Positions 1 to 64,000 of a DNA stretch of 64,000 nt are shown here, in pieces. The stretch is from NCBI RefSeq assembly GCF_000425305.1, contig NZ_AUDE01000024.1:1-64000 (forward strand), in the 5' to 3' direction. The stretch is from Psychroserpens burtonensis DSM 12212 (GTDB taxonomy: Bacteria; Bacteroidota; Bacteroidia; Flavobacteriales; Flavobacteriaceae). Position numbers and translations under genes: made by a program. The notes beneath the pieces are model-generated. The model was not told where the DNA came from, did no database searches, and saw nothing but the letters and a program-made list of their open reading frames with translations. Position 1 is the stretch's first letter, and each line of letters begins with the position of its first letter.

Positions 1-245
1 TCATCAGTTAAGATTATAGGCTTGGGTTTCAAACAATGTCTATTAATTGCCTTCTGTTGAGCGTGTTCTGGAATATAACTACCAGCTGTACTTCCTCTAC
101 TTGGCGTGTTTCTTTTTAACTCTCTTGATACTGTACTTTTATTGACACCAATAATTATTGCTATTTGTGTAATAGTAATTCCTGTCTCTAATAATGCAGA
201 GATTTGATACCTTTGTGACAAGGTCAATTGTTTATAATGTTTCAT
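1..245 (-). CDS. IS30-family transposase, N-terminal part (cut by window edge)
   Basis: The reverse strand reads from an ATG at 243-245 to the window edge without a stop, giving about 81 residues. The start MKHYKQLTLSQRYQI, followed by a helix-turn-helix with GVNKSTVSRELKRN, is the typical N-terminal HTH of IS30-type transposases, which binds the element ends. The DDE catalytic domain would lie outside the window, so intactness cannot be judged. The region at 246-330, with a 32-bp palindrome and the sequence tgttgcacttataacttgaa, is where the element's right end should lie, but no second inverted repeat is available for comparison. Family call is confident; element boundaries are inferred. 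Confidence 0.85.
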   Translation of the reverse strand, partial: MKHYKQLTLSQRYQISALLETGITITQIAIIIGVNKSTVSRELKRNTPSRGSTAGSYIPEHAQQKAINRHCLKPKPIILTD

Positions 246-270
246 TCAAAACGAATATAAATATTGAGCC

Positions 271-302
271 TAAAATAGATGGGGCTAGCCCCATCTATTT
301 TA
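271..302. repeat. 32-bp perfect palindrome beside the IS30 transposase
   Basis: Bases 271-302 read identically on both strands, centred on GGGGCTAGCCCC. A weaker outer match flanks it (ACGAATAT at 251-258 and ATATTCGT at 304-311). It lies 26 bp upstream of the transposase start. It could be a transcription block protecting the element from read-through, or a site bound during transposition. It has no T-tract of the usual terminator kind beyond the stem itself. Confidence 0.75.
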
Positions 303-470
303 AATATTCGTGTTGCACTTATAACTTGAACTTAGATTTTATTTACGAGAAATAATTAATAGTTTAATTATTATTTACGACATAGTCGTTTTCATAATGA
401 GTTAGTTCATGTGAGTATTGATACTAAGGTTATGATAAATGAGGAATATTTACGTTCTAGTATATTAAAA

Positions 471-623
471 TTAATTGTTCATAAAGTATACTCCTGATGC
501 TACTACTGCGATTACAAGTACAATTAATACTACGATTACAAATGTTGACATTGTTTTTGTCGTGTCATCCTTTTGTAAAAGATAATCTCTACTTTTTTCG
601 TCTTCTTTTTTTATGAATTTCAT
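471..623 (-). CDS. Small membrane protein, 50 aa
   Basis: An ATG at 621-623 opens a 50-codon frame ending in TAA at 471-473. The protein has a charged N-terminus (MKFIKKEDEKSRDYLLQKDD) and then one long hydrophobic helix (TFVIVVLIVLVIAVVASGVY, about residues 27-46), so it is likely a single-pass inner-membrane protein. It sits 11 bp downstream of the dehydrogenase stop on the same strand and may be co-transcribed with it. I do not recognise the family. Amino-acid composition and placement make it credible despite its size. Confidence 0.55.
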   Translation of the reverse strand: MKFIKKEDEKSRDYLLQKDDTTKTMSTFVIVVLIVLVIAVVASGVYFMNN

Positions 624-634
624 TTTTTTTAATT

Positions 635-1996
635 TTATTTATTAATGTAAACTGTTTTTATATTTACGAATTCTAATAAGCCTTCCCTAGAGAGTTCTCT
701 GCCGTAACCAGAAGCTTTAGTTCCTCCAAATGGGAGCCTTGGATCTGATTTAACTAATTCATTTATAAAGAAGGACCCATCTTCTATATTTGATACATGT
801 TTCTTAGCATCTTCACTATCCTTAGTAAAAATCATTGTACCAAGGCCTAATTTTGAATTTGAAGCCATTTCATAGGCTTCATTTTTATCTTTAACTTTTA
901 TAATTGAGGCCACTGGACCAAAGGTTTCCTCGTCAAATACAGGCATACCTGGTTCTACTTTTGTTAAAATGGTAGGTTGGTAATACGTTTGATTTCTTTT
1001 ATTTCCGAAGTGAATATTTGCTCCTTTTTCGATAGATTTTTGAACCTGGTCTTCTAATGTGTCTGCAAGATCTTGTCTTGCTAGAACTCCGATATCTGTG
1101 CTCTCTTTAGAGGGATCTCCACAATTAAGTTCTTTTATTTTTGAAGTGAATATTTTGAGAAACTCATCATAAATAGCTTCAACTACTATAAAACGTTTAG
1201 CGGCAATACAGCTTTGACCAGTATTTTGCATCCTAGACTTTATAATAGTAGTCATGTGTTTGTTCAAGTCTGCATCTTCTAGAATAATACAAGCGTTATT
1301 GCCTCCCAATTCTAATACTGTCTTTTTTAAATTTTTACCAGCTATTGCTGCAATTTTTCTTCCGGCTTGTTCACTACCTGTGAGTGATACAGCCTTTATA
1401 ATATCATTTTCAATAATTTTTTCAATTTGATCATGATCTACAATAAGCGTTTGAAAACAACCTTTTGGATATTTTGCTTTTTCAAAAACATCTTGGATTA
1501 TTAAAGCACAACCAGTGACATTTGTAGCATGTTTTAATAGAGCTGTATTACCAGAGGTTAACGCAGGAATGGCGAATCTCATAACCTGCCAAAACGGATA
1601 ATTCCAAGGCATTATTGCTAATATTACACCTAGAGGATCATAACTGATAAAGCTTTCATTTGCTTCTGTTTCTATAAGTTCGTCTGCTAATAGTAAGTTT
1701 GCGTTTTTCTTGTAGAAATCACAGAGGTAAATACATTTTTCTATTTCGGCTTTACTTTCAGAAATAGGTTTCCCTATTTCATCTGTTATAAGTTGACTAT
1801 AGGTGTTGATGTTTTTAGATAATACATCTGCCACATTATCAAGTAATTTTACTCTTTCTTTTACTTCGACTAATTTCCACCTATTGAACACGTCTTTACT
1901 AGTTTCGAGGATCGTAGTCACTTTTTCTGAGGAGAACGTATTATAGCTTTCAATCTTTAAATTAGTGTACGGATTTGTAGTTTCTATTTTTGACAT
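635..1996 (-). CDS. Aldehyde dehydrogenase, succinate-semialdehyde dehydrogenase type
   Basis: 453 residues, the usual length of the short Sad/GabD-like aldehyde dehydrogenases that oxidise succinate semialdehyde to succinate with NAD(P)+ in the cytoplasm. Visible signatures: the PWNYP cofactor-domain motif near residue 130, the SLTGSEQAG nucleotide-loop motif near 204, the general-base glutamate in LELGG (E229) and the nucleophile in GQSC (C263). All catalytic elements are present. The ATG at 1994-1996 starts right at the family's normal N-terminus. No GABA transaminase gene is adjacent, so the physiological aldehyde is uncertain; generic aldehyde detoxification is the alternative. Confidence 0.85.
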   Translation of the reverse strand: MSKIETTNPYTNLKIESYNTFSSEKVTTILETSKDVFNRWKLVEVKERVKLLDNVADVLSKNINTYSQLITDEIGKPISESKAEIEKCIYLCDFYKKNANLLLADELIETEANESFISYDPLGVILAIMPWNYPFWQVMRFAIPALTSGNTALLKHATNVTGCALIIQDVFEKAKYPKGCFQTLIVDHDQIEKIIENDIIKAVSLTGSEQAGRKIAAIAGKNLKKTVLELGGNNACIILEDADLNKHMTTIIKSRMQNTGQSCIAAKRFIVVEAIYDEFLKIFTSKIKELNCGDPSKESTDIGVLARQDLADTLEDQVQKSIEKGANIHFGNKRNQTYYQPTILTKVEPGMPVFDEETFGPVASIIKVKDKNEAYEMASNSKLGLGTMIFTKDSEDAKKHVSNIEDGSFFINELVKSDPRLPFGGTKASGYGRELSREGLLEFVNIKTVYINK

Positions 1997-2166
1997 TTTT
2001 TTTTATAAAGTTAGTGTGTTATAAGAGTTTAGCTTAACTCATTAGAAAAAAGTATTGACCGTTATACATTTCGATTTAAGTCAATATTTAAATCTATAGC
2101 GTTAACCCAGGTTTTAGTTTTTTGTGATATTTGTGTGGAATCAAAAAATAATAAAAATTTAATATC

Positions 2167-2499
2167 ATGGGAAAAGAAAGTAATACAATTATAGGAATTT
2201 TAGCGGGAACGGTAATTGGAGCAACATTAGGAATTTTATTTGCTCCAGATAAGGGTATCATTACTAGACAAAAGATAGCTGATGAAGCGCAATTACAAAA
2301 AGACCGGTTAGCTCATACCGCTACTGATTTGAAAGACCGAGTAACTTCGACCGTAGTTAACCATAAAGATACATTTGATAATCAGTTGGAGACAATAGTA
2401 TCAGATGTTAGTTATAAAGCAGATGATGTCATTAGTACTTTAGAAAAAAAATTAGCTATTCTTAAAGCTAAAAATAAGAATTTACAAAAAACCTCATAA
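2167..2499 (+). CDS. YtxH domain-containing stress protein
   Basis: 110 residues. The N-terminal hydrophobic, glycine-rich segment (residues 8-27, ending in LFAPDKG) is the hallmark of YtxH proteins, named after a Bacillus general-stress protein. It is followed by a charged, predicted helical coiled-coil tail rich in K, D and Q. It probably anchors at the inner membrane. It opens a tight three-gene unit with 3- and 2-bp spacings to the next two genes, which together form a membrane stress module common in Flavobacteriaceae. The biochemical role of YtxH proteins is not known. Confidence 0.85.
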   Translation: MGKESNTIIGILAGTVIGATLGILFAPDKGIITRQKIADEAQLQKDRLAHTATDLKDRVTSTVVNHKDTFDNQLETIVSDVSYKADDVISTLEKKLAILKAKNKNLQKTS

Positions 2500-2502
2500 C
2501 AA

Positions 2503-2853
2503 ATGACCGTTTTTGAATCCTTAAACGAAACTACAGATAGGGCAACTGATACTGCAGAAAAGTATGTAAAAACCTCGAAGGAATACTTTAAGTTAAAAGT
2601 ATTTCAACAATTAACTTTGACTTTAAGTTTAGTAACGAAATTTGCAGTCGTAGGAGGTTTGATAGCTTTTTCTGTAATCTTTACGGCTGTAGCAGGAGCT
2701 ATAGCGATAGGAGAGTACTTGGGGAATATGTCTTTAGGTTATTTAATTATAGGAGCTATATTTTTACTCCTTTCATTTATTGTTTATCTACTAAGAAGTC
2801 ATATAAACAGTAAAATTATAAGCTCAATGGCCAATAAGTTTTTTGATAAATAA
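2503..2853 (+). CDS. Phage-holin-superfamily membrane protein (stress cluster)
   Basis: 116 residues with an amphipathic N-terminus (NETTDRATDTAEKYVKTSKE) and two strong transmembrane helices around residues 44-68 and 75-94. This layout matches the holin-like proteins found next to YtxH genes in Bacteroidota; despite the superfamily name there are no phage genes nearby. It starts 3 bp after the YtxH stop and is almost certainly co-transcribed. Membrane topology is directly visible; participation in envelope stress is inferred from context. Confidence 0.75.
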   Translation: MTVFESLNETTDRATDTAEKYVKTSKEYFKLKVFQQLTLTLSLVTKFAVVGGLIAFSVIFTAVAGAIAIGEYLGNMSLGYLIIGAIFLLLSFIVYLLRSHINSKIISSMANKFFDK

Positions 2854-2855
2854 TT

Positions 2856-3056
2856 ATGAAAAATTATAAAACATTTGAAGAGATTGAATTTGATCTTAAG
2901 AGATTGAGCCTTGAGAGACAAATAGCTATTGAAGAGCTCAAAGGCGTAAAAGGAGAAATTAAAGAAGATTTAAAACCCTCTGTTTGGCTGCAAACTATTT
3001 GGAAGTATGCTTATAAGTATGGGGCAATTATGTTACTTAAAAAGATAATTAGGTGA
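2856..3056 (+). CDS. Small conserved protein of the YtxH/holin unit, 66 aa
   Basis: A 66-residue product with a charged helical N-terminal half (residues 1-40, many E/K/L) and a hydrophobic C-terminal segment (YKYGAIMLLKKIIR). It begins 2 bp after the preceding stop, so it is the last gene of the three-gene unit, and the unit ends at a clear terminator at 3081-3110. It resembles short proteins of the DUF6327 kind that close such units in flavobacteria, but that assignment is from memory and weak. Function unknown. Confidence 0.7.
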   Translation: MKNYKTFEEIEFDLKRLSLERQIAIEELKGVKGEIKEDLKPSVWLQTIWKYAYKYGAIMLLKKIIR

Positions 3057-3080
3057 AAGCTTTATGATTTATTCACATTC

Positions 3081-3110
3081 AAAGCACAGATTTTAATCTG
3101 TGCTTTTTTT
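3081..3110 (+). terminator. Rho-independent terminator after the YtxH unit
   Basis: AAAGCACAGATT at 3081-3092 pairs perfectly with AATCTGTGCTTT at 3095-3106, with a 2-base loop and a run of T to 3110. It lies 25 bp after the third gene of the unit. The A-tract on the left would also let it stop leftward transcripts, but no gene points that way here. Confidence 0.9.
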
Positions 3111-3277
3111 ATATTTAAAAAGGGGTTTTAGTTATTTTTTAAATAAATAATATAGTGTAAGGCTAATATCATTTTTGTTTGAATCTCAAGCTTTTGTTCG
3201 AGGTACTTTTTATTTTCTTTAATTAACTAAAAGATTGAAATGGCTTTTTTAAATTTGCGAGTTAAAAATGGCTGTTT

Positions 3278-4321
3278 TTACGCTGCAGATTCTTCTATAA
3301 TCAAATTATTAAGAGCACTCTTTCTATATTCGTTTGGGGTGATACCGTACTTTTCTTTAAAAATTTTAGAAAAGTAACTTCTGCTTGTAAACCCAATACT
3401 ATAAACAACTTGTGAAACATTTAAGTCAGCACTTCTCATCAGTTATCGAGCGGCTTCAAGCCTTATATGTCTAACATATTCTGTGACAGTTCTATTATAT
3501 AAAAACCTAAAACCGTCTTGTAATTTAGCTTGCGATAAAGCAGATTCAATTGATAACTGCTCTAGCGAATAACTAAATGAGGGGTTTTTTATAATCTTGT
3601 CCCCTAATTTTCTAATACCTTTCAATTCTGTTTTAGACAGTGATACTGGTAATTGTACGCCTCTTAAAAATTTATTATGTTGCTCTATATGCAATGATAA
3701 CATATCATAAACAATAGACTCAATTTTTAGGATTCGTACCATCCCTTTAGACTTTATCTTTTTTAGTTTTTTTATGTAGTCAGACATTCTCAAATTTAAT
3801 GCACCATAGTGAGAGAAGCGATTGTCATGGTCCGTATCTACAAAAACATCATATAATCGGTCATTTAATAATGAGACATTAGTTGTTCTTTTTTGTAAAA
3901 ACTTTTTTCTAACAATTTGAATAATATTTACCTCTAATTTTTTATTCTTCGGAAAATGAACATAGTTAAATCCACCTTTCTTATTAGTAAAAATCAACGA
4001 ATGAAATTGCTCTACCAATTTTTCTTCATTATTGATTCCAAATCTATGTTTGAAATCACCGTTATGAGTATAGATAAAACGAATTGGATTAAATTCGGAC
4101 GCTTCAATTTTTAGAATAACATCTTTTGAAAACTCAATATCAAAATCTAATAAGTTAACTCCCCAATCAAATGGGATATACTTAATTGTTCCTTTGACAT
4201 GTTCATTGTCAAAAATAAGATTAAATTCATTTGATGTCTCTATTAGTTTTCCTCCTAACACATCTTGTATTTGACGTAAAGTATCTTTTTGGTTCAAAGT
4301 AATGATATCAATTTCAAACAT
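3278..4321 (-). pseudogene. AraC-family regulator interrupted by an in-frame TAA
   Basis: From the ATG at 4319-4321 the frame runs 292 codons, meets TAA at 3443-3445, then continues in the same frame for 54 codons to TAA at 3278-3280. The reading before the stop ends in RLEAAR; the part after it is LMRSADLNVSQVVYS, then the GFTSRSYFSKIFK signature of the second AraC helix-turn-helix. The stop therefore removes the main DNA-contact helix. One base change (for example from GAA or CAA) explains it. It sits amid stress genes it probably once controlled. A shorter functional product is unlikely; sequence error is possible. Confidence 0.85.
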
Positions 4322-4485
4322 GGCTATTTCTTGTAAAAATGTTAGTTGATAAATATATTTTCAAATTTAATATTAATTTTTAAGAAAAAGTTAAAATAAA
4401 ATGTGAAAAAGCACTGCAATGTATTTTGTGTGAAATACTTTTTTATTGGTAGTACTCACTTCAATCTTAATGAAGTTGGTTAGGT

Positions 4486-4521
4486 AAAACTCAGTAATTG
4501 GTTAAATTACTGAGTTTTTTT
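4486..4521 (+). terminator. Orphan Rho-independent terminator
   Basis: AAAACTCAGTAATT at 4486-4499 pairs with AATTACTGAGTTTT at 4505-4518 and is followed by more T. No plus-strand gene precedes it: the nearest feature to the left is the start of a minus-strand pseudogene. It may end a small RNA. Confidence 0.7.
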
Positions 4522-4624
4522 GTTTGTGTTAATATCTACAGACATAGAGTGCTTTTGAGCTAAAAATAAGCGGTAATTTAAATTGTTATGTAAATAAGAC
4601 TGTATAATATGTTTCTTTGTTATA

Positions 4625-4659
4625 CAAAACTTGAGTGATTATAAATCACTCAGGTTTTG
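4625..4659. repeat. 16-bp stem hairpin upstream of the DUF2383 gene
   Basis: CAAAACTTGAGTGATT at 4625-4640 pairs with AATCACTCAGGTTTTG at 4644-4659 through a 3-base loop, with one T-G wobble. No T-run follows, so it is not a standard terminator. It could be a regulatory structure or a remnant of an interspersed repeat. Confidence 0.5.
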
Positions 4660-4838
4660 AATTTGAATTTGAAAATACTTTTATTAACGATGGGTTTGCG
4701 TTAAAACTTCGAGCATATCAATTAATACAACTTCTAGGGATATTATAAATTTGTAGTAAAGTTTATAATTAAATCTATTAAGCTGTGATGCTAAGCGATA
4801 AGCATCATTAAAGAAAATTATCGTACAATTTAAAACAT

Positions 4839-5294
4839 ATGAAAATGAGCACTTACACAAAAGAGGTTGGAGAAAAATTAAACGATTTATTAGAAAAAAC
4901 ATATGATGCTGAGAAAGGTTTCAAAACAGCTGCTCAAAACATAGAACACGCATCGTTAAAATCTTACTTTAATCAAAAAGTACAAGAACGTTATAACTTT
5001 GGTCATGAGTTAAAGACAGAGATTAAAGCTTTTAACCAAGATATAGATAAAGGCGGAAGCGTTACCGGTGCAGTACATAGAGCATGGATGGATTTGAAAT
5101 CATTGTTTTCTAGAGATAATGAAGAGTCTATGTTAGAAGAAGCAATTAGAGGAGAAAAAGCATCAATAGAAGAGTATAACGAAGTTTTAAATGAGACCAG
5201 TTTACCCGCATCAACAAAATCAATATTAACTATTCAAAAGAACACCATTATAAATGGACTATCCAATATTAAATCTTTAGAAGATTTGAGATAA
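4839..5294 (+). CDS. PA2169-type four-helix-bundle protein (DUF2383)
   Basis: 151 residues with four long amphipathic helices and a ferritin-like look: paired E and H positions (YDAEKGFKTAAQNIEH near residues 22-37 and GEKASIEEYNEVL near 105-117). The family is annotated as DUF2383, PA2169 type, and is often found in stress clusters. Soluble and cytoplasmic, with no signal peptide. ATG at 4839 and ATG at 4845 are both possible starts; the second (MSTYTKEVGEKL) fits the usual N-terminus slightly better. It is followed by its own terminator at 5316-5342. Metal binding is plausible but not shown. Confidence 0.8.
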   Translation: MKMSTYTKEVGEKLNDLLEKTYDAEKGFKTAAQNIEHASLKSYFNQKVQERYNFGHELKTEIKAFNQDIDKGGSVTGAVHRAWMDLKSLFSRDNEESMLEEAIRGEKASIEEYNEVLNETSLPASTKSILTIQKNTIINGLSNIKSLEDLR

Positions 5295-5315
5295 TCAAAA
5301 TCATTTTTTGATAGT

Positions 5316-5342
5316 AAAAAGACATCTTCACGGTGTCTTTTT
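5316..5342 (+). terminator. Terminator after the DUF2383 gene
   Basis: AAAAAGACA at 5316-5324 and TGTCTTTTT at 5334-5342 form a 9-bp stem with a 9-base loop, ending in a T-tract, 21 bp after the stop codon. Confidence 0.8.
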
Positions 5343-5412
5343 CATTTGAAGACATTTTTACATGATTTGAGTTAAAGGGCTGCTCATATTTTTACTTACT
5401 TGAAAGTAAAAA

Positions 5413-6126
5413 ATGTTTTATAAATTATCCAGTACGTGTGAGTTATCAGATGTTGAAAATGAACTAAATGCGAAATTTGAATACCCTAATTTATATAAAC
5501 CGAAAGCGATAGTTAATGGTCTAAAAGAATCAAATTTACCTATAATAACGTCTGTAAAATATCCTGAATTAAATTTTGCGATTTGGGGATTACTCCCAGA
5601 GGCATATGATGATAGCTGGGATGCATTTCAAAATTTCACGAATACGTTGAATACCAATATTGATGATGACCATTTGAATGAAGAGATTTATTCGGAATGC
5701 CTTAACGAAAGAAGGTGTCTAATTGTGGTAAATGGTTTCTTTACATCTAAATTAATTAATGGAAAATTATGTACTCATCATGTTCACTTGAGCAATCATA
5801 AACCATTTTGCATAGCTGGAATTTACAATAGAATCAGTGATGGGTTTTTAACCTGTTCTCTGTTAGTAACCAATTCTGGTTTGGAGTATTCAAAGGTGCC
5901 AAACTTTGGTAAACAAAAACCTTTAATTTTAAAGAAGAAGGATTATCGCTCTTGGTTAAGCCCTGATTTAAAATTAAAGGATTTGAGATGTCTCATTAAA
6001 ACTCATGATCGCTATGATTTTCTATCACATCCAATAAAGGAAGATTTTTATGATAATACCAGAATTTTTAAGCGTATTGTCATTAGTGATAATTTTTATG
6101 CCATGATGAAAGTGTCACGAAATTAG
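5413..6126 (+). CDS. Degenerate SRAP (HMCES/YedK-like) protein lacking catalytic residues
   Basis: 237 residues with the SRAP fold landmarks: the strand NERRCLIVVNGFF near residues 98-110, NHKPFCIAGIYNR near 127-139, and the LILKKKDYRSWL segment near 171-182. True SRAP proteins start Met-Cys-Gly and use Cys2 to link to abasic sites. Here the start is MFYKLS, the DGFYEW glutamate is replaced (NGFFTS), and the HNRMPVIL histidine motif reads NFGKQKPLIL. All three active-site elements are thus lost although the gene is open and well formed. It probably binds DNA or acts as a stress protein without the crosslinking chemistry. It sits inside the stress cluster. Confidence 0.75.
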   Translation: MFYKLSSTCELSDVENELNAKFEYPNLYKPKAIVNGLKESNLPIITSVKYPELNFAIWGLLPEAYDDSWDAFQNFTNTLNTNIDDDHLNEEIYSECLNERRCLIVVNGFFTSKLINGKLCTHHVHLSNHKPFCIAGIYNRISDGFLTCSLLVTNSGLEYSKVPNFGKQKPLILKKKDYRSWLSPDLKLKDLRCLIKTHDRYDFLSHPIKEDFYDNTRIFKRIVISDNFYAMMKVSRN

Positions 6127-6239
6127 TAATAGAGTTAAGGTTAACCTTTTATGAGGCAATTAGTTACATTAAATTAAGCGATATTTGTTACCTAGTGATT
6201 TGATGGTCAAGTTACTTGTTAATTTAAAACTTTAAAGAT

Positions 6240-6401
6240 ATGTTACGTTGGACAATCACATTTATAATAATCGCGATAATTGCAGGAATACTAGGATTTG
6301 GAGGTATTGCAGGTGGAGCAGCATCTATTGCAAAAATTTTATTTTTTGTATTTTTAGTGTTGTTTGTTCTATCATTATTAAAAGGCATAGTAAAAAAATA
6401 A
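6240..6401 (+). CDS. DUF1328 small membrane protein
   Basis: 53 residues starting [20 protein letters not shown], followed by a [13 protein letters not shown] turn and a second hydrophobic helix. This is the almost invariant DUF1328 signature: two transmembrane helices joined by a glycine/alanine-rich turn. Such proteins occur in stress-induced clusters across Proteobacteria and Bacteroidota. Function unknown. It starts 113 bp after the SRAP-like gene and precedes a small lipoprotein by 32 bp, so these two are probably one transcript ending at 6588-6617. Confidence 0.85.
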
Positions 6402-6433
6402 TGAGTATCAATTAACTTAAGTAACAACCAATT

Positions 6434-6571
6434 ATGAAAAAATTAGGACGAGTATTTCTTATTCTATTTACAATTTCTACAGTATTTATTAGTTGTAGAG
6501 AAACTACAGGAGACAAAGTAGAAGATGTAGTAGAAGATGTTGCAGATGATGTGCAGGATGCAGTAGATTAA
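6434..6571 (+). CDS. Small lipoprotein, 45 aa, acidic repeat tail
   Basis: A signal peptide (MKKLGRVFLILFTISTVFIS) ends in a lipobox with cysteine at residue 21. The mature part is only 25 residues, with a VEDV/ADDV heptad-like acidic repeat. It is of the kind of tiny stress lipoproteins (entericidin-like in size only) seen beside DUF1328 genes. TAA at 6569-6571 is followed by a terminator 17 bp later. No enzymatic role is expected. Confidence 0.7.
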   Translation: MKKLGRVFLILFTISTVFISCRETTGDKVEDVVEDVADDVQDAVD

Positions 6572-6587
6572 TTAGATCTATACCAAT

Positions 6588-6617
6588 AAAAAAAGCCTCT
6601 ATTATGAGGCTTTTTTT
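6588..6617. terminator. Bidirectional terminator
   Basis: An A-run plus GCCTC (6588-6599) pairs with GAGGC and a T-run (6606-6617) through a 6-base loop. The symmetric A and T tracts let it serve the plus-strand lipoprotein and the minus-strand AraC remnant, whose stop codon overlaps its edge. Confidence 0.85.
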
Positions 6618-7326
6618 TATGCAATAAATTTTTGTTTGGGAGTGTGGGTTTGAAGCCGTTGTTTATACGCTGTAGGGTTACAGCCATACTTCAATTTAAA
6701 AATTTTACTAAAATAACTTCTACTTGTAAACCCTACAGTATATACAATTTCAGAGATATTTAATTCTGAGTTACACAATAATTCTTCAGATTTTTCTAAT
6801 CTTACATTTCTTGTAAAGTTCGAGACGGTAGTTTTATGAATTTCTTTAAATCCAAACTGTAACTTTGACTGTGAAATGAAAAATTGAGAACAAAGCTCAT
6901 CCTGAGAATGGTTTAACCCCGGGTTATCAATGATATGATTTGTAATTATTCTAATTTTTTGAATTTGCGATTGTGAAATGTTATAACAATCTTCTTTATT
7001 GAATGTTTCTGTATACAAATGCTCAACATGTTGTGATAAGATTAGTTGATATCTGCTTTGTAATTGAAGAGTTGAAGTTGCACCTTGATCACTAGCTTTT
7101 CTAAGTAAGGTCTTATTTTCTTGCTAGATGTTAATCCAGCTTCAATAACTGATAATCCATGAGAGAATTGAATACCTCTAATATAACCCTTACCAAACGC
7201 ATCATCAACATCTATACAATAGTCGTCGCCATCATTAGTATAATCAATACCTAATTGCTCAGATAGTGATGATATTATTCCATGTATTTTTACGTTATCA
7301 ATATATATAGTCTTAACCATTCTCAT
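6617..7326 (-). pseudogene. Second AraC-family regulator, internally deleted and frameshifted
   Basis: The N-terminal part (from 7326, stop at 7042-7044) reads like the start of flavobacterial AraC regulators, with GKGYIRGIQFSHGLSVIEA. The C-terminal part is in another frame, open from 7123 down to the stop at 6617, and contains YTVGFTSRSYFSKIFKLKYG, the second HTH. The middle, roughly 100 residues of sensor domain, is missing. The only start available for the C-terminal piece alone is TTG at 7016-7018. It is a paralogue of the pseudogene at 3278-4321; the two HTH ends are nearly alike. Both copies are non-functional as full regulators. Confidence 0.8.
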
Positions 7327-7383
7327 TGGTAATTTGTAATTAATAGTTATAAAATTACCATATAGTTAACATATAAGGGTGCT

Positions 7384-7794
7384 TTATATCGTTTTCTTTT
7401 CGTCTATTCCTTTACTGTTCGGTTCTAATAGTTTTTCAATTTCCGAAGGATTAGTTATTTGGTAAAAATTCTTACCTATAATAACTATTGGGTAATTTAA
7501 AACCTCAGGATTGTTATCTAAAACTTTTATCCAGCCATGCTCATCAAGATTTGTTTCTGTATCATACTTTGACGTAAATGCAGGATGCTCACAATCTATA
7601 AGTTCTCCAATTGTTACTCCTAAGTTTTCCGCCAGTTCTTTCCATTGCGTACCTGTAACATTCGTCTTAGTGATATCAATGTCCAATAAATTTTTTAATG
7701 AAGCTTGTAAGTAACCAAGTGTTTGCTTTCCTACATTAGACTTTGAACTATAATATATTTTTATCATTTTATGATGTTTTGATATGATTCCCAT
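7384..7794 (-). CDS. ArsC/Spx-like thioredoxin-fold protein without the catalytic cysteine
   Basis: 136 residues resembling the arsenate reductase (ArsC)/Spx fold: a beta strand IKIYYSSKS, then VTGTQWKELAENLGV and a NYPIVIIGKNFYQI strand near the C-terminus, where ArsC has its substrate-binding segment. The Cys expected in the first loop (CxxC/CxxS region) is replaced by SSKSNVG, so arsenate reduction by the usual chemistry is not possible. Family members of this type appear in flavobacterial stress clusters. ATG at 7792-7794 is used; an internal ATG (MIKIYY) at residue 10 is an alternative. Role unknown. Confidence 0.65.
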   Translation of the reverse strand: MGIISKHHKMIKIYYSSKSNVGKQTLGYLQASLKNLLDIDITKTNVTGTQWKELAENLGVTIGELIDCEHPAFTSKYDTETNLDEHGWIKVLDNNPEVLNYPIVIIGKNFYQITNPSEIEKLLEPNSKGIDEKKTI

Positions 7795-8060
7795 TGTATT
7801 TTATTTCTCTAATAAAATAATTTTAAATCTGTTTAGATCTTAGCTCATACTCTACAATGATTGACGCAATTGATTAATCATAGATATAAAAAACCCAATA
7901 GTATGACTACAACTGTAAGTGATTTTTAAGAAAGGTTTTGTTCAAAAACCCTGTTTTCGTTACATCTAAATAGAACTTAAAATAATAATCGGATAGTCTA
8001 ATACTTCAAGGTAAACACAGTTGATCTAATAATCAAAGATCAATTGTTAGTTTGATTTTT

Positions 8061-8528
8061 TTAATCTACACGTTTGTAGTTTTCAGAATAAATCTTATCT
8101 CCATCTTCATCAATTTCAATTTGGCTGAACTTATCTTTTTCTAAAACAATTTTAAAAATATAATCTCTACGTTTACCAATGACAAGATTCATGGTTTTAG
8201 AACCATAGTCTAAGGTTTCTTTTAATATTGAATCATTAAGTGAATAGGCTCCATATGCAAAATATTCCGTAGAATCAGCAGGTACAAGTTTACTCCACAT
8301 AACTTTACTCTTAGTGTACATTTTTATTTGCCGATTACCTTCTCTGGTTTTGAACGAGTCTACGACTTCATTGTTTTTATAGTTATAAAGTCCAATCATT
8401 TCCCAAGTACCTTCAAGAGAAGGCTCCTCAACGATTGCTACTTCGACAGCTTCTTTAACTATAGTTGTGTTCTCTTTACAGGAGAAAAGTAACGCAAATA
8501 AGATAATAAAAGTTACACGTGTTTTCAT
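8061..8528 (-). CDS. Lipocalin-like lipoprotein
   Basis: 155 residues with a lipoprotein leader (MKTRVTFIILFALLFSCKEN, cysteine at residue 17). The mature domain begins LEGTWEMIGLYNYK and contains alternating beta strands (FAYGAYSLNDSILKETL, YIFKIVLEKDKFSQIEID), which is the pattern of lipocalin-like DUFs of Bacteroidota. It probably sits in the outer membrane or periplasm and may bind a small hydrophobic ligand. The gene stands alone on the minus strand, divergent from thioredoxin reductase. Confidence 0.6.
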   Translation of the reverse strand: MKTRVTFIILFALLFSCKENTTIVKEAVEVAIVEEPSLEGTWEMIGLYNYKNNEVVDSFKTREGNRQIKMYTKSKVMWSKLVPADSTEYFAYGAYSLNDSILKETLDYGSKTMNLVIGKRRDYIFKIVLEKDKFSQIEIDEDGDKIYSENYKRVD

Positions 8529-8653
8529 GAGGTTAGTTTTTATGCTTGTATTAATTTACAAAAAAATAATGACATGAATTATTGTGATATAAATTACTTA
8601 TGATGTGATAATAACTTTTAATACTTTTAATGTAAGTATTCTATCAATAATCC

Positions 8654-8661
8654 TACTTTTG
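8654..8661 (+). promoter_or_regulatory. Putative Bacteroidota -7 box of trxB
   Basis: TACTTTTG at 8654-8661 fits the TAnnTTTG consensus of primary-sigma promoters in Bacteroidota and lies 26 bp before the trxB ATG. No clear TTTG -33 element is seen at the ideal distance, so this is a match by pattern only. Confidence 0.45.
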
Positions 8662-8687
8662 TTTAGAATAAACTGAATTAAAATAAC

Positions 8688-9665
8688 ATGTCAGATACAA
8701 TAGAAAAATTAAAATGTCTAATCATAGGTTCTGGTCCTGCAGGCTATACAGCGGCTATATATGCTGCAAGAGCAAATATGGAGCCAGTATTATATCAAGG
8801 CACACAACCAGGGGGTCAATTAACGACTACCAATGATGTAGAAAATTTCCCAGGATATCCAGATGGTATCACAGGTCCAGCAATGATGATAGAGTTACAA
8901 AACCAAGCAGCTCGTTTTGGTACAGATATTCGTGATGGTTGGGTGACCAAAGTTGATTTTTCTGGAGATACTCATAAAGTTTGGGTTAATGAAACTAAAG
9001 AAATTCACTGTCAAACCATCATTATTTCAACCGGAGCATCTGCTAAATATTTAGGTTTAGACTCAGAGCAAAAGTATCTTAAACTCGGTGGAGGCGTTTC
9101 TGCTTGCGCAGTTTGTGATGGCTTCTTTTATAGAAATCAAGAAGTTGTTATTGTTGGAGCAGGAGATAGTGCTTGTGAAGAAGCACATTATTTATCAAAG
9201 CTCTGTAAGAAGGTAACCATGTTGGTTAGAAAAGATGAATTTAGAGCTTCTAAAATCATGGCAACTAGAGTAAAAAATACTAAAAACATCGACATACTTT
9301 TCAATACAGAAACTGATGAGGTTTTAGGCGACGGACAAGTAGTAACAGGTGTTAGAGCTATAAATAATAAAACGAATGAGACATTTGAAATTCCAGTAAC
9401 TGGATTTTTTGTAGCGATTGGTCACAAACCAAATACAGATATTTTTAAGAATTTCTTGACACTAGATAAGACGGGTTATATCATTAATACACCAGGAACA
9501 TCTAAAACAAATGTAGAGGGTGTATTTGTATCTGGTGATGCAGCAGATCATGTGTATCGTCAAGCAGTCACAGCGGCAGGAACGGGTTGTATGGCAGCCT
9601 TAGATGCAGAGCGTTACTTAGCAGCTAAGGACTCTGATTTTGAGATATCTACTCCAGTTTACTAA
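8688..9665 (+). CDS. trxB: Thioredoxin-disulfide reductase
   Basis: 325 residues, the usual TrxB length. It reduces thioredoxin with NADPH through FAD in the cytoplasm. Visible are the FAD-binding GSGPAGY (residues 14-20), the redox-active CAVC (C140 and C143), the NADPH-binding GAGDSACEEA, and the C-terminal FAD motif GVFVSGDAAD. The ATG at 8688 follows a plausible -7 promoter element. The gene is monocistronic: it ends in a shared bidirectional terminator at 9685-9719. It is the nearest reductant supplier for the oxidative-stress genes oxyR and dps further downstream, though not co-transcribed with them. Confidence 0.95.
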   Translation: MSDTIEKLKCLIIGSGPAGYTAAIYAARANMEPVLYQGTQPGGQLTTTNDVENFPGYPDGITGPAMMIELQNQAARFGTDIRDGWVTKVDFSGDTHKVWVNETKEIHCQTIIISTGASAKYLGLDSEQKYLKLGGGVSACAVCDGFFYRNQEVVIVGAGDSACEEAHYLSKLCKKVTMLVRKDEFRASKIMATRVKNTKNIDILFNTETDEVLGDGQVVTGVRAINNKTNETFEIPVTGFFVAIGHKPNTDIFKNFLTLDKTGYIINTPGTSKTNVEGVFVSGDAADHVYRQAVTAAGTGCMAALDAERYLAAKDSDFEISTPVY

Positions 9666-9684
9666 ACGTGGTAGCATCCATAAT

Positions 9685-9719
9685 AAAAAACCCGAAACTT
9701 TCAAAGCTTCGGGTTTTTT
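9685..9719. terminator. Bidirectional terminator between trxB and the GIN-domain gene
   Basis: AAAAAACCCGAA at 9685-9696 and TTCGGGTTTTTT at 9708-9719 form a 12-bp stem that works for both converging genes. Confidence 0.9.
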
Positions 9720-9748
9720 ATTATATGCACTTCGGAAATGTGCAAACT

Positions 9749-10582
9749 CTACTTTTCTTTCTTTTGTAGTTTAACTGTTCCGATAAAGGTATTAAGTGTG
9801 ATTTTCGGATTTCCGAAGAGGTAAATTTCACTAGATCCAGAAGCGTCAATTGTAATAGCATCTATAACGTCTATATAAACGTTGCTATCCATTTCAGCAA
9901 GAATAGTACAAGTTTTGGTTGTGAAATTCTTTCCGTTTAATTGAGCGTTATTATCTGCTCTAAGATTAAGGTTCGTGATAGTTCCTTCTATAGTTGCACT
10001 AGATCGTTGATATAAATCCATTTTCACATCAGTGGCATTTATGAGTGCATCCATTTTAGTATTATCACTAATTTCTAAAGCAACATTAGTTGCAGTAACA
10101 TTAAGTTTTACTTTGGCTTTTTCTGTACTTATAAAACTAAAAGAATTGGCTTTAATGTTAAGATATGCTCTTGCAGAACCACTCGTTTTTAGAGAGGCAT
10201 TAGTTAATTCTAAGGATGTTAATGAGCGTACTTCGGCATCATCTTTAACTTCAATATTAGAGAAAGCGTCACTGTAATTTACTTTGATATTTAGGCTTCT
10301 AGCGCGTATTTCACGAGAGGTTGTGATCGTGAGAACACTGTCTATGACATTAATTTTTATATACTCGTGGAGATTACTATCTGTTTCAATTTGTACAGAA
10401 GGTTTTTTACTATAAAATAACTCAATATTAAAATCCTCTGCTACAACGATTGTTTGAAAACCATCGATGTAAGTTTGTTCAATCGTTAAATTTCTATCAC
10501 CTTTTATTTTTTCTAGCTCTTGGGCAAAACTGTATGTGCCAAAACCGAAAACGAGTAATAGAATTAAAGTACTGTTTTTCAT
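9749..10582 (-). CDS. Secreted GIN-domain (DUF2807) protein
   Basis: 277 residues from the ATG at 10580-10582; an ATG 63 bp further upstream would put 21 charged residues before a perfectly good signal peptide (MKNSTLILLLVFGFGTYSFA), so the inner start is chosen. The rest is the head GIN domain (DUF2807): an N-terminal DFNIELFY strand set and a series of short beta rungs with D/S/N turns, typical of a right-handed beta-helix. Exported, probably periplasmic or surface-located. It follows a second GIN gene on the same strand but is separated from it by a terminator, so they are likely independent transcripts. Function of the family is unknown. Confidence 0.75.
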   Translation of the reverse strand: MKNSTLILLLVFGFGTYSFAQELEKIKGDRNLTIEQTYIDGFQTIVVAEDFNIELFYSKKPSVQIETDSNLHEYIKINVIDSVLTITTSREIRARSLNIKVNYSDAFSNIEVKDDAEVRSLTSLELTNASLKTSGSARAYLNIKANSFSFISTEKAKVKLNVTATNVALEISDNTKMDALINATDVKMDLYQRSSATIEGTITNLNLRADNNAQLNGKNFTTKTCTILAEMDSNVYIDVIDAITIDASGSSEIYLFGNPKITLNTFIGTVKLQKKEK

Positions 10583-10658
10583 TATAATTTGTTTGTTGAA
10601 CTCGTGTTTGCTTTTTCTTTTATCTATAAAGCTTAAATTTTGCAATCTAACATCATTA

Positions 10659-10695
10659 TTTTTAAAACGATAGCTGAAGGCTATGCTTTTAAAAA
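10659..10695. repeat. Imperfect hairpin upstream of the GIN-domain gene
   Basis: Arms at 10659-10674 and 10680-10695 match at 14 of 16 positions, with a 5-base loop. It sits in the leader region of the gene starting at 10582 and could be an operator or a second terminator for leftward transcription. Confidence 0.5.
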
Positions 10696-10735
10696 TAATT
10701 TAGTTTAAGTATTATAGCAAAATAATTTAGTTTAA
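10692..10735. promoter_or_regulatory. Paired 17-bp direct repeats upstream of the GIN-domain gene
   Basis: AAAATAATTTAGTTTAA occurs exactly at 10692-10708 and again at 10719-10735, 27 bp start to start. It lies 110-150 bp upstream of the minus-strand start at 10582. Two identical sites about two and a half helical turns apart suggest a regulator-binding region or a duplicated promoter element. Confidence 0.5.
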
Positions 10736-10779
10736 AACAAAAGTCAATTCCAGTTCATTATTAGAACAAATATAAAACA

Positions 10780-10818
10780 AAAACCATCCCAAACTTGATT
10801 TGAGTTTGAAATGGTTTT
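10780..10818 (-). terminator. Terminator of the second GIN-domain gene
   Basis: AAAACCAT/ATGGTTTT outer stem (10780-10787 and 10811-10818) and CAAACT/AGTTTG inner stem, separated by a 2-base mismatch, with a 7-base loop. It lies 36 bp after the stop of the gene at 10855 on the minus strand. Confidence 0.75.
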
Positions 10819-10854
10819 AAAATAACGTCGGATTTGCTGGTTGTTTACATGTAT

Positions 10855-11583
10855 TTACTGCTTTCTAACACTACCAGAAACAGCATCAGAGATACTCGTG
10901 TTTTTAGGATTGCCATAATACTTGATGTCTCCGCCACTCGTTGCGCTAGCAGTAATTTTTTCTTTAACGTATACCGAAATATCGGCACCACTAGTTACAG
11001 CAGCTGTACATATTTGAGAAATAAGACCTTCAGCATCTATGTCACTACCACTTGTTGCAGACGCGCTTAATGTATTGGTAGAACCTTTTACTTTAATATC
11101 GCTTCCACTAGTTGACGCGAGTATTGTGTATTGTGCATCAAGCTCTACCTCGATGTCTGCTCCACTCGTCGTGATTAGTTTTATAGTTTCTGCTTTAATT
11201 GTATTTGTAGAAAATACATCGCTACCGCTAGTAGCGCTAACAGAATTTAAATTTGTAATGTTTACCATTATTTTTTTTGATTCAGATTTTCTAATGTTGT
11301 CTTCAGCATAGATTTTTAATACGTCATTTTCAATTTTGGTAATGATAATTTCATGTAAATTTTCATCTGCTTGTACCTTTAAAGATGGCGTATCACTTTG
11401 TGTGAGATATACGTCTATGCCTCTGCTAACTTCTATTTGGTTAAAGTCTGCATCCAGAGTTCTCTCTACTGTTGATACAATACCATTTCCTGTAACACCC
11501 GAATCTAAGTTGATGTCAAAATTGCAAGAGACAAATAATAAACTTAATAAGATTCCGATTGTGAATTTTGTAAGTGTTGTCAT
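10855..11583 (-). CDS. GIN-domain (DUF2807) lipoprotein with TSGSD repeats
   Basis: 242 residues with a lipoprotein signal (cysteine in LLFVSCNFD at residue 20). The core shows six regularly spaced turns of the type TSGSD, TSGAD, TSGSD, TSGSD, TSGAD and TSGGD, each followed by hydrophobic beta rungs: a clear beta-helix of GIN/DUF2807 type. The repeat is strong enough at DNA level that long empty frames appear on the opposite strand; those are shadows. It is the last of a minus-strand series with the PadR, PspC and NTF2-like genes, spaced by about 30 and 90 bp, so it may be part of that operon and respond to PadR. Confidence 0.8.
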   Translation of the reverse strand: MTTLTKFTIGILLSLLFVSCNFDINLDSGVTGNGIVSTVERTLDADFNQIEVSRGIDVYLTQSDTPSLKVQADENLHEIIITKIENDVLKIYAEDNIRKSESKKIMVNITNLNSVSATSGSDVFSTNTIKAETIKLITTSGADIEVELDAQYTILASTSGSDIKVKGSTNTLSASATSGSDIDAEGLISQICTAAVTSGADISVYVKEKITASATSGGDIKYYGNPKNTSISDAVSGSVRKQ

Positions 11584-11614
11584 GATTGATTTTTTTTATT
11601 GATGATTATTATTA

Positions 11615-12097
11615 TTATTTCATTTGATGATCAAAGCTTATGACACGCTTTAAAAACCATTTGTCGTTTTCTAAAAGCCATAAGTGAGAAAATTTTGCAG
11701 TACTACCAACAACTTTATGTCCGTTGGTTGTTTCAAAAAACTTATGAATCCCGTTTTGTAAGGCGCCATAAATTTTTCCATTGTGTTTTAATAGGAAGAC
11801 TTCTATGCTTTCCTCAACTAATTCTCGAGTTGGCTTTGTGACGCTGTTAGATTTACAGACGCCGTCTTTCATGGTTTGAATAAACAGTTTTTTTGAATTG
11901 GTGATACCTGCAGTATCATGGTAAAATTCAAAATCATCAGAGATGAGTTGATCTAGGTATTGTAATTCACACTTGTTAAATGAGCGCTCAAATATTAAAC
12001 TATCATTAGCTTTTAAAGTTTTATAAACTTCGGAATAGGTCTGTGCATTGATACTGAATCCTATTCCGAAGAAAAATAAAAATAAATACTGTTTCAT
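11615..12097 (-). CDS. Secreted NTF2-like (DUF4440/SnoaL-type) protein
   Basis: 160 residues. A signal peptide (cut after SINAQ, about residue 19) precedes an NTF2-like fold: the cone-shaped domain shows YLDQLISDDFEFYHDTAG near the first strand and a C-terminal strand pair (KFSHLWLLENDKWFLKRVISFDHQ). Such domains serve as ligand-binding or small enzymatic modules; no catalytic set can be named here. Exported. It lies between the PspC gene and the GIN lipoprotein in the same orientation, 31 bp from the latter, and is likely in the same transcription unit. Confidence 0.7.
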   Translation of the reverse strand: MKQYLFLFFFGIGFSINAQTYSEVYKTLKANDSLIFERSFNKCELQYLDQLISDDFEFYHDTAGITNSKKLFIQTMKDGVCKSNSVTKPTRELVEESIEVFLLKHNGKIYGALQNGIHKFFETTNGHKVVGSTAKFSHLWLLENDKWFLKRVISFDHQMK

Positions 12098-12189
12098 TTT
12101 TTGATTGATTGTGATGGTTCAAATATTTGAAAAATAGTTGGTTAATTAAATTTTAATTACTTGAACCGTTGATTAATTGCGATGAATTG

Positions 12190-14043
12190 TTAATTATTGT
12201 CATTATCTGTTGTGATTTTTATGCCATCCTCGTCAATTTCGTATTCGACCTCGCCAGTTTTTGCCTTTATGCCTTTGTCATCAATTTGAAGACTACTGTT
12301 ATTTGACTTTGCTTTGATGCCATCCTCGTTAATTTCTAATCTATTTTCCTCTTCTACATTAACTTCAGTTTTAAACGGTTCTTCGATTGGGCAATCTAAA
12401 CATTCAATTCCATTAGTGATAATTTTAAGATGACGTTCTTCCATATCTTGATCCAAAATATCGTCATAATATGAGCCATTGTAATGATAATTAAATGTGT
12501 TTTCATCTGCATAAAGGATGCTGCCTTCTGGCAAATACAATGTGATATTTACCTCTTGATCTTTTCTAGATTCATTTAAAGGAAGCGTGAAATAACTATT
12601 TAATAATATCGTCTTTCCTTTAACCTCATATGTGTAATCTATTTTTTCTGCTCTTGACATCGCATCAGATACATCGTAGCCCTTAGCTGCGCGCTCTATT
12701 CGTATTTTGGCAATACTATCACTTGTCGTTTTTACAATCAACCTCACACCTTGAGAGAATAATACTTTTTCATCATTCTCGTTATAGGCAGTTCTAAACC
12801 TGTAACTTCTATTGTATTTTGTGGTTAATAAATCATTTTTGTTCATTCTTACTGTGATAGTATCCTTTTTAGTAAGAGAAGCTATTTTTTCGGTTTTTAT
12901 ATATGATCCTTCATCTTGGTAGCTCATTCCAAACCTAGCAAGTGTTACAGCTAATGTAATAAATGCGATTATCCACAGACCTAATAATGTGTATTTAGCA
13001 GTTTTACCAATAGATTTTAGATTAGTAATTAAAATCTTAAGTCCTAAATAGAAGATAAAAAATGCTATTATTCCGAAGAAAAGAAACAGCATCAAAGACA
13101 TCAACCAAACAGGCATTCTTGTGGCATCTGTAACATCAAAGAAATCAACTCCTGGGAAATGAATATTATCCATTAAGTTGACACTAAATAGACTAATGAC
13201 CAATGAAATTATAGTTACCGCACCTACGAACATTAAGATTAACCCAAAAAACTTTGCGAAAATTTTTATAAAGAACATGAATATATTACCAATGGTTTCA
13301 AAAAATGAGCTGGATGTTGATTTTATACGCTCGCCTTGACGAGGTAGATCTGCTTTTTTTACCCCTTCGGAAATAGAATCAGACACATGATCAAAGCTAT
13401 CCTTGATTTTATCACCATGTTTTTTTAAATCTACATTTTGAACTGCGCTGGAGACGCTATCAAATCCGTCCTTGATTTTTTTTTCAATATTGGAGATATT
13501 TACTTGCTCTCCCCTCATCTGTAATTTTTCTGATGTTGTAACTGCTTGAGGAACAAAAATCCAAAGTAATATATAAAGTAACACTCCAGTTCCTGCTCCA
13601 AATATGAGTAATATCCAAATTAAACGAATCCAAAGGGCATCAATACCAAAATAATGAGCTAATCCAGAAGAAACACCTCCAACATAAGAGTTGTCTGGAT
13701 CTCTATATAGTTTCTTTGATGTTGCATTACGCTTACTAGAATAGGTTTGTTGCTGAGGTTCATCTTCAAAAATTTCATCATCAACAAGGTAATCTTCAGG
13801 TTGTCCCATGATTGTGATTACGTCTTCAACCTCTTTATTTCCAATAACTTGTTTTGTATTTTGTACACGTTCAGTAAAAAGTTCTGCAATACGCGCTTCT
13901 ATATCTGAAATAATTTCAGAACGACCTTGAGAGTCTGTAAATGAACGTTTTATAGCCTCAAGATAGCGTTGTAATTTTAAGTATGCATCTTCATCAATAT
14001 GGAAGAATATACCTGCTAAATTTATGTTGACTGTTTTATTCAT
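12190..14043 (-). CDS. PspC-domain envelope-stress membrane protein, large form
   Basis: 617 residues. The N-terminal 100 residues form a charged helical domain (the sort joined to PspC in Bacteroidota), the PspC domain follows at about 112-175 (YRDPDNSYVGGVSSGLAHYF, then a helix ending WIFVPQA), then several transmembrane helices between residues 255 and 375, and a long extracytoplasmic C-terminal part. The tail ends in four related repeats of the form EIDEDGIKI/EINEDGIKA near residues 570-615. It overlaps the PadR gene by one base (ATG/stop overlap), so it is translated with its regulator. Probably a sensor or stabiliser in envelope stress, by analogy with PspC. Confidence 0.85.
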   Translation of the reverse strand: MNKTVNINLAGIFFHIDEDAYLKLQRYLEAIKRSFTDSQGRSEIISDIEARIAELFTERVQNTKQVIGNKEVEDVITIMGQPEDYLVDDEIFEDEPQQQTYSSKRNATSKKLYRDPDNSYVGGVSSGLAHYFGIDALWIRLIWILLIFGAGTGVLLYILLWIFVPQAVTTSEKLQMRGEQVNISNIEKKIKDGFDSVSSAVQNVDLKKHGDKIKDSFDHVSDSISEGVKKADLPRQGERIKSTSSSFFETIGNIFMFFIKIFAKFFGLILMFVGAVTIISLVISLFSVNLMDNIHFPGVDFFDVTDATRMPVWLMSLMLFLFFGIIAFFIFYLGLKILITNLKSIGKTAKYTLLGLWIIAFITLAVTLARFGMSYQDEGSYIKTEKIASLTKKDTITVRMNKNDLLTTKYNRSYRFRTAYNENDEKVLFSQGVRLIVKTTSDSIAKIRIERAAKGYDVSDAMSRAEKIDYTYEVKGKTILLNSYFTLPLNESRKDQEVNITLYLPEGSILYADENTFNYHYNGSYYDDILDQDMEERHLKIITNGIECLDCPIEEPFKTEVNVEEENRLEINEDGIKAKSNNSSLQIDDKGIKAKTGEVEYEIDEDGIKITTDNDNN

Positions 14044-14381
14044 TATTTCGTGTTTTTTTGTCTTGTTACTATATTAACTGCGTTTTGTAATTCGGTCCAG
14101 GTTGTTGTTAATTCTTTTAAAAATAACTGACCTGTCTCTGTAAGACCATAATATTTTCTTGGTGGTCCAGAGGTGGATTCTTCCCAACGATAATTGAGTA
14201 ATCCAGCATTTTTTAGCCTTGTGAGAAGTGGATAGATAGTCCCTTCTACAACAAGCAGTTTTGCATCTTTAAGTGTGCTTAAGATTTCTGCGACATAGGC
14301 ATCATCATCTTTTAATACTGACAAAATGCAGTATTCTAATACACCTTTCCGCATTTGTGCTTTTGTGTTTTCTATTTTCAT
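14043..14381 (-). CDS. PadR-family transcriptional regulator
   Basis: 112 residues with the PadR winged-helix pattern: MRKGVLEYCILSVLKDDDAY near the start and GTIYPLLTRLKNAGLL recognition segment near residues 46-61, followed by SGPPRKYYGLTETG. PadR proteins repress adjacent membrane or efflux genes and are relieved by small ligands. It is translationally coupled to the PspC gene (one-base overlap), a standing arrangement in Bacteroidota, so it very probably autoregulates this operon. The upstream region 14382-14562 presumably holds the operator; no clear palindrome could be singled out. Confidence 0.9.
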   Translation of the reverse strand: MKIENTKAQMRKGVLEYCILSVLKDDDAYVAEILSTLKDAKLLVVEGTIYPLLTRLKNAGLLNYRWEESTSGPPRKYYGLTETGQLFLKELTTTWTELQNAVNIVTRQKNTK

Positions 14382-14562
14382 AAAGTTTTTCTAATGTTTT
14401 TCAAAGGTCTTATGCAGTGTGCATTTTTGACGATTTGATAGTTCAACAATAACTTAGATAATGCTCGTGTCATAGTAGGATGAGATTAAATTTAAATAAA
14501 CTGTTCATTTTTTGATTGATTGATTTTTATATATAAATAGCGAGTGATTAATTCGCATGATT

Positions 14563-15009
14563 TTATTTTATAAAATTAATAGTTAAAGGGTATTCATACA
14601 ACTCACCATTTCTAGCTTTTAAACTAGCAATAACTATAAATACGAGTTCTAGAATAAATCCAATAATGGCTAGAAAACCTAAACCACCTGTTACATAAAG
14701 TAGTGGAGAGGGTTCTCCTATATTGATGTGAAAATCATGAAACCCATGAAAATCTATAAAGTCCAAACCGTTAAAGAATTTGAAAATAAAAAACGGTATA
14801 GTAAGCGTACCCATAATTAATGTATACAACAAAATGCTAATTTGAAAATTGATGGCTTGTTTACCGTGTGTGTCTATAAATTCAGATTTATCTTTGTTTA
14901 CCATCCATAATATAATGGGCCCAAGATAATTTCCTAACGGAATTATAAACCTACTAAAGGTTGATAAATGAATAAAAGTTGCGATGTTTTTTTGATGATT
15001 AGTTGTCAT
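14563..15009 (-). CDS. DUF4870 membrane protein
   Basis: 148 residues with four hydrophobic stretches. The N-terminal segment IHLSTFSRFIIPLGNYLGPIILWM is followed by FIDTHGKQAINFQISILLY, which are the DUF4870 landmarks (a conserved D-x-H-x-K-Q-A-x-N-F motif). Inner membrane. Function unknown; often found beside PspC/PadR loci, as here, where it precedes the PadR gene by about 180 bp on the same strand. Confidence 0.85.
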   Translation of the reverse strand: MTTNHQKNIATFIHLSTFSRFIIPLGNYLGPIILWMVNKDKSEFIDTHGKQAINFQISILLYTLIMGTLTIPFFIFKFFNGLDFIDFHGFHDFHINIGEPSPLLYVTGGLGFLAIIGFILELVFIVIASLKARNGELYEYPLTINFIK

Positions 15010-15153
15010 GATGAAAAAGCATATAGTAATTTCTTATACAAATATATGTCTTTAAAAAGGTATTATGTTACGCATAGTACCTAATTTTAACACAATATTA
15101 ACAAATTGGATTTCCGATTATTTTCGATATTTTAGCTGAAATATCCAGTATAT

Positions 15154-15609
15154 ATGAACGTTTCACCAAGTAAACTCAATACATTTTTATTATTTAAACT
15201 ACCCGCTGCATATTTTTGTGGTGTGCGTACAAAGTCTTTAAGTGACACTACATGTATCGTATCTGTAAAACACAGATGGATTAATCAAAACCCTTTTAAT
15301 TCTATGTTTTGGGCAGTTCAAGGTATGGCTGCAGAGTTAACAACAGGAGCTCTGGTGATGTCTAAAGCTAAAGAAAGTGGTAAAAGAGTGTCGATGTTAG
15401 TGGCCACTAACAATGCTTCCTTTACAAAAAAGGCTACTGGCAGAATTACTTTTTCTTGTGATGAAGGACAAAAAGTTGATGAAGCTATCACAAAAGCGAT
15501 ACAAACTGGAGAAGGCCAAACCGTTTGGTTAAATGCTAAAGGTATTAATAAAGAAGGTTTACAAGTTTCAGATTTTAACTTTGAGTGGACACTTAAAGTA
15601 AAAGCGTAA
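15154..15609 (+). CDS. DUF4442 hotdog-fold protein (thioesterase-like)
   Basis: 151 residues. Pattern of a hotdog fold: an N-terminal helix-strand region with the conserved RWINQNPFNSMFWAVQGMAAEL segment's core (NPFNSMFWAVQG, residues 50-61), then strands ending in SDFNFEWTLKVKA. DUF4442 proteins are related to acyl-CoA thioesterases (PaaI/YiiD type). The catalytic residue of PaaI-type enzymes cannot be pinned here. Soluble, cytoplasmic. It is followed 147 bp later by the AIM24-like gene; co-transcription is possible but not evident. Confidence 0.8.
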   Translation: MNVSPSKLNTFLLFKLPAAYFCGVRTKSLSDTTCIVSVKHRWINQNPFNSMFWAVQGMAAELTTGALVMSKAKESGKRVSMLVATNNASFTKKATGRITFSCDEGQKVDEAITKAIQTGEGQTVWLNAKGINKEGLQVSDFNFEWTLKVKA

Positions 15610-15756
15610 CTCTTACTGTCAGTATATAGTTGCAATTGTAATTTTTAGTGCAAAAAAATATTCATATTTTATTTATTTGTAACAAATAGAAAAGTATTTC
15701 AACTTATATAGTGGGCACAACTTAACAGCAGATATCTAAACAACACACACAATATT

Positions 15757-16554
15757 ATGAACTCACACGAAATAGACTACAGAATTTACGGAGAAGAAAT
15801 GCAATATGTCGAGATAGAACTCGATCCTGAAGAAGGTGTCATTGCAGAAGCTGGTAGCTTTATGATGATGGATGATGGTATTAAAATGGAAACTATATTT
15901 GGAGATGGTTCTCAAAAAGATACAGGTTTCTTCGGAAAAATATTAGGAGCAGGAAAACGTATTCTCACAGGAGAAAACTTATTTATGACTGCTTTTTATA
16001 ATAATCTTACAGGAAAACGAAGTGTCTCATTTGCATCTCCCTATCCCGGAAAAATTATTCCAATTGATCTTACAGAATATAATGGGAAATTCATTTGCCA
16101 GAAAGATGCTTTTCTATGCGCAGCAAAAGGCGTAAGCATAGGCATTGAATTTTCTAAAAAATTAGGTCGTGGACTTTTTGGAGGTGAAGGTTTTATCATG
16201 CAAAAGCTCGAAGGTGATGGTATGGCATTTGTGCATGCAGGTGGAACCACAGCAAGAAAAATATTAGCATTAGGGGAAACATTGAGGGTGGATACTGGAT
16301 GTCTTATTGGTTTTACACAAGATGTAGATTATGATATTGAATTTATTGGAGGTATCAAGAATACCGTTTTTGGAGGGGAAGGTTTATTCTACGCGAAATT
16401 GCAAGGTCCAGGAGTTGTATATATACAATCGTTACCATTTAGTAGATTAGCTGGTCGTGTAATAGCTTCATTACCAAGAGGAGGCAATAGTAAAGGTGAA
16501 GGAAGTATTTTAGGTGGTTTGGGTAATATTTTGGATGGTGATAATAGGTTTTAA
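15757..16554 (+). CDS. TIGR00266/AIM24-family protein
   Basis: 265 residues of the AIM24/TIGR00266 family, a double beta-barrel of pseudo-threefold symmetry. Typical landmarks are [20 protein letters not shown] near residues 20-39, [17 protein letters not shown]-like segment near 86-100, the [15 protein letters not shown] repeat near 140-155 and its echo [15 protein letters not shown] near 207-221. The protein ends with a glycine-rich tail (GGLGNILDG). In mitochondria AIM24 affects membrane organisation; the bacterial role is unknown. No membrane segment or leader. Confidence 0.9.
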
Positions 16555-16685
16555 CTTTTCATTGGCTGTTAAAATTATTACTCTTAGTCAATTCGATCTT
16601 TTTTTTCATTACATTTAGATTGTAATAATTAAAACATAGCCTATATAACACGACTACTCTTAATTAACCTAAAAACTAAAAAAAA

Positions 16686-16883
16686 ATGGCAAGAGCAATG
16701 TTCGAGTACACTAAAACAGTACTCAGTAAAGTCAGTTTTGACAGTACATTGTTTTGTAAAGAATTACAAAAAGCACTTCAGCGATTATTACCTTATGAAA
16801 TTGAAGAGCTTAAGATTTATATTAAATCTTTAATTTTACAAAACCCGGAGTTAGATCGATGTTTAATCTTATTAAAAGCATAA
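16686..16883 (+). CDS. Conserved hypothetical protein, 65 aa
   Basis: A 65-residue soluble helical protein (MARAMFEYTKTVLSKVSFD at the start, then FCKELQKALQRLLPYEIEEL). It has its own strong terminator overlapping the stop codon, which supports expression as a single gene. Short proteins of this type occur in many Flavobacteriaceae, but no function is known to me. No metal or DNA-binding motif is visible. Confidence 0.7.
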   Translation: MARAMFEYTKTVLSKVSFDSTLFCKELQKALQRLLPYEIEELKIYIKSLILQNPELDRCLILLKA

Positions 16884-16913
16884 AAAAAAGCGACGTAAAT
16901 GTCGCTTTTTTTT
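16882..16913 (+). terminator. Terminator after the 65-aa protein
   Basis: An A-run plus GCGAC (16883-16894) pairs with GTCGC and a T-run (16901-16913) over a 6-base loop. The stop codon lies in the A side of the stem. Confidence 0.9.
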
Positions 16914-17002
16914 ATGTCCCAAGAAGTCAATAAAAAATCGCAGTTATAATATTATATGATAACTGCAATTGAGGTATTCTGAAATGTGTAAATCTTAAAT
17001 AA

Positions 17003-17953
17003 TTAAGGTTTCATGTTATTTGGCAATGGACTAATGATCTCCACATTTTGAAACGCAATTGCACCACGAATAACGCCAGATATCACATTGTGAAGCGCGT
17101 CTATAATTTGCATTTTAAGCTCGTTTTTATGATAGATAATGCTGACTTCTCTCGCTGGAGAAGGCTCCTTAAAATGACGTAATTTTTCAGACATTTTTTC
17201 ATTTAGATCAAGTGTATTTAAATAAGGTAGAAGCGTCATGCCTAAGCCTTCATTAGATAATTTGACTAGCGTTTCAATACTTCCGCTTTCTAATTGAAAT
17301 TTATCATCTTCGTTACTTTTAAATACTTTACATAGGTTTATGACACCGTCTCTAAAGCAATGTCCATCTTCTAGAAGGAGCATGTCATTTAAGTCTAAAT
17401 CAGTAACGTCAATTTTTTTCTTATCTTTTAATCTATGATCATTAGGTACATAAGCTACAAAGGGTTCATAATAGAGAACACGTTCTTTTATAGTGTCATT
17501 TTCTAATGGTGTTGCTGCAATTGCAGCATCTAGGTGACCATCCATAAGACGCGTTATGATCTCTTCGGTAGTGAGTTCTTCTATTTTAAGGTGCACTTTT
17601 GGATATTTTTTGATGAAGTTTTTAAGAAACATCGGCAAAAGTGTAGGCATAACTGTTGGTATGATACCAATTCTAAATTCGCCGCCTATAAATCCTTTTT
17701 GTTGATCTACGATATCTTGTATACGTTCAGATTCGTCAACAATATTTTTTGCTTGTTGTACAATTTTGCGTCCCACATCTGTAAGTTCTATGGGTTTTTT
17801 ACCTCTATCAAAAATTTGAACGTCTAACTCATCTTCTAATTTTTGTATCTGAGTACTTAAAGTAGGTTGTGTAACAAAACATTTTTCTGCAGCTTTAGTA
17901 AAATTCTTATGTTCTGCAATAGCTAATACGTATTTTAATTGTGTGATTGTCAT
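17003..17953 (-). CDS. oxyR: Hydrogen-peroxide sensor OxyR (LysR family)
   Basis: 316 residues. The LysR winged helix-turn-helix occupies residues 1-60 (FTKAAEKCFVTQPTLSTQIQ). The regulatory domain carries C199 in GHCFRD and C208 in NLCKV, the two cysteines that form the peroxide-sensing disulfide in OxyR and with the same numbering as the Escherichia coli protein. It therefore most likely activates catalase, dps and related genes on H2O2. It is divergent from dps across a 100-bp shared regulatory region, the classic arrangement. Confidence 0.93.
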   Translation of the reverse strand: MTITQLKYVLAIAEHKNFTKAAEKCFVTQPTLSTQIQKLEDELDVQIFDRGKKPIELTDVGRKIVQQAKNIVDESERIQDIVDQQKGFIGGEFRIGIIPTVMPTLLPMFLKNFIKKYPKVHLKIEELTTEEIITRLMDGHLDAAIAATPLENDTIKERVLYYEPFVAYVPNDHRLKDKKKIDVTDLDLNDMLLLEDGHCFRDGVINLCKVFKSNEDDKFQLESGSIETLVKLSNEGLGMTLLPYLNTLDLNEKMSEKLRHFKEPSPAREVSIIYHKNELKMQIIDALHNVISGVIRGAIAFQNVEIISPLPNNMKP

Positions 17954-18053
17954 TGTTATTGATTTAGACTATAAAGATATAACAACCATTCATGAAAACT
18001 ATGATATATTAAGCTAAAGTAATATTAACTTCGTAGAACAAAACACAAAGATT
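17954..18053. promoter_or_regulatory. Shared oxyR-dps regulatory region
   Basis: The 100 bp between the divergent starts is AT-rich and should hold the OxyR site for both genes. ATAG/CTAT-like half-sites appear (actata near 17972, aactatga near 17998), but the exact four-part OxyR operator cannot be fixed by eye. Confidence 0.45.
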
Positions 18054-18533
18054 ATGACAACTAATAGTATAGGTTTAGATACCAAGAAGACAAAAGAAAT
18101 TGCTGATGAGTTAAATTCGCTCTTAGCAAATTTTCAAATATATTACCAAAATTTAAGAGGAATTCATTGGAATATTAGGGGAAAAAGGTTTTTTGATTTA
18201 CATCCTAAGTTTGAGGAATTGTATACAGATGCCAATCTTAAAGTAGATGAAATTGCAGAACGTATTTTAACACTTGGTGTAACACCCTTGCATACGTTTG
18301 AAGATTACTCTAAAGCAGCCAAAGTGCCTGTGGGTAAGAACATTTCCGAAGATGAAAAAGCAGTACAACTCATCGTGGGTTCACTTTATGAATTATTAAA
18401 GATAGAGCGTCAAATTTTAGATGATTCTGCTGAAGCTAATGATGAAGGAACAAACTCAATGATGAGCGATTTTATTACCGAACAAGAGAAAACAGTTTGG
18501 ATGATGAAAGCTTGGTTAGGTGAAAGCATCTAA
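18054..18533 (+). CDS. dps: Dps-type DNA-protection ferritin
   Basis: 159 residues, the standard Dps length. Landmarks are NLRGIHWNIRGKRFFDLHPKF-type ferroxidase region (HWN at about residue 42, then D and H/E residues near 52-66: FDLHPKFEEL, DANLKVDEIAERI). Dps forms dodecamers that oxidise Fe2+ with H2O2 and coat DNA. Its divergence from oxyR implies peroxide induction. It ends at a clear terminator (18559-18595). The start at 18054 gives a normal N-terminus. Confidence 0.93.
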   Translation: MTTNSIGLDTKKTKEIADELNSLLANFQIYYQNLRGIHWNIRGKRFFDLHPKFEELYTDANLKVDEIAERILTLGVTPLHTFEDYSKAAKVPVGKNISEDEKAVQLIVGSLYELLKIERQILDDSAEANDEGTNSMMSDFITEQEKTVWMMKAWLGESI

Positions 18534-18558
18534 TATTTAAAGGAAAATAGAGATAAAA

Positions 18559-18595
18559 AAAAGCCCTTCAGAAAAATAATATCTGAAGGGCTTTT
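18559..18595. terminator. Terminator between dps and the Kazal lipoprotein gene
   Basis: AAAAGCCCTTCAGA (18559-18572) pairs perfectly with TCTGAAGGGCTTTT (18582-18595) over a 9-base loop. Serves both converging genes. Confidence 0.9.
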
Positions 18596-18623
18596 CAATT
18601 ATAAAAAAATCAATTTTATTTTC

Positions 18624-20300
<1,677 letters not shown>

Positions 20301-20407
20301 ATTTTCAATTTTTAAATTTGGATTTAATTTTTTAGTGATCAATCAGAACTAAGACAACACACTTTAAAAAAACCCTACTTTTTTCTATAATTAGTTTTTG
20401 TTTAGTT

Positions 20408-20947
20408 TTGATGTATAATTATGCAAACCAACACATGCGAAAAGATCTGCAGAAAATATGTGAAACTAAAACTTTTGAAACTATTTACAAACAGTATTCA
20501 AAAGATTTAAGACGTTTTTTATTCTTTAAAACTCAAAATATTGATAAGGCTGACGATCTTTTACAAGAGACCTTTATTAAGTTGTGGGATAATTGTAGCA
20601 AAGTAGACTACAATAGTGTCAAGAGCTATTTATATACAGTTGCCACAAATACCTTTCTAAATACAATAAAGCACGACAAGGTCGTTAAAAAACATCAAGA
20701 GGCTTTAGTGAATCATACAACGAATGAATCTCCAGAGTTTATAATGTTAGAAAAGGAATTTATGGAAAAACTAGAGCGCACAATAAATGGTCTGCCAGAA
20801 AAGCAAAAAGAAGTTTTTTTATTGAATAGAATAGAAAAAAAGAAATACAAAGAGATTGCAGAGCACTTAGAGATTTCAGTTAAAGCAGTAGAAAAGCGAA
20901 TGCATTTAGCTTTAGTAGTAATGAGAGATAAAATTGGTAATATTTAA
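20408..20947 (+). CDS. ECF sigma factor (FecI-like)
   Basis: 179 residues with sigma-70 region 2 (FETIYKQYSKDLRRFLF and the DDLLQETFIKLWDN element near residues 48-62) and region 4 (NRIEKKKYKEIAEHLEISVKAVEKRMHLAL-type HTH near 140-169). It is followed 59 bp later by a FecR-type anti-sigma and a FecA-like receptor, i.e. a cell-surface signalling unit. Three Met codons near the start leave the exact N-terminus open; MRKDLQ at 20435 is an alternative. Confidence 0.9.
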   Translation: MMYNYANQHMRKDLQKICETKTFETIYKQYSKDLRRFLFFKTQNIDKADDLLQETFIKLWDNCSKVDYNSVKSYLYTVATNTFLNTIKHDKVVKKHQEALVNHTTNESPEFIMLEKEFMEKLERTINGLPEKQKEVFLLNRIEKKKYKEIAEHLEISVKAVEKRMHLALVVMRDKIGNI

Positions 20948-21006
20948 ATTAGTCACCTTTAGAGGTAGGGTTTTATTTAATAAAGTTGTCTTAGGATTAG
21001 AATATC

Positions 21007-21933
21007 ATGGAAGAACAAAATTTACATAGCGAAAAAGATACATTTTTAGCCAAGTGGTTAGCTGGAGAACTCTCTGACGACAAGTTAAAAACTATGGTTT
21101 CTAAAGCAGATTACAATTCTTTTTTAAAACTTAGAAAAGGAATTCAGACCTATGACGCCTTAGAATCCTCAACAGATACCTCTTTTGTGAAAATTCAAAA
21201 TCATATATCTAACAAAAGCACTAAGGTGCGAAATTTAAATTCTAATAATTGGTTACTAGGTATCGCTGCATCTGTTATCTTGTTATTTGGATTATTTTTT
21301 ATTCTTGGTGATGATATAGTAAGTATAGAGACCAGTTTTGGAGAACAAAAAGCAATTGTGCTTTTAGACGGCTCTGAAGTTATCTTAAACTCTAAATCTA
21401 TCTTGACTTATAATGAAGATGATTGGAAAAATAATAGGACATTAAATTTAATAGGTGAAGCCTACTTCAAAGTGAAAAAAGGAAGCACTTTTACTGTAGT
21501 TACAGACAATGGAGATGTCAAAGTATTAGGCACCCAATTTAATGTGAATTCTTTAGGTGATCTATTTGAAGTCACTTGTTTTGAAGGTAAAGTAAGTGTT
21601 ACCACGAAAGAAGAAGAATACATTTTATTACCTACCAAGTTTGTAAGACGAATAAATGGTAATGTGATAGAAAAATGGGCTACTATTGATTTAAATCCTT
21701 CTTGGATTCATGGAGAAAGTTCATTTGAAAGTGTCCCTTTAAAATATGTAATAAAGAGTTTAGAGGCACAATACGATATAGAGATCAATTCAAAGGATAT
21801 TAATAACAACATAATTTATACAGGTAGTTTTACTCATAACAATTTAGATACTGCATTAAAAACAGTATTTAAATCTTTGCAAATACGATATATTGAAAAA
21901 GAAAAAAGAAACATCTATTTGAGCACGAAGTGA
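21007..21933 (+). CDS. FecR-family anti-sigma/sigma regulator
   Basis: 308 residues. Short cytoplasmic N-terminus with a KWLAGELSDDKL motif that should bind the sigma factor, a single transmembrane helix (WLLGIAASVILLFGLFFIL, residues 79-97), then the periplasmic FecR domain (ETSFGEQKAIVLLDGSEVILN near 115-135, GEAYFKVKKGSTFTVVT near 150-166, VLGTQFNV) and a C-terminal secretin/TonB-like N-terminal (STN-type) domain. It transmits the receptor signal across the inner membrane to the sigma factor. Its stop overlaps the start of the receptor gene by 4 bp. Confidence 0.92.
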   Translation: MEEQNLHSEKDTFLAKWLAGELSDDKLKTMVSKADYNSFLKLRKGIQTYDALESSTDTSFVKIQNHISNKSTKVRNLNSNNWLLGIAASVILLFGLFFILGDDIVSIETSFGEQKAIVLLDGSEVILNSKSILTYNEDDWKNNRTLNLIGEAYFKVKKGSTFTVVTDNGDVKVLGTQFNVNSLGDLFEVTCFEGKVSVTTKEEEYILLPTKFVRRINGNVIEKWATIDLNPSWIHGESSFESVPLKYVIKSLEAQYDIEINSKDINNNIIYTGSFTHNNLDTALKTVFKSLQIRYIEKEKRNIYLSTK

Positions 21934-24230
21934 AGAAATTGATTATCAAAATTTTGTTAATTCTACCGCTTTTGGCCTTTTCACAGGAAGAGGCCAAATT
22001 TTTCATTTATATGAATAGCCGTAGTTTAGATAATGCTTTTGATAAAATTGAAGATGTATATGACGTGAGGTTTTCTTATCAAGATGACATTATAAATGAT
22101 TTTAAAATTACCCTAAAACGAGAACAACGCACCTTGAATCAGGTATTGTTTGAACTTCAACTTCAAACCAAGCTCACTTTTGAGATTATTGGGCAACGCT
22201 ATATTGTAGTGTATAAATTAAAAAATAATACAAATATCGAGAAGCTGGATAGAATTGTTATCACCAGCTACCTCACTAAAGGCATATCTAAAAATAAAAA
22301 TGGGTCCTATCAACTAATTCCTTCTAGTTTAGGGGTTTTACCTGGACTTACAGAGCCAGATGTTTTAGAAAGTATTCAGTTATTACCAGGTGTTGTTAGT
22401 CCAAATGAAACAGCCTCTGGTTTTTTAGTTAGAGGTGGTAAAATGGACCAAAATAGGTTGGTCTGGGATGGTATTAATATGTACCATAAAGGACATCTTT
22501 TCGGTATGATTTCTCCATTTAATCCTAATGCAACAAAAAATATCACTTTTATAAATAAAGGAACACATCCTAGGTATGGTGAACGTGCATCAAGTGTGAT
22601 TTCTATGACTACCACAACAAAAATTGAGAACAAATTTAAAGCTCAATTAGGCTTTAATGGTATTAATGGTGATGCTTATATTGAAGCGCCTATTATCAAA
22701 GATAAACTGGCTATTCAAGCTTCTGTTCGCTCCAGCTATACAAATACATATCAATCTTATACCTTTGAGAAACTTGCAGACAAAGTATTTGAAAGCACGA
22801 AGATTAAAAATGGAGATAACCCTGATAATAGTTTTGATTTTTTAGATTATAATATCAAACTAAACTATAAGCCTAACGCACAGAATAACTTCTATGCTAG
22901 TGCGATTTCTATTGATAACCAATTAGATTATACAGTTAGTGATACTGAAAGTAAAGAAACCTTTAATGATCGTATGTCGATAAAAAACTCTGGTTATGGT
23001 CTAGGTTGGACAAAATTATGGAGTGCTAATTTAAAGCAACATACCGCTGCATATTTTTCAGAATATAAACTCAATTATAATTTTATTACTTCGGAAGGTG
23101 GTGAGCAAACGTCAGATTTTGAAAAGCGCAATGTCATTTTTGATTCTGGTATATCTTCGGAAATAGATTGGGAAATTAACTCGAATAACAGAGCTACATT
23201 TGGCTATCAGTATGTTTTAAAAGATGTTGGTTATGCGTTTTTAAACACTACTAATTTGGCGTTTATTCTCGACGAAGATAAAACCGTAGTACAAACTCAC
23301 AGTGTATATGGAAATTATGACTACAAAAACCCGAAACTATTTGACATTACGGTAGGAGCAAGGGCCACTTATTTTAAAGAATTAGAGGCATTTAGGTTTG
23401 AACCTCGATTATTACTTTATAAAAATCTCTTTAAAAATGTGAAACTTCAAATTTCTGCAGAGATAAAAAATCAGATTATTAGTGAAATTGATGAAACTAT
23501 TATTAGTGACTTATCATTAGAGAACAGAGTTTGGAGGTTGGCAAACGGTAATGAATTTCCTATTATTAATAGTAAGCAGGTTTCCGCAGGATTTATATAC
23601 ACAACTAATGGTTGGACTATTGATATCGATAATTACTACAAGACATTAGACCGTATAACAGCGCTGTCGTTAGGCTTTTTGAATCCTGAAAACAGTAGGT
23701 TTAATTTAGGTGAGCAAAATATATATGGTGTTGATTTGTTTTTAAAAAAACGGTTTAATGGGTTTAATACTTGGGTGAGTTATTCATTTAATAATTCTAA
23801 AAGTAAATTTGATGCTCTTAACGGTAATAATTATTTCAACTCTAGATCTAATGTAAGACACGCGTTTTCAACATCGTTAAGTTATAAATTGTCTAATTTT
23901 CAAATAGCACTTGGCTGGAGATGGCAAACAGGAAAGCCTTATACTGAGTCGGTAGCTGGAGAAGATGGTTTGGAGTTTAATAGCGGTATAAATACAAAAC
24001 GATTGCCAGATTATCATAGACTTGACTTTTCTAGTACCTATAAATTTAAGTTTTCAAAAACGAGTAAGCTGAGAGCTAAAGTGGGTTTATCTATTCGAAA
24101 CGTCTATAATAAAACTAATTTTATTAGTCGAGAATATCGCGGAAATAACAATTTTAATGGAGATATCGAAACGATTGATAAGTTTTCATTAGGCTTTACA
24201 CCTAATCTAATGTTTAGGTTGTATTGGTAA
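21930..24230 (+). CDS. TonB-dependent receptor with STN signalling domain
   Basis: 766 residues. Signal peptide (MKKLIIKILLILPLLAFS), STN domain (about residues 25-85, with LDNAFDKIEDVYDVRFSYQ), then the plug (LPGLTEPDVLESIQLLPGV and GFLVRGGKMDQNRLVWDG) and an outer-membrane beta-barrel ending in a terminal aromatic (LMFRLYW). This layout is that of FecA-type transducers: ligand binding outside triggers FecR and the ECF sigma. The substrate cannot be read from sequence; the usual carboxypeptidase-regulatory domain is absent. Directly followed by a bidirectional terminator. Confidence 0.92.
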   Translation: MKKLIIKILLILPLLAFSQEEAKFFIYMNSRSLDNAFDKIEDVYDVRFSYQDDIINDFKITLKREQRTLNQVLFELQLQTKLTFEIIGQRYIVVYKLKNNTNIEKLDRIVITSYLTKGISKNKNGSYQLIPSSLGVLPGLTEPDVLESIQLLPGVVSPNETASGFLVRGGKMDQNRLVWDGINMYHKGHLFGMISPFNPNATKNITFINKGTHPRYGERASSVISMTTTTKIENKFKAQLGFNGINGDAYIEAPIIKDKLAIQASVRSSYTNTYQSYTFEKLADKVFESTKIKNGDNPDNSFDFLDYNIKLNYKPNAQNNFYASAISIDNQLDYTVSDTESKETFNDRMSIKNSGYGLGWTKLWSANLKQHTAAYFSEYKLNYNFITSEGGEQTSDFEKRNVIFDSGISSEIDWEINSNNRATFGYQYVLKDVGYAFLNTTNLAFILDEDKTVVQTHSVYGNYDYKNPKLFDITVGARATYFKELEAFRFEPRLLLYKNLFKNVKLQISAEIKNQIISEIDETIISDLSLENRVWRLANGNEFPIINSKQVSAGFIYTTNGWTIDIDNYYKTLDRITALSLGFLNPENSRFNLGEQNIYGVDLFLKKRFNGFNTWVSYSFNNSKSKFDALNGNNYFNSRSNVRHAFSTSLSYKLSNFQIALGWRWQTGKPYTESVAGEDGLEFNSGINTKRLPDYHRLDFSSTYKFKFSKTSKLRAKVGLSIRNVYNKTNFISREYRGNNNFNGDIETIDKFSLGFTPNLMFRLYW

Positions 24231-24242
24231 CTAATTGATAAT

Positions 24243-24271
24243 AGAAAGAACCTCTTAACAAGGCTCTTTCT
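24243..24271. terminator. Bidirectional terminator after the TonB receptor
   Basis: AGAAAGAACCT at 24243-24253 pairs with AGGCTCTTTCT at 24261-24271 with one mismatch and a 7-base loop. It lies between the receptor and the converging DUF2141 gene. Confidence 0.7.
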
Positions 24272-24310
24272 TTGACTAAATAATTGATTTGTTGACTTAT
24301 ACTATTTGTT

Positions 24311-24778
24311 TTAGAATCTAATTGATAATTTTAAATCTTCTTTATCCACATTAAATTTTGCATCGTCATAGTTTGGAGGTCCAAAACTTCTTGGGTTATT
24401 TGATGTTCCGTAAGATTCTTTAGGCATACCGTTAGCTTCAAAATCTAATTTATTGTTTCCGTTTGCGTCGTGCATTACCATAACAGCATATTCTCCTGGT
24501 TGTACGTTTTCAAAAGTAATAGTTGCTGTTCCGTCTTTAATTTCGGATGCTGCATTTTGAACTCCAGCACCTTTCATAAAGTTGTCTTTTGTGTTTAGTG
24601 ATACTAGTATTTTACCATCATCACTTTTCGCGTTTTCTATAGTTACAGTTATAGTTTGTCCTTTTGCTTCTTGAGCAAACCCTAAAGTTGATACTAGCAT
24701 TAATACGATAGATAAGACTAAAGTTTTACTTACAAGAGTTCTGTAATTCTTAATTAGTTTGTGAATTGTTGATTTCAT
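24311..24778 (-). CDS. Secreted DUF2141 protein
   Basis: 155 residues with a signal peptide ending around FAQEAKG (residue 35). The mature part shows the DUF2141 pattern: ITVTIENAKSDDGKILVSLN, then GEYAVMVMHDANGNNKLDFEANG near 105-127 with an EF-like loop rich in D and N, and GMPKESYGTSNNPR. Proteins of this family are exported and of unknown function; the DxNxNxxLD loop could bind Ca2+. Single gene, converging with the TonB receptor. Confidence 0.85.
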   Translation of the reverse strand: MKSTIHKLIKNYRTLVSKTLVLSIVLMLVSTLGFAQEAKGQTITVTIENAKSDDGKILVSLNTKDNFMKGAGVQNAASEIKDGTATITFENVQPGEYAVMVMHDANGNNKLDFEANGMPKESYGTSNNPRSFGPPNYDDAKFNVDKEDLKLSIRF

Positions 24779-24912
24779 AATAGGTTGTTTTAAATGGTTA
24801 ACTAAAGCTATGTTTAGCAGGATTGTTTGTTATTGATGATTCAAAGATCTTACTTAATTAGATAATTGCGAAAAGAGACTAACCCAACTGTAATTTTTTA
24901 TAGATGAGTTGT

Positions 24913-24954
24913 AAAAAAGAGGTATATCACTAAAAAAATGATATCCTCTTTTTT
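24913..24954. terminator. Terminator-like hairpin in a divergent intergenic region
   Basis: An A-run followed by GAGG and ATATCA (24913-24929) pairs, with a 1-base bulge, with TGATATCCTC and a T-run (24939-24954). It lies between two divergent gene starts, so it ends no visible gene. It may end a short leader or antisense RNA. Confidence 0.55.
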
Positions 24955-25061
24955 AGGGCTAATTATTTACTAATAATTATTCTCTTATTACTTTTAACAG
25001 GAGTAGAAAAAAACATCAATCACTCTAAGTTATATAACTTTATTTTATTTTAGTAGAAAAA

Positions 25062-25910
25062 ATGGAAGTTAAACGTACTGTGGAGAACTTTGTGAAGACT
25101 AAGAAGTTGATGACAATGGTTGCAATGATCACTTTTATTTTATTTTTAGTAAGTTGTTTAAATAAGACTGCTACGCAAACAGCTTCCAATACGCCCGATT
25201 ATTGTCAATTAAATTTAGAGACACCTAACTCTCAATCTAATGTAGATGGTGCGTTTAATGCGCAAATGACGCTCGTGCCATTAACGATTGATGGTTGTAG
25301 TAAAGATTCAATTTGGAAAAGTGCAGATTGGTATAGTATGAATTATGTGTGGTTGGGCGAACCTGTTGATTCTACGGATTATCATGGACGATTCAAATTA
25401 GCTTGGGATAGCCAGTTTTTATATATTTTGGTAGAAGTTATAGATGAACACCTCAGTCCCACGCTCGCAAATGGAAAATAAAATTATTGGAAAGGCGATT
25501 ATGTAGAGGTGTTTCTTGATGAAGATAGATCTGGAGGGATTCACCAGTATAATCATCAAGCTTTTGCTTATCACGTGTCTACTGAAGGTCATGTAATTGA
25601 CAAAGGCGCATCACAAGAAACCATTTTTTTTGATAATCATATTGAAGTTGTGAGGTTCCAAGAGGAAAATAGACATCTCTGGGAGATGGCTATTAAACTT
25701 TTTGATGATCAATTTGATGAAAACTCTACAGATAACGTGCCAGTGAAAATTTTAAATAAAAAAAGTATTGGGTTTTCAATAGCTTATGGAGATAATGATG
25801 GAAACAATAATCGTGAGAATTTCATGGGCTCAAAAATGACCCACGGGATTAATAATGATGATGGCTATATTAATTCTGATGTGTTTGGCAGTATCTTATT
25901 TATAGAATAA
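25062..25910 (+). pseudogene. CBM9-like lipoprotein interrupted by an in-frame TAA
   Basis: Frame from ATG 25062 runs 139 codons to TAA at 25479-25481, then continues in the same frame to 25910 with no other stop; joined length is 282 codons. The N-terminal part has a lipoprotein leader (cysteine in FLVSCLN) and AWDSQFLYILVEVIDEHL; the part after the stop reads NYWKGDYVEVFLDEDRSGG, the direct continuation of a carbohydrate-binding family 9-like sandwich. The stop lies in the middle of the domain, so neither half should fold alone. A single base change explains it. Sequence error is the alternative. Confidence 0.85.
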
Positions 25911-26030
25911 GTTTAAGTAATTGCTTTTAACAATTACTTCCTCAATTTTTAGTCCATTTACTATTCTACTAGAAACGTATTCTTTTATTTAGTTTTTCAA
26001 TTGTTATTTATCTTTTGTTTTTAAAAATTA

Positions 26031-26744
26031 CTACACTCTATCTATCATAGAGATGGTATTTAATATACAATGAGCAATAATTAGTGGCCATAAATTTCGT
26101 CCAAATTTAACGTATCCTATTCCCATAACTAAACCAATAAGTCCAACTGTTATTGATCTTTCTGATAAATTGTGTGAGTGTCTAAAACCAAAAATTATTG
26201 CTTGTAAAAGCACAGCAAGAGCTGTAGCTATAGACGTTTTTGAGAATAATTTTTCTAGCCAATTCAATAAGAATCCTCTATCTAATAATTCTTCTAACAT
26301 TGATTCAACTAGAACTGCTGGTATGATTGTCAAAAAAAGTAACCAATTCCCTTTTAGATTTCCAAATTTAGATACAGAATTTTTAGAATAATTATTTGAT
26401 TCTAAAGAAAAAGGTAATTGGTCTTTTACAATTTGAAAAAGTAGTATTACTGATACTGTTGCTAATAAAATTCCAATAGAGACTAACAACATTTTTTTGA
26501 TGTTCTTAGGTTTGCTAAGGCCTAAGTCTTTCCAAGAAACATTGCGAACCCTCATCCTCCAAGTGGCAACGACCAAAGTTGAAAACGACCAAAAAAGACC
26601 ATTTATAATGAAACTGATACTCGGGAAATATATTTCTCGTATGAGAAACATTACGGAGATGTAAATAATTAGGTCTAATAAAATTCCTTTATGATTAGCG
26701 GGAGTAATTAAGTTCTTTGGAATTTCTTTTTGTTTAGAAGTCAT
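26031..26744 (-). CDS. CPBP-family intramembrane protease
   Basis: 237 residues with about eight hydrophobic helices. The CPBP (Abi/Rce1-like) motifs are present: EELLDRG (EExxxR, near residue 162), FGFRHSHN (FxxxH) and a final HCILN (HxxxN). These are the predicted catalytic glutamates and histidines of glutamic-type intramembrane endopeptidases. Inner membrane. In Gram-positives such proteins process bacteriocin-related peptides; here the substrate is unknown. Isolated gene, with 459 bp of empty sequence upstream. Confidence 0.88.
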   Translation of the reverse strand: MTSKQKEIPKNLITPANHKGILLDLIIYISVMFLIREIYFPSISFIINGLFWSFSTLVVATWRMRVRNVSWKDLGLSKPKNIKKMLLVSIGILLATVSVILLFQIVKDQLPFSLESNNYSKNSVSKFGNLKGNWLLFLTIIPAVLVESMLEELLDRGFLLNWLEKLFSKTSIATALAVLLQAIIFGFRHSHNLSERSITVGLIGLVMGIGYVKFGRNLWPLIIAHCILNTISMIDRV

Positions 26745-27203
26745 ATAATTTTTTATTTGACGCTATTATTTACAGGCGGTTATGCGTTAAGGATTCAATT
26801 TACATTATTAATTTTTATGTTTCTTATTTATGTGCTAAGGTTTTATATGCATTGAGGGAATTAAGTGTAATACATTTACTGACAGGTAAGTAATTGGTTT
26901 AGCTCATGAAAACCGAATTATATATCGAGAATTATTTGGAGTGCTTATTTTTATGAGTTGTCTTGTAATAAGGACTTAATTATATACACATTAAGTCTAC
27001 AGACTTCGCAAAACCACTAATTATTTGTTTTCAGAATACATGGGTAATTGGAAGGGTAATGATACTCATTAGCTAATATTTAATTATGATGTATTGCTAA
27101 GCTGAAGATTTATTTTTAATAATTAATAATTCTTTTTAAGAACTAGTTTTATCTTGAGCTTAAGTATTATCTTTAAAAAGACTTATTAAATAAGAGATAT
27201 GTC
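26745..27203. other. 459-bp gene-free region
   Basis: No coding frame is credible. Near 26760-26800 is a short stretch with TAACGC-type half-sites similar in layout to the inverted repeat at 29231-29263. The remainder is AT-rich upstream region of the DUF3095 gene. Confidence 0.5.
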
Positions 27204-28385
27204 GTGACTATGGAAAATGATTTAAATTTTTACAAAGATATTTCTAAAAATAATTTACCACTTACAGAACTTTTAAAAAATGATAGTTTATTTTACAATG
27301 TCCCTGAAAATTGGTATATAGTCATAACAGACATAGAGAATTCTACAGATGCTGTTTCTAAGGGTTTACATAACGATGTTAATCTGAGTGCTACAGGCAG
27401 TATCATTACAGTTTTAAACACTTTGAAAACTGTAGACAAAACAATTAAAATTCCTTATTTTTTTGGAGGGGATGGTTCTACGTTTCTTGTCCCAACTGCT
27501 GTATTAAAGCCGGTCTTATTGGCCTTGAATAATTACAGTCAGCATATTAAAAAAACCTTGGAGTTAAATTTACGAGTAGGGCAATTAGAGGTCGGCAAAG
27601 TTTATAAGGACAACGTTACATTAAAAATCACTAAAATTAGACATAATAAATATCTTACTACTCCTGTAGTTTTAGGTAATGGATTGAAATATGCAGAACG
27701 AACAATTAAGGACAGTTTTAAACCTAATTTGATAAGCGCTAAACAAAATATAAAACTTAATTTGGAAGGAATGGAATGCAGATGGGATGAAATTTACCCT
27801 AATCAAATAGATAAAAAGGTGATATGTCTTCTGGTAGATTGTGCTATGGAAAAACAACAAGCCCAAGTATATGGAGCCATTATGAAAGAAATAGATTTGA
27901 TTTTTGGCGATTTAGAAAAACGTAATCCAATTTCTACAATTAAATTGAAACTAAATACGTCTTTGGCGAAAATTAGAAAAGAAATGTATACCAAAATCGG
28001 AAAATATCAACTTACTTATTTAGCAAGTAGTTGGTTAGTTACTAAGATTGGAGCGTTTTATTTTAAATTTTTTAAAGCAGGTAGATTATATAAATATAGA
28101 GTTGTCCAATTGTCAGATACGATAATGCTAGATGGTTTTCTAAATACCGTGATTTCTGGAACAGATCAACAAATAGCTAGTTTGAAAAGTTTCCTCGATG
28201 ATTTAGAGTTTAATAAAACAATTATATATGGTATGCATGTCACTCATGCTTCTATAATGTCTTGTTATATAGAAGATAGAGAAGAAAAACACATTCACTT
28301 TGTAGATGGTACAGAGGGTGGTTATACAAGTGCAGCAATTATGTTTAAGGAAAAGCTTAAAAAATCACAATTTAGACAACCTTAA
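27204..28385 (+). CDS. DUF3095 protein (nucleotide-cyclase-like fold)
   Basis: 393 residues. The N-terminal half carries the landmarks of DUF3095: WYIVITDIENSTDAVSKGLH near residues 37-56, resembling the metal-binding start of class III nucleotide cyclases (D-I-E-x-S), and YFFGGDGSTFLVP near 93-105, resembling the GGDE/GDG element. The family is annotated as of unknown function, with distant cyclase similarity. Soluble. The start could be 27204 or 27210. It may make or sense a cyclic nucleotide, but the base-specifying residues cannot be fixed by eye. Confidence 0.8.
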   Translation: MTMENDLNFYKDISKNNLPLTELLKNDSLFYNVPENWYIVITDIENSTDAVSKGLHNDVNLSATGSIITVLNTLKTVDKTIKIPYFFGGDGSTFLVPTAVLKPVLLALNNYSQHIKKTLELNLRVGQLEVGKVYKDNVTLKITKIRHNKYLTTPVVLGNGLKYAERTIKDSFKPNLISAKQNIKLNLEGMECRWDEIYPNQIDKKVICLLVDCAMEKQQAQVYGAIMKEIDLIFGDLEKRNPISTIKLKLNTSLAKIRKEMYTKIGKYQLTYLASSWLVTKIGAFYFKFFKAGRLYKYRVVQLSDTIMLDGFLNTVISGTDQQIASLKSFLDDLEFNKTIIYGMHVTHASIMSCYIEDREEKHIHFVDGTEGGYTSAAIMFKEKLKKSQFRQP

Positions 28386-28724
28386 ATTATGATATTATAT
28401 TAGCGAGTAATTAATACTATTGTTAGTGTTTGCATTTTCACAATATAGAAATCATATTTGTTTAGCCTCTTTTGTTTAGGAGCTTTAGCTTGGTCTTTAT
28501 TTGTGTCTTTACTTTTTGTCTTCTTAATTATAGATGAATGCTTATCAAATTTAGTAATAAAATATATTTCTATTTGTCTACCTATAAAAATAGTATAATC
28601 TGTTTGATAATGGTTAGTTGGAAATGCATTAGTTAAATGAAATTAGCGAGAGAGTAATCCATAGGATGCTTTGGGAACCAAGTAGAATCAAGCAATTTGG
28701 TATACGCGTCTTTGTTAGTTGTAT
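28386..28724. other. 339-bp gene-free region
   Basis: AT-rich, no frame with protein-like composition on either strand. It lies between converging genes (DUF3095 and the P-loop kinase) and has no clear terminator hairpin. Confidence 0.5.
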
Positions 28725-29213
28725 TTACTCGGTAATAATTATACCATCAGTAATTTCTTTTTCAGTTGGTTTTTCAAACCAACTTTCCATAAAGTCAAAA
28801 TTTTCTTGACTTACTTTAAATTCGAATGTGGCTCCTTTTTCATTATTTCTTTTCAATACTCTTTTAAGCCGAGTTTCTTTTGAAATATCCAAAAAGTGAA
28901 TTTTTGTGTCGTAACCATTAGATTTAGAAAATTTTCTAAATTTTTCTCTATGCTCAAATTTTGATAACCCTAAGTCTAGAATGGAATCGGTTTTTGAATT
29001 TTCCAATTGTTGAACTAACTCCATTATTATTTTTTCTGCTCTATCAATTCTTTCAAGAAACCATTGCAGTCCGTCGTTTGGTTTTTTGTCGGCAAGAAAT
29101 AGTGACTTATTCCACTGGTCAATTGAAAAAATAATTCCGTTCGTTTTACTTTTTAATTCCGCTGAGTATGTTGTTTTTCCTGAACCTGTATTTCCTGTTA
29201 TTAAATGTATCAT
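28725..29213 (-). CDS. Small P-loop ATP-binding protein (AAA_33/kinase type)
   Basis: 162 residues. The Walker A motif GNTGSGKTT is at residues 7-15. A DQWNKSLF segment follows (nucleoside/zeta-toxin-like kinases have a D/R here), then LDLGLSKFEHREKFRKF and a RLKRVLKRNNEKG segment near residues 120-132 that fits the arginine-rich lid. It is the size of AAA_33-type phosphotransferases that act on small metabolites or nucleic-acid ends. The target is unknown. A 10-bp inverted repeat lies just upstream. Confidence 0.8.
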   Translation of the reverse strand: MIHLITGNTGSGKTTYSAELKSKTNGIIFSIDQWNKSLFLADKKPNDGLQWFLERIDRAEKIIMELVQQLENSKTDSILDLGLSKFEHREKFRKFSKSNGYDTKIHFLDISKETRLKRVLKRNNEKGATFEFKVSQENFDFMESWFEKPTEKEITDGIIITE

Positions 29214-29230
29214 TTTGTTTCTCTATACTG

Positions 29231-29263
29231 CGCAACTAACGTATTTGTAAATTGTTAGTTGCG
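29231..29263. repeat. Inverted repeat CGCAACTAAC/GTTAGTTGCG upstream of the kinase gene
   Basis: CGCAACTAAC at 29231-29240 is the exact reverse complement of GTTAGTTGCG at 29254-29263, with a 13-base spacer. The segment 29225-29345 has a degenerate relative at about 59046-59165. Position (just upstream of a minus-strand accessory gene) and shape recall cassette recombination sites of some Bacteroidota, but the canonical attC cores are not present. Confidence 0.6.
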
Positions 29264-29371
29264 TTAACTAGGACTAAGTTAGCAAAAGAAAATGAACTAG
29301 AAGTAAGCCTAAAAGGATTTATAGTACACAAAGAATGCGATATTAATTATATAGTTTTCTGGTTATAGTTT

Positions 29372-30100
29372 TTATTTCTTCGGAAGGTATAATTCCATTT
29401 CATTAAATTCAGCCATGTCTAAATGACCCATTTTACGTTCATCTTTTGTAATTAGATGTAGATGTAAAAAAGAGTCATGATGAGTGAAAACTCCTTTATG
29501 TTCGGTTGAAAAGAAACCTATAATTACGACCTCTTCATTTTTTAAATTATAATTTGTTTGCCCTTTGTGCGCCTCTTCTGGTGAGGACACGTGAGTTCCT
29601 TTCGGTAAGTTTTGGATATGTATGATTGCTTTTGATACGTCTCCTTTTAATTTAAACGCAAATGGCCGTTTGTATTCAATTGTTTTCTCGTCAATGAATT
29701 TTTCCAAGTCTTGTATTGACTTAATACCTGAAGGTAAATCAATTTTGTGCCATTCAGTTACATTTCCATAAACGAAAAACGGTGCAGATACATCAAAGTT
29801 TTTTTCGACTTTCATTGTAGAATCTGTTAATACTTCTGATACATAGGCTTGTCCGTCATTGATCAGAATTTCTCCTGTCAAGTAGCTCTCAGGTCCAATA
29901 CCATAAAGACCTTTTTGGTTTGTAATAGAATCAAGATTTATAATACCTTCCAACTCTCCTTTCCACATTACATTTTTCATAGCTCCAGTAATTTTAATAT
30001 CAGAGTATGTTTCTAGTTCTAAATTAGTCGATTTAGTATTTTGGTTACAGGAAACCAATACAATCAAAAAAAGTCCGAATGATATATGTTTTATTTTCAT
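29372..30100 (-). CDS. Acetolactate-decarboxylase-like lipoprotein
   Basis: 242 residues. A lipoprotein leader (cysteine in LIVLVSCNQ at residue 18) is followed by the alpha-acetolactate decarboxylase fold: GIINLDSITNQKGLYGIGPE near residue 52, EILINDGQAYVS, and the zinc-site motif LHLHLITKDERKMGHLD (HxH and a third H). The GFR segment that carries a catalytic arginine in BudA/AlsD-type enzymes reads GFFSTEH here, so the arginine seems lost. Export by a lipoprotein signal is also unusual for this cytoplasmic family in fermenters. Enzymatic activity is uncertain. Confidence 0.75.
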   Translation of the reverse strand: MKIKHISFGLFLIVLVSCNQNTKSTNLELETYSDIKITGAMKNVMWKGELEGIINLDSITNQKGLYGIGPESYLTGEILINDGQAYVSEVLTDSTMKVEKNFDVSAPFFVYGNVTEWHKIDLPSGIKSIQDLEKFIDEKTIEYKRPFAFKLKGDVSKAIIHIQNLPKGTHVSSPEEAHKGQTNYNLKNEEVVIIGFFSTEHKGVFTHHDSFLHLHLITKDERKMGHLDMAEFNEMELYLPKK

Positions 30101-30284
30101 TGAATATGATTTGTTTATAATATATGCTTATGATGCGATGTGTGTCTTTGGATGGGCTATTAAAAGTATAAAACTCAGTTATAAAATCTACAAGAATTTT
30201 TTAGATACACACAGATCTAGTTGCAGTTTATAAACGTTGTTTGACATGGTTTTTATTTCTTTAAAACTTTATCGTTGACGATTA

Positions 30285-31244
30285 TTATACCTTTTTTTCT
30301 CGGTTATTATTGTTTATAAAATCGGCATTCGTTTTATTTAATGGTTCATATTCTTTTAAATGAATGGAATTAAATTCAGATTTAACCATCTCTAATTTAG
30401 ACGGACTTGTAAACATCATTGCGTAAGCTTCTTTTAATGAGCGACTTTTTGTCACATCTATGCAGATGTCTTTCCATTCATGAAAATTCAAAGTAATGGG
30501 ATTATATGAATTGATAGGTTTAGTAAGGCCGTACACTGCTTGTTCCTCTTCTGCTTGAAAGGTTCCAAATATTCGGTCCCAGATGATAAATGTCGATCCA
30601 AAGTTTTTATCTAGGTACTTCTCGTTTCTTGAATGATGAACTCTGTGATGAGACGGTGTGACAAATATATATTCTATTGGAGCAGGTAATTTTCTAATAT
30701 ATTCAGTATGAATCCAAAATTGATAGAGTACTTCAATTTGATGACATATAAAAAAAAGGACAGGGTCAAATCCCATCAAAACGATAGGAATAAAAAAGAT
30801 GATTTTAATATGTTGTGTCCAGCCCAACCTAAAAGACACAGACCAGTTATATTTTTCAGAATTGTGATGTGTAACATGAGTTGCCCACCAAAAACGATTA
30901 ACATGCGTTAATCTATGCGACCAATATCTACAAAAATCAATAGATATAATACAAAGAATATAGGCCCACCATTCTCTTGGAATACTCCAAGGAACTATAT
31001 TATAGAAAAACAGAATTATCCCATAGATTCCTATTTTTAATAAAGCAGAGATACTAACATTAACAAGGCCAATACATGTCGCTGATAAGGTATCTAAGCC
31101 ATCATAATAATCTTTTTTTTGAATAATTGTGAGGACCCATTCCAATACAACAAGTAAAATCATTGGAATTGCCGCAACTTGGATAATGTCAAACCCTACA
31201 AGTTGGTCTAACAGCATTTCCATAGTTAAAGGATTTTCTTTCAT
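30285..31244 (-). CDS. Sterol desaturase/fatty-acid hydroxylase family protein
   Basis: 319 residues with several transmembrane helices and the three histidine clusters of the family's di-iron centre: HRLTH, HVTHHN and HRVHHS. A further H (FHEW) lies near the C-terminus. Members hydroxylate or desaturate lipids, including carotenoids and ornithine lipids in bacteria, at the inner membrane. The substrate cannot be told. It is followed on the same strand by the decarboxylase-like gene (184 bp apart). Upstream, a 743-bp gene-free region begins. Confidence 0.9.
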   Translation of the reverse strand: MKENPLTMEMLLDQLVGFDIIQVAAIPMILLVVLEWVLTIIQKKDYYDGLDTLSATCIGLVNVSISALLKIGIYGIILFFYNIVPWSIPREWWAYILCIISIDFCRYWSHRLTHVNRFWWATHVTHHNSEKYNWSVSFRLGWTQHIKIIFFIPIVLMGFDPVLFFICHQIEVLYQFWIHTEYIRKLPAPIEYIFVTPSHHRVHHSRNEKYLDKNFGSTFIIWDRIFGTFQAEEEQAVYGLTKPINSYNPITLNFHEWKDICIDVTKSRSLKEAYAMMFTSPSKLEMVKSEFNSIHLKEYEPLNKTNADFINNNNREKKV

Positions 31245-31987
31245 ATGGGGAACATTATGTTTTTTTGAGAATCTTTGCTACACAGCATAACAAATTGAGC
31301 TTCTCTAATTGAATGTGCTTTTTTTGAAAAATAAGGTTTTTAGTTATAATTATACTGATAAAGGTTAAGTAAATTATTCCTAATTTAGGAATCTACATAT
31401 CTATAATTATTTTTATATACTGTGGTTGTATATAGCTACTGCGTTTGGAAAGGTCTATACCCATGTAATGAGTAAGTCTATATAAATAACATATAAAATA
31501 AGTAGATCTACTAAATCATCAATATACATATCCTTTTGCAAACTTATGATAAAGGTTTGTAAAGGGGAATCAGTCTAAAAATGCTCAGAATTCTAATTAT
31601 GCATTTTAAAAATGTCTTATTCATATTCTTGCGTAGCGCTTTTTTGGTGCCTAATTTTCAATTTGAAAGGTACATTGAAACATCTAATTACTATTTTCGT
31701 TTTTATATATGATTTTATTAAATTATATAGCCTCCTTTTCAGGACGGGTCATAACTACGGTAACGAGTTGTTTTACACTAAAGATAAAAAATTTGTGCAT
31801 TCTATACGTGTGCGAGGTATTACAACGTATTTTTTATTAATTTCTATGTTTTTAGTACATAAATAGCAGTTTTATTTACCTGTAAAATAGGGTTATTATG
31901 CACAGTAGTATTGTGGAAAAAGAGAGAGTCTTAATAGGTCTATATTTAATATTTGATTTCCGAATTTACAAGCCAATCTACTTAGAA
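31245..31987. other. 743-bp gene-free region
   Basis: A plus-strand frame at 31612-31866 has no protein-like features and no initiation context. The region is AT-rich and without strong hairpins. It separates the accessory block to the left from the MoxR operon to the right and could be a former insertion site. Confidence 0.55.
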
Positions 31988-33319
31988 TTATAACAAGCCT
32001 CGAGCCTTAATCTCTAAATACTTATTTATAGTATCAATAGTTAAATCTTGAGGAGACGTTAAGATAGACTGGATGCCATATTTTTGAAGTTCATTGACAA
32101 TCAAACGCTTTTCAAAAGCAAATTTTTCAGCAATGACTTTGTCATAGGCCTGCTGTACGGTTACGGCTTTTTCTGTAATAATGGTATTAAGCTCTGTGTT
32201 TTTAAAGAAGATGACAACTAGTAAATGACTTTTAGCAATTCCTTTTAGGTAAGGGAGTTGCCTATGTAAGCTGTCTAAGGTTTCAAAATTAGTGTATAAG
32301 AGCATTAAACTTCGTTGGTTGATATTTCGTTTAACGTCTGCGTAGAGCCTGCTGTAATCGCTCTCATAGAAATCTGTGCTTACATTATACAGGGTTTCTA
32401 GAATGAGGTTCATTTGAGATGTACGGCGCTCTGCGACAACAATGTTTTCTACTTTTTTTGAGAAGGCTAAAATTCCTGCTTTATCTTGTTTTTTTAAGGC
32501 TACATTAGAAATCACTAAGGATGCATTGATGGCATAATCTAGGAGTGTTAATCCATTAAAAGGCATTTTCATGACACGCCCTTTATCAATAATCGAATAC
32601 ACAGGTTGTGATTTTTCGTCTTGAAACTGGTTGACCATCAATTGGTTTCGCTTGGCGGTTGCTTTCCAGTTAATCGTACGTAAATCATCACCTAATACAT
32701 AGTCTTTGATTTGTTCAAACTCCATAGTGTGACCAATCTTACGTATTTTTTTAATTCCATATTGATGTAAATTATTGCTTATAGCCATCAAATCGTACTT
32801 ACGCAATTGCATAAAACTAGGATAGGTTGGTACCATTGCATTATCATCTGTAGTAAAGCGACGTGCTATTAAACCAAAGACCGAAGTGACATAGATATTT
32901 AATTTTCCGAAGTGATATTCACCACGTTCTACAGGACGTAATTTATATTCAATTCGAGAAGTACTTGAGGCTTCCAATTTCCGAAGAATACTAAAATCTC
33001 TAACTTGAAATTGCTCTGGGATTTCATCAATAATCGTCGTATTAACATTAAATGTGTAGTAGTTATGGATTACTAAATTCACAGGGTTTTCATCACCATT
33101 AGAGAACTTCTCTGGCAATATGCGCTCACCTTTCACTCCTTTTTTTGCTACAAATAGTATGATCGTATCTAAAAGCGTAAGCGTTACCAATAACAAAACG
33201 AGTAATTTAACAATCACAAAACCTCTTGGGAAAATAAAACTCAAAACAAACAATACCATAATGGCAATGCACGCATAGAAAAATCTGTTTTGGAGAAAAA
33301 ATGGTTTTATACGTTTCAA
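31988..33319 (-). CDS. DUF58 (VWA-like) protein of the MoxR operon
   Basis: 443 residues. Two N-terminal transmembrane helices (FFYACIAIMVLFVLSFIF, IVKLLVLLLVTLTLLDTIILF), then the DUF58 domain with the hallmark DDLRTINWKATAKRNQLMVNQF near residues 212-233. DUF58 proteins have a von Willebrand A-like part and work with MoxR ATPases, probably in assembly of envelope or respiratory complexes. Last gene of a seven-gene minus-strand operon. No metal-ion-site defect is apparent. Confidence 0.88.
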   Translation of the reverse strand: MKRIKPFFLQNRFFYACIAIMVLFVLSFIFPRGFVIVKLLVLLLVTLTLLDTIILFVAKKGVKGERILPEKFSNGDENPVNLVIHNYYTFNVNTTIIDEIPEQFQVRDFSILRKLEASSTSRIEYKLRPVERGEYHFGKLNIYVTSVFGLIARRFTTDDNAMVPTYPSFMQLRKYDLMAISNNLHQYGIKKIRKIGHTMEFEQIKDYVLGDDLRTINWKATAKRNQLMVNQFQDEKSQPVYSIIDKGRVMKMPFNGLTLLDYAINASLVISNVALKKQDKAGILAFSKKVENIVVAERRTSQMNLILETLYNVSTDFYESDYSRLYADVKRNINQRSLMLLYTNFETLDSLHRQLPYLKGIAKSHLLVVIFFKNTELNTIITEKAVTVQQAYDKVIAEKFAFEKRLIVNELQKYGIQSILTSPQDLTIDTINKYLEIKARGLL

Positions 33320-33334
33320 ATTATTCTTGAGCTA

Positions 33335-33865
33335 TTAAAGTGAGTTATTTGATTTTCTAATTTTTAAATCAGTCGCGTATGATTTATTACCTAGACTATC
33401 TTTTAAATGAGTTATGTCAATATTGTATTTATAACCATACATATTACCTATTTTGTCTAGCGTTTCTTTATTTCGCTTAGCTCTTTTTAGATTGGAATTG
33501 TAGGCGTTTAGAGGCGCCAAAGCAACCCCTAAAACACTAAATCCAAGGGTCACAATAATTAATGGAATTGTGGAGATAAAACCTTTATCTAAAATGAATT
33601 TACCTAATAAAAACGCAGCTAAAACTAAAGCAAAAGCAAGTAAGGCATACATTATTAAGTGACCGTAAGTATCTGTCTTAGTTTTTAAAATAGCGTCATG
33701 TTCTATATTGATAGTTTCAATTTGCTCTTTGAAATTATCTTGTATTTTAATAACACCACACTTATTTTGAAAATCAGGTTTTCTATTCGTTAAACCGCAA
33801 AGCGTGCCTATCTTAAAATCTATGATTTTATGATCACATAGCTTGCAATGTAGCGTTAAATCCAT
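33335..33865 (-). CDS. Zinc-ribbon membrane protein in the MoxR operon
   Basis: 176 residues. The N-terminus carries cysteines at 7 and 10 (HCKLC) and again at 23 and 36, the pattern of a small zinc ribbon seen in flavobacterial DUF proteins. A charged helical region follows, then two transmembrane helices near residues 72-90 and 95-115. It is inserted between the MoxR and DUF58 genes with 166-bp and 15-bp gaps. Function unknown; perhaps a later insertion into the operon, since the gap to moxR is the only long one. Confidence 0.65.
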   Translation of the reverse strand: MDLTLHCKLCDHKIIDFKIGTLCGLTNRKPDFQNKCGVIKIQDNFKEQIETINIEHDAILKTKTDTYGHLIMYALLAFALVLAAFLLGKFILDKGFISTIPLIIVTLGFSVLGVALAPLNAYNSNLKRAKRNKETLDKIGNMYGYKYNIDITHLKDSLGNKSYATDLKIRKSNNSL

Positions 33866-34031
33866 TTTGTTAATACAATTTTATCTGTTTATAGATCCAA
33901 TATTAAAAATATACCGGAAACAGTTACTGAAGCTGTAAACTCTTTTGTTTAGTTATTTCTAATCCAATCTATCTAATAATTTAGTCTGCTAAACCTAATG
34001 AATACTGAGGATTAATCACTTTTTACTAAAT

Positions 34032-35135
34032 TTATCTAGGGATTTCAACCGCTTCAATAATCTGCTTTATAATTTGCTTCGTCGTTACGCCTTCCATTTC
34101 GCGTTCTGGTGTTACAATAACACGATGCTGCAATACGGGTATTGCTGAGCGCTTAATATCTTCTGGTGTTACAAAGTCTCTGCCATCCATAGCAGCGAAC
34201 GCTTTACTGGCTTTTAATATAGCAATAGAGGCTCTTGGTGACGCTCCTAAGTATAAAAACGGATTGTTACGTGTGTTGACGATCATATCTGCAATGTATT
34301 TAATGAGATGTGACTCTATTTTGATTTGCTCTACTAAACCTTGAAATTTAATGATTTTAGCAGCACTTAAATGCGCAGTAACTTGATCGGTTTTACCCTT
34401 GCCCTGTAAATTATGTTCACGATTTAAGATTTCTACTTCTTCCTCTATATTGGGATAATCAATATCTATTTTAAACAAGAAACGGTCTAATTGCGCTTCT
34501 GGTAAGCGGTACGTTCCTTCTTGCTCTACTGGGTTTTGAGTAGCGAGAACTATAAAAGGTAAATCCATTTGATATCTATTACCATCAATAGTAACTTGTC
34601 GCTCTTCCATCACCTCAAATAGAGCGGCTTGTGTTTTTGCTGGTGCTCTGTTGATTTCGTCAATAAGAATCATATTAGAAAAAATAGGCCCTTTTTTAAA
34701 ATCAAACTCAGAGTTTTTCATATTAAAGACAGAGGTTCCCAAAATATCACTAGGCATCAAATCTGGTGTAAATTGAATCCTGCTAAAATCGACGTCTAGT
34801 GATTTTGCTAATAGCTTAGCAGATATGGTTTTTGCTACTCCAGGAACGCCTTCAATAAGCGAATGGCCATTCGCGAGAATAGACGCAATGAGCATATCTA
34901 TCATTCCTTTTTGGCCAACAATTACTTTGCTGATTTCACCTTTTATTAAAGCAATACCGTCTTGAAGTTCACTCAAGTCAATTCGGTTTGTAAAACTGAT
35001 ATCACTGGGGGTTTTTTCTAGGTTTTCCTTTGGCTCAATAGATTCTGTAGCTTTAGAATCTCCTAATAACGACTCGTCAAATTGGTCGGTATTTGGTGTT
35101 GTATCTTCGTTTTGGTTGTCGTCTAAATGTTCCAT
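34032..35135 (-). CDS. MoxR-family AAA+ ATPase
   Basis: 367 residues. Walker A GVPGVAKT near residue 94, Walker B with LIDEINRAP near 157-165, sensor region ATQNPVEQEGTYRLPEAQLDRF (core NPVEQEGTY) and the LYLGASPRAS segment of the C-terminal lid. A 45-residue acidic extension precedes the domain. MoxR ATPases act as chaperones with DUF58/VWA proteins encoded beside them, as here. Cytoplasmic, membrane-associated. It starts 4 bp after the DUF4350 gene ends, so translation is likely coupled. Confidence 0.93.
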   Translation of the reverse strand: MEHLDDNQNEDTTPNTDQFDESLLGDSKATESIEPKENLEKTPSDISFTNRIDLSELQDGIALIKGEISKVIVGQKGMIDMLIASILANGHSLIEGVPGVAKTISAKLLAKSLDVDFSRIQFTPDLMPSDILGTSVFNMKNSEFDFKKGPIFSNMILIDEINRAPAKTQAALFEVMEERQVTIDGNRYQMDLPFIVLATQNPVEQEGTYRLPEAQLDRFLFKIDIDYPNIEEEVEILNREHNLQGKGKTDQVTAHLSAAKIIKFQGLVEQIKIESHLIKYIADMIVNTRNNPFLYLGASPRASIAILKASKAFAAMDGRDFVTPEDIKRSAIPVLQHRVIVTPEREMEGVTTKQIIKQIIEAVEIPR

Positions 35136-35138
35136 AAT

Positions 35139-36341
35139 TTATGTGGTATAAAAATCTTCTATAGCCTTGTTTAGTTGTAATAAATTGGCTTCATTACAAT
35201 TGCTCTTAGCTTTTAAATATACAATCTGATTAATTAATTTTTTAATGTATTCTTTGTCTTTGCCAGATTTTAAAGACAAATTCTTTACAAACTTATCATC
35301 GAGAATTTGAGTGTCTAAATAATAGACACGTCTAATATATTCTAAAAAATAAGTGATTTTTTTCTCTATTAAATTATCATGATCTTTTGTTTCGTAATAT
35401 AAATTACCAATTGTTTTAGTGAAATCAACAGTTGTGTTTTTTAAGGGTTCTTTAACGTTTACAATACGCTGTCTTCGCTTAGCATTAAAAATCATAAACA
35501 GTATCGTCGTAAGTAATGCTATATACCAAGCCCAACGCAGTGCTGGCCGACTTAAAACAAATCGCATTGGTGAACTTCCTAGTTCTTTTCGAAATTTATT
35601 TCTAGAATCAAAATAGAGGGTATCATCACTAAGATAAGATAGTACGCTAGATGCATATTTGCGATTATCTTTTTTAAGCAAATGATAATTGGTGAACACT
35701 ACAGGTTGCACATGCAAGTAAAAATAACCACTTCCCCAAGGGACTTCTATGAAATTGGTATAGGTCGCATCATCAAATTTTTGATGTCCTAAAACGGTCG
35801 TGTTGAGCGTGTCAATTTTAGAGAAATAAATATTGTTTAATCCTTTTTCTACGGAAATGGAATCACTTTTAAAAACTGGGTTTGTAAATGTGAATTCTGC
35901 TTTACCTTTAAATGTGAATTCATTTTTTGTGTCAAATCCTAAAGAGTCCAAAAGACGATCAGGAAAGTAATTACTCGATATAAAGATATCATTACCATGT
36001 GATGCGAAATCTAATAATTCTTGAGCAGATGTATTGTCTAAATCTGGATATTCATCAACGACAATATATGTTCCAGTGGTTAAGTAGGTACTATCTTCCC
36101 AATTATAATAGTCGTCAAAATACTCATATGGTGTGACTTTAATCTCTTGTACTTTACTCTCTGGAAACAAATTTGTGAGCTCTTCATAAAAAACAAATGT
36201 TCCATATGGGATTTTTTGAGTCTCATTATATGTTTTTTGCCAATTAATAGGAGCAGGTGTTGAGAATTCTATCGCTATAATTCCAACGAATAGTAGTATT
36301 AAAAGTCCGACGTATATTTTTAGTGTCTTACTCATTTCCAA
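35139..36341 (-). CDS. DUF4350 membrane protein
   Basis: 400 residues. An N-terminal transmembrane helix (LKIYVGLLILLFVGIIAIEF), a periplasmic domain with the PYGTFVFYEELTNLFPES start and TGTYIVVDEYPDLDN, typical of DUF4350 (gutamine-amidotransferase-like fold), then a second transmembrane helix near residue 268-284 and a cytoplasmic C-terminal helical tail. It belongs to the MoxR operon and overlaps the DUF4129 gene by 10 bp. Role unknown. Confidence 0.8.
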   Translation of the reverse strand: MEMSKTLKIYVGLLILLFVGIIAIEFSTPAPINWQKTYNETQKIPYGTFVFYEELTNLFPESKVQEIKVTPYEYFDDYYNWEDSTYLTTGTYIVVDEYPDLDNTSAQELLDFASHGNDIFISSNYFPDRLLDSLGFDTKNEFTFKGKAEFTFTNPVFKSDSISVEKGLNNIYFSKIDTLNTTVLGHQKFDDATYTNFIEVPWGSGYFYLHVQPVVFTNYHLLKKDNRKYASSVLSYLSDDTLYFDSRNKFRKELGSSPMRFVLSRPALRWAWYIALLTTILFMIFNAKRRQRIVNVKEPLKNTTVDFTKTIGNLYYETKDHDNLIEKKITYFLEYIRRVYYLDTQILDDKFVKNLSLKSGKDKEYIKKLINQIVYLKAKSNCNEANLLQLNKAIEDFYTT

Positions 36342-37099
36342 AGGGTTCTTAAAAATTGAGTAAATGCTTTTTTAGCCTTTTCAAATTGAGCGTTATCAAT
36401 ATCAAACTCACCATACCAAATGTAATTATAGAGGTAGGAGGTATATGAGAATTCTTCTTTTGTGTCTTTATTTTCTATTTCGAGATAGTAATCACTATTC
36501 GTTTTTTCTACATCATAGTCTATGACTTCTGCTTCAGAAAGTGACTTTAATAACCACAAGTAGTAGTACCGAATAGCAAGTCTGTAATTGTCTTCTTTTT
36601 CGGCTTCTGCGATGAGTGATTTAAAGTCGGTTTCGTAGATATTATTCTCGAGATCTGTAACAGGAATAATAGTCTTATCACTAGATTTTCCGAAGATCCA
36701 ACTTCCTTCTTTGTTAATAATAGCCTTCACGATAAAGAATACGACCAATAGAAAAATAACGACATAAAAAATCTTTAAGATGATGTCAGTAATATCTGCA
36801 GCTTTAGCATCACTATTGATATCAAATAAATTTTTAAAAAAATCTGATAGCCATTGTTTAAATCGTGTCCATATTCCAGAATTGTCTACAGTACGCTCAT
36901 AGATGAATTCATTGCCCTCATAGATGTCTTTGAGGTTGTCAAATTCGCGTTTATCAATAGGTGCTGTGTCAACATATACTGAGTCTTGCATGGTTTGCAA
37001 TGGTGCAGTTGTATCGATAGTTACTGTGTTTGTATGCAAGGAAATTCCGAAGAAAAGAAGGACGATATGTAAGAAGAATATTCTACTCACCAGATCCAA
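36332..37099 (-). CDS. DUF4129 membrane protein
   Basis: 255 residues with a leader helix, a periplasmic stretch, one transmembrane helix (IILKIFYVVIFLLVVFFIVKAI, near residues 108-129) and a C-terminal DUF4129 domain with AEKEDNYRLAIRYYYLWLLK and EFSYTSYLYNYIWYGEFDID. DUF4129 domains are found as the C-terminal part of transglutaminase-like or MoxR-linked proteins; the transglutaminase part is absent here. Overlaps both neighbours in the operon by 10 and 17 bp. Confidence 0.82.
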   Translation of the reverse strand: MDLVSRIFFLHIVLLFFGISLHTNTVTIDTTAPLQTMQDSVYVDTAPIDKREFDNLKDIYEGNEFIYERTVDNSGIWTRFKQWLSDFFKNLFDINSDAKAADITDIILKIFYVVIFLLVVFFIVKAIINKEGSWIFGKSSDKTIIPVTDLENNIYETDFKSLIAEAEKEDNYRLAIRYYYLWLLKSLSEAEVIDYDVEKTNSDYYLEIENKDTKEEFSYTSYLYNYIWYGEFDIDNAQFEKAKKAFTQFLRTLWK

Positions 37100-38024
37100 T
37101 TAGATCAATATCACTTTTGGTATTGATATTTTCATTGTCTTCTTTAAGACTATAATACACGATACCTTGATTGAGTTGTACAACGACATTTAAAATACTA
37201 CTCACTAAGAATGTTAATAGAAAAATAGCGAGCATCATTACCGTCATGGTTTTTTGAATGGCCATGGGCTCTGGTACAGTATTCGTTTCTATTTCTGTAA
37301 ACAGATTAACCATACCAAAAATATAAGGAATAAGTGCAATGACATTTTGTGCCACATAGCTTATTAAATAAAAGATACCTACACAGGCTATAGCTGCCCA
37401 AAATTTTGAACTCATCATCCTCCAAGAATATCCAAAACTATCCCAAATACCGCGTTTTTCGTCAAGATATTCCATTAGTGCGCCTTGGTAGAATAAACTT
37501 ACAGCGCCTATAACTAAAGGCATTGCAAAAATCCCTATTATGGTAATGGCGAGAATAAAAAGTAAAATACCAACGCCAAGCATCAATGGAATTACGATTA
37601 GTATTCCGCAGAGTAAAAAGATGAATATTTTACCAATATTAGCCTTGTATGTGTTTATAATATCTGTTGCTGTGAAATTTTTGCCATCGTGCTTGCTATA
37701 TAGTTTTAAATAAATAGGAACATAGGAGTAGGAAATCATTGCAGCCAATAAACCAACGATTATAAATACTAAAATAAGTACTATAAATACCCCAGAGTTT
37801 TGGTTCATGTATTCGTCTATACCTGCACTATTTCCATTTAGTAATCCTCCAAAAATAACATCGGTATAAAATTTACTAAAGAAATAGCCTAGCACCATAA
37901 GGATCAACAAGAAAATCCCGTTGATAATAAAAAAGTGCTTAAACAGGTGTTTTCCGTTTTGTTTTAAAAACGCAAAGGTGTCTTGAAAGTACTCGCCAAA
38001 GCCTCTAGATTTGTATAACTGCAT
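37083..38024 (-). CDS. Polytopic membrane protein of the MoxR operon
   Basis: 313 residues with about six transmembrane segments (for example FIINGIFLLILMVLGYFF and GIFVLILVFIIVGLL-like stretches) and a cytoplasmic N-terminal segment RGFGEYFQDTFAFLKQNG. It resembles DUF4013/glycerophosphodiester-membrane-domain proteins, but I cannot name the family firmly. It overlaps the SpoIIM-like gene by 20 bp, so it is surely part of the operon. Confidence 0.75.
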   Translation of the reverse strand: MQLYKSRGFGEYFQDTFAFLKQNGKHLFKHFFIINGIFLLILMVLGYFFSKFYTDVIFGGLLNGNSAGIDEYMNQNSGVFIVLILVFIIVGLLAAMISYSYVPIYLKLYSKHDGKNFTATDIINTYKANIGKIFIFLLCGILIVIPLMLGVGILLFILAITIIGIFAMPLVIGAVSLFYQGALMEYLDEKRGIWDSFGYSWRMMSSKFWAAIACVGIFYLISYVAQNVIALIPYIFGMVNLFTEIETNTVPEPMAIQKTMTVMMLAIFLLTFLVSSILNVVVQLNQGIVYYSLKEDNENINTKSDIDLIGSGE

Positions 38025-38994
38025 GTAGGTTTTTTAGTTTTTTGTTCAATATAAAAGGGTAAATTAAATAGTAATATGAAATTAAACTTAAGGTTATTAA
38101 AATAATACCAACAGATAACCAATTGGGCATCGTGTTTGAATATCTTGTTACATAACCTTCTAGAAACCCTGCGGCAATAGTGAAAGGGAAGGTGCTTATT
38201 AAAATTTTAACACCATTTTTCATACCCATTTTAAAAGAGGTCATTCTAGAATATGTTTTAGGAAACAGAATACTAGCACCTAAGATTAAACCTGCTGCGC
38301 CTTCAATAACGATGGCGAAAATTTCCATAGAGCCATGAATCCAAATGCCACGAACGCTTTCCCAAAGGACGCCTTCTTGGTAGAAAAAATATTGGAATGC
38401 TCCAATCATAATACCATTGTATAACATTACTAACCCTGTTCCTAATCCGCCAAAAATTCCGTAAATAAATGACTTAATACCTACGTATAGGTTGTTAAGC
38501 GTAATCCCAATGAAACTTCCCCAATTACTTCCACTTTTATAAACAGCTACAGGATCTCCGGCTTCGATGTTTTCAAGACTCATATTGACATACTCGTCGC
38601 CTAAAATTAATCTCACAAACGAATCGTCATGTGCGGCAGATAAGGCTCCTATACCAACAAAACTTAAAAATATAACGAAAGCATAAAGGACATAACGTCT
38701 ATATTCGTATACAATTAAAGGGACTTCAATCTTCCAGAAATGTACGAACCTGTTGGTGTCTTCGCGTTTTGTTTTATAAATTTTTTGAAAAGCTTTAGCA
38801 GCTAGGTTGTTTAAATAAAGAATTGTTTTACTTTTGGGATAGTAAGTTTGGGCGTAAGACAAATCATTTACTAACTGAATATAAAGTGATGCCAATTCAT
38901 CAGGATTTTTTAGGGTTTTCCCAAAAATAGCCTCTTCAAAATTGAGCCATTTTTCTTTATTTTGTTTAATAAATGCCACTTCTCTCATACGCAT
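38005..38994 (-). CDS. SpoIIM-family (DUF95) membrane protein
   Basis: 329 residues. A cytoplasmic N-terminal part (MREVAFIKQNKEKWLNFEEA) precedes five or six transmembrane helices; the GIWIHGSMEIFAIVIEGAAG segment near 215-234 is the signature of stage II sporulation protein M-like proteins. No sporulation is implied: in Bacteroidota it is the first gene of MoxR operons. The start at 38994 or 38988 is uncertain by two codons. Divergent from the RDD gene, whose start lies 19 bp away, so both promoters overlap. Confidence 0.87.
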   Translation of the reverse strand: MRMREVAFIKQNKEKWLNFEEAIFGKTLKNPDELASLYIQLVNDLSYAQTYYPKSKTILYLNNLAAKAFQKIYKTKREDTNRFVHFWKIEVPLIVYEYRRYVLYAFVIFLSFVGIGALSAAHDDSFVRLILGDEYVNMSLENIEAGDPVAVYKSGSNWGSFIGITLNNLYVGIKSFIYGIFGGLGTGLVMLYNGIMIGAFQYFFYQEGVLWESVRGIWIHGSMEIFAIVIEGAAGLILGASILFPKTYSRMTSFKMGMKNGVKILISTFPFTIAAGFLEGYVTRYSNTMPNWLSVGIILITLSLISYYYLIYPFILNKKLKNLHAVIQI

Positions 38995-39012
38995 TCAAAG
39001 TTAAAGAAATTA

Positions 39013-39765
39013 ATGGTAGAGTTACAAATAAATACGACACAAAACGTCAATATAAATTTCATCGCAGCAAGTGTTGGTGAGCGTATATTGGCATATATAA
39101 TCGATTTTATTATAAAGATTGCCTATGTGGTGGTCGTCTATCAAATAACCTTTAATTTATTTCATATTGATGATATTGTGAATGGTATGGATGATTGGTC
39201 TAGAATTGCCATACTAGTATCTTTTTATTTACCGGTTGTATTTTACTCGTTACTTTTTGAAACTTTTCTTGACGGACAAACCATTGGTAAGCGTATTATG
39301 AAAATAAAAGTCGTAAAAATAGATGGCTATCAAGCCTCTTTAGCTGATTATCTAGTACGTTGGTTTTTTAGAATTATAGATTTAAATATGATGTCTGGTA
39401 TTATTGCATTAATCGCCATTGTAACCAGTAAAAAGAGTCAGCGTTTAGGAGATATGACTGCGGGAACTTCTGTGATTACTCTAAAAAATAATGTGAATAT
39501 TAGTCATACTATTCTTGAAGAATTAGACGATAGTTATGTGCCAACCTATCCTAATGTGATTAAATTATCAGATAATGATGCTCGAATCATTAAAGAGACA
39601 TTTGTGCGAGCAAAAGCTGCTCGAGACTATGAGACTTTAGTGAAATTGCGGACTAAAATTATACAGGTTGTAGAGATTAAAGATTTTAATGGTAGCGATA
39701 TGGAATTTGTGGACACCATCTTAAAAGATTATAATTATTATACGCAAGGGAGTTTTGTCTCGTAG
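39013..39765 (+). CDS. RDD-family membrane protein
   Basis: 250 residues from ATG 39013. A longer frame from 38962 would overlap the divergent SpoIIM-like gene and add non-conserved residues. RDD landmarks: ASVGERILAYIIDFIIKIAY near residue 14 (R and D of the RDD motif in LAYIID), GQTIGKRIMKIKVV, and RLGDMTAGT, with three transmembrane helices. The C-terminal ~70 residues are cytoplasmic and helical. RDD genes are regular partners of the SpoIIM/MoxR operon. The gene ends in TAG at 39763-39765; three codons later lies the stop used by a nearby tail copy (41068-41130). Confidence 0.88.
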   Translation: MVELQINTTQNVNINFIAASVGERILAYIIDFIIKIAYVVVVYQITFNLFHIDDIVNGMDDWSRIAILVSFYLPVVFYSLLFETFLDGQTIGKRIMKIKVVKIDGYQASLADYLVRWFFRIIDLNMMSGIIALIAIVTSKKSQRLGDMTAGTSVITLKNNVNISHTILEELDDSYVPTYPNVIKLSDNDARIIKETFVRAKAARDYETLVKLRTKIIQVVEIKDFNGSDMEFVDTILKDYNYYTQGSFVS

Positions 39766-39774
39766 ACGTTTTAG
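39712..39774 (+). repeat. RDD gene 3' end, partner of the tail copy at 41068-41130
   Basis: These 63 bp match 41068-41130 at 52 positions, and most differences fall in third codon positions. Here the frame stops at TAG (39763-39765); in the copy that codon is AAG and the stop comes three codons later. Confidence 0.85.
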
Positions 39775-39886
39775 ATATATTTCATTGCCTAAGCCAAGTT
39801 AACTCAAAACTAATTCTAACTACCAGTTTGCTCAACTTGAGTTTAAATTCATCTCATAAATAATATCTTTAGTTAAAAATCTTAGA

Positions 39887-41005
39887 ATGTTAATCAAAAT
39901 TCAAATTACAATAGCTCTATTTTTCTATACTATTTCTTCTTTTGCCCAACCTAATGATACTATCTACGGAAATGTGAAATCTATTAGAGAACAAGTCGTA
40001 TTCACGGATAGTACGCATCAAAACGGTAAACTTTTATTTACAGATGGAGATTATGGACATAGTGGGTTTATAAGTCCAAAATGGACAAAGAATCGATTTT
40101 CTTATTTATGGTACAATACGCCTTGGGTTCACTATATTAATTATAACAGGATATTTAATATAAGAGGTAATACTATTAGTGAAACATGGTATTACAAGAA
40201 TAATGATACAATGATTAACCAAACTTATGTGTATGACAATGAAAAGAATTTAGTTCAGGTTAAGGAGAAATATGGTGAAGAAGGATTCAGTAGTTCAAAC
40301 TACACTTATAATTCAAAAAAAGAAATCATTACTGAATTAAACTATATTACGGATGAGCCTAAGATATATTCCTACTTGATTTATCGTTATGATTCAATAT
40401 CGAATTTAATCGAGATTAAACGATTTAATGGGGAAGGAGAGTCTACCAGTAAGATTTATAAATATGATGATAAAAGCAGAAGAATTGAAGATCTTAGAAA
40501 TCGGTCGTATAAAAATGTAAAAGCAGAAAGTGGTTACGAACAGCTCAAAGGTGTTGTTGGTGTAAATAAAATTTATAAAAAGTATAGTTATAATGAAAAC
40601 AACCAAATTATTGAAACGCAAACTTTCGATAGCAGTCTAAATAACGGTAAATTATCTGAACCAAATTCAAGTGTAATAAATCTGTATGAAAATGGTTTAT
40701 TGGTTGAAGTTCAAAAAATAAGAGACACTCTTATAAATACGACTAAATATTATTACGACAATCGAAAACGACTAATAAAGAAGGCGAAAATTAGTGCTAA
40801 ATACTCAGAATACAATCAATTATTAGAATATATGTACAACAAAGAAGATAATATTATTAAATTGATTTATTCTGATGCTGAAGGAACTAAACGAATTAGG
40901 ATTTTGTATGAATTTGATAAACAAAATAATTGGATTAAGCAGATAAAATCAATTAATGGCGTAGATTTATATATTTGGGAACGAGAAATCAAGTATCATA
41001 ATTAA
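39887..41005 (+). CDS. Secreted YD-repeat-like protein
   Basis: 372 residues. Signal peptide (cut near SSFAQPND, residue 21) and then repeated strand-turn units of the type YVYDNEKNLVQVKE, YTYNSKKEIITELN, YRYDSISNLIEIKR, YKYDDKSRRIEDLR, YSYNENNQIIETQ, YYYDNRKRLIKKA. These are YD-like repeats as in RHS/wapA shells but in a short protein with no toxin end visible. Probably a secreted beta-structured surface protein. It lies between the RDD gene and a second copy of that gene's 3' end (41068-41130), which suggests it arrived by recombination. Confidence 0.75.
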   Translation: MLIKIQITIALFFYTISSFAQPNDTIYGNVKSIREQVVFTDSTHQNGKLLFTDGDYGHSGFISPKWTKNRFSYLWYNTPWVHYINYNRIFNIRGNTISETWYYKNNDTMINQTYVYDNEKNLVQVKEKYGEEGFSSSNYTYNSKKEIITELNYITDEPKIYSYLIYRYDSISNLIEIKRFNGEGESTSKIYKYDDKSRRIEDLRNRSYKNVKAESGYEQLKGVVGVNKIYKKYSYNENNQIIETQTFDSSLNNGKLSEPNSSVINLYENGLLVEVQKIRDTLINTTKYYYDNRKRLIKKAKISAKYSEYNQLLEYMYNKEDNIIKLIYSDAEGTKRIRILYEFDKQNNWIKQIKSINGVDLYIWEREIKYHN

Positions 41006-41067
41006 AAAATTCGTAAAGTATTGAATTTATACAAGCTAGACCTATTTTTGTGCTATAATTAAAACAG

Positions 41068-41130
41068 GATACGATTTTAAAAGATTACAATTACTACACA
41101 CAAGGCAGTTTTGTCTCGAAGACATTTTAA
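41068..41130 (+). repeat. Fragment: diverged copy of the RDD gene 3' end
   Basis: Reads DTILKDYNYYTQGSFVSKTF followed by TAA. It is the last 20 codons of an RDD gene without the rest. It is 83% identical in DNA to 39712-39774, with mainly synonymous changes, so it came from a separately evolving coding copy (for instance another strain) rather than from a recent local duplication. Confidence 0.85.
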
Positions 41131-41177
41131 GGTTTCTTCGGAAAGGTGAATTTATTTAAACAATCTCTAATAATTCT

Positions 41178-41621
41178 ATGAAGTTTCAAAGTAGAAAAGA
41201 TATAGTATTTCAAATAATTACCTTTGGATTCGCCATGATTTTTATTGGTGTTGCTATTGTTATTTTTGTTGAAAGTGGACTAGAAGATAGGTCTTCTTTT
41301 TTAAGTAGTCTATTGATATTATCAGTTGCTGGATTATTATTATGGATGTATTTAGATACAACTTACGAACTGACTCCAATCGAATTAAAATACAAATGCG
41401 GACCAATACGAGGTGCCATCCCAATAGAAGATATTTTAGAAATTATTAAAGGTAAAACCCTCTGGTCTGGATTTAAACCTGCTACAGCTAGAAACGGTTT
41501 AATTATAAAATACAGGAAATACAATGAAATTTATATAAGTCCTAAAACAAATGATACTTTTGTACGCAATATATTAGAATTGAACAGTTCTATAAAAGTA
41601 ACTGCAAATTCAAATAGCTAA
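41178..41621 (+). CDS. PH-domain membrane protein (bPH type)
   Basis: 147 residues: two N-terminal transmembrane helices (IITFGFAMIFIGVAIVIFV, LLILSVAGLLLWMYL) and a C-terminal bacterial PH-like domain with TTYELTPIELKYKCGPIRG and IPIEDILEIIKGKTLWSG, the usual bPH_4 arrangement. The LIIKYRKYNEIYISPKTND end is also typical. Role unknown. It lies 47 bp downstream of the RDD tail fragment and 20 bp before the TRIC-like gene, probably co-transcribed with the latter. Confidence 0.85.
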   Translation: MKFQSRKDIVFQIITFGFAMIFIGVAIVIFVESGLEDRSSFLSSLLILSVAGLLLWMYLDTTYELTPIELKYKCGPIRGAIPIEDILEIIKGKTLWSGFKPATARNGLIIKYRKYNEIYISPKTNDTFVRNILELNSSIKVTANSNS

Positions 41622-41641
41622 CTTCAAAATTTCAAATAGTA

Positions 41642-42256
41642 ATGTTTTTTCAAGTCATAGATATTTTAGGAACTATTGCCTTTGCTATTTCGGGAGTATT
41701 GGTGGCTCTTGATAAAAAAATGGATCCTTTTGGTGTACTCATTATTGCATTTGTAACTGCGGTAGGAGGTGGGACGTTACGTGATGTTATGATTGGGATT
41801 AATCCTGTGTCATGGATGACTAATATGACCTACGTGTATGTGATTTTTGGTTCAACCGTATTTGCAATTTTACTTCGGAATAAAATCAACTACCTAAGAA
41901 CGTCTCTCTTTTTGTTTGATACTATTGGGATTGGATTATACACGGTTGTTGGCATAGAAAAAGGATTAGTTGCAGGTTTACATCCCATTATTTGTATTGC
42001 ACTTGGAACAATGACAGCTTGCTTTGGTGGTGTGATTCGTGATATTTTATGTAATGAGATTCCAGTGATTTTTAGAAAAGAAGTCTATGCGACCGCGTGT
42101 ATTCTCGGAGGTCTAACGTACTTTTCACTTCGTCTATTTATGGCAAATACTAACTTGATATTTATAATTGCGATAATAGTTGTGATTGTAATACGACTTA
42201 TTGCGGTTAAGTTTAAAGTGAGTTTACCTAGTTTGTATAAAAAGGAACAGGTCTAA
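41642..42256 (+). CDS. TRIC-type cation channel family protein (UPF0126)
   Basis: 204 residues, seven hydrophobic helices in two similar halves. Each half has the UPF0126 signature: AFAISGVLVALDKKMDPFGV with GGGTLRDVMIG in the first, and GMTACFGGVIRDILCNE-type segment (core GGVIRD) in the second. Bacterial TRIC proteins form trimeric monovalent-cation or amino-acid channels in the inner membrane. Stop codon directly abuts the stop of the converging NTF2-like gene (42256/42257). Confidence 0.92.
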   Translation: MFFQVIDILGTIAFAISGVLVALDKKMDPFGVLIIAFVTAVGGGTLRDVMIGINPVSWMTNMTYVYVIFGSTVFAILLRNKINYLRTSLFLFDTIGIGLYTVVGIEKGLVAGLHPIICIALGTMTACFGGVIRDILCNEIPVIFRKEVYATACILGGLTYFSLRLFMANTNLIFIIAIIVVIVIRLIAVKFKVSLPSLYKKEQV

Positions 42257-42706
42257 TTACTTGACGTAATAAATCTTATTCGTTATTTTCCATGCTCCAT
42301 TAATGTTATGTAGAGATAAAATATCAATATACGTGACATCTCCAACCTTCATACTCATTTTAGCAGTGGCGATGTTGCCAGCTTCGATATCTATATTTAA
42401 GATATGAAGCGCACAGTTATTTAACTCACTCTCAGGTAATTTTTCTCTGTTTCCCCATTCTGGGATTAAATCCTTAAAGTAAACATTCTTGTATCCTTTA
42501 GAACTGTTTTTGTTATCAACAGGTACTTTCATAGTTTCATATTCGGTATCAAAAGCTGTATTGAGTTTATCGATATCTCGTTCTATATAGCCATTATAAT
42601 AATTTTGAATGGTAGTTGTTATAAGTGTGAGATTATCAGTTTTACTTTGTGAAATTATTGGTAATGAAATGGTTAATATTATGACGAGTAGCAGTGTTTT
42701 AATCAT
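42257..42706 (-). CDS. Secreted NTF2-like (lumazine-binding-type) protein
   Basis: 149 residues. Signal peptide (MIKTLLLVIILTISLPIISQS) and an NTF2-like domain of the putative lumazine-binding (SnoaL-related) kind: ITTTIQNYYNGYIERDIDKL near 29-48 and ITNKIYYVK at the end. It is the second such exported domain in the window after 11615-12097, but they are not close copies. No catalytic residues can be assigned. Confidence 0.7.
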   Translation of the reverse strand: MIKTLLLVIILTISLPIISQSKTDNLTLITTTIQNYYNGYIERDIDKLNTAFDTEYETMKVPVDNKNSSKGYKNVYFKDLIPEWGNREKLPESELNNCALHILNIDIEAGNIATAKMSMKVGDVTYIDILSLHNINGAWKITNKIYYVK

Positions 42707-42718
42707 AGTGACATTAAT

Positions 42719-43377
42719 TTATAAATTTTGATTGGTCAAATGGACTATTTCATAATAGAAAAGCATAGCAATAACAACTTTGTTTAAATTATTTTCTAGG
42801 TCTTTAACGGTGATGCTATTCGCTACAGATTTTGAAGTCAGGCCGTAACTTAAGCTAGGTCCTTTGATTTGTGTGTCTATAACGTCCTTCAAGCTATTAT
42901 GAATGGTATTGTTTAATGAGAGGCATTTTATGAAATTGCCTGTTGGGTTTATACACAGATAATCTACTCTAGGAATATCAATATTAGTACTCGTTTTTTA
43001 GGTTTAAATTCAATGATCAAACTTTCTGTATTTCGTTCCTTATAATTCTTCAATTTTGATATCCAAATTTTATCAAAAGTTCCTGAGGCTTTCAAATCAT
43101 CCAAAATGGTTTTTGAATCAGAATCTAATATGAAATCTGGATTGAGGTTCATGGCACTGAAATCCTCCAGAAATCTTAAATAGTTTTGGTTAGTGTTTTT
43201 TGAACTATAGGTTTCCATAAGTTTACGTTCAAATTGAGCAGTAGCTTTGTTTAATTGATTAATATCTTCTGTGGTTAAACAATCTTGTAATGTTTCTGTA
43301 AAATTAACCTTGGGGTTTGATTGGCATGACTGTAATATGACAATTGATACGATTAAAGTGAGAAGAGTTAATTTCAT
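42719..43377 (-). pseudogene. Lipoprotein gene with a one-base frameshift in an A6 run
   Basis: From ATG at 43375-43377 the frame gives a lipoprotein leader (cysteine in VILQSCQSN) and 137 residues ending LILIFLE. Just before that end, at CCTAAAAAACGAG near 42998-43010 (reverse strand), adding one A gives KPKKTSTNIDIPRVDYLC and about 75 further protein-like residues, down to TAA at 42719-42721. The total length 659 is one base short of a multiple of three. The gene is either broken, or this is a homopolymer error. Family unknown. It is adjacent to another defective gene (43409-43876). Confidence 0.75.
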
Positions 43378-43408
43378 GTTTTAAATAGAGAACGTTAATT
43401 CAAAGAAT

Positions 43409-43876
43409 TTATAAGCGTCTAATTTTTTTTCTAAACTCCTTTTCTGATAATTCAAGATATTCTTCTAAAGTAGAATTGTTATAGCTAGAATCTAACTCAA
43501 CGATATTTTTATAGTATTTAAGCACACTTAATAGAGCAGAATAAGCAGATTCATTTTCATTTAGATTGGTATTTATCTGATTGTCAAACTGACTTAGACT
43601 ATAAATCATTGTGATGCTCTTAAAGAATTTGTCATTTGGACATCTATCCATAAATTCGCTAATACCTTTAACTCGCATCTCTAAATTTGGATGATTAAGC
43701 GCTTGCCATTTAAAAATAGCGACAGATTTTTCAGTAAAAATAGAATCTGATTCAATTTTGGGGTTTTCAATGAGCCATTTTAAGTTTTTAGAAGACTCTG
43801 AGTCTGATGTTATTTGTCCAAAAGAATGGGTAAATGAAAAGAGTGTTAAAGTTAAAGTGAATAGCGTTTTTTTTAT
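43409..43876 (-). CDS. Secreted protein whose only plausible start codon is ATA
   Basis: An ATG at 43678 would give only 89 residues with no leader. But the frame is open to 43876 and the upstream part encodes a typical signal peptide (KKTLFTLTLTLFSFTHSFGQ), with coding-like residues to the ATG. At the place where the start should be, the sequence is ATA AAA AAA ACG; TAA precedes it in frame. So either ATA initiates (rare), or the start was lost by a G-to-A change and the gene is dying. The product would be 155 residues, exported, of no known family. Confidence 0.6.
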   Translation of the reverse strand: MKKTLFTLTLTLFSFTHSFGQITSDSESSKNLKWLIENPKIESDSIFTEKSVAIFKWQALNHPNLEMRVKGISEFMDRCPNDKFFKSITMIYSLSQFDNQINTNLNENESAYSALLSVLKYYKNIVELDSSYNNSTLEEYLELSEKEFRKKIRRL

Positions 43877-43922
43877 TTAATAGTGTTTTTAATTAGGTGC
43901 TCATGATGAACTTGAATTAGCT

Positions 43923-45584
43923 TTACTTCTGTTTTAAAAACCAAACGTTTCTCGCTCTACCATTAGATATTCTAATACCTGTAATTATATTTTTAGTATC
44001 ACGAACAACATCTATTGATCCAAAATTCACAATGTTTAAGGCATCTTTACCTAAAATTTCTAATGGGAAATCTCCATGTCTTCCATGATGGCCGATTAAT
44101 GTATCTTCTTTTAGAATGATGTCTAATGTACTTTCAAGTTCTGGGCTATAAAAACGCCCTATATAATCGTCTATATTAATACGAGCCAAATTTGCCAAAG
44201 TATATCTTTTAGCCTCGGTTTTACTCCCGTTTTGATAGATTGAGAGTACTTGAGTTTCGTTGTCTTTTAATTCTGAAAACACCAATTGAATAGCATCGAC
44301 TTTTGGCATTTGATAGGTGTTATTATTCGTGTTGTACATATTGTATTCAGACTTATTCCATTCTTGTAACACATGTAATGAGTCATTTTTAATACTAATA
44401 TTGAGAATAACACCCGATTGGATTTCATATTTGCCAGTAAGTTGCTCTAGCGTATATGAAATATCATTATTTGGAATCTTTGGTTTTGTGATTTCGGTAG
44501 TTACATTGGGTTTGGTTTTAAGAATAATATGAGCAATATTTCGCTCTATACTTGATGGATTTGTTGAGGAGTAATTAGTTAATACAGCAATGCATAGTTG
44601 CTCCTCGGGATAGGTACTTGAATAGGCCCTAAAACCTCCAATAGCGCCTCCATGTTGAATCCTTTTATGACCTCTTACCTCGTCAGTGCTAACGCCAAAG
44701 GCATACGCATTTTCGCTGCCATCGTTAAGTGGGTCTGTCGTCTGTAGCATTTCAAAAGCCGAACTCCAACTAGTGGAAGGCGTATTGAAGTTCTGTAGCC
44801 AAGTCAATAGATCTCCTGTAGTGGAGTGTACATTTCCAGAACCAACATATCCCCAATATTCTACCGCTCTAAAAAAATCATTATTTGCACCATAATAAGA
44901 AGTGGCATTATTTGGAACAATGCGGTCATACCTATCTTCGACATAGGTGTTTACCATTCCTAAAGGTTTAAAAATATTAGAGATCATCCATTGGGGGAAT
45001 TTTTCTTTAGTGACACTTTCTATAATATTCACCATGAGCATATACCCTGTATTGCAATACAAAAATTCATCTCCTGGAATAAAATTTAATTCCTTCTGTT
45101 TGAGCATAAATCGATATAAATCTTCATTTGTTCTAGAGTCATCATCTCGCCAACCAGCCAAACCAAGCATGGCGTGTAAACTACGCATACCACTTGTGTG
45201 ATGCAGCATATGGCGTATGGTAATGACGTGTCCAAAATCTGGCATATCGGGTAGGTATTTACGTATGTCGTCATCAACTGACAATAATCCTCTCTCATGG
45301 AGTAATACAATTCCCATAGCTGTAAATTGCTTAGAGACTGAACCTGTATTAAATATAGTTTTGGTTGTGTTAGGGACTTGATATTCTATACTCGCCAGTC
45401 CAAATGCTTTTGAGTAGATTATTTTCCCATTTTGCATAATCCCAATAGCGCCACCAGGATGATTTGCATCATTCCATGATTTAAATAAACTATCAATTTT
45501 TTGGGATTGAAGTTCACTCAACTGAGCATGTACAGGAATTAAACTAAAACAAATTAGTATAAGAAATAAGTATTTTTGCATCAT
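43923..45584 (-). CDS. Serine hydrolase of the beta-lactamase/class C family
   Basis: 553 residues. Signal peptide (LICFSLIPVHAQ). Active-site motifs: SVSK (S82-K85, SxxK), the YCN motif near residue 177, and HGGAIGG (K/HxG) near 313. The C-terminal 200 residues form a further beta domain typical of Bacteroidota members. These enzymes are D-aminopeptidase/esterase-like as often as beta-lactamases; the substrate is not readable. Exported. Upstream is a degenerate region with a possible relative of the 29225/59046 repeat. Confidence 0.88.
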   Translation of the reverse strand: MMQKYLFLILICFSLIPVHAQLSELQSQKIDSLFKSWNDANHPGGAIGIMQNGKIIYSKAFGLASIEYQVPNTTKTIFNTGSVSKQFTAMGIVLLHERGLLSVDDDIRKYLPDMPDFGHVITIRHMLHHTSGMRSLHAMLGLAGWRDDDSRTNEDLYRFMLKQKELNFIPGDEFLYCNTGYMLMVNIIESVTKEKFPQWMISNIFKPLGMVNTYVEDRYDRIVPNNATSYYGANNDFFRAVEYWGYVGSGNVHSTTGDLLTWLQNFNTPSTSWSSAFEMLQTTDPLNDGSENAYAFGVSTDEVRGHKRIQHGGAIGGFRAYSSTYPEEQLCIAVLTNYSSTNPSSIERNIAHIILKTKPNVTTEITKPKIPNNDISYTLEQLTGKYEIQSGVILNISIKNDSLHVLQEWNKSEYNMYNTNNNTYQMPKVDAIQLVFSELKDNETQVLSIYQNGSKTEAKRYTLANLARINIDDYIGRFYSPELESTLDIILKEDTLIGHHGRHGDFPLEILGKDALNIVNFGSIDVVRDTKNIITGIRISNGRARNVWFLKQK

Positions 45585-45978
45585 GACATTTTATTTTGAT
45601 CTTAATGTTAGCGTCTATCCAAATCAATAGTGAATTCTTGTGTTTTATTTATAACGCCTATTTTGTGATAGTTACAGCTAAATTAGTAAAAGAAAAAGAC
45701 CTAAAGTCAATTCTAAATGAATTTTACTCATATAGTTTTGGTTCATTAATCCCGCTTTTTATAAAGCCTTCTCTGTCCATTTTAAAATGATTTTTAGTCA
45801 TACCGTTATAGTCCTTTTTATAAGGGAGTAGATTAAATTCAAGTCTTAGTTGTTTTCTTTGGGATAAATCTATTAAACCCTTTTTTAGAACCGCTTGTGC
45901 CTAATCGTTATAAGTCACTTGTGCTCTAAAACGTTGCCGTTTGTTGAAATTGACATTCACGCGATATACAAGCATTTC

Positions 45979-46334
45979 TTATTGAAACGCAACATCATTA
46001 TCAGTATGTTGAATTGAGATGTAAAAATTTGAAGACCTGCGTGTTCCAACTTCTTTATATTCTAAATAGCTATATTTTTTGTAAAGCTGTTTAATTTTAT
46101 CTTGATTAATCAACCCAATACGATCTCTTTTACTTTCGAAAACCGCCCATACTTTTTCAAACCCGTGAGCTTTTATGAGTCTTTGAGTGGGCACTTCTGC
46201 ATAGTGTTAGTCTAAGGTAAGAATAGCATCAAATTGAGTACTTATTTCCTTTTTATTTACTTCGGAAATGTACTCTGATTTACAATTAATAAGTAAAAAA
46301 AAGACAGGATTAGAAGGGTGATTATAATGCTCAT
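45979..46334 (-). pseudogene. Small lipoprotein gene with a frameshift and an in-frame stop
   Basis: ATG at 46332-46334 opens a leader MSIIITLLILSFF; adding one T to an 8-T run continues it as LLINCKSEYISEVNKKE, a clean lipobox. The frame then meets TAA at 46207-46209 after FDAILTLD and continues as HYAEVPTQRLIKAHGFEKV to the stop at 45979. Two lesions in one short gene make decay more likely than error. The product was a lipoprotein of about 118 residues of unknown family. It lies between a heptamer array and a degenerate region. Confidence 0.75.
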
Positions 46335-46350
46335 GTTTTTTTAAATTAAT

Positions 46351-46406
46351 AGAGCATAGAGCACAGAGCACAGAGCACAGAACACAGAGCACAGAACACA
46401 GAACAC
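46351..46406. repeat. Heptamer tandem array, 8 units of AGAGCAC/AGAACAC
   Basis: Eight contiguous 7-bp units (AGAGCAT, three AGAGCAC, AGAACAC, AGAGCAC, two AGAACAC) fill 56 bp and end exactly at the stop codon of the M3 peptidase gene (46407). Confidence 0.93.
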
Positions 46407-48560
46407 TTATTTTACAGGAACAGGAAATCCGCGATCTATCATCAACGCTTCAATCTGAGCATCACGACCTCTAAATAGGCGATAGGCTTCCGCAGGATCC
46501 ATAGAGTTTCTAGGTGCAAATAAATACTTCACAAGTTTATCTGCTACCGCCTTGTCGTAAAAACCACCTGGAGCTTCTTTAAACGCTTCGGAAGCATCAC
46601 TTGTTAAGACATCTGCCCACATGTAACCGTAATATGCAGTAGCATAGCCTTCACCAGAAAACACATGACCAAATTGTGGTGTTCTATGACGCATTGGTAA
46701 TTCGTTTGGCATGTTTAATTCAGCTAACGTTTCACGTTCAAATTTGTCAATATCGATATTTGTTGGATCGGCTAAATGTAATTTCATATCCATTAATGCA
46801 GATGCTAGATATTCTGTAGTCTCAAAACCTTGATTAAATGTTGACGCTTTTTTGATTTTCTCTACTAATGATGCCGGAATTGGCTCACCAGTTTCATGAT
46901 GCACTAAAAACTGATTAATCACTTCATCTGTAGATAACCAACGTTCTAATAATTGTGATTGGAACTCTGTATAATCTCTTACTCCACTATTTAAAGTTGG
47001 ATACTTCACGTTACTAGAAAAGAAATGTAGTGCATGACCAAATTCATGAAAAAATGTTGTCGCATCATCCCAGGATACTAAAACAGATTCTCCAGGAGCT
47101 GGCTTTACAAAATTAGAATTGTTAGAAGCTAAGACATTAGTTTCGCCTTTGTAAGACGTGTAACTTCTATACGTTGTTGCCCAAGCACCAGACCGCTTAC
47201 CTTCGCGAGCGTAAGGGTCTAAATACCAAAGACCAATATGTTTTCCAGAATCTTTATCTGTGACTTCCCAAACAGTAACATCTTCATGAAATACAGGTAC
47301 TTTCCCTTCTTCGACTGGTGTGAATTTATAATTAAACAGACGACCAGCCACATAAAACATAGCATCGGTTAATTTATCTAATTGTAAATATTGCTTCACT
47401 TCGTCGCTATCCAAATCATATTTTTTCTGACGTACTTTTTCAGCATAATAACGATAATCCCAGGGCTTAATTTTGAGCCTATCTCCACTAGTATTGGCAA
47501 CCGTTTGCATATCTGCAACTTCTTCGTTCACACGAGCAATAGCAGCTGGCCAAACAGCCATCATTAAATCCATGGCACGCTCTGGTGTTTTAGCCATACG
47601 ATCTTGGAGTCTCCACTGTGCATAGTTGTCATAACCCATTAGGCCAACGCGTTCTTTACGCAGTTTTAAAATGGCTGTAATAATGGCATTGTTGTCGTAA
47701 TCATCTGCATTATCACCTCGTGAGTAGTAGTTGGTCCAAACGATTTTTCTCAGTTTTCTTTCTGTTGAATAGGTTAAGAAAGGATCCATTGATGATCGCG
47801 AATTCGTAATCGCATATGTACCATCTTCTCCTTTGTCTATTGCTATTTTTGCCGCAGATTTAATAAAAGATTCAGACAATCCACCTAACTGATTTTTATT
47901 CAAATACGTGACGTAGTTTTCTTCGTCGTGTAATACGTTGTTAGAAAAATCAGTGTATAAAGAAGATAATTCTTTGTTGATAGCTGCATAGCGTGTTTTT
48001 TGTTCAGCGTTTAGATTAGCGCCATTCATTTCAAATCCTTTGTATGTTAAATCAACTACACGTTGCTGATCTGCTGGTAAAGGATTGTTTTGAGACGCAT
48101 TATAAACAGCTTGGACACGTTGAAATAATTTTTCGTTTTGGGATATTTTAGAGTTGTAGTCTGATAATTTAGGTGCCAATTCACCTTGAATATTTCTAAA
48201 CTCTGGAGATGACATATTGCTACTTAAGATACCGTAATAGGTAAACACATGATTAAGTGTATTTGCAGAAGCCTCTAAAGGCACGATTGTATTCTCAAAG
48301 GTAGCTGCTTCTGCGTTGTTTAAAATGGTTTCAATGTCTTTAAGACCGAGTTCCATTCCCGTTTCCACAGCGTCTTTAACATCTGCAATAGTCATTTTGT
48401 CAAATGCAGGAAGTCCTTGATATGGGCCTTTCCATTTTTGGAGTAATACATTATCGGTATCGTTCATAACTATTTTTTCTTCGAAATTTTTATCGTCCTT
48501 ACACGTAGAAAACAGAACGATACTGAATATAAATGCAGCTTTTAGGGGTTTTGAGATCAT
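46407..48560 (-). CDS. M3-family metallopeptidase (Dcp/oligopeptidase type) lipoprotein
   Basis: 717 residues from ATG at 48558-48560; an upstream ATG at 48578 only adds six residues before the leader MISKPLKAAFIFSIVLFSTC. Lipobox cysteine follows. The zinc motif HEFGHALHFF (HExxH) is near residue 505, with GSGAWATTYRSYTSY-like segment (core RSGAWATTYR) before it and the C-terminal FSGEGYATAYYGYMWADV typical of M3 (thimet-type) enzymes. It cleaves short peptides, here probably in the periplasm. Its gene is flanked by heptamer tandem arrays on both sides. Confidence 0.9.
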   Translation of the reverse strand: MISKPLKAAFIFSIVLFSTCKDDKNFEEKIVMNDTDNVLLQKWKGPYQGLPAFDKMTIADVKDAVETGMELGLKDIETILNNAEAATFENTIVPLEASANTLNHVFTYYGILSSNMSSPEFRNIQGELAPKLSDYNSKISQNEKLFQRVQAVYNASQNNPLPADQQRVVDLTYKGFEMNGANLNAEQKTRYAAINKELSSLYTDFSNNVLHDEENYVTYLNKNQLGGLSESFIKSAAKIAIDKGEDGTYAITNSRSSMDPFLTYSTERKLRKIVWTNYYSRGDNADDYDNNAIITAILKLRKERVGLMGYDNYAQWRLQDRMAKTPERAMDLMMAVWPAAIARVNEEVADMQTVANTSGDRLKIKPWDYRYYAEKVRQKKYDLDSDEVKQYLQLDKLTDAMFYVAGRLFNYKFTPVEEGKVPVFHEDVTVWEVTDKDSGKHIGLWYLDPYAREGKRSGAWATTYRSYTSYKGETNVLASNNSNFVKPAPGESVLVSWDDATTFFHEFGHALHFFSSNVKYPTLNSGVRDYTEFQSQLLERWLSTDEVINQFLVHHETGEPIPASLVEKIKKASTFNQGFETTEYLASALMDMKLHLADPTNIDIDKFERETLAELNMPNELPMRHRTPQFGHVFSGEGYATAYYGYMWADVLTSDASEAFKEAPGGFYDKAVADKLVKYLFAPRNSMDPAEAYRLFRGRDAQIEALMIDRGFPVPVK

Positions 48561-48635
48561 TATATTTTTGTATTGCATTAGTGAGTTTCAAGGTAGTTAA
48601 AAATGATGAACTGGGCTGTTTTGGAATTCTTAATT

Positions 48636-48705
48636 TATCAAATATCAAATATCAAATATCAAATATCAAATATCAGGTATTAGGTATCAGTTATCAGGTA
48701 TCAGG
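48636..48705. repeat. Heptamer tandem array, 10 units of TATCAAA/TATCAGG
   Basis: Five exact TATCAAA units, then TATCAGG, TATTAGG, TATCAGT, TATCAGG and TATCAGG, 70 bp in all. It lies 76 bp upstream of the M3 peptidase start, in its likely promoter region. Confidence 0.93.
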
Positions 48706-48738
48706 TGTTTGCTTTTGGGTTTCTTACTGTTGGATATC

Positions 48739-48913
48739 AAACCCTCCTGATTTATCTGCGGTAAATCTGTCCTCCCTTCCAAAAGAAGGGAGGAGCTGGC
48801 TCAATCGCTATTTTTGACTTTTTAAAGAAGACAAAGTCAAATTATAAGCAAAATCTGGCTACTTCCTTCGGTTGAAGGGAGGACAATTCAGCGAAGCTGA
48901 AGAGGAGGGTTTT
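48739..48913. repeat. 175-bp element with inverted ends (MITE-like)
   Basis: AAACCCTCCT at 48739-48748 is the reverse complement of AGGAGGGTTT at 48904-48913; inner arms TGTCCTCCCTTC (48768-48779) and GAAGGGAGGACA (48874-48885) also match. There is no coding frame. Such CCTCCCTTC-rich inverted elements are common between genes in Flavobacteriaceae, where they look like non-autonomous mobile repeats. No target duplication was found by eye. Confidence 0.7.
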
Positions 48914-49030
48914 TAGGAAAACAGTAAGATATTAAGTGTTTCCGAAGAAAAAAATCATTTGATTGTACGAAATAAGAAACAAGTACGCCATATGAGTAAG
49001 CTTTGTGTCTCTGCACCTTTGCGATAAAAA

Positions 49031-49738
49031 TCAATCCAAAATCTCAACACGTCGTATGTATACATTTTTAAGAGGCCAGTCTGAATCGTCTGTATCTACA
49101 TTTGCAATTTTATCAGCGACATCTAAACCGCTAGTTACTTTTCCGAAGATGGTATAATCACCATCCAGCTCATGCACATCTCTTAGCATGATAAAAAACT
49201 CATAGGGTGACGCCAGTTTATACGGATTTTCAATATCACTACTAGGCATAGAAATGACACCTCGATCATGATGAAAACCACGTTTTGTATCTGTTGGTAA
49301 TAAGTATTTGCCAATATAGCGTCGCTTGCGCATCACCTCTCTATTATCTGTACTACCACCTTGAATGATGTAATTTTCTATCACTCTGTAAAATTGAGTA
49401 TCATTAAAATAGCCTTTTTTTGCTAGGTAAATAAAGTTAGAACGGTGAAACTTTGTTTCGTTAAACAGCAGGATGTCTATGTTGCCATAATCAGTCACAA
49501 TGCGAACTTTATTCTCTTTATGTCTTTTGTCATATTCTAAAAAGAATTCCATCGCATTGTCCTTATTCAATAGGAATTCTTTTTGATTATCCTCAGGGAT
49601 TGTATCTGTTTTTAATGCTTTAGATTCCTTTTTTATCTGCGTAGAATCTATTGCTTGGGTAGGTGTTTTCTTTTGAGATTGTTTATCTTCACAATTGAAA
49701 ATCACCAAACACAATACTGTCATTATAAAAAACCTCAT
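49031..49738 (-). CDS. Cyclophilin-type peptidyl-prolyl isomerase, lipoprotein
   Basis: 235 residues. Lipoprotein leader with cysteine in LVIFNCEDK. A charged linker (residues 25-75) leads to the cyclophilin domain: VTDYGNIDILLFNETKFHRSNFI near 83-105, FYRVIENYIIQGG near 117-129 (the F..V...F.IQGG signature), YEFFIMLRDVHELDGDYTIFGKV near 178-200. It assists folding of exported proteins in the periplasm. It is divergent from the NUDIX gene with only 6 bp between starts, so their promoters overlap the opposite coding regions. Confidence 0.92.
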   Translation of the reverse strand: MRFFIMTVLCLVIFNCEDKQSQKKTPTQAIDSTQIKKESKALKTDTIPEDNQKEFLLNKDNAMEFFLEYDKRHKENKVRIVTDYGNIDILLFNETKFHRSNFIYLAKKGYFNDTQFYRVIENYIIQGGSTDNREVMRKRRYIGKYLLPTDTKRGFHHDRGVISMPSSDIENPYKLASPYEFFIMLRDVHELDGDYTIFGKVTSGLDVADKIANVDTDDSDWPLKNVYIRRVEILD

Positions 49739-49744
49739 AAGGGA

Positions 49745-50383
49745 ATGAATTTTGAAACGTTCATAAAATCTGCTTCAAAAATAAAAAATCTAAATCTTCC
49801 AGGAGAAGACTCTCAATTTAAAATGTCACCACCTTTTAGAAGAGACCTTATAGATGAGAATAGGGAGAAGATGAAATATGCCAGAAAAGCAGGAGTTATG
49901 GCATTATTTTATCCAAATGACGCAGGAGAAACATATCTTATACTTATTTTAAGAAAGACGTATAAAGGCGTACATTCTTCTCAAGTAGGTTTTCCAGGAG
50001 GAAAATATGAAGACGACGATCCAGATTTAGAATATACTGCGTTACGTGAAACTTATGAGGAGGTTGGTGTGCCAATTACAGATATGAAAGTACTGAAGGC
50101 GCTGACTAAGCTGTACATTCCGCCAAGCAATTTCACAGTGTCTCCTTACATAGCAATAACACAACAAACACCACAGTTTATAAAGCAAGATGAAGAGGTT
50201 GAAGATTTGATAGAAGTCTCTTTGTCTCATTTTTTAGATGATAATAGGAGCGACGTAAATGTGATGACCTCAATGAATAAAGAATTAGAAGTTCCTGCAT
50301 TTACACTCAACGGTCATATCGTTTGGGGAGCAACAGCTATGATGCTGAGTGAATTAAAAGACTTGTTAAAAATGGTACTATAA
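49745..50383 (+). CDS. NUDIX hydrolase, CoA pyrophosphatase-like
   Basis: 212 residues from ATG 49745; a longer frame from 49655 would run into the divergent cyclophilin gene and gives a cysteine-rich non-conserved head. The NUDIX box GGKYEDDD...ALRETYEEVGV (GX5EX7REUXEEXGU) is complete near residues 87-109, preceded by QVGFPGG, the pattern of CoA diphosphatases (NudL type). Substrate likely CoA or a CoA derivative; cytoplasmic. Confidence 0.88.
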   Translation: MNFETFIKSASKIKNLNLPGEDSQFKMSPPFRRDLIDENREKMKYARKAGVMALFYPNDAGETYLILILRKTYKGVHSSQVGFPGGKYEDDDPDLEYTALRETYEEVGVPITDMKVLKALTKLYIPPSNFTVSPYIAITQQTPQFIKQDEEVEDLIEVSLSHFLDDNRSDVNVMTSMNKELEVPAFTLNGHIVWGATAMMLSELKDLLKMVL

Positions 50384-50523
50384 AATATAGTTTTTTGTAA
50401 TTTTGCTTTTGAAATTTTTAGTAATTTTTATTTGCAGTGAAAATTAAATTTAAATAGTAATTTTTAACTAATTGAAACGAATGAATGCATGATTTCAATT
50501 GGATTACTAATCAAAAATAATTA

Positions 50524-51324
50524 ATGGGATTATTTAAAAGAAACCCTTTTGGGCACATACTTTTTGTAAAGAAATGGTTGATTAGAATTTTAGGAGCTCT
50601 TACGCACCGCAGGTTTAGAGGGTTTAATGAGCTTCAAATAGAGGGCTCTGAAATCATTAAAAATCTACCCGATAACAATGTTCTTTTTATATCAAATCAC
50701 CAGACCTATTTTGCAGATGTAATTTCAATGTTTCATGTATTTAATGCGAGTCTAAGTGATCGTGGAGATTCGATAAAAAATATAGGTTATCTTTGGAATC
50801 CCAAACTAAATATTTATTACGTTGCCGCTAAAGAAACCATGAAATCTGGCTTATTACCAAAGATTTTAGCTTATGTTGGTTCTATTAGTATCGAGCGTAC
50901 ATGGCGAGCTGAAGGTCAAAATGTAAATCGTCAGGTTAAAATGAGTGATATTTCTAGCATTGGAAAGGCTTTAGATGACGGTTGGGTTATAACATTTCCG
51001 CAAGGAACTACGACGCCTTTTAAGCCTATTCGTAAAGGTACAGCTCATATTATAAAGAAGTACAAACCAATAGTTGTTCCTATTGTAATAGACGGGTTTA
51101 GACGGTCATTTGATAAAAAAGGATTGCGTGTTAAGAAGAAAAATGTCTATCAATCTTTTGAAATCAAAGAGCCTCTAGAGATTGATTACGACAATGAATC
51201 CATCGATTCTATTGTAGAAAAAATTGAATATGCTATTGAGCAACATCCGTCATTTTTGAAGGTGATTCCACAAGATGAACTAGAAGAAAAGGAGCGACTT
51301 AATCGAGAGTTACGCGATTGGTAA
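50524..51324 (+). CDS. 1-acyl-glycerol-3-phosphate acyltransferase-like (PlsC family)
   Basis: 266 residues with the PlsC blocks: SNHQTYFADV near residues 58-67, KETMKSGLLPKIL, FPQGTTTPFKPIRKGTA near 159-175. The first block is spaced HX5D rather than the standard HX4D, and block III reads FPQGT in place of FPEGT. Members of this subtype acylate lysophosphatidic acid or ornithine-lipid precursors; which one cannot be told. No long transmembrane helix; membrane-associated. Confidence 0.83.
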   Translation: MGLFKRNPFGHILFVKKWLIRILGALTHRRFRGFNELQIEGSEIIKNLPDNNVLFISNHQTYFADVISMFHVFNASLSDRGDSIKNIGYLWNPKLNIYYVAAKETMKSGLLPKILAYVGSISIERTWRAEGQNVNRQVKMSDISSIGKALDDGWVITFPQGTTTPFKPIRKGTAHIIKKYKPIVVPIVIDGFRRSFDKKGLRVKKKNVYQSFEIKEPLEIDYDNESIDSIVEKIEYAIEQHPSFLKVIPQDELEEKERLNRELRDW

Positions 51325-51337
51325 TTGTCTTATTGTT

Positions 51338-51564
51338 TTAAGCAAAAGCATTATATAGTGAACGTCCAATGACTACCAGCAAGAATATTAATAATGCAGA
51401 AAAAAGAAATATCTCAAAGGTTTTCAAGATTAACCTTGCGCCAGCAACATAACAACTATTCTCGTATTCTCCTTGAAGTATAATATGGTTTTTTTGTTGC
51501 GATATCTTATCCTTAAATAAAGCCAACCAATAGGGACATATGAAATACGCGCTAGAATTTCCAT
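51338..51564 (-). pseudogene. Small membrane protein gene with a one-base frameshift in an A7 run
   Basis: ATG at 51562-51564 opens MEILARISYVPIGWLYLRIR and stays in frame to the A7 run in CGCAACAAAAAAACC. Adding one A there continues as NHIILQGEYENSCYVAGARL and a transmembrane helix (FEIFLFSALLIFLLVVIG) to the stop at 51338. The total 227 bp is one base short. The product would be a 75-residue membrane protein, last in the sigma-factor operon. A 62-codon frame from 51526 alone lacks the conserved head. Homopolymer error is a real alternative. Confidence 0.7.
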
Positions 51565-51565
51565 T

Positions 51566-51670
51566 TTAGCTTAGTATTAGCTCGTCTTTAGAACCTGCTT
51601 TCTTTATACCTAGACAATTTACTTTGTAACAGCTTTCGTGATCTTCAATATGGAGTTTTATCTGTTTCAT
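51566..51670 (-). CDS. Short conserved ORF in the second ECF sigma operon, 34 aa
   Basis: ATG at 51668-51670 lies 2 bp after the stop of the upstream membrane protein gene; the frame gives MKQIKLHIEDHESCYKVNCL and ends at 51566, directly before the next gene. Two cysteines (residues 14 and 19) are notable. The tight fit between two operon genes makes translation likely. Function unknown; no hydrophobic segment. Confidence 0.5.
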   Translation of the reverse strand: MKQIKLHIEDHESCYKVNCLGIKKAGSKDELILS

Positions 51671-51672
51671 TA

Positions 51673-52311
51673 TTACACTTCCAACTTCTTAAGCTCCTCG
51701 TAATTACTGTTAAGTCGTTTCAATAAAATGCCATAGATAAGACGATAGAACAACCAAAATACGAGTAAGAAAAAAGCAATAAATAGCATCATGACAACAG
51801 TTACAATAAACATTTGCTTACTAGAATATTGAGCAAATTGTTCAGTTACTTCTGGATTGTAATTAATAGTGTAATATAAACCAATTGATAGTGATAAAAA
51901 CCCCATAACGAGATTGTAAATCACATAATACTTTATTACTTTTCTAGTCTTCAGAATATTTTCCATTAGTTTTTTTGCACTATCTGTAACAGAAATAGAC
52001 TTGTAGGATTTAAAAAGTAGATATACAAAGACAAGTATGACAAGAATGCTAAAGATGGTGATCCCAATTAGTAAAGTAACATTGCCAAACATGGCAACCA
52101 ATTCTTCACGGTAATCTTCTGAAGCAAACAAAGGATAAATATTAGCAACAAGCCAAAATAGAAGCTCTGCGATGCTTATATAAAATAGCGTTTTTACAAT
52201 CGATGACGATTTTTTATGCAGCATGGGGTAGATATCCTTACCCAGTAGTTGTTGATTAACTTGCGTTGTGTTGGCTTGCCAATCTTTTTTTAATAAGTCT
52301 AACTCATCCAT
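51673..52311 (-). CDS. Membrane protein next to ECF sigma factor (putative anti-sigma)
   Basis: 212 residues. The N-terminal 35 residues (MDELDLLKKDWQANTTQVNQ) are soluble and charged, of the kind that starts many anti-sigma-like proteins of Bacteroidota; four transmembrane helices follow. It begins 4 bp after the sigma gene on the same strand, and the start of such a pair is normally a sigma/anti-sigma couple. No ZAS zinc motif is present, so the assignment is from context only. Confidence 0.7.
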   Translation of the reverse strand: MDELDLLKKDWQANTTQVNQQLLGKDIYPMLHKKSSSIVKTLFYISIAELLFWLVANIYPLFASEDYREELVAMFGNVTLLIGITIFSILVILVFVYLLFKSYKSISVTDSAKKLMENILKTRKVIKYYVIYNLVMGFLSLSIGLYYTINYNPEVTEQFAQYSSKQMFIVTVVMMLFIAFFLLVFWLFYRLIYGILLKRLNSNYEELKKLEV

Positions 52312-52315
52312 AATA

Positions 52316-52810
52316 TCACGGATTTAATATTGTTCTTAATTTTTTCTTCACCCTATTCATTTTTACACGAGCATTAACTTCGCTAATACCTAGGGTTTCA
52401 CTTATTTCTTTATAATTTTTATCTTCTAAATACAATAGTACTAATGCTTTTTCAATATCATTTAATTGGTGTACTGCTTCGTATAATAATTTTAGTTGCT
52501 GCTCTTCGGTATCGTCATATTCTACAGATTTTATTTTAAAAGATACAGTTTCAAACTCTTGCGTTTTGATGGTACGCTTTGATTTTCGATATAGTGTAAT
52601 TGCGGTATTTAATCCTACCCGATACATCCAAGTACTAAACTTCGCATCGCCTCGAAATTTTGGATATGCTTTCCATAACTGTATCGTTATCTCTTGAAAC
52701 AAATCATTGTGAGCATCTTGATTATTGGTATATAATCTACATACTTTATGCACAATGTTCTGATGTTTCTCAAGTAATTCTACAAAACTATGTTCGAGTT
52801 CTTTATTCAA
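52316..52810 (-). CDS. ECF sigma-70 factor
   Basis: 164 residues with region 2 (HNDLFQEITIQLWKAYPKF near residues 33-51, WMYRVGLNTAI) and region 4 (YKEISETLGISEVNARVKMNRVKKKL). The only start that gives the full region 2 is TTG at 52808-52810; an in-frame stop lies three codons upstream and no ATG fits. It heads an operon with a membrane protein and two small genes. The signal sensed is unknown. It is separate from the FecI-like system at 20408. Confidence 0.88.
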   Translation of the reverse strand: MNKELEHSFVELLEKHQNIVHKVCRLYTNNQDAHNDLFQEITIQLWKAYPKFRGDAKFSTWMYRVGLNTAITLYRKSKRTIKTQEFETVSFKIKSVEYDDTEEQQLKLLYEAVHQLNDIEKALVLLYLEDKNYKEISETLGISEVNARVKMNRVKKKLRTILNP

Positions 52811-52944
52811 ATTTGATTAGTTAGTTACTTATAAGTAGTATTAAAATTTAAAATGTTACATTTCATTCAACATTAAATCAAAAATAAGATTTTAACTGGC
52901 ATAAATTGTATCTTTGGACATGACCTATTAAGTCGCTTTTTTAT

Positions 52945-54216
52945 ATGAATATTCCTGAATCAAAGTTCCCCAGAATTGTAATAATAGGTGGTGGTTTCGC
53001 CGGCGTAAATTTAGTAAAGTCATTAGCGAAAAAAGAGGTGCAGGTCGTTCTTTTGGACAAGCATAACTATCATACGTTTCAGCCATTATTATACCAAGTA
53101 TCTAGTTCAGGATTAGAACCCGACTCTATTGCATATCCGCTGAGAAAAATCATTAAAAAAAATAGCAATACATTTTTTAGACTTGCTGAAGTAGAAAATG
53201 TGAATGCAAAAAAAAATGAAATTAATACAAGTATTGGAACGCTTACATATGATTATTTAGTTATCGCTACTGGAACTAAAACTAATTATTTTGGTAATAA
53301 AACAATCGAAGCTAATAGCATGCCAATGAAAAGCATACCTCAGGCGCTCAATATTAGAAGTTTGATTCTCCAAAATTTTGAAAAAGCAGCTGTTACGAGC
53401 TCTATAAAAGACCGCCAAGCCTATTTGAATTTTGTTATTGTTGGAGGAGGTCCAACAGGAGTCGAACTGGCAGGAGCAATAGCCGAACTTAAAAATCATA
53501 TTCTCCCAAGAGATTATCGTGACTTAGATAGTAGTATTATGCAAATTCATTTATTAGAAGGAACAGATAGAGTGCTGCCGTCAATGAGTGCTACTGCTTC
53601 AAAGAAATCAGAGGGGTTTCTAAAAAGGTTAGGTGTTCGTGTGCACACGAATGTGTTTGTGAAAGATTATGATGGAAAACTGGTAACCACTAATTCTGAT
53701 TTAAAATTACAGACTGAAACTTTAATTTGGGCGGCAGGAGTCACAGGTTCTTTGGTGCATGGACTTAAAGCGGAGTCCATGTTAGAAAAAGCAAATCGAT
53801 ATGTAGTGAATCGCTTTAATCAAATTGAGGGCTACGATACTATTTTTGCTTTAGGCGATATCGCTTCTATGAGCACATTAGATTACCCTAATGGCCACCC
53901 ACAAGTCGCTCAGCCTGCAATTCAGCAAGGTAAACTTCTTGCAAAAAATATAATGCGAATTATTAACAAGCAATCACCAAAACCTTTTGTCTATAACGAT
54001 AAAGGCTCTATGGCAACAATTGGTCGTAATAAAGCTGTGGTAGATTTAAAACACTATAAATTTGGAGGATTCTTTGCTTGGTTTATTTGGATGTTTATTC
54101 ATTTAATATCACTTGTAGGTTTTCGAAACCGCGTTATTGTGTTCTTTAATTGGACGTATAACTATATTAATTTTGATAAAGCGGCACGACTTATTATTAG
54201 GCCTTATAAGAAGTAG
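52945..54216 (+). CDS. ndh: Type II NADH dehydrogenase-like FAD oxidoreductase (NDH-2)
   Basis: 423 residues. Two dinucleotide folds: IIGGGFAGVNLVKSL near residues 13-27 for FAD and VIVGGGPTGVELAGAI near 168-183 for NADH, plus IFALGDIASM near 301. The KHNYHTFQPLLYQVSSSGL segment near 47-65 is typical of NDH-2. The C-terminal 50 residues have an amphipathic or transmembrane stretch (FFAWFIWMFIHLISLVGF) that anchors it to the membrane. It passes electrons from NADH to quinone without proton pumping. Gene stands alone. Confidence 0.9.
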   Translation: MNIPESKFPRIVIIGGGFAGVNLVKSLAKKEVQVVLLDKHNYHTFQPLLYQVSSSGLEPDSIAYPLRKIIKKNSNTFFRLAEVENVNAKKNEINTSIGTLTYDYLVIATGTKTNYFGNKTIEANSMPMKSIPQALNIRSLILQNFEKAAVTSSIKDRQAYLNFVIVGGGPTGVELAGAIAELKNHILPRDYRDLDSSIMQIHLLEGTDRVLPSMSATASKKSEGFLKRLGVRVHTNVFVKDYDGKLVTTNSDLKLQTETLIWAAGVTGSLVHGLKAESMLEKANRYVVNRFNQIEGYDTIFALGDIASMSTLDYPNGHPQVAQPAIQQGKLLAKNIMRIINKQSPKPFVYNDKGSMATIGRNKAVVDLKHYKFGGFFAWFIWMFIHLISLVGFRNRVIVFFNWTYNYINFDKAARLIIRPYKK

Positions 54217-54352
54217 ATGTTTTGAGCTTTCCTTGGAGCAGGCTTTTTTCTAAACTCCGTTTAAGCTCTACACGACAGCTTTTATAAACTTTAACGACGC
54301 ACAGTAGCCACAAAAAGAGGTTCTGCCCATCCTTGTCTGTAGGAAGTCAGGT

Positions 54353-55033
54353 TTAACCTGAGGCTTTGGCTAATTTCAAAAGTCCTATAATGATTAAATA
54401 TTGAGCTAAAGCATAAGTAAATATGATACTTATATTTGAATAGGCTAGTGGCTCATGAAATTTATTTAGTGCCAATATACTATCAGAAATCATGAAAAAT
54501 AAGGCGCCCAAGAGTACCAATATATAACTCAGTCTTGGCGCATTTCCTTGTCGCAAAAAAGCAGATGTTGACATGCTTAAAATAACGAGCATATAAATTA
54601 TTACAGGTATAAACATCTCATGTAAACCTTCATTTAATAGATAAAACAAGCCCAAAGCATACAGTATTAAAAGCATCATAAAACCAAATGGATTTAAGGT
54701 TTTGTTTCTATGCTTTAAGAATGCGATGACATACATCACATGTGCTATTAGAAAAGCAACCAAACCAAATAAGAAGTATGTTGGTGAAGACTCTACAAAC
54801 ATGAGAAGGACATCTCCAACTAGTGAAAATAATAAAGCAGCGGTTGTAATTAATCTCAAGTTTTTATTGAGCGTTTTACTATGCATCCAAAAGAAAATTA
54901 ACAAGGATATTACGATTGCGGGTTTAAAACCATAATGAAAGGATGCGAAATCTTCTGAAGACTCTGTAATTAATTCTGCAAGGACAATGAAGCCGTAAAT
55001 AATGCTGAATTTTTTTTCTGAAAATGTAAGCAT
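54353..55033 (-). CDS. Lysoplasmalogenase-like YhhN family membrane protein
   Basis: 226 residues, eight transmembrane helices. YhhN landmarks: TTAALLFSLVGDVLLMF near residue 62-78 (the S-x-x-G-D motif) and LVLLGALFFMISDSILALNKF near 172-192 (the SD.ILA motif). Human and bacterial family members hydrolyse the vinyl-ether bond of lysoplasmalogens; activity in bacteria is sometimes shown. Inner membrane. Converges with the NDH-2 gene. Confidence 0.88.
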   Translation of the reverse strand: MLTFSEKKFSIIYGFIVLAELITESSEDFASFHYGFKPAIVISLLIFFWMHSKTLNKNLRLITTAALLFSLVGDVLLMFVESSPTYFLFGLVAFLIAHVMYVIAFLKHRNKTLNPFGFMMLLILYALGLFYLLNEGLHEMFIPVIIYMLVILSMSTSAFLRQGNAPRLSYILVLLGALFFMISDSILALNKFHEPLAYSNISIIFTYALAQYLIIIGLLKLAKASG

Positions 55034-55190
55034 ACATTATTGAATTTCTCAAAAATATGCAATTCGGTATTGATTTTTGACAATTGAGTCATATAGAATT
55101 TTATTAGTTGCGATTGTTATTCATTTTTGACCTATCAATTAACACTGAAAATAGTTCAGTACAAGAAACGAATAGTTAAAATAATCAACC

Positions 55191-57344
55191 ATGAGTAAAT
55201 TAATCACTCTTATCGCAATCTTCATCTCATCAATGACATATGCACAAACCATTATTAAAGGAAAAGTGATAGACACCAAAAATCTAGCCGTTTTTGGAGC
55301 CAATGTCTACCTAGATGGCACTTATGACGGAGCTACAACAGACGAGAACGGAAACTTTAAGTTTACTACGCAAGAAACGGGAACACAACGCTTAATCATT
55401 TCGTTTTTATCATACGAAACAAAGACCATGATAAGAGATGTGTCAACCTTTAAAGATGTTAAAATTGTATTGCAAGAGGATATGGAGTATTTGGATGCCG
55501 TTATCATTTCGGCAGGAACTTTTGAGGCTAGTGATAATAGCAAAGTTTCGGTTTTAAAACCATTAGATGTCGTAACAACAGCAAGTGCATTAGGTGATTT
55601 TGTTGGAGCCTTACAAACATTGCCTGGAACATCTACTGTGGCAGAGGATGGTAGACTGTTTGTGAGAGGAGGAGATGCCGATGAAACTCAAATTTTTATT
55701 GATGGTATTCGTGTGTTTACTCCCTATTCTCCGGTTCCAAATAATATTCCAACACGCGGTCGTTACTCGCCTTTTCTGTTCAATGGGATTACATTTTCAA
55801 CAGGTGGTTACTCTGCAGAGTATGGTAATGCACTCTCTAGCGTACTATTATTAAATACCGTTGATGAGCCAGATCAAGAAAAAACTGAAATTGGGATTAT
55901 GACCGTTGGAGCTAGTCTTGGTCGTACCGAGAAATGGGATAAAACATCAGTGAGTGTTAAAGCGTCTTACACTAATTTAGGACCTTATGTTGCCTTGTTT
56001 CCAGATCGTAACGAGTGGAAAAAACCCTATCAAGGTGCTCAAGGTGAAGCGGTCTTTCGGCAGAGGTTTAATAACGGAATCCTAAAGTTCTACGCAGCTT
56101 TTGACACGGCTAGTTTCGATGTAATACAAGAAGATATTAATACTCCCGACGGTGTGAGATTCAAACTCAATAATAGAAACTTTTATGGGAACACCTCATA
56201 TCAAGGTATTTTGGGTAAAGGTTGGTCCATAAACACAGGATTGAGTTATACTATTGCTAAGACAGATTTCTCATTTATTGATAATGATATTAGTGATACT
56301 GAAAATTCTGCTCATGTAAAATTGAAATTTAAAAAACGATTCAACAGCAGGTTTAAATTGTATTTTGGAGTAGAGCATTTTACAACTAAGTTTGATGAGC
56401 ATTTTTCTTCGGAAATCGTCTCACCCGTAAGCTATGGCTTTAATAGTAATAACTCTGCACTTTTTGTCGAGTCAGATATCATATTTAGTAAAAAATTCGC
56501 GGCAAAAGTAGGAGTAAGAGTAGATAGATATGAGCTGTCTGATGAGTTTCAAGTGGCGCCAAGAGTATCATTTGCTTATAAAACATCTAAAAATGGACAG
56601 TTATCAATGGCTTACGGAAGTTTCTACCAAAATGCAAATAGTAGTGCTTTGAAGTTTGAACAAGATGTAAAATCACAAAGCACAAAGCACTACATTATGA
56701 ACTATCAATTTGTAAACGACGGACGCTTATTTCGTGCAGAACTCTACAGAAAAGAGTATGATAACTTAGTGAAATTTGATACCGCTTTTGAAAGTTTTGA
56801 AAGTAATTATGATAATTCTGGATCTGGTTTTGCACAAGGTTTAGACATTTTTTGGAGAGATAATAAGAGCATCAAAAATGTAGATTATTGGTTGAGCTAT
56901 TCGTATTTAGATACAGAACGTGATTACCGCAATTTCCCTACTAAAGCACAGCCTAACTTTGCGAACACGCATAACTTCTCTGCTGTGGCTAAGTACTGGA
57001 TTGAAGATTGGAAAAGTCAAGTAGGTTTTAGTTATACGTATGCCTCTGGACGACCGTTTACAAATCCAAATACTGAGAATTTCTTAGGAGATATGACAAA
57101 GAGTTTTAATAGTGTTAGCCTTAATTGGGCATATTTAATCTCACCACAAAAGATTCTATACCTTTCTGTAAACAATGCTTTAGGGTTTAAAAATATCAAC
57201 GGATATCAATATGCAAATACACCAGATATCAATGGTGATTTCGCAAGACGCTCTTTAAAACCAGCAGCAGATCAATTCTTCTTTATCGGTTTCTTTTGGA
57301 CGATTAGTGAAGATGGCAGTGATAACCAGTTAAATGATCTTTAA
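55191..57344 (+). CDS. TonB-dependent receptor with carboxypeptidase-regulatory domain
   Basis: 717 residues. Signal peptide (MSKLITLIAIFISSMTYAQ), CarboxypepD_reg-like domain (residues 20-95: IIKGKVIDTKNLAVFGANVY, TTDENGNFKFTT), plug (DFVGALQTLPGTSTVAEDG, RLFVRGGDADETQIFIDG) and an outer-membrane barrel. Substrate unknown. No STN domain, so this receptor is for transport rather than signalling. It is followed 92 bp later by a TonB protein gene on the same strand, a likely dedicated energy partner. Confidence 0.92.
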   Translation: MSKLITLIAIFISSMTYAQTIIKGKVIDTKNLAVFGANVYLDGTYDGATTDENGNFKFTTQETGTQRLIISFLSYETKTMIRDVSTFKDVKIVLQEDMEYLDAVIISAGTFEASDNSKVSVLKPLDVVTTASALGDFVGALQTLPGTSTVAEDGRLFVRGGDADETQIFIDGIRVFTPYSPVPNNIPTRGRYSPFLFNGITFSTGGYSAEYGNALSSVLLLNTVDEPDQEKTEIGIMTVGASLGRTEKWDKTSVSVKASYTNLGPYVALFPDRNEWKKPYQGAQGEAVFRQRFNNGILKFYAAFDTASFDVIQEDINTPDGVRFKLNNRNFYGNTSYQGILGKGWSINTGLSYTIAKTDFSFIDNDISDTENSAHVKLKFKKRFNSRFKLYFGVEHFTTKFDEHFSSEIVSPVSYGFNSNNSALFVESDIIFSKKFAAKVGVRVDRYELSDEFQVAPRVSFAYKTSKNGQLSMAYGSFYQNANSSALKFEQDVKSQSTKHYIMNYQFVNDGRLFRAELYRKEYDNLVKFDTAFESFESNYDNSGSGFAQGLDIFWRDNKSIKNVDYWLSYSYLDTERDYRNFPTKAQPNFANTHNFSAVAKYWIEDWKSQVGFSYTYASGRPFTNPNTENFLGDMTKSFNSVSLNWAYLISPQKILYLSVNNALGFKNINGYQYANTPDINGDFARRSLKPAADQFFFIGFFWTISEDGSDNQLNDL

Positions 57345-57436
57345 TATATTGTCATTAGAGGTGCCCAATATGATAATTGTCATTTTTTTTTAGTCTGTTA
57401 CAGAGTAACTTAGAGTTAATAAAAAAGCTCAAAGTT

Positions 57437-58159
57437 ATGGAAGTCAAGAAAAACCCAGAGGTCAATGTGAGTAGAAATAGTAGTCTGTATTTTGCTATTG
57501 GTTTAAACCTAATGTTATTATCAACCTATTTGATATTAGAGTATAAATCCTATAAAAAAGAGGATGTCATTGTAGAGGCTCTTGATCTTGATGATTATAT
57601 CGATGAAGATATAGAAATCATAAATCTAAGTGCACCGCCACCGCCACCTACTCTAGCCGTCGTTCCTGAAGATATTAAAGTTATTGAAGATATTGTTGAT
57701 ATTCAAGAAACTATTATTGAAAGCAGTGAAATGAATCAAACAGATATTATCGCTGAGATAGTGAGAGTTGAAGATGTAGAAGTTGAAGAGGTCGAAGAAG
57801 ATATTGAAGTGCCTTTTTCAGTTATCGAAAATATTCCAGTATTTCCAGGTTGTGAAAATAGGGCAAAAGCAGAGCAAAGAAAATGTTTCGAAAACGCTAT
57901 AAAAGCTCATGTTAGAAAAAATTTTAAATATCCAGATGCAGCTTTAGAGTTGGGGATATATGGTAAGGTATATGTGCTATTCATTATAGATAATACTGGA
58001 TATGTAGCCAAGGTTAAGAGCAGAGGTCCAGATAAAATATTAGAAAAAGAAGCGGAGCGTATTATAAGCTCCTTACCAAAAATGATACCCGGTAAACAAC
58101 GTGGTATAGCTGTAAGTGTACCTTATAGTATTCCTATTAGTTTTGTGCTAAACGAGTAA
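57437..58159 (+). CDS. TonB energy-transducer protein
   Basis: 240 residues from ATG 57437; the frame is open further up but an ATG at 57377 only adds a non-conserved head. One N-terminal transmembrane helix (SLYFAIGLNLMLLSTYLIL), a proline-containing and very acidic spacer (PPPPPTLAVV, then many E/D residues), and a TonB C-terminal domain with NFKYPDAALELGIYGKVYVLF near 167-187. It links the inner-membrane ExbBD motor to the receptor encoded just upstream. Confidence 0.9.
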   Translation: MEVKKNPEVNVSRNSSLYFAIGLNLMLLSTYLILEYKSYKKEDVIVEALDLDDYIDEDIEIINLSAPPPPPTLAVVPEDIKVIEDIVDIQETIIESSEMNQTDIIAEIVRVEDVEVEEVEEDIEVPFSVIENIPVFPGCENRAKAEQRKCFENAIKAHVRKNFKYPDAALELGIYGKVYVLFIIDNTGYVAKVKSRGPDKILEKEAERIISSLPKMIPGKQRGIAVSVPYSIPISFVLNE

Positions 58160-58250
58160 GAATTTCTTTTTTAAATTAAAAAGAGATTGTTTTTTAATGA
58201 AATAAATAGCTCTAAAACTAGTGTAGATGATAGGTGGTATTTTGTTTTCG

Positions 58251-59000
58251 TTATTGTTTAAGTTGTATTATTTCAATTATGGTTTCTGATTTTGCTTTTA
58301 TATTTTCATATGCTGAGATATGAGAACTTGACATAAAAGACATGATAACTAAACCGTTTTTATACTCTCTACTGTCTAATAAACCATTAAAACTATCTAA
58401 GGTTATGTTCTGTTCTTCAACGGTTTTTGTTTTTATAAATACGGGGAATAGCTGGTCTATATCTAAATGTTTGGATGCAGGTTTTGAAATGTACTCTCTG
58501 TAGTCAAATGTTTCATGAGCTATGTTTAATGTGTTTTTTTTATAAAGTTCTTCTAATTCGAGTAAAAGCAATTTTATAGAATCATTTGAGATGAGATTAA
58601 GGTTTCCAGAATTTGATAGCTCTAAAAAGGTAGTATTGTTTGGTGAGAAATTTTCTTCCATTAATGTATTGACAACATTTTTTGTTAATTCAGTTAAGCT
58701 GTTAGTAGCCGTACCATTGATTTGTTGTATCAATCTTTGGTCACCACGCAGTCTGTTTTTTCTAAATTCAATTAAGAAATCCAATCTTAATAAATCTTTC
58801 TTTAAGTCAAGAACTATATTCGCTTGATACTTTGTCTCTCGTACATCCTCTGTTCTCTCTATATTCCAGTTATTTACTTGTAGCGCCAAAAGAATTCCAA
58901 TCATTACTAAAATTATTTCTCCTAATGCATACTTCAAATACTTTCCAGTTTTGCCTTCTGTAAGTGCGTTTTGACGAATTTTTCTAAAAATTTTTATCAT
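58251..59000 (-). CDS. DUF6090 family membrane protein
   Basis: 249 residues from ATG at 58998-59000; a frame from 59051 adds 17 residues that do not match the family start. The N-terminus MIKIFRKIRQNALTEGKTGK, followed by YLKYALGEIILVMIGILLALQVNNWN, is the constant head of DUF6090 proteins of Flavobacteriaceae: a short cytoplasmic part and one transmembrane helix, then a large helical extracytoplasmic domain. Function unknown; such genes are usually in accessory regions. A degenerate repeat related to 29225-29345 lies upstream. Confidence 0.8.
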   Translation of the reverse strand: MIKIFRKIRQNALTEGKTGKYLKYALGEIILVMIGILLALQVNNWNIERTEDVRETKYQANIVLDLKKDLLRLDFLIEFRKNRLRGDQRLIQQINGTATNSLTELTKNVVNTLMEENFSPNNTTFLELSNSGNLNLISNDSIKLLLLELEELYKKNTLNIAHETFDYREYISKPASKHLDIDQLFPVFIKTKTVEEQNITLDSFNGLLDSREYKNGLVIMSFMSSSHISAYENIKAKSETIIEIIQLKQ

Positions 59001-59045
59001 ATGTGTTTTCCGAGAAAGCTTAAATCTTATAGGTTGGTCATGAAT

Positions 59046-59165
59046 AAGCACTGCCTAATATGTCTATTAGTTGTACTATCTAGCAGCTAAAGTAGTAAAA
59101 GAAAACGAGCCAGAGAGAAATCTCTAGGATTTTGAGAGCACACACAACATTAGCAATGAATTTTA
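59046..59165. repeat. Degenerate copy of the 29225-29345 repeat
   Basis: The stretch from ACTGC through TTAGTTG to TAGTAAAAGAAAACGAG lines up with ACTGC, TTAGTTG and TAGCAAAAGAAAATGAA in the 29225-29345 region, with a gap in the middle. Both lie just upstream of minus-strand accessory genes and downstream of another. Confidence 0.45.
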
Positions 59166-59186
59166 CTTAGTGTTGCCAACCGATTT

Positions 59187-59699
59187 TTATTTTGAATAAG
59201 CACCTGAAGAATACGTCAATTCATAACTATGCGTATAGATTTCAAAAACAATACCGAATGGGTCTTCAACATAGCACATTTTGAATGGTTTGTCATTTGG
59301 GTAGTATGCTCTAATGGGCATTCTTTGCTTTCCCCCATAAGCTACAATTTTATCAATGAGTTCCTCAATATTTGGGTCTTGTAAACAAAAATGAAAGAGA
59401 CCAGTATTAAAAGGACTAAATTCAGGTGCTTCTTTAATTCCATTCGGAAAGGAAAATAATTCAATTCCAATGCCATCTGAAGTTGCTAAATGAGCAATCT
59501 CAAATTCAGTCCAATCGTTTCCAAAAACGTCAATGCACATTTTACCAATAGCGGTCTCCTTTTCCTTTTTGACTTTTGATGGTTCCATAATTACGTACCA
59601 ACCCATTACTTCTGAATAGAATTTTAGGGCTTCTTTTATATCTGGAACTGTTAGTCCAATATGTGAAAATGATTTAGGATAATTTTTAGTCGTTGACAT
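59187..59699 (-). CDS. VOC (glyoxalase-fold) family protein
   Basis: 170 residues. Vicinal-oxygen-chelate landmarks: FSHIGLTVPDIKEALKFYSEVMG near residues 11-33 (first metal ligand H13), GLFHFCLQDPNIEELIDKI near 104-122 (H107 region), and YVEDPFGIVFEIYTHS near the end (glutamate ligand). It should bind a metal and act on small molecules, for example as a dioxygenase or lyase. Divergent from an HxlR regulator with a paired operator between them, so it is probably induced by a reactive compound. The start at 59699 fits the family. Confidence 0.85.
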   Translation of the reverse strand: MSTTKNYPKSFSHIGLTVPDIKEALKFYSEVMGWYVIMEPSKVKKEKETAIGKMCIDVFGNDWTEFEIAHLATSDGIGIELFSFPNGIKEAPEFSPFNTGLFHFCLQDPNIEELIDKIVAYGGKQRMPIRAYYPNDKPFKMCYVEDPFGIVFEIYTHSYELTYSSGAYSK

Positions 59700-59749
59700 A
59701 CGTTATAATTTAGATTGCAAAATTAGTTTATATTTGTATTATAAGCAAT

Positions 59750-59788
59750 TACTTACTAAAAAGTACTATACTTACTAAAATGAGTAAA
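59750..59788. promoter_or_regulatory. Candidate HxlR operator between the VOC and HxlR genes
   Basis: TACTTACTAAAA occurs at 59750-59761 and 59769-59780, 19 bp apart, and TTACT/AGTAA arms form an inverted repeat at 59772-59787. MarR/HxlR-type dimers bind such paired, partly symmetric sites between divergent genes. Confidence 0.6.
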
Positions 59789-59813
59789 ATAATGATTATC
59801 AATTATATAAATT

Positions 59814-60125
59814 TTGAATAAAGATAATAGTTGTCCGTTAAATTATACAATGAATTTAATAGGAACAAAATGGAAGCCTTTAATTTTATTTCATTTATTA
59901 GAAGGTGATTTGCGATCAGGAATACTGCAAAAGAAAATTCCAGGTATTTCAAATAAAATGTTTACTCAAACAGTAAGACAGTTGGAAAAAGATGGGCTTA
60001 TTTTTAGAAAAGTTTTTCCTGTAGTTCCTCCTAAAGTAGAATACAGGTTAAGCAATAGAGGAAAATCACTTGAGAGTATTTTAAGACATATGGATAAATG
60101 GGGTTTTGAAGATTGTCAGAATTAA
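59814..60125 (+). CDS. HxlR-family transcriptional regulator
   Basis: 103 residues with the HxlR winged helix: SCPLNYTMNLIGTKWKPLILF near residues 6-26 (the constant CP..Y....IG.KWK), LQKKIPGISNKMFTQTVRQL near 39-58 and YRLSNRGKSL near 77-86. HxlR proteins sense reactive aldehydes or redox change by the N-terminal cysteine (C7). The start used is TTG at 59814-59816; no ATG fits. It is divergent from the VOC gene and likely controls it and itself. Confidence 0.88.
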   Translation: MNKDNSCPLNYTMNLIGTKWKPLILFHLLEGDLRSGILQKKIPGISNKMFTQTVRQLEKDGLIFRKVFPVVPPKVEYRLSNRGKSLESILRHMDKWGFEDCQN

Positions 60126-60305
60126 TTGAATAGGCCAAATGTTAAATGTGTTGGCCAGACGTTTAGCAACCAATGGTCTCAATTATGGATATTTAAAGTT
60201 GGACTATTTGTTGAAGACAGTCAAGTTTTAAATCCTTTTAGGATTAAAATGAATATCTCTATTCTCCGATGATTCCTAACTCATTAATGATATCAGTGCG
60301 CTCTG

Positions 60306-60959
60306 TTAACTTCGTGGATTAATGCTCCAGTTTTCAGCAATTTTCATAATCAACTCCTCATTTGCATAATCTAAGTCTTTACGTTCCCAATAATCGTCTG
60401 ATTGGGCTTCTATAGAAAGTGAATTAAAGAAATTTAAATCATTCTCGATTTTAGTTGGAGTTCCAAAGACTTTGATGTTTTCTCAACGTTTCCCGATGTA
60501 AGCATAAATTCGTTTTGTTGTCCCATTTAATGAACGCATCCAGTTATGGTATTCTACAACTCTATGTGTGCCAATGAATTGGGCTTCTCCGAATTTTGTA
60601 CTTAATTTATTTAATATTCTTTCTTTACGATCTCCAGTTGCTAATTTCATTTCAACGACTAAAGTTCATTCTCCTATTTGAGGTGTAATGAAAATACTAT
60701 TTTCATAAGCATGATTAATGCTGCTTTTCTAGTTTGAAGGTCGGGTATTTTTGATATTAAGAATTTTAGCTATTTGCTGCTTATCAGATGTTTTCACCGC
60801 AATCCAAACAGTTTTATAACCAAAGTCAATAGGTTTGTCTTGTTTAGTCAAAATTTATTTTGATTGAGATTGGTAGTTCGCTGTAACGCCATTTCGTTTG
60901 ACATACCAAACCGAAAAAGCAATGAAAGCAATAATTCCTAAGACTATTAACAGTTTCAT
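60306..60959 (-). pseudogene. Gene with four in-frame stops and no frameshift
   Basis: From ATG at 60957-60959 a single frame runs 218 codons to TAA at 60306-60308. Inside it are TAA (60855-60857), TAG (60729-60731), TGA (60666-60668) and TGA (60483-60485). Between the stops the reading is strongly protein-like: an N-terminal helix (LLIVLGIIAFIAFSVWYVK), FGYKTVWIAVKTSDK, YENSIFITPQIG, RVVEYHNWMRSLNG, DDYWERKDLDYANEE. Three of the four stops stand where tryptophan would fit (after PSN, QIGE and GKR) and need one G-to-A change each. No indel has occurred in 654 bp. Family not named with confidence. Confidence 0.85.
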
Positions 60960-60979
60960 TTGGTTAGGGTTTTTTTTAT

Positions 60980-61135
60980 GCAGTAGCAAATAATATAGTA
61001 GACATCAGTTTTAAATACGATATCAATAGAATTGTCGTAACATGGTCACACACATTGGTAGACTTAATTAATGACGTTGATGCCAGTGTAAGAAAAAATT
61101 ATATGGAAAGCCTAAGAAATGATTTTTACCAGTAG
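60980..61135 (+). pseudogene. C-terminal fragment of an unidentified gene
   Basis: An open frame of about 52 codons without a usable start ends in TAG at 61133-61135 and reads like the end of a real protein (TWSHTLVDLINDVDASVRKN, YMESLRNDFYQ). Nothing upstream continues it in any frame, since a minus-strand pseudogene starts 21 bp to the left. It is a truncated remnant. Confidence 0.5.
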
Positions 61136-61141
61136 TTTTGT

Positions 61142-61366
61142 TTATTCTATAATTTCGTAATCAATACTTAATTTTCGCAAAGCTCTTAAAGCAGAACCAG
61201 AGTTTTTGTCTTCCATCTCAATATCTACAGCGTCTCCTTCTAAAAGTATATCTGTGAGTTCATTGGATAAAGAGGCACTAACATTAGATGAAATCTCTAC
61301 AATACATTTGGCTATGGCTCTTCTATCTGGACGCTGAGCATCACAAGACAATAAGTTTAATTTCAT
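61142..61366 (-). CDS. Small conserved hypothetical protein, 74 aa
   Basis: A 74-residue soluble protein (MKLNLLSCDAQRPDRRAIAK at the start, and SALRALRKLSIDYEIIE at the end) with a mixed alpha/beta look. The start ATG lies directly upstream and the composition is protein-like. It is flanked by a gene fragment and a repeat-bearing region. I do not recognise a function. Confidence 0.6.
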   Translation of the reverse strand: MKLNLLSCDAQRPDRRAIAKCIVEISSNVSASLSNELTDILLEGDAVDIEMEDKNSGSALRALRKLSIDYEIIE

Positions 61367-61473
61367 AATATTAATAATTTATTTATGGAATATATTAGAG
61401 TTGAGATAAGTTTTATACGTACTTATATCACCTTTGACTTTAATAAGTCACATTGGATTGTAATATCCACTAT

Positions 61474-61880
61474 TTCAATTGTAAAAACCAAAGTTAGACG
61501 AAGTTCGACTTTTTTTTTTAGAAAGTCAAACTTTGAAATTTCTTAAATTTTAAATGATAGAAAGAAAACGAAACAGAAAGGAATGCTCATTATTTTAAGA
61601 GTACATGCATAGCAACCCATTAATGATGTCTAGTATTAGGTATCGTTATTTTTTAATGTCCAACCCACTCAAATTTAAAAAATCTATTCACTAAAAGTGA
61701 TATAATAAAACTAACAGATATAAAAAGAATAGTATACACCAAGAATCCAATTTCTGGTGGCATTTTTTACATGTATCTATAGTTCATAATGACACCTAAG
61801 TTGCACTAGGGTATCGATTTTTTCAATTGTCAAAATTCAATTCAAAACGAAGTTAGTGGCTTTTTTTTAAGAAAGTCAAT
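61474..61880 (+). repeat. Two related segments (61474-61530 and 61822-61880)
   Basis: Both segments begin TTCAATTGT, contain ACGAAGTT and end in a T-run followed by AAGAAAGTCAA. They are about 57 bp each and lie 350 bp apart on either side of a small membrane ORF. They could be ends of a small mobile unit or a duplicated regulatory leader. Identity is moderate. Confidence 0.45.
61653..61763 (-). CDS. Possible small membrane protein, 36 aa
   Basis: ATG at 61761-61763 opens a 36-codon frame to TAA at 61653-61655, with one hydrophobic helix (FLVYTILFISVSFIISLLV) and a basic/aromatic end (NRFFKFEWVGH), as seen in short membrane peptides. No neighbour supports it except position between two repeat segments. 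Could be chance. Confidence 0.35.
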   Translation of the reverse strand: MPPEIGFLVYTILFISVSFIISLLVNRFFKFEWVGH

Positions 61881-61953
61881 ACGTGTATTTACGTGTATGT
61901 TTTAAACAAAAAAATAGGAATTTTACTTTGGTTTGAGGCTATTGAAGTACCGA

Positions 61954-62817
61954 CTATAATGAATCAAATATTTTTTTAAACCGTTCAGGTAACTCCTCTT
62001 TTAAAAATAGTTGTTCATGTGTGAAAGGATGTGTAAACTGTAATGAATACGCATGTAAATACAAGCCTTTACCATTTAAAATTAAAGGTTCAACTCCATA
62101 AACTTTATCTCCCAATATAGGATGGCCAATATGTGATAGATGTTTGCGTAGTTGGTGTCGTCTCCCTGTTTGAGGTTCTAATCGTAATAGGTTGAGTGTT
62201 CCAAATCTTTTGGAAAGGACAGTTTTACAAAGCGTATAATTAGATTTTGAAGCCTTACCATCAATGTTGGTAGTGATTTCTCCTTCAGAGTCCATTTCAC
62301 CAATAGCAGTTGCATAGTAGGTTTTCTTGATATCCTTATCTTCAAACAACTTATTTAAAGCTCGAATGCTACTGCTCGTTTTTCCTACTAACAAAACCCC
62401 TGTAGTCCCAAAATCTAAACGATGAACAGGTTGAGGTTTTGTAGCGTCAGGAAGTGTGCTTCTTTTTATATTTCTTACCAATGCATTGGTAATGGTTTTA
62501 AAACTATTGCCACTAACTAAAATGCCAGCGGGTTTATGAATTACGGCTAAATGATCGTCTTCAAATAATACCTTGAGTTGAAGGATTAATTTTTTCTTTA
62601 AACTGATTTCTTCTGAAATGGATAAACTAATGCGTTCTCCACCGTTGATAAAAGTAGCTGAGGTTGCAACAACATCATTGACCTTAATATAGCGTTTCTT
62701 AAGTGCTTTTTTTAATGCAGATTTTGTTAAAGCTACATCGAAAATACCTACGCCATACTCTTGTAACCGAATAGGGGCAAATAATTTAGGAACAATATGA
62801 GTTTCGGTTTTTTTTAT
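61954..62817 (-). CDS. RluA-family pseudouridine synthase with ATA at the start position
   Basis: The frame codes 287 residues with an S4-like N-terminal domain (KSALKKALKKRYIKVNDVVA), the linker HKPAGILVSGN, and the catalytic HRLDFGTTGVLL (Asp in RLD) and GRRHQLRKHLSHIGHPILGD. No ATG, GTG or TTG exists in frame upstream of a TTG at 62479-62481, which would delete the S4 domain. At the place where the family start lies, the sequence is ATA AAA AAA ACC, so the start codon may be ATA or lost by G-to-A. Apart from this the gene is undamaged. It modifies rRNA or tRNA uridines. Confidence 0.75.
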   Translation of the reverse strand: MKKTETHIVPKLFAPIRLQEYGVGIFDVALTKSALKKALKKRYIKVNDVVATSATFINGGERISLSISEEISLKKKLILQLKVLFEDDHLAVIHKPAGILVSGNSFKTITNALVRNIKRSTLPDATKPQPVHRLDFGTTGVLLVGKTSSSIRALNKLFEDKDIKKTYYATAIGEMDSEGEITTNIDGKASKSNYTLCKTVLSKRFGTLNLLRLEPQTGRRHQLRKHLSHIGHPILGDKVYGVEPLILNGKGLYLHAYSLQFTHPFTHEQLFLKEELPERFKKIFDSL

Positions 62818-62920
62818 AGTGGTGTTGTTATACTATGATCAATAGTCACAAGGATACGAAGTTCTGCAATTTATTTTAAACGCCAAGTGTTGAAATCTTT
62901 TAAATTTTAGAAGAATGAGT

Positions 62921-63442
62921 TTATAGCCTCCATTGCACAAATATTCCAGGTTGATAAATAGAAGTAGCACTATTTATATTGCTATGTAATTGTAGTCCTA
63001 GAGCAACATTCTTATTAATATTAAATCTAATTTTACTTTGTAAAGGAAGTCCAACGCTTCCTTTTGTGTATTCACGTCGAGAATTTTCATCATATTTAAA
63101 ATTGAAAAAGCCAAGTCCTCCAAAAAAGTCAATATGAAGCCATTCGTTTATTTGTAATTCTCGACCATACATAATATTGTATTCGTCAAAACTATCCTGT
63201 ATAGCTTCTCCAATAAAATTTATTTTGAATTGAGATCCTTGACCAGCATACACTTTAAAAATATGTTTCCCGTAATTGAAACCAACATCTAAATTTACAA
63301 CAAAACCGCCATCCCTGTTTGCAAAGTATAGGTTTAAAGGAGCGAGTGAAATACTGTGAAGTTTGAGTTTGTTGGTCTCATCTTGAGCATGTCCATTTAA
63401 AATGAAACTTAAGAATAGTAGTATTAACATGATCTTTTTCAT
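62921..63442 (-). CDS. Putative outer-membrane beta-barrel protein
   Basis: 173 residues. Signal peptide (MKKIMLILLFLSFILNGHAQ) and then alternating beta strands with aromatic girdles (ISLAPLNLYFANRDGGFVVN, FKVYAGQGSQFKI, LHIDFFGGLGFFNF, ALGLQLHSNINSATSIYQPG), ending in a strand with a terminal aromatic-Arg-Leu pattern (IFVQWRL). This fits an 8-stranded outer-membrane barrel of the kind annotated as hypothetical in Flavobacteriaceae. No catalytic residues expected. Confidence 0.65.
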   Translation of the reverse strand: MKKIMLILLFLSFILNGHAQDETNKLKLHSISLAPLNLYFANRDGGFVVNLDVGFNYGKHIFKVYAGQGSQFKINFIGEAIQDSFDEYNIMYGRELQINEWLHIDFFGGLGFFNFKYDENSRREYTKGSVGLPLQSKIRFNINKNVALGLQLHSNINSATSIYQPGIFVQWRL

Positions 63443-63653
63443 TTCTCAGTTATTTTTAGTGTTTCGTGCAATGTTAAAATATTGACAGTTGTAACTTTGA
63501 AAGACTTAAGTTAGACTATTTTTTTTAAAGATAAGTTTTAAAATAACCTGCTTCTAAAGCACTTATTTATTTAAATAATTCATTTTAACATTAAACGATA
63601 AACACGATAATTGCGAAAGAGTATTGTTTATCTTATCCAAAATTAAACTACCC

Positions 63654-64000
63654 ATGATTACTATCCAAGACATAAACAAACCAGAGCCGATTAAGGTTGA
63701 TGAACAACTAAAAACCTTTCAAAAAGGAGATGCTGTTGCAGGAACTATTGAAAGCCTGAGGCAAGGTGAGTTCATATTAATTCAAACGTTTTATAGTGAT
63801 GGAATTAGCCTTCTTGCTGAATTGCATAAGGATCTCAAATTAAAGTTGCCAAATTCTTCTTTTAAGGATCAGCAGGCTTATCGTGCAGAATATCACAAAC
63901 TTTCAAATTTAGTTGTTTTAGAAATTGTGGATCAAAAACTAAGTCCAAAGAAATCTCCTAATATTGGTTGGTTAAGTGAGTTTTATCCAGACAATGAACA
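63654..64000 (+). CDS. Conserved hypothetical protein, N-terminal part (cut by window edge)
   Basis: ATG at 63654-63656 opens a frame to the window edge (115 codons) with strong coding character: KPEPIKVDEQLKTFQKGDAV, GISLLAELHKDLKLKLPN, AEYHKLSNLVVLEIVDQKL, SPNIGWLSEFYPDN. It resembles the N-terminus of a flavobacterial family that I associate, weakly, with class I methyltransferases; the diagnostic part is outside the window. The region 63443-63653 in front holds only AT-rich sequence. Confidence 0.6.
   Translation, partial: MITIQDINKPEPIKVDEQLKTFQKGDAVAGTIESLRQGEFILIQTFYSDGISLLAELHKDLKLKLPNSSFKDQQAYRAEYHKLSNLVVLEIVDQKLSPKKSPNIGWLSEFYPDNE

What the first reader, a model, noticed from the sequence alone, without database searches (positions are those of the whole stretch)
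1013..56414. Octamer TTCCGAAG/CTTCGGAA is strongly over-represented across the window
Reading both strands I find 24 copies. TTCCGAAG at 1013, 7441, 9811, 12064, 13071, 18344, 32905, 32979, 36688, 37045, 48941, 49141; CTTCGGAA at 9730, 12028, 13365, 15930, 23089, 23155, 29378, 41136, 41873, 46260, 46586, 56407. With about 33% GC, roughly one is expected. Copies fall in all reading frames, between genes and on both strands equally (12/12), and 21 of 24 have A or T after the final G. Many sit in core genes and few in accessory stretches (none in 56.5-64 kb, one in 24-32 kb). This looks like a genome-wide DNA signal: an uptake sequence, a nucleoid-protein or recombination site, or a modification target. 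Even strand balance argues against a replication-polarised signal such as Chi or KOPS.
Basis: seen in the sequence. Interest (0 to 1): 0.8.

Follow-up and report, generated by a model that had tools for sequence, protein, structure and literature searches.

The report
DNA-uptake-like octamer in marine flavobacteria
A short DNA word with an A-rich tail is scattered a thousand or more times over the chromosomes of some flavobacteria, on both strands and inside genes, and it looks most like the self-recognition tags that a few other bacteria use when they take up DNA, though no uptake has been tested here.

Summary
In detail: 25 copies in the window (12 +, 13 -) against about 1 expected, and 1,060 in its genome, which belongs near Psychroserpens, Flavobacteriaceae. 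The motif is longer than seen: TTCCGAAG plus an oriented A-rich tail to about +22, which other GAAG words lack. Copies are strand-symmetric, show no replichore polarity in a single-contig relative (51% on the G-rich strand), lie in genes about in proportion to coding DNA, and are conserved at orthologous positions over 4-fold above background. Abundance is clade-restricted: 33 of 299 family genomes have 500 or more copies (hand count); it is at chance in 65 loci of other genera. Genera differ in tolerated variants, like dialects. RecBCD-Chi and KOPS are argued against. Best reading: a DNA-uptake-type signal. Homologues of Riemerella transformation genes are in nearly all genomes tested, but about as often without the motif, and the reader protein is unidentified; a type IV pilus gene does not track the motif, though the window's own genome has it. 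Function is inferred, not shown.

The parts
1003..1010 (+). motif copy TTCCGAAG
7441..7448 (+). motif copy
9730..9737 (-). motif copy
9811..9818 (+). motif copy
12028..12035 (-). motif copy
12064..12071 (+). motif copy with A-rich tail
13071..13078 (+). motif copy
13365..13372 (-). motif copy
15930..15937 (-). motif copy
18344..18351 (+). motif copy
23089..23096 (-). motif copy
23155..23162 (-). motif copy
29378..29385 (-). motif copy
32905..32912 (+). motif copy
32979..32986 (+). motif copy
36688..36695 (+). motif copy
37045..37052 (+). motif copy
41136..41143 (-). motif copy
41873..41880 (-). motif copy
46260..46267 (-). motif copy
46586..46593 (-). motif copy
48940..48947 (+). motif copy with A-rich tail
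49141..49148 (+). motif copy
56407..56414 (-). motif copy

Best explanation
The octamer is the core of a longer oriented DNA recognition element, TTCCGAAG (usually preceded by T or C, rarely G) followed by an A-rich stretch of about 15 bases, that works like a DNA uptake sequence. Shown: it is far over-represented, strand-symmetric, mostly intragenic, conserved at orthologous positions, abundant only in some Flavobacteriaceae, and varies in dialect between genera. Inferred: a surface DNA receptor of a natural transformation machine prefers DNA that carries it, so such DNA is taken up and recombined more often, and copies accumulate by biased uptake with selection only against damage to proteins. 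The machine would be the Bacteroidota type described in Riemerella (outer-membrane barrel plus DUF5689 lipoprotein, ComEC) and, in most of the motif-rich genomes, not a type IV pilus. Which protein reads the motif is unknown.
For: Counts: 25 in window against about 1; 1,060 in genome; 278 to 2,174 in 23 genomes of the genus against 118 to 376 for the backward control; up to 2,678 in another genus. G008 sample: 448 in 840 kb against 21.4 by a third-order model. Tail: A at +9/+10 is 0.69/0.73 after the motif and 0.35/0.30 after other NNNCGAAG words in G008, same trend in G299 of another genus; 38 copies of the own genome average 0.484 A over +8..+23 against 0.338 background. Core plus A/T-rich flank is the layout of the Haemophilus USS (PMC7811141, passages). 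No replichore polarity. 395 of 448 sites in simple ORF calls at coding fraction 0.90, both orientations (181 same, 214 opposite), frames unequal. Orthologous conservation: 480 of 1,066 directed, non-independent comparisons intact (0.45) against 0.094 for CG-containing 8-mers of equal GC, 15 sequences. Dialects: G008 accepts A, C, T, G at base 6 (448, 150, 104, 28); G299 has only the A form in excess; TTCCGYAG varies among 299 genomes, e.g. G121 760 against 526 for the A form, G299 292 against 2,678. Machine: ComEC in 75 and DUF5689 in 74 of 78 genomes, the barrel/DUF5689 pair in G000. G052 lacks both ComEC and DUF5689 and has 91 copies; its congener G277 has both and 516 copies. Riemerella species are naturally competent, need homologues of these genes, and R. 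columbina prefers its own DNA (PMC8459023 abstract and sections 19-21, PMC7965970 passages and section 16).
Against: I found no uptake or transformation data for these bacteria. The machinery is nearly as common without the motif (ComEC 41 of 43 low genomes against 34 of 35 high; DUF5689 40 of 43 against 34 of 35, where G079's only match is weak), so it does not explain presence. On matched 40-genome sets the motif label fits the ComEC tree best (5 changes), then the barrel (6), then DUF5689 (8; shuffled about 12.7 in each), so it follows general descent rather than exchange of the proposed receptor pair. Psychroserpens-genus G002 (1,520 copies) and G003 (278) share a divergent pair. Known USS/DUS readers are, shown or predicted, type IV minor pilins; T2SSF/PilC has no match in 23 of 31 high genomes searched, but the window's own genome and 7 other high ones have it. 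In small samples of seven other high genomes the 16-column tail average (0.34-0.41) is no higher than after 30 copies in motif-poor loci (0.398), so the tail is established only for G008, G299 and the own genome. Conservation is weak in some targets (12 of 76 intact in L016, 17 of 83 in L020). The backward control lacks CpG.
Confidence: 0.55

Rival explanations
1. A Chi-type recombination hotspot recognised by an AddAB-like helicase-nuclease. Clade inheritance and over-representation would follow from co-evolution with the enzyme.
For: Non-palindromic 8-mer, over-represented, label follows general descent. Like-oriented copies are depleted 300-900 bp apart in G008, as if one copy per direction sufficed locally.
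Against: No co-orientation with replication (228 of 448). RecC (PF04257) in 0 of 78 genomes. Near-control counts in some congeners and in most of the family. A long A-rich tail and a free base 6 are not features of Chi that I know (recalled). AddAB was not searched, so this stays open.
Confidence: 0.12
2. A binding site for a chromosome-structuring or nucleoid-associated protein, placed about every 1-2 kb.
For: Dense, strand-symmetric, oriented A-rich tails that could bend DNA; in G008 neighbours 300-1,000 bp apart alternate in orientation, 86 opposite to 33 same, 0 of 2,000 permutations as high.
Against: Alternation absent in G299 (35 to 36) and unseen in the few G000 pairs (1 to 3). Count varies nearly 8-fold within one genus and is at chance in loci of other genera, hard for a housekeeping role.
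Confidence: 0.15
3. A modification or self-marking target of a defence system, or a HIP1-like methylated repeat.
For: Over-represented words can be methylation targets (HIP1 in cyanobacteria; PMC6604393, abstract start in a search listing only).
Against: The word is not palindromic, has a long degenerate tail, and restriction targets are usually avoided rather than enriched (recalled). No methyltransferase was tested for co-occurrence.
Confidence: 0.08
4. A coding, RNA or repeat artefact (favoured peptide, CUUCGG hairpin, dispersed repeat family).
For: CTTCGG is a known stable tetraloop core (recalled); most copies are in genes.
Against: Both orientations and several frames are used in genes; flanks beyond about -15 and +22 are near background.
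Confidence: 0.02

Closest known systems
Uptake signal sequence (USS) of Pasteurellaceae
   Same: Short core with oriented A/T-rich flank, hundreds to thousands of copies per genome, both strands, mostly intragenic, variants among relatives (PMC7811141 passages, PMC2346458 first of three parts read).
   Different: Unrelated core; different phylum; no bias to gene ends in the G008 sample; 23 of 31 motif-rich genomes searched have no match to the pilus platform gene; no uptake experiment.
DNA uptake sequence (DUS) dialects of Neisseriaceae
   Same: Genome-wide, strand-symmetric, intragenic, with dialects between related genera.
Riemerella-type natural transformation system
   Same: ComEC plus a CarboxypepD-reg barrel and DUF5689 lipoprotein pair are in G000 and in nearly all tested Flavobacteriaceae.
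   Different: No uptake motif has been defined for Riemerella; the published k-mer table lists only A/T-rich words (PMC7965970 section 16 read). DprA, ComF, DUF1343 and the HHH protein were not searched here.
Architecture imparting sequences (AIMS/KOPS)
   Same: Octamers with a proposed chromosome-wide role.
   Different: AIMS are strand-biased with a gradient to the terminus (PMC5993296 passages); this motif has no strand bias in G008.

Membership tests
DNA uptake sequences (USS/DUS) | Hundreds to thousands of genomic copies, far above expectation | tested here: met
   1,060 in G000, 2,174 in G008; 448 against 21.4 in 840 kb of G008
DNA uptake sequences (USS/DUS) | No general orientation bias, copies in genes on both strands | tested here: met
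   G008 sample
DNA uptake sequences (USS/DUS) | Core plus A/T-rich extension (USS layout) | tested here: met
   G008, G299 and own genome; not resolved in seven smaller samples
DNA uptake sequences (USS/DUS) | DNA with the motif is taken up or transforms better than DNA without it | not testable with these tools
   needs an experiment; R. columbina's preference for its own DNA is another genus without a defined motif
DNA uptake sequences (USS/DUS) | Host naturally competent | not testable with these tools
   only gene homologues seen: ComEC 75 of 78, DUF5689 74 of 78
DNA uptake sequences (USS/DUS) | Read by a type IV pilus minor pilin, as in the shown or predicted cases (ComP, ComN) | tested here: not met
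   platform gene T2SSF/PilC matched in 8 of 31 high (G000 among them) and 8 of 40 low genomes; one gene only, pilins not searched; so it is filed as working like a USS/DUS, not as a member
Chi (RecBCD) | Host has RecBCD | tested here: not met
   RecC PF04257 0 of 78, E. coli control positive
Chi (any) | Co-orientation with replication (usual, not universal) | tested here: not met
   228 of 448 in G008, taking the G-rich strand as leading
Chi (AddAB) | Recognised by the host's AddAB-type enzyme | not tested
   no AddAB search was made
KOPS / AIMS | Strand bias rising toward the terminus | tested here: not met
   114/102 and 118/114 in the two GC-skew halves of G008
HIP1-type repeat | Palindromic octamer | tested here: not met
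   the sequence itself; tail asymmetry

The most novel reading that the evidence does not exclude
A family of DNA uptake dialects in Bacteroidota, far from the two Pseudomonadota groups where such tags are known, read in most of these genomes not by a type IV pilus but by a Bacteroidota outer-membrane porter and surface lipoprotein pair, so that many flavobacteria would practise self-selective transformation by an independently evolved mechanism. Weak support for the barrel as reader: differences in dialect correlate with barrel distance after allowing for ComEC distance (partial r 0.40, p 0.007, 24 genomes), but this fades to r 0.20, p 0.13 when four extreme genomes are left out, a second dialect measure (TTCTGAAG) shows nothing, and it is one of twelve correlations run.
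Probability: 0.3. Interest if true: 0.88.

Novelty: new variant of a known kind. Interest (0 to 1): 0.72.

Why it matters
If right, it would extend self-recognising DNA uptake to a distant group of bacteria, give a marker for which flavobacteria are or were competent, and, because dialects differ inside one family, offer a natural experiment for finding the receptor. If the function is another one, it is still a strong genome-wide DNA signal with no report found in the searches made (open-licence papers only).

Tried and rejected
Apparent strand polarity (long runs of + on one contig) was taken at first for a replication-polar signal. It fits a listing that prints a contig's forward hits before its reverse hits and stops at 100; (100 of 125 sites listed) and the sequence stretches show mixed strands. 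The notebook holds both the error and the correction.

Type IV pilus as determinant of motif presence: not supported. RecBCD-Chi: rejected. Exchange of the barrel/DUF5689 pair as cause of motif presence: not supported. Dialect in motif-poor genera: none seen; TTCCGAAG 30 against 29.2 expected in 65 named loci L023-L088 (L047, with 10 copies, was left out as motif-rich, and L009-L022 were analysed apart). Pooled 8-mers there mostly reflect shared genes and were not pursued.

Orientation alternation of neighbours in G008 was tested for a general rule; it did not repeat in G299, and it weakens when TTCCGNAG variants are counted.

A first conservation count used 10 of the 14 nearest loci (0.51 of 698 intact against 0.11). 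Recounted with all 14 and the window it is 0.45 against 0.094, and this is the figure reported.

Rows dropped: the 78-genome set was picked by hand from the 23 genus and 299 family genomes (35 high, 43 low). 'High' means count/control of about 1.9 or more; G003, G010 and G014 were set as low. Trees use 40 of the 78 (24 high, 16 low), chosen by hand, with long-branch and near-duplicate rows left out. One search uses 70. Mantel tests use 24 of 35 high genomes. G223 is 68% complete, G079 80%. Genomes without a match are mostly unlisted there, so absence is by exclusion from the 62 listed.
Full report
1. Observation. Exact search finds 25 copies of TTCCGAAG/CTTCGGAA in the window, 12 on + and 13 on -, where 100 shuffles give 0.98 on average and never more than 3. 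It is the most extreme 8-mer against a third-order Markov model. The 3.98 Mb genome (68 contigs, window = C19:1-64000) has 1,060 copies, 509 and 551 on the two strands, against 173 for the backward pattern. The nearest named relatives of a MoxR-type protein of the window (92-95% identical) are Arcticiflavibacter luteus and uncultured Psychroserpens.

2. The real motif is longer. 42 stretches of 20 kb from G008, a single-contig member of the same genus with 2,174 copies, hold 448 sites. Their alignment shows T favoured and G avoided at -1, and A-rich columns from +8 to about +16 that fade by about +22. G299, from another genus with 2,678 copies, shows the same kind of tail and avoids G at -1. 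The tail belongs to the motif: A at +9 and +10 is 0.69 and 0.73 after the motif in G008 but 0.35 and 0.30 after other NNNCGAAG words. 38 copies of the own genome average 0.484 A over +8..+23 against a background of 0.338. In small samples (7 to 40 sites) of seven other high genomes the average is 0.34-0.41 against backgrounds of 0.28-0.32, which is no higher than the 0.398 after 30 copies in motif-poor loci with background 0.338, so the tail is not resolved there.

3. It is a DNA-level signal. In G008, 395 of 448 sites lie in simple ORF calls covering 90% of the sample, 181 in gene sense and 214 in antisense; the frames are unequal (NNT TCC GAA GNN most used, 138), which I take for codon tolerance without having tested it. 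Among 14 loci of Psychroserpens and near relatives and the window, sites are intact in 480 of 1,066 directed, non-independent comparisons (0.45) against 0.094 for CG-containing 8-mers of equal GC; by target it runs from 12 of 76 (L016) to 49 of 69 (L011).

4. No polarity. Whole-genome strand totals balance for any signal, so the test must be local. In G008 the two GC-skew halves give 114/102 and 118/114, 51% on the G-rich strand. An earlier impression of polarity came from the way hits are listed (corrected).

5. Distribution. In 23 genomes of the genus the count runs from 278 to 2,174. In 299 family genomes it is very uneven: 33 have 500 or more (hand count; four of these, G095, G117, G177 and G305, are less than twice their control, as is G053 at 1.97), while most are near or below the backward control by eye. 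In a phylum draw of 247 genomes with TTCCGAAGAA, G000 has 440 and no other exceeds 97; of the motif-rich genomes that draw held only G000, so it speaks to other families, where the highest is 73. In 65 named loci of other genera the motif is at its expectation, 30 against 29.2, one motif-rich locus (L047, 10 copies) left out.

6. Dialects. G008 tolerates any base at position 6 (448 A, 150 C, 104 T, 28 G, against 21, 14, 13, 6 expected) while G299 has only the A form in excess. Genome-wide TTCCGYAG counts confirm the spread: G121 760 against 526 A-form, G277 636 against 516, G299 292 against 2,678, G084 of the same genus 816 against 2,099. TTCTGAAG is high in several non-Psychroserpens genomes (up to 1,383, G061) but overlaps the range of low ones; its tail is not A-rich on that strand while TTCAGAAG's is in G299, so I do not read it further.

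7. Mechanism. Core plus oriented A/T-rich flank, strand symmetry, intragenic tolerance, dialects and patchy clade distribution together match uptake sequences (PMC7811141 passages and PMC2346458 first part) better than Chi, KOPS/AIMS (PMC5993296 passages), HIP1-like or structural sites. RecC is absent from all 78 genomes tested. The paper on Riemerella transformation genes (PMC8459023; abstract and sections 19-21 read) names ComEC, DprA, ComF, RecA and four proteins without homologues in other uptake machines. Homologues of two of those, a CarboxypepD-reg barrel and a DUF5689 lipoprotein, sit side by side in G000 and G008 beside a divergent endonuclease-family gene; a barrel match was found in 70 of 71 loci examined. 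ComEC is in 75 and DUF5689 in 74 of 78 genomes; the complete genome G052 lacks both and is at background, its congener G277 has both and the motif. This is one pair, and most motif-poor genomes keep the machine (ComEC 41 of 43), so it is consistent with, not proof of, the uptake reading.

8. What reads it. Type IV pilus platform gene PilC/T2SSF is matched in 8 of 31 high genomes, the window's own among them, and 8 of 40 low genomes, so it does not track the motif. On matched 40-genome sets the label changes 5 times on ComEC, 6 on the barrel, 8 on DUF5689: the motif follows general descent. Dialect differences correlate with barrel distance beyond ComEC, but not robustly.

9. Unexplained. In G008 only, neighbouring sites 300-1,000 bp apart are in opposite orientation 86 times and in the same 33 times, with 0 of 2,000 permutations as high; G299 gives 35 and 36. 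Strand splits per 20 kb are correspondingly under-dispersed (chi-square 16.2 on 41). Tails facing each other within 100 bp are few: 2 against about 6 expected in G008 and 1 against about 5 in G299. A direction-dependent action is one possibility.

10. Verdict. A real, clade-restricted, dialect-forming DNA signal; best read as uptake-type at 0.55; not filed as a USS/DUS because uptake is untested and the pilus feature is not met in most high genomes. No paper with the word TTCCGAAG and none defining an uptake sequence in this group was found in the held library.

Noticed in passing
L113 (G008:C1:1728001-1748000) and L119 (G008:C1:2880001-2900000): The two poorest of 42 sampled stretches (0 and 1 motif copies against a mean of 10.7) are defence islands: type I restriction and GmrSD-type genes; type I genes with a TIR-STING protein. 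Other poor stretches were not examined.
   Followed up: partly
G008 stretches L098, L099, L105-L144: Neighbouring motif copies 300-1,000 bp apart alternate in orientation (86 opposite, 33 same); not seen in G299.
   Followed up: partly
G032 and G263 (genus g11): Very few copies of the octamer: 7 and 5 against 54 and 60 of the backward control, as if it were avoided there.
   Followed up: no
L335 (IMG/VR contig IMGVR_UViG_3300042934_000426), 13 kb: 21 copies of TTCCGAAG in 13 kb of a 45% GC viral contig, mostly CTTCCGAAG and mostly without the A-rich tail.
   Followed up: no
G277:C1:1646231-1648153; G304, G094, G135, G097, G068, G024, G140: DUF5689 protein with two or three DUF5689 matches in one open frame instead of one.
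   Followed up: no
L202 (G003), L205 (G002): Two Psychroserpens-genus genomes carry a divergent barrel/DUF5689 pair (DUF5689 31-33% identical to G008) that groups with other genera, suggesting exchange of the pair.
   Followed up: partly
L148 (G000:C36 around 8621-9589): The window's own genome has a PilC-like gene beside two short ORFs with pilin-like starts (by eye), so a pilus or pseudopilus system may exist in this species.
   Followed up: no
window, dispersed: GGGTTTT/AAAACCC (30 against 10.6) and GTTCCTG/CAGGAAC (12 against 3.0) are the next over-represented 7-mers that do not overlap the motif.
   Followed up: no
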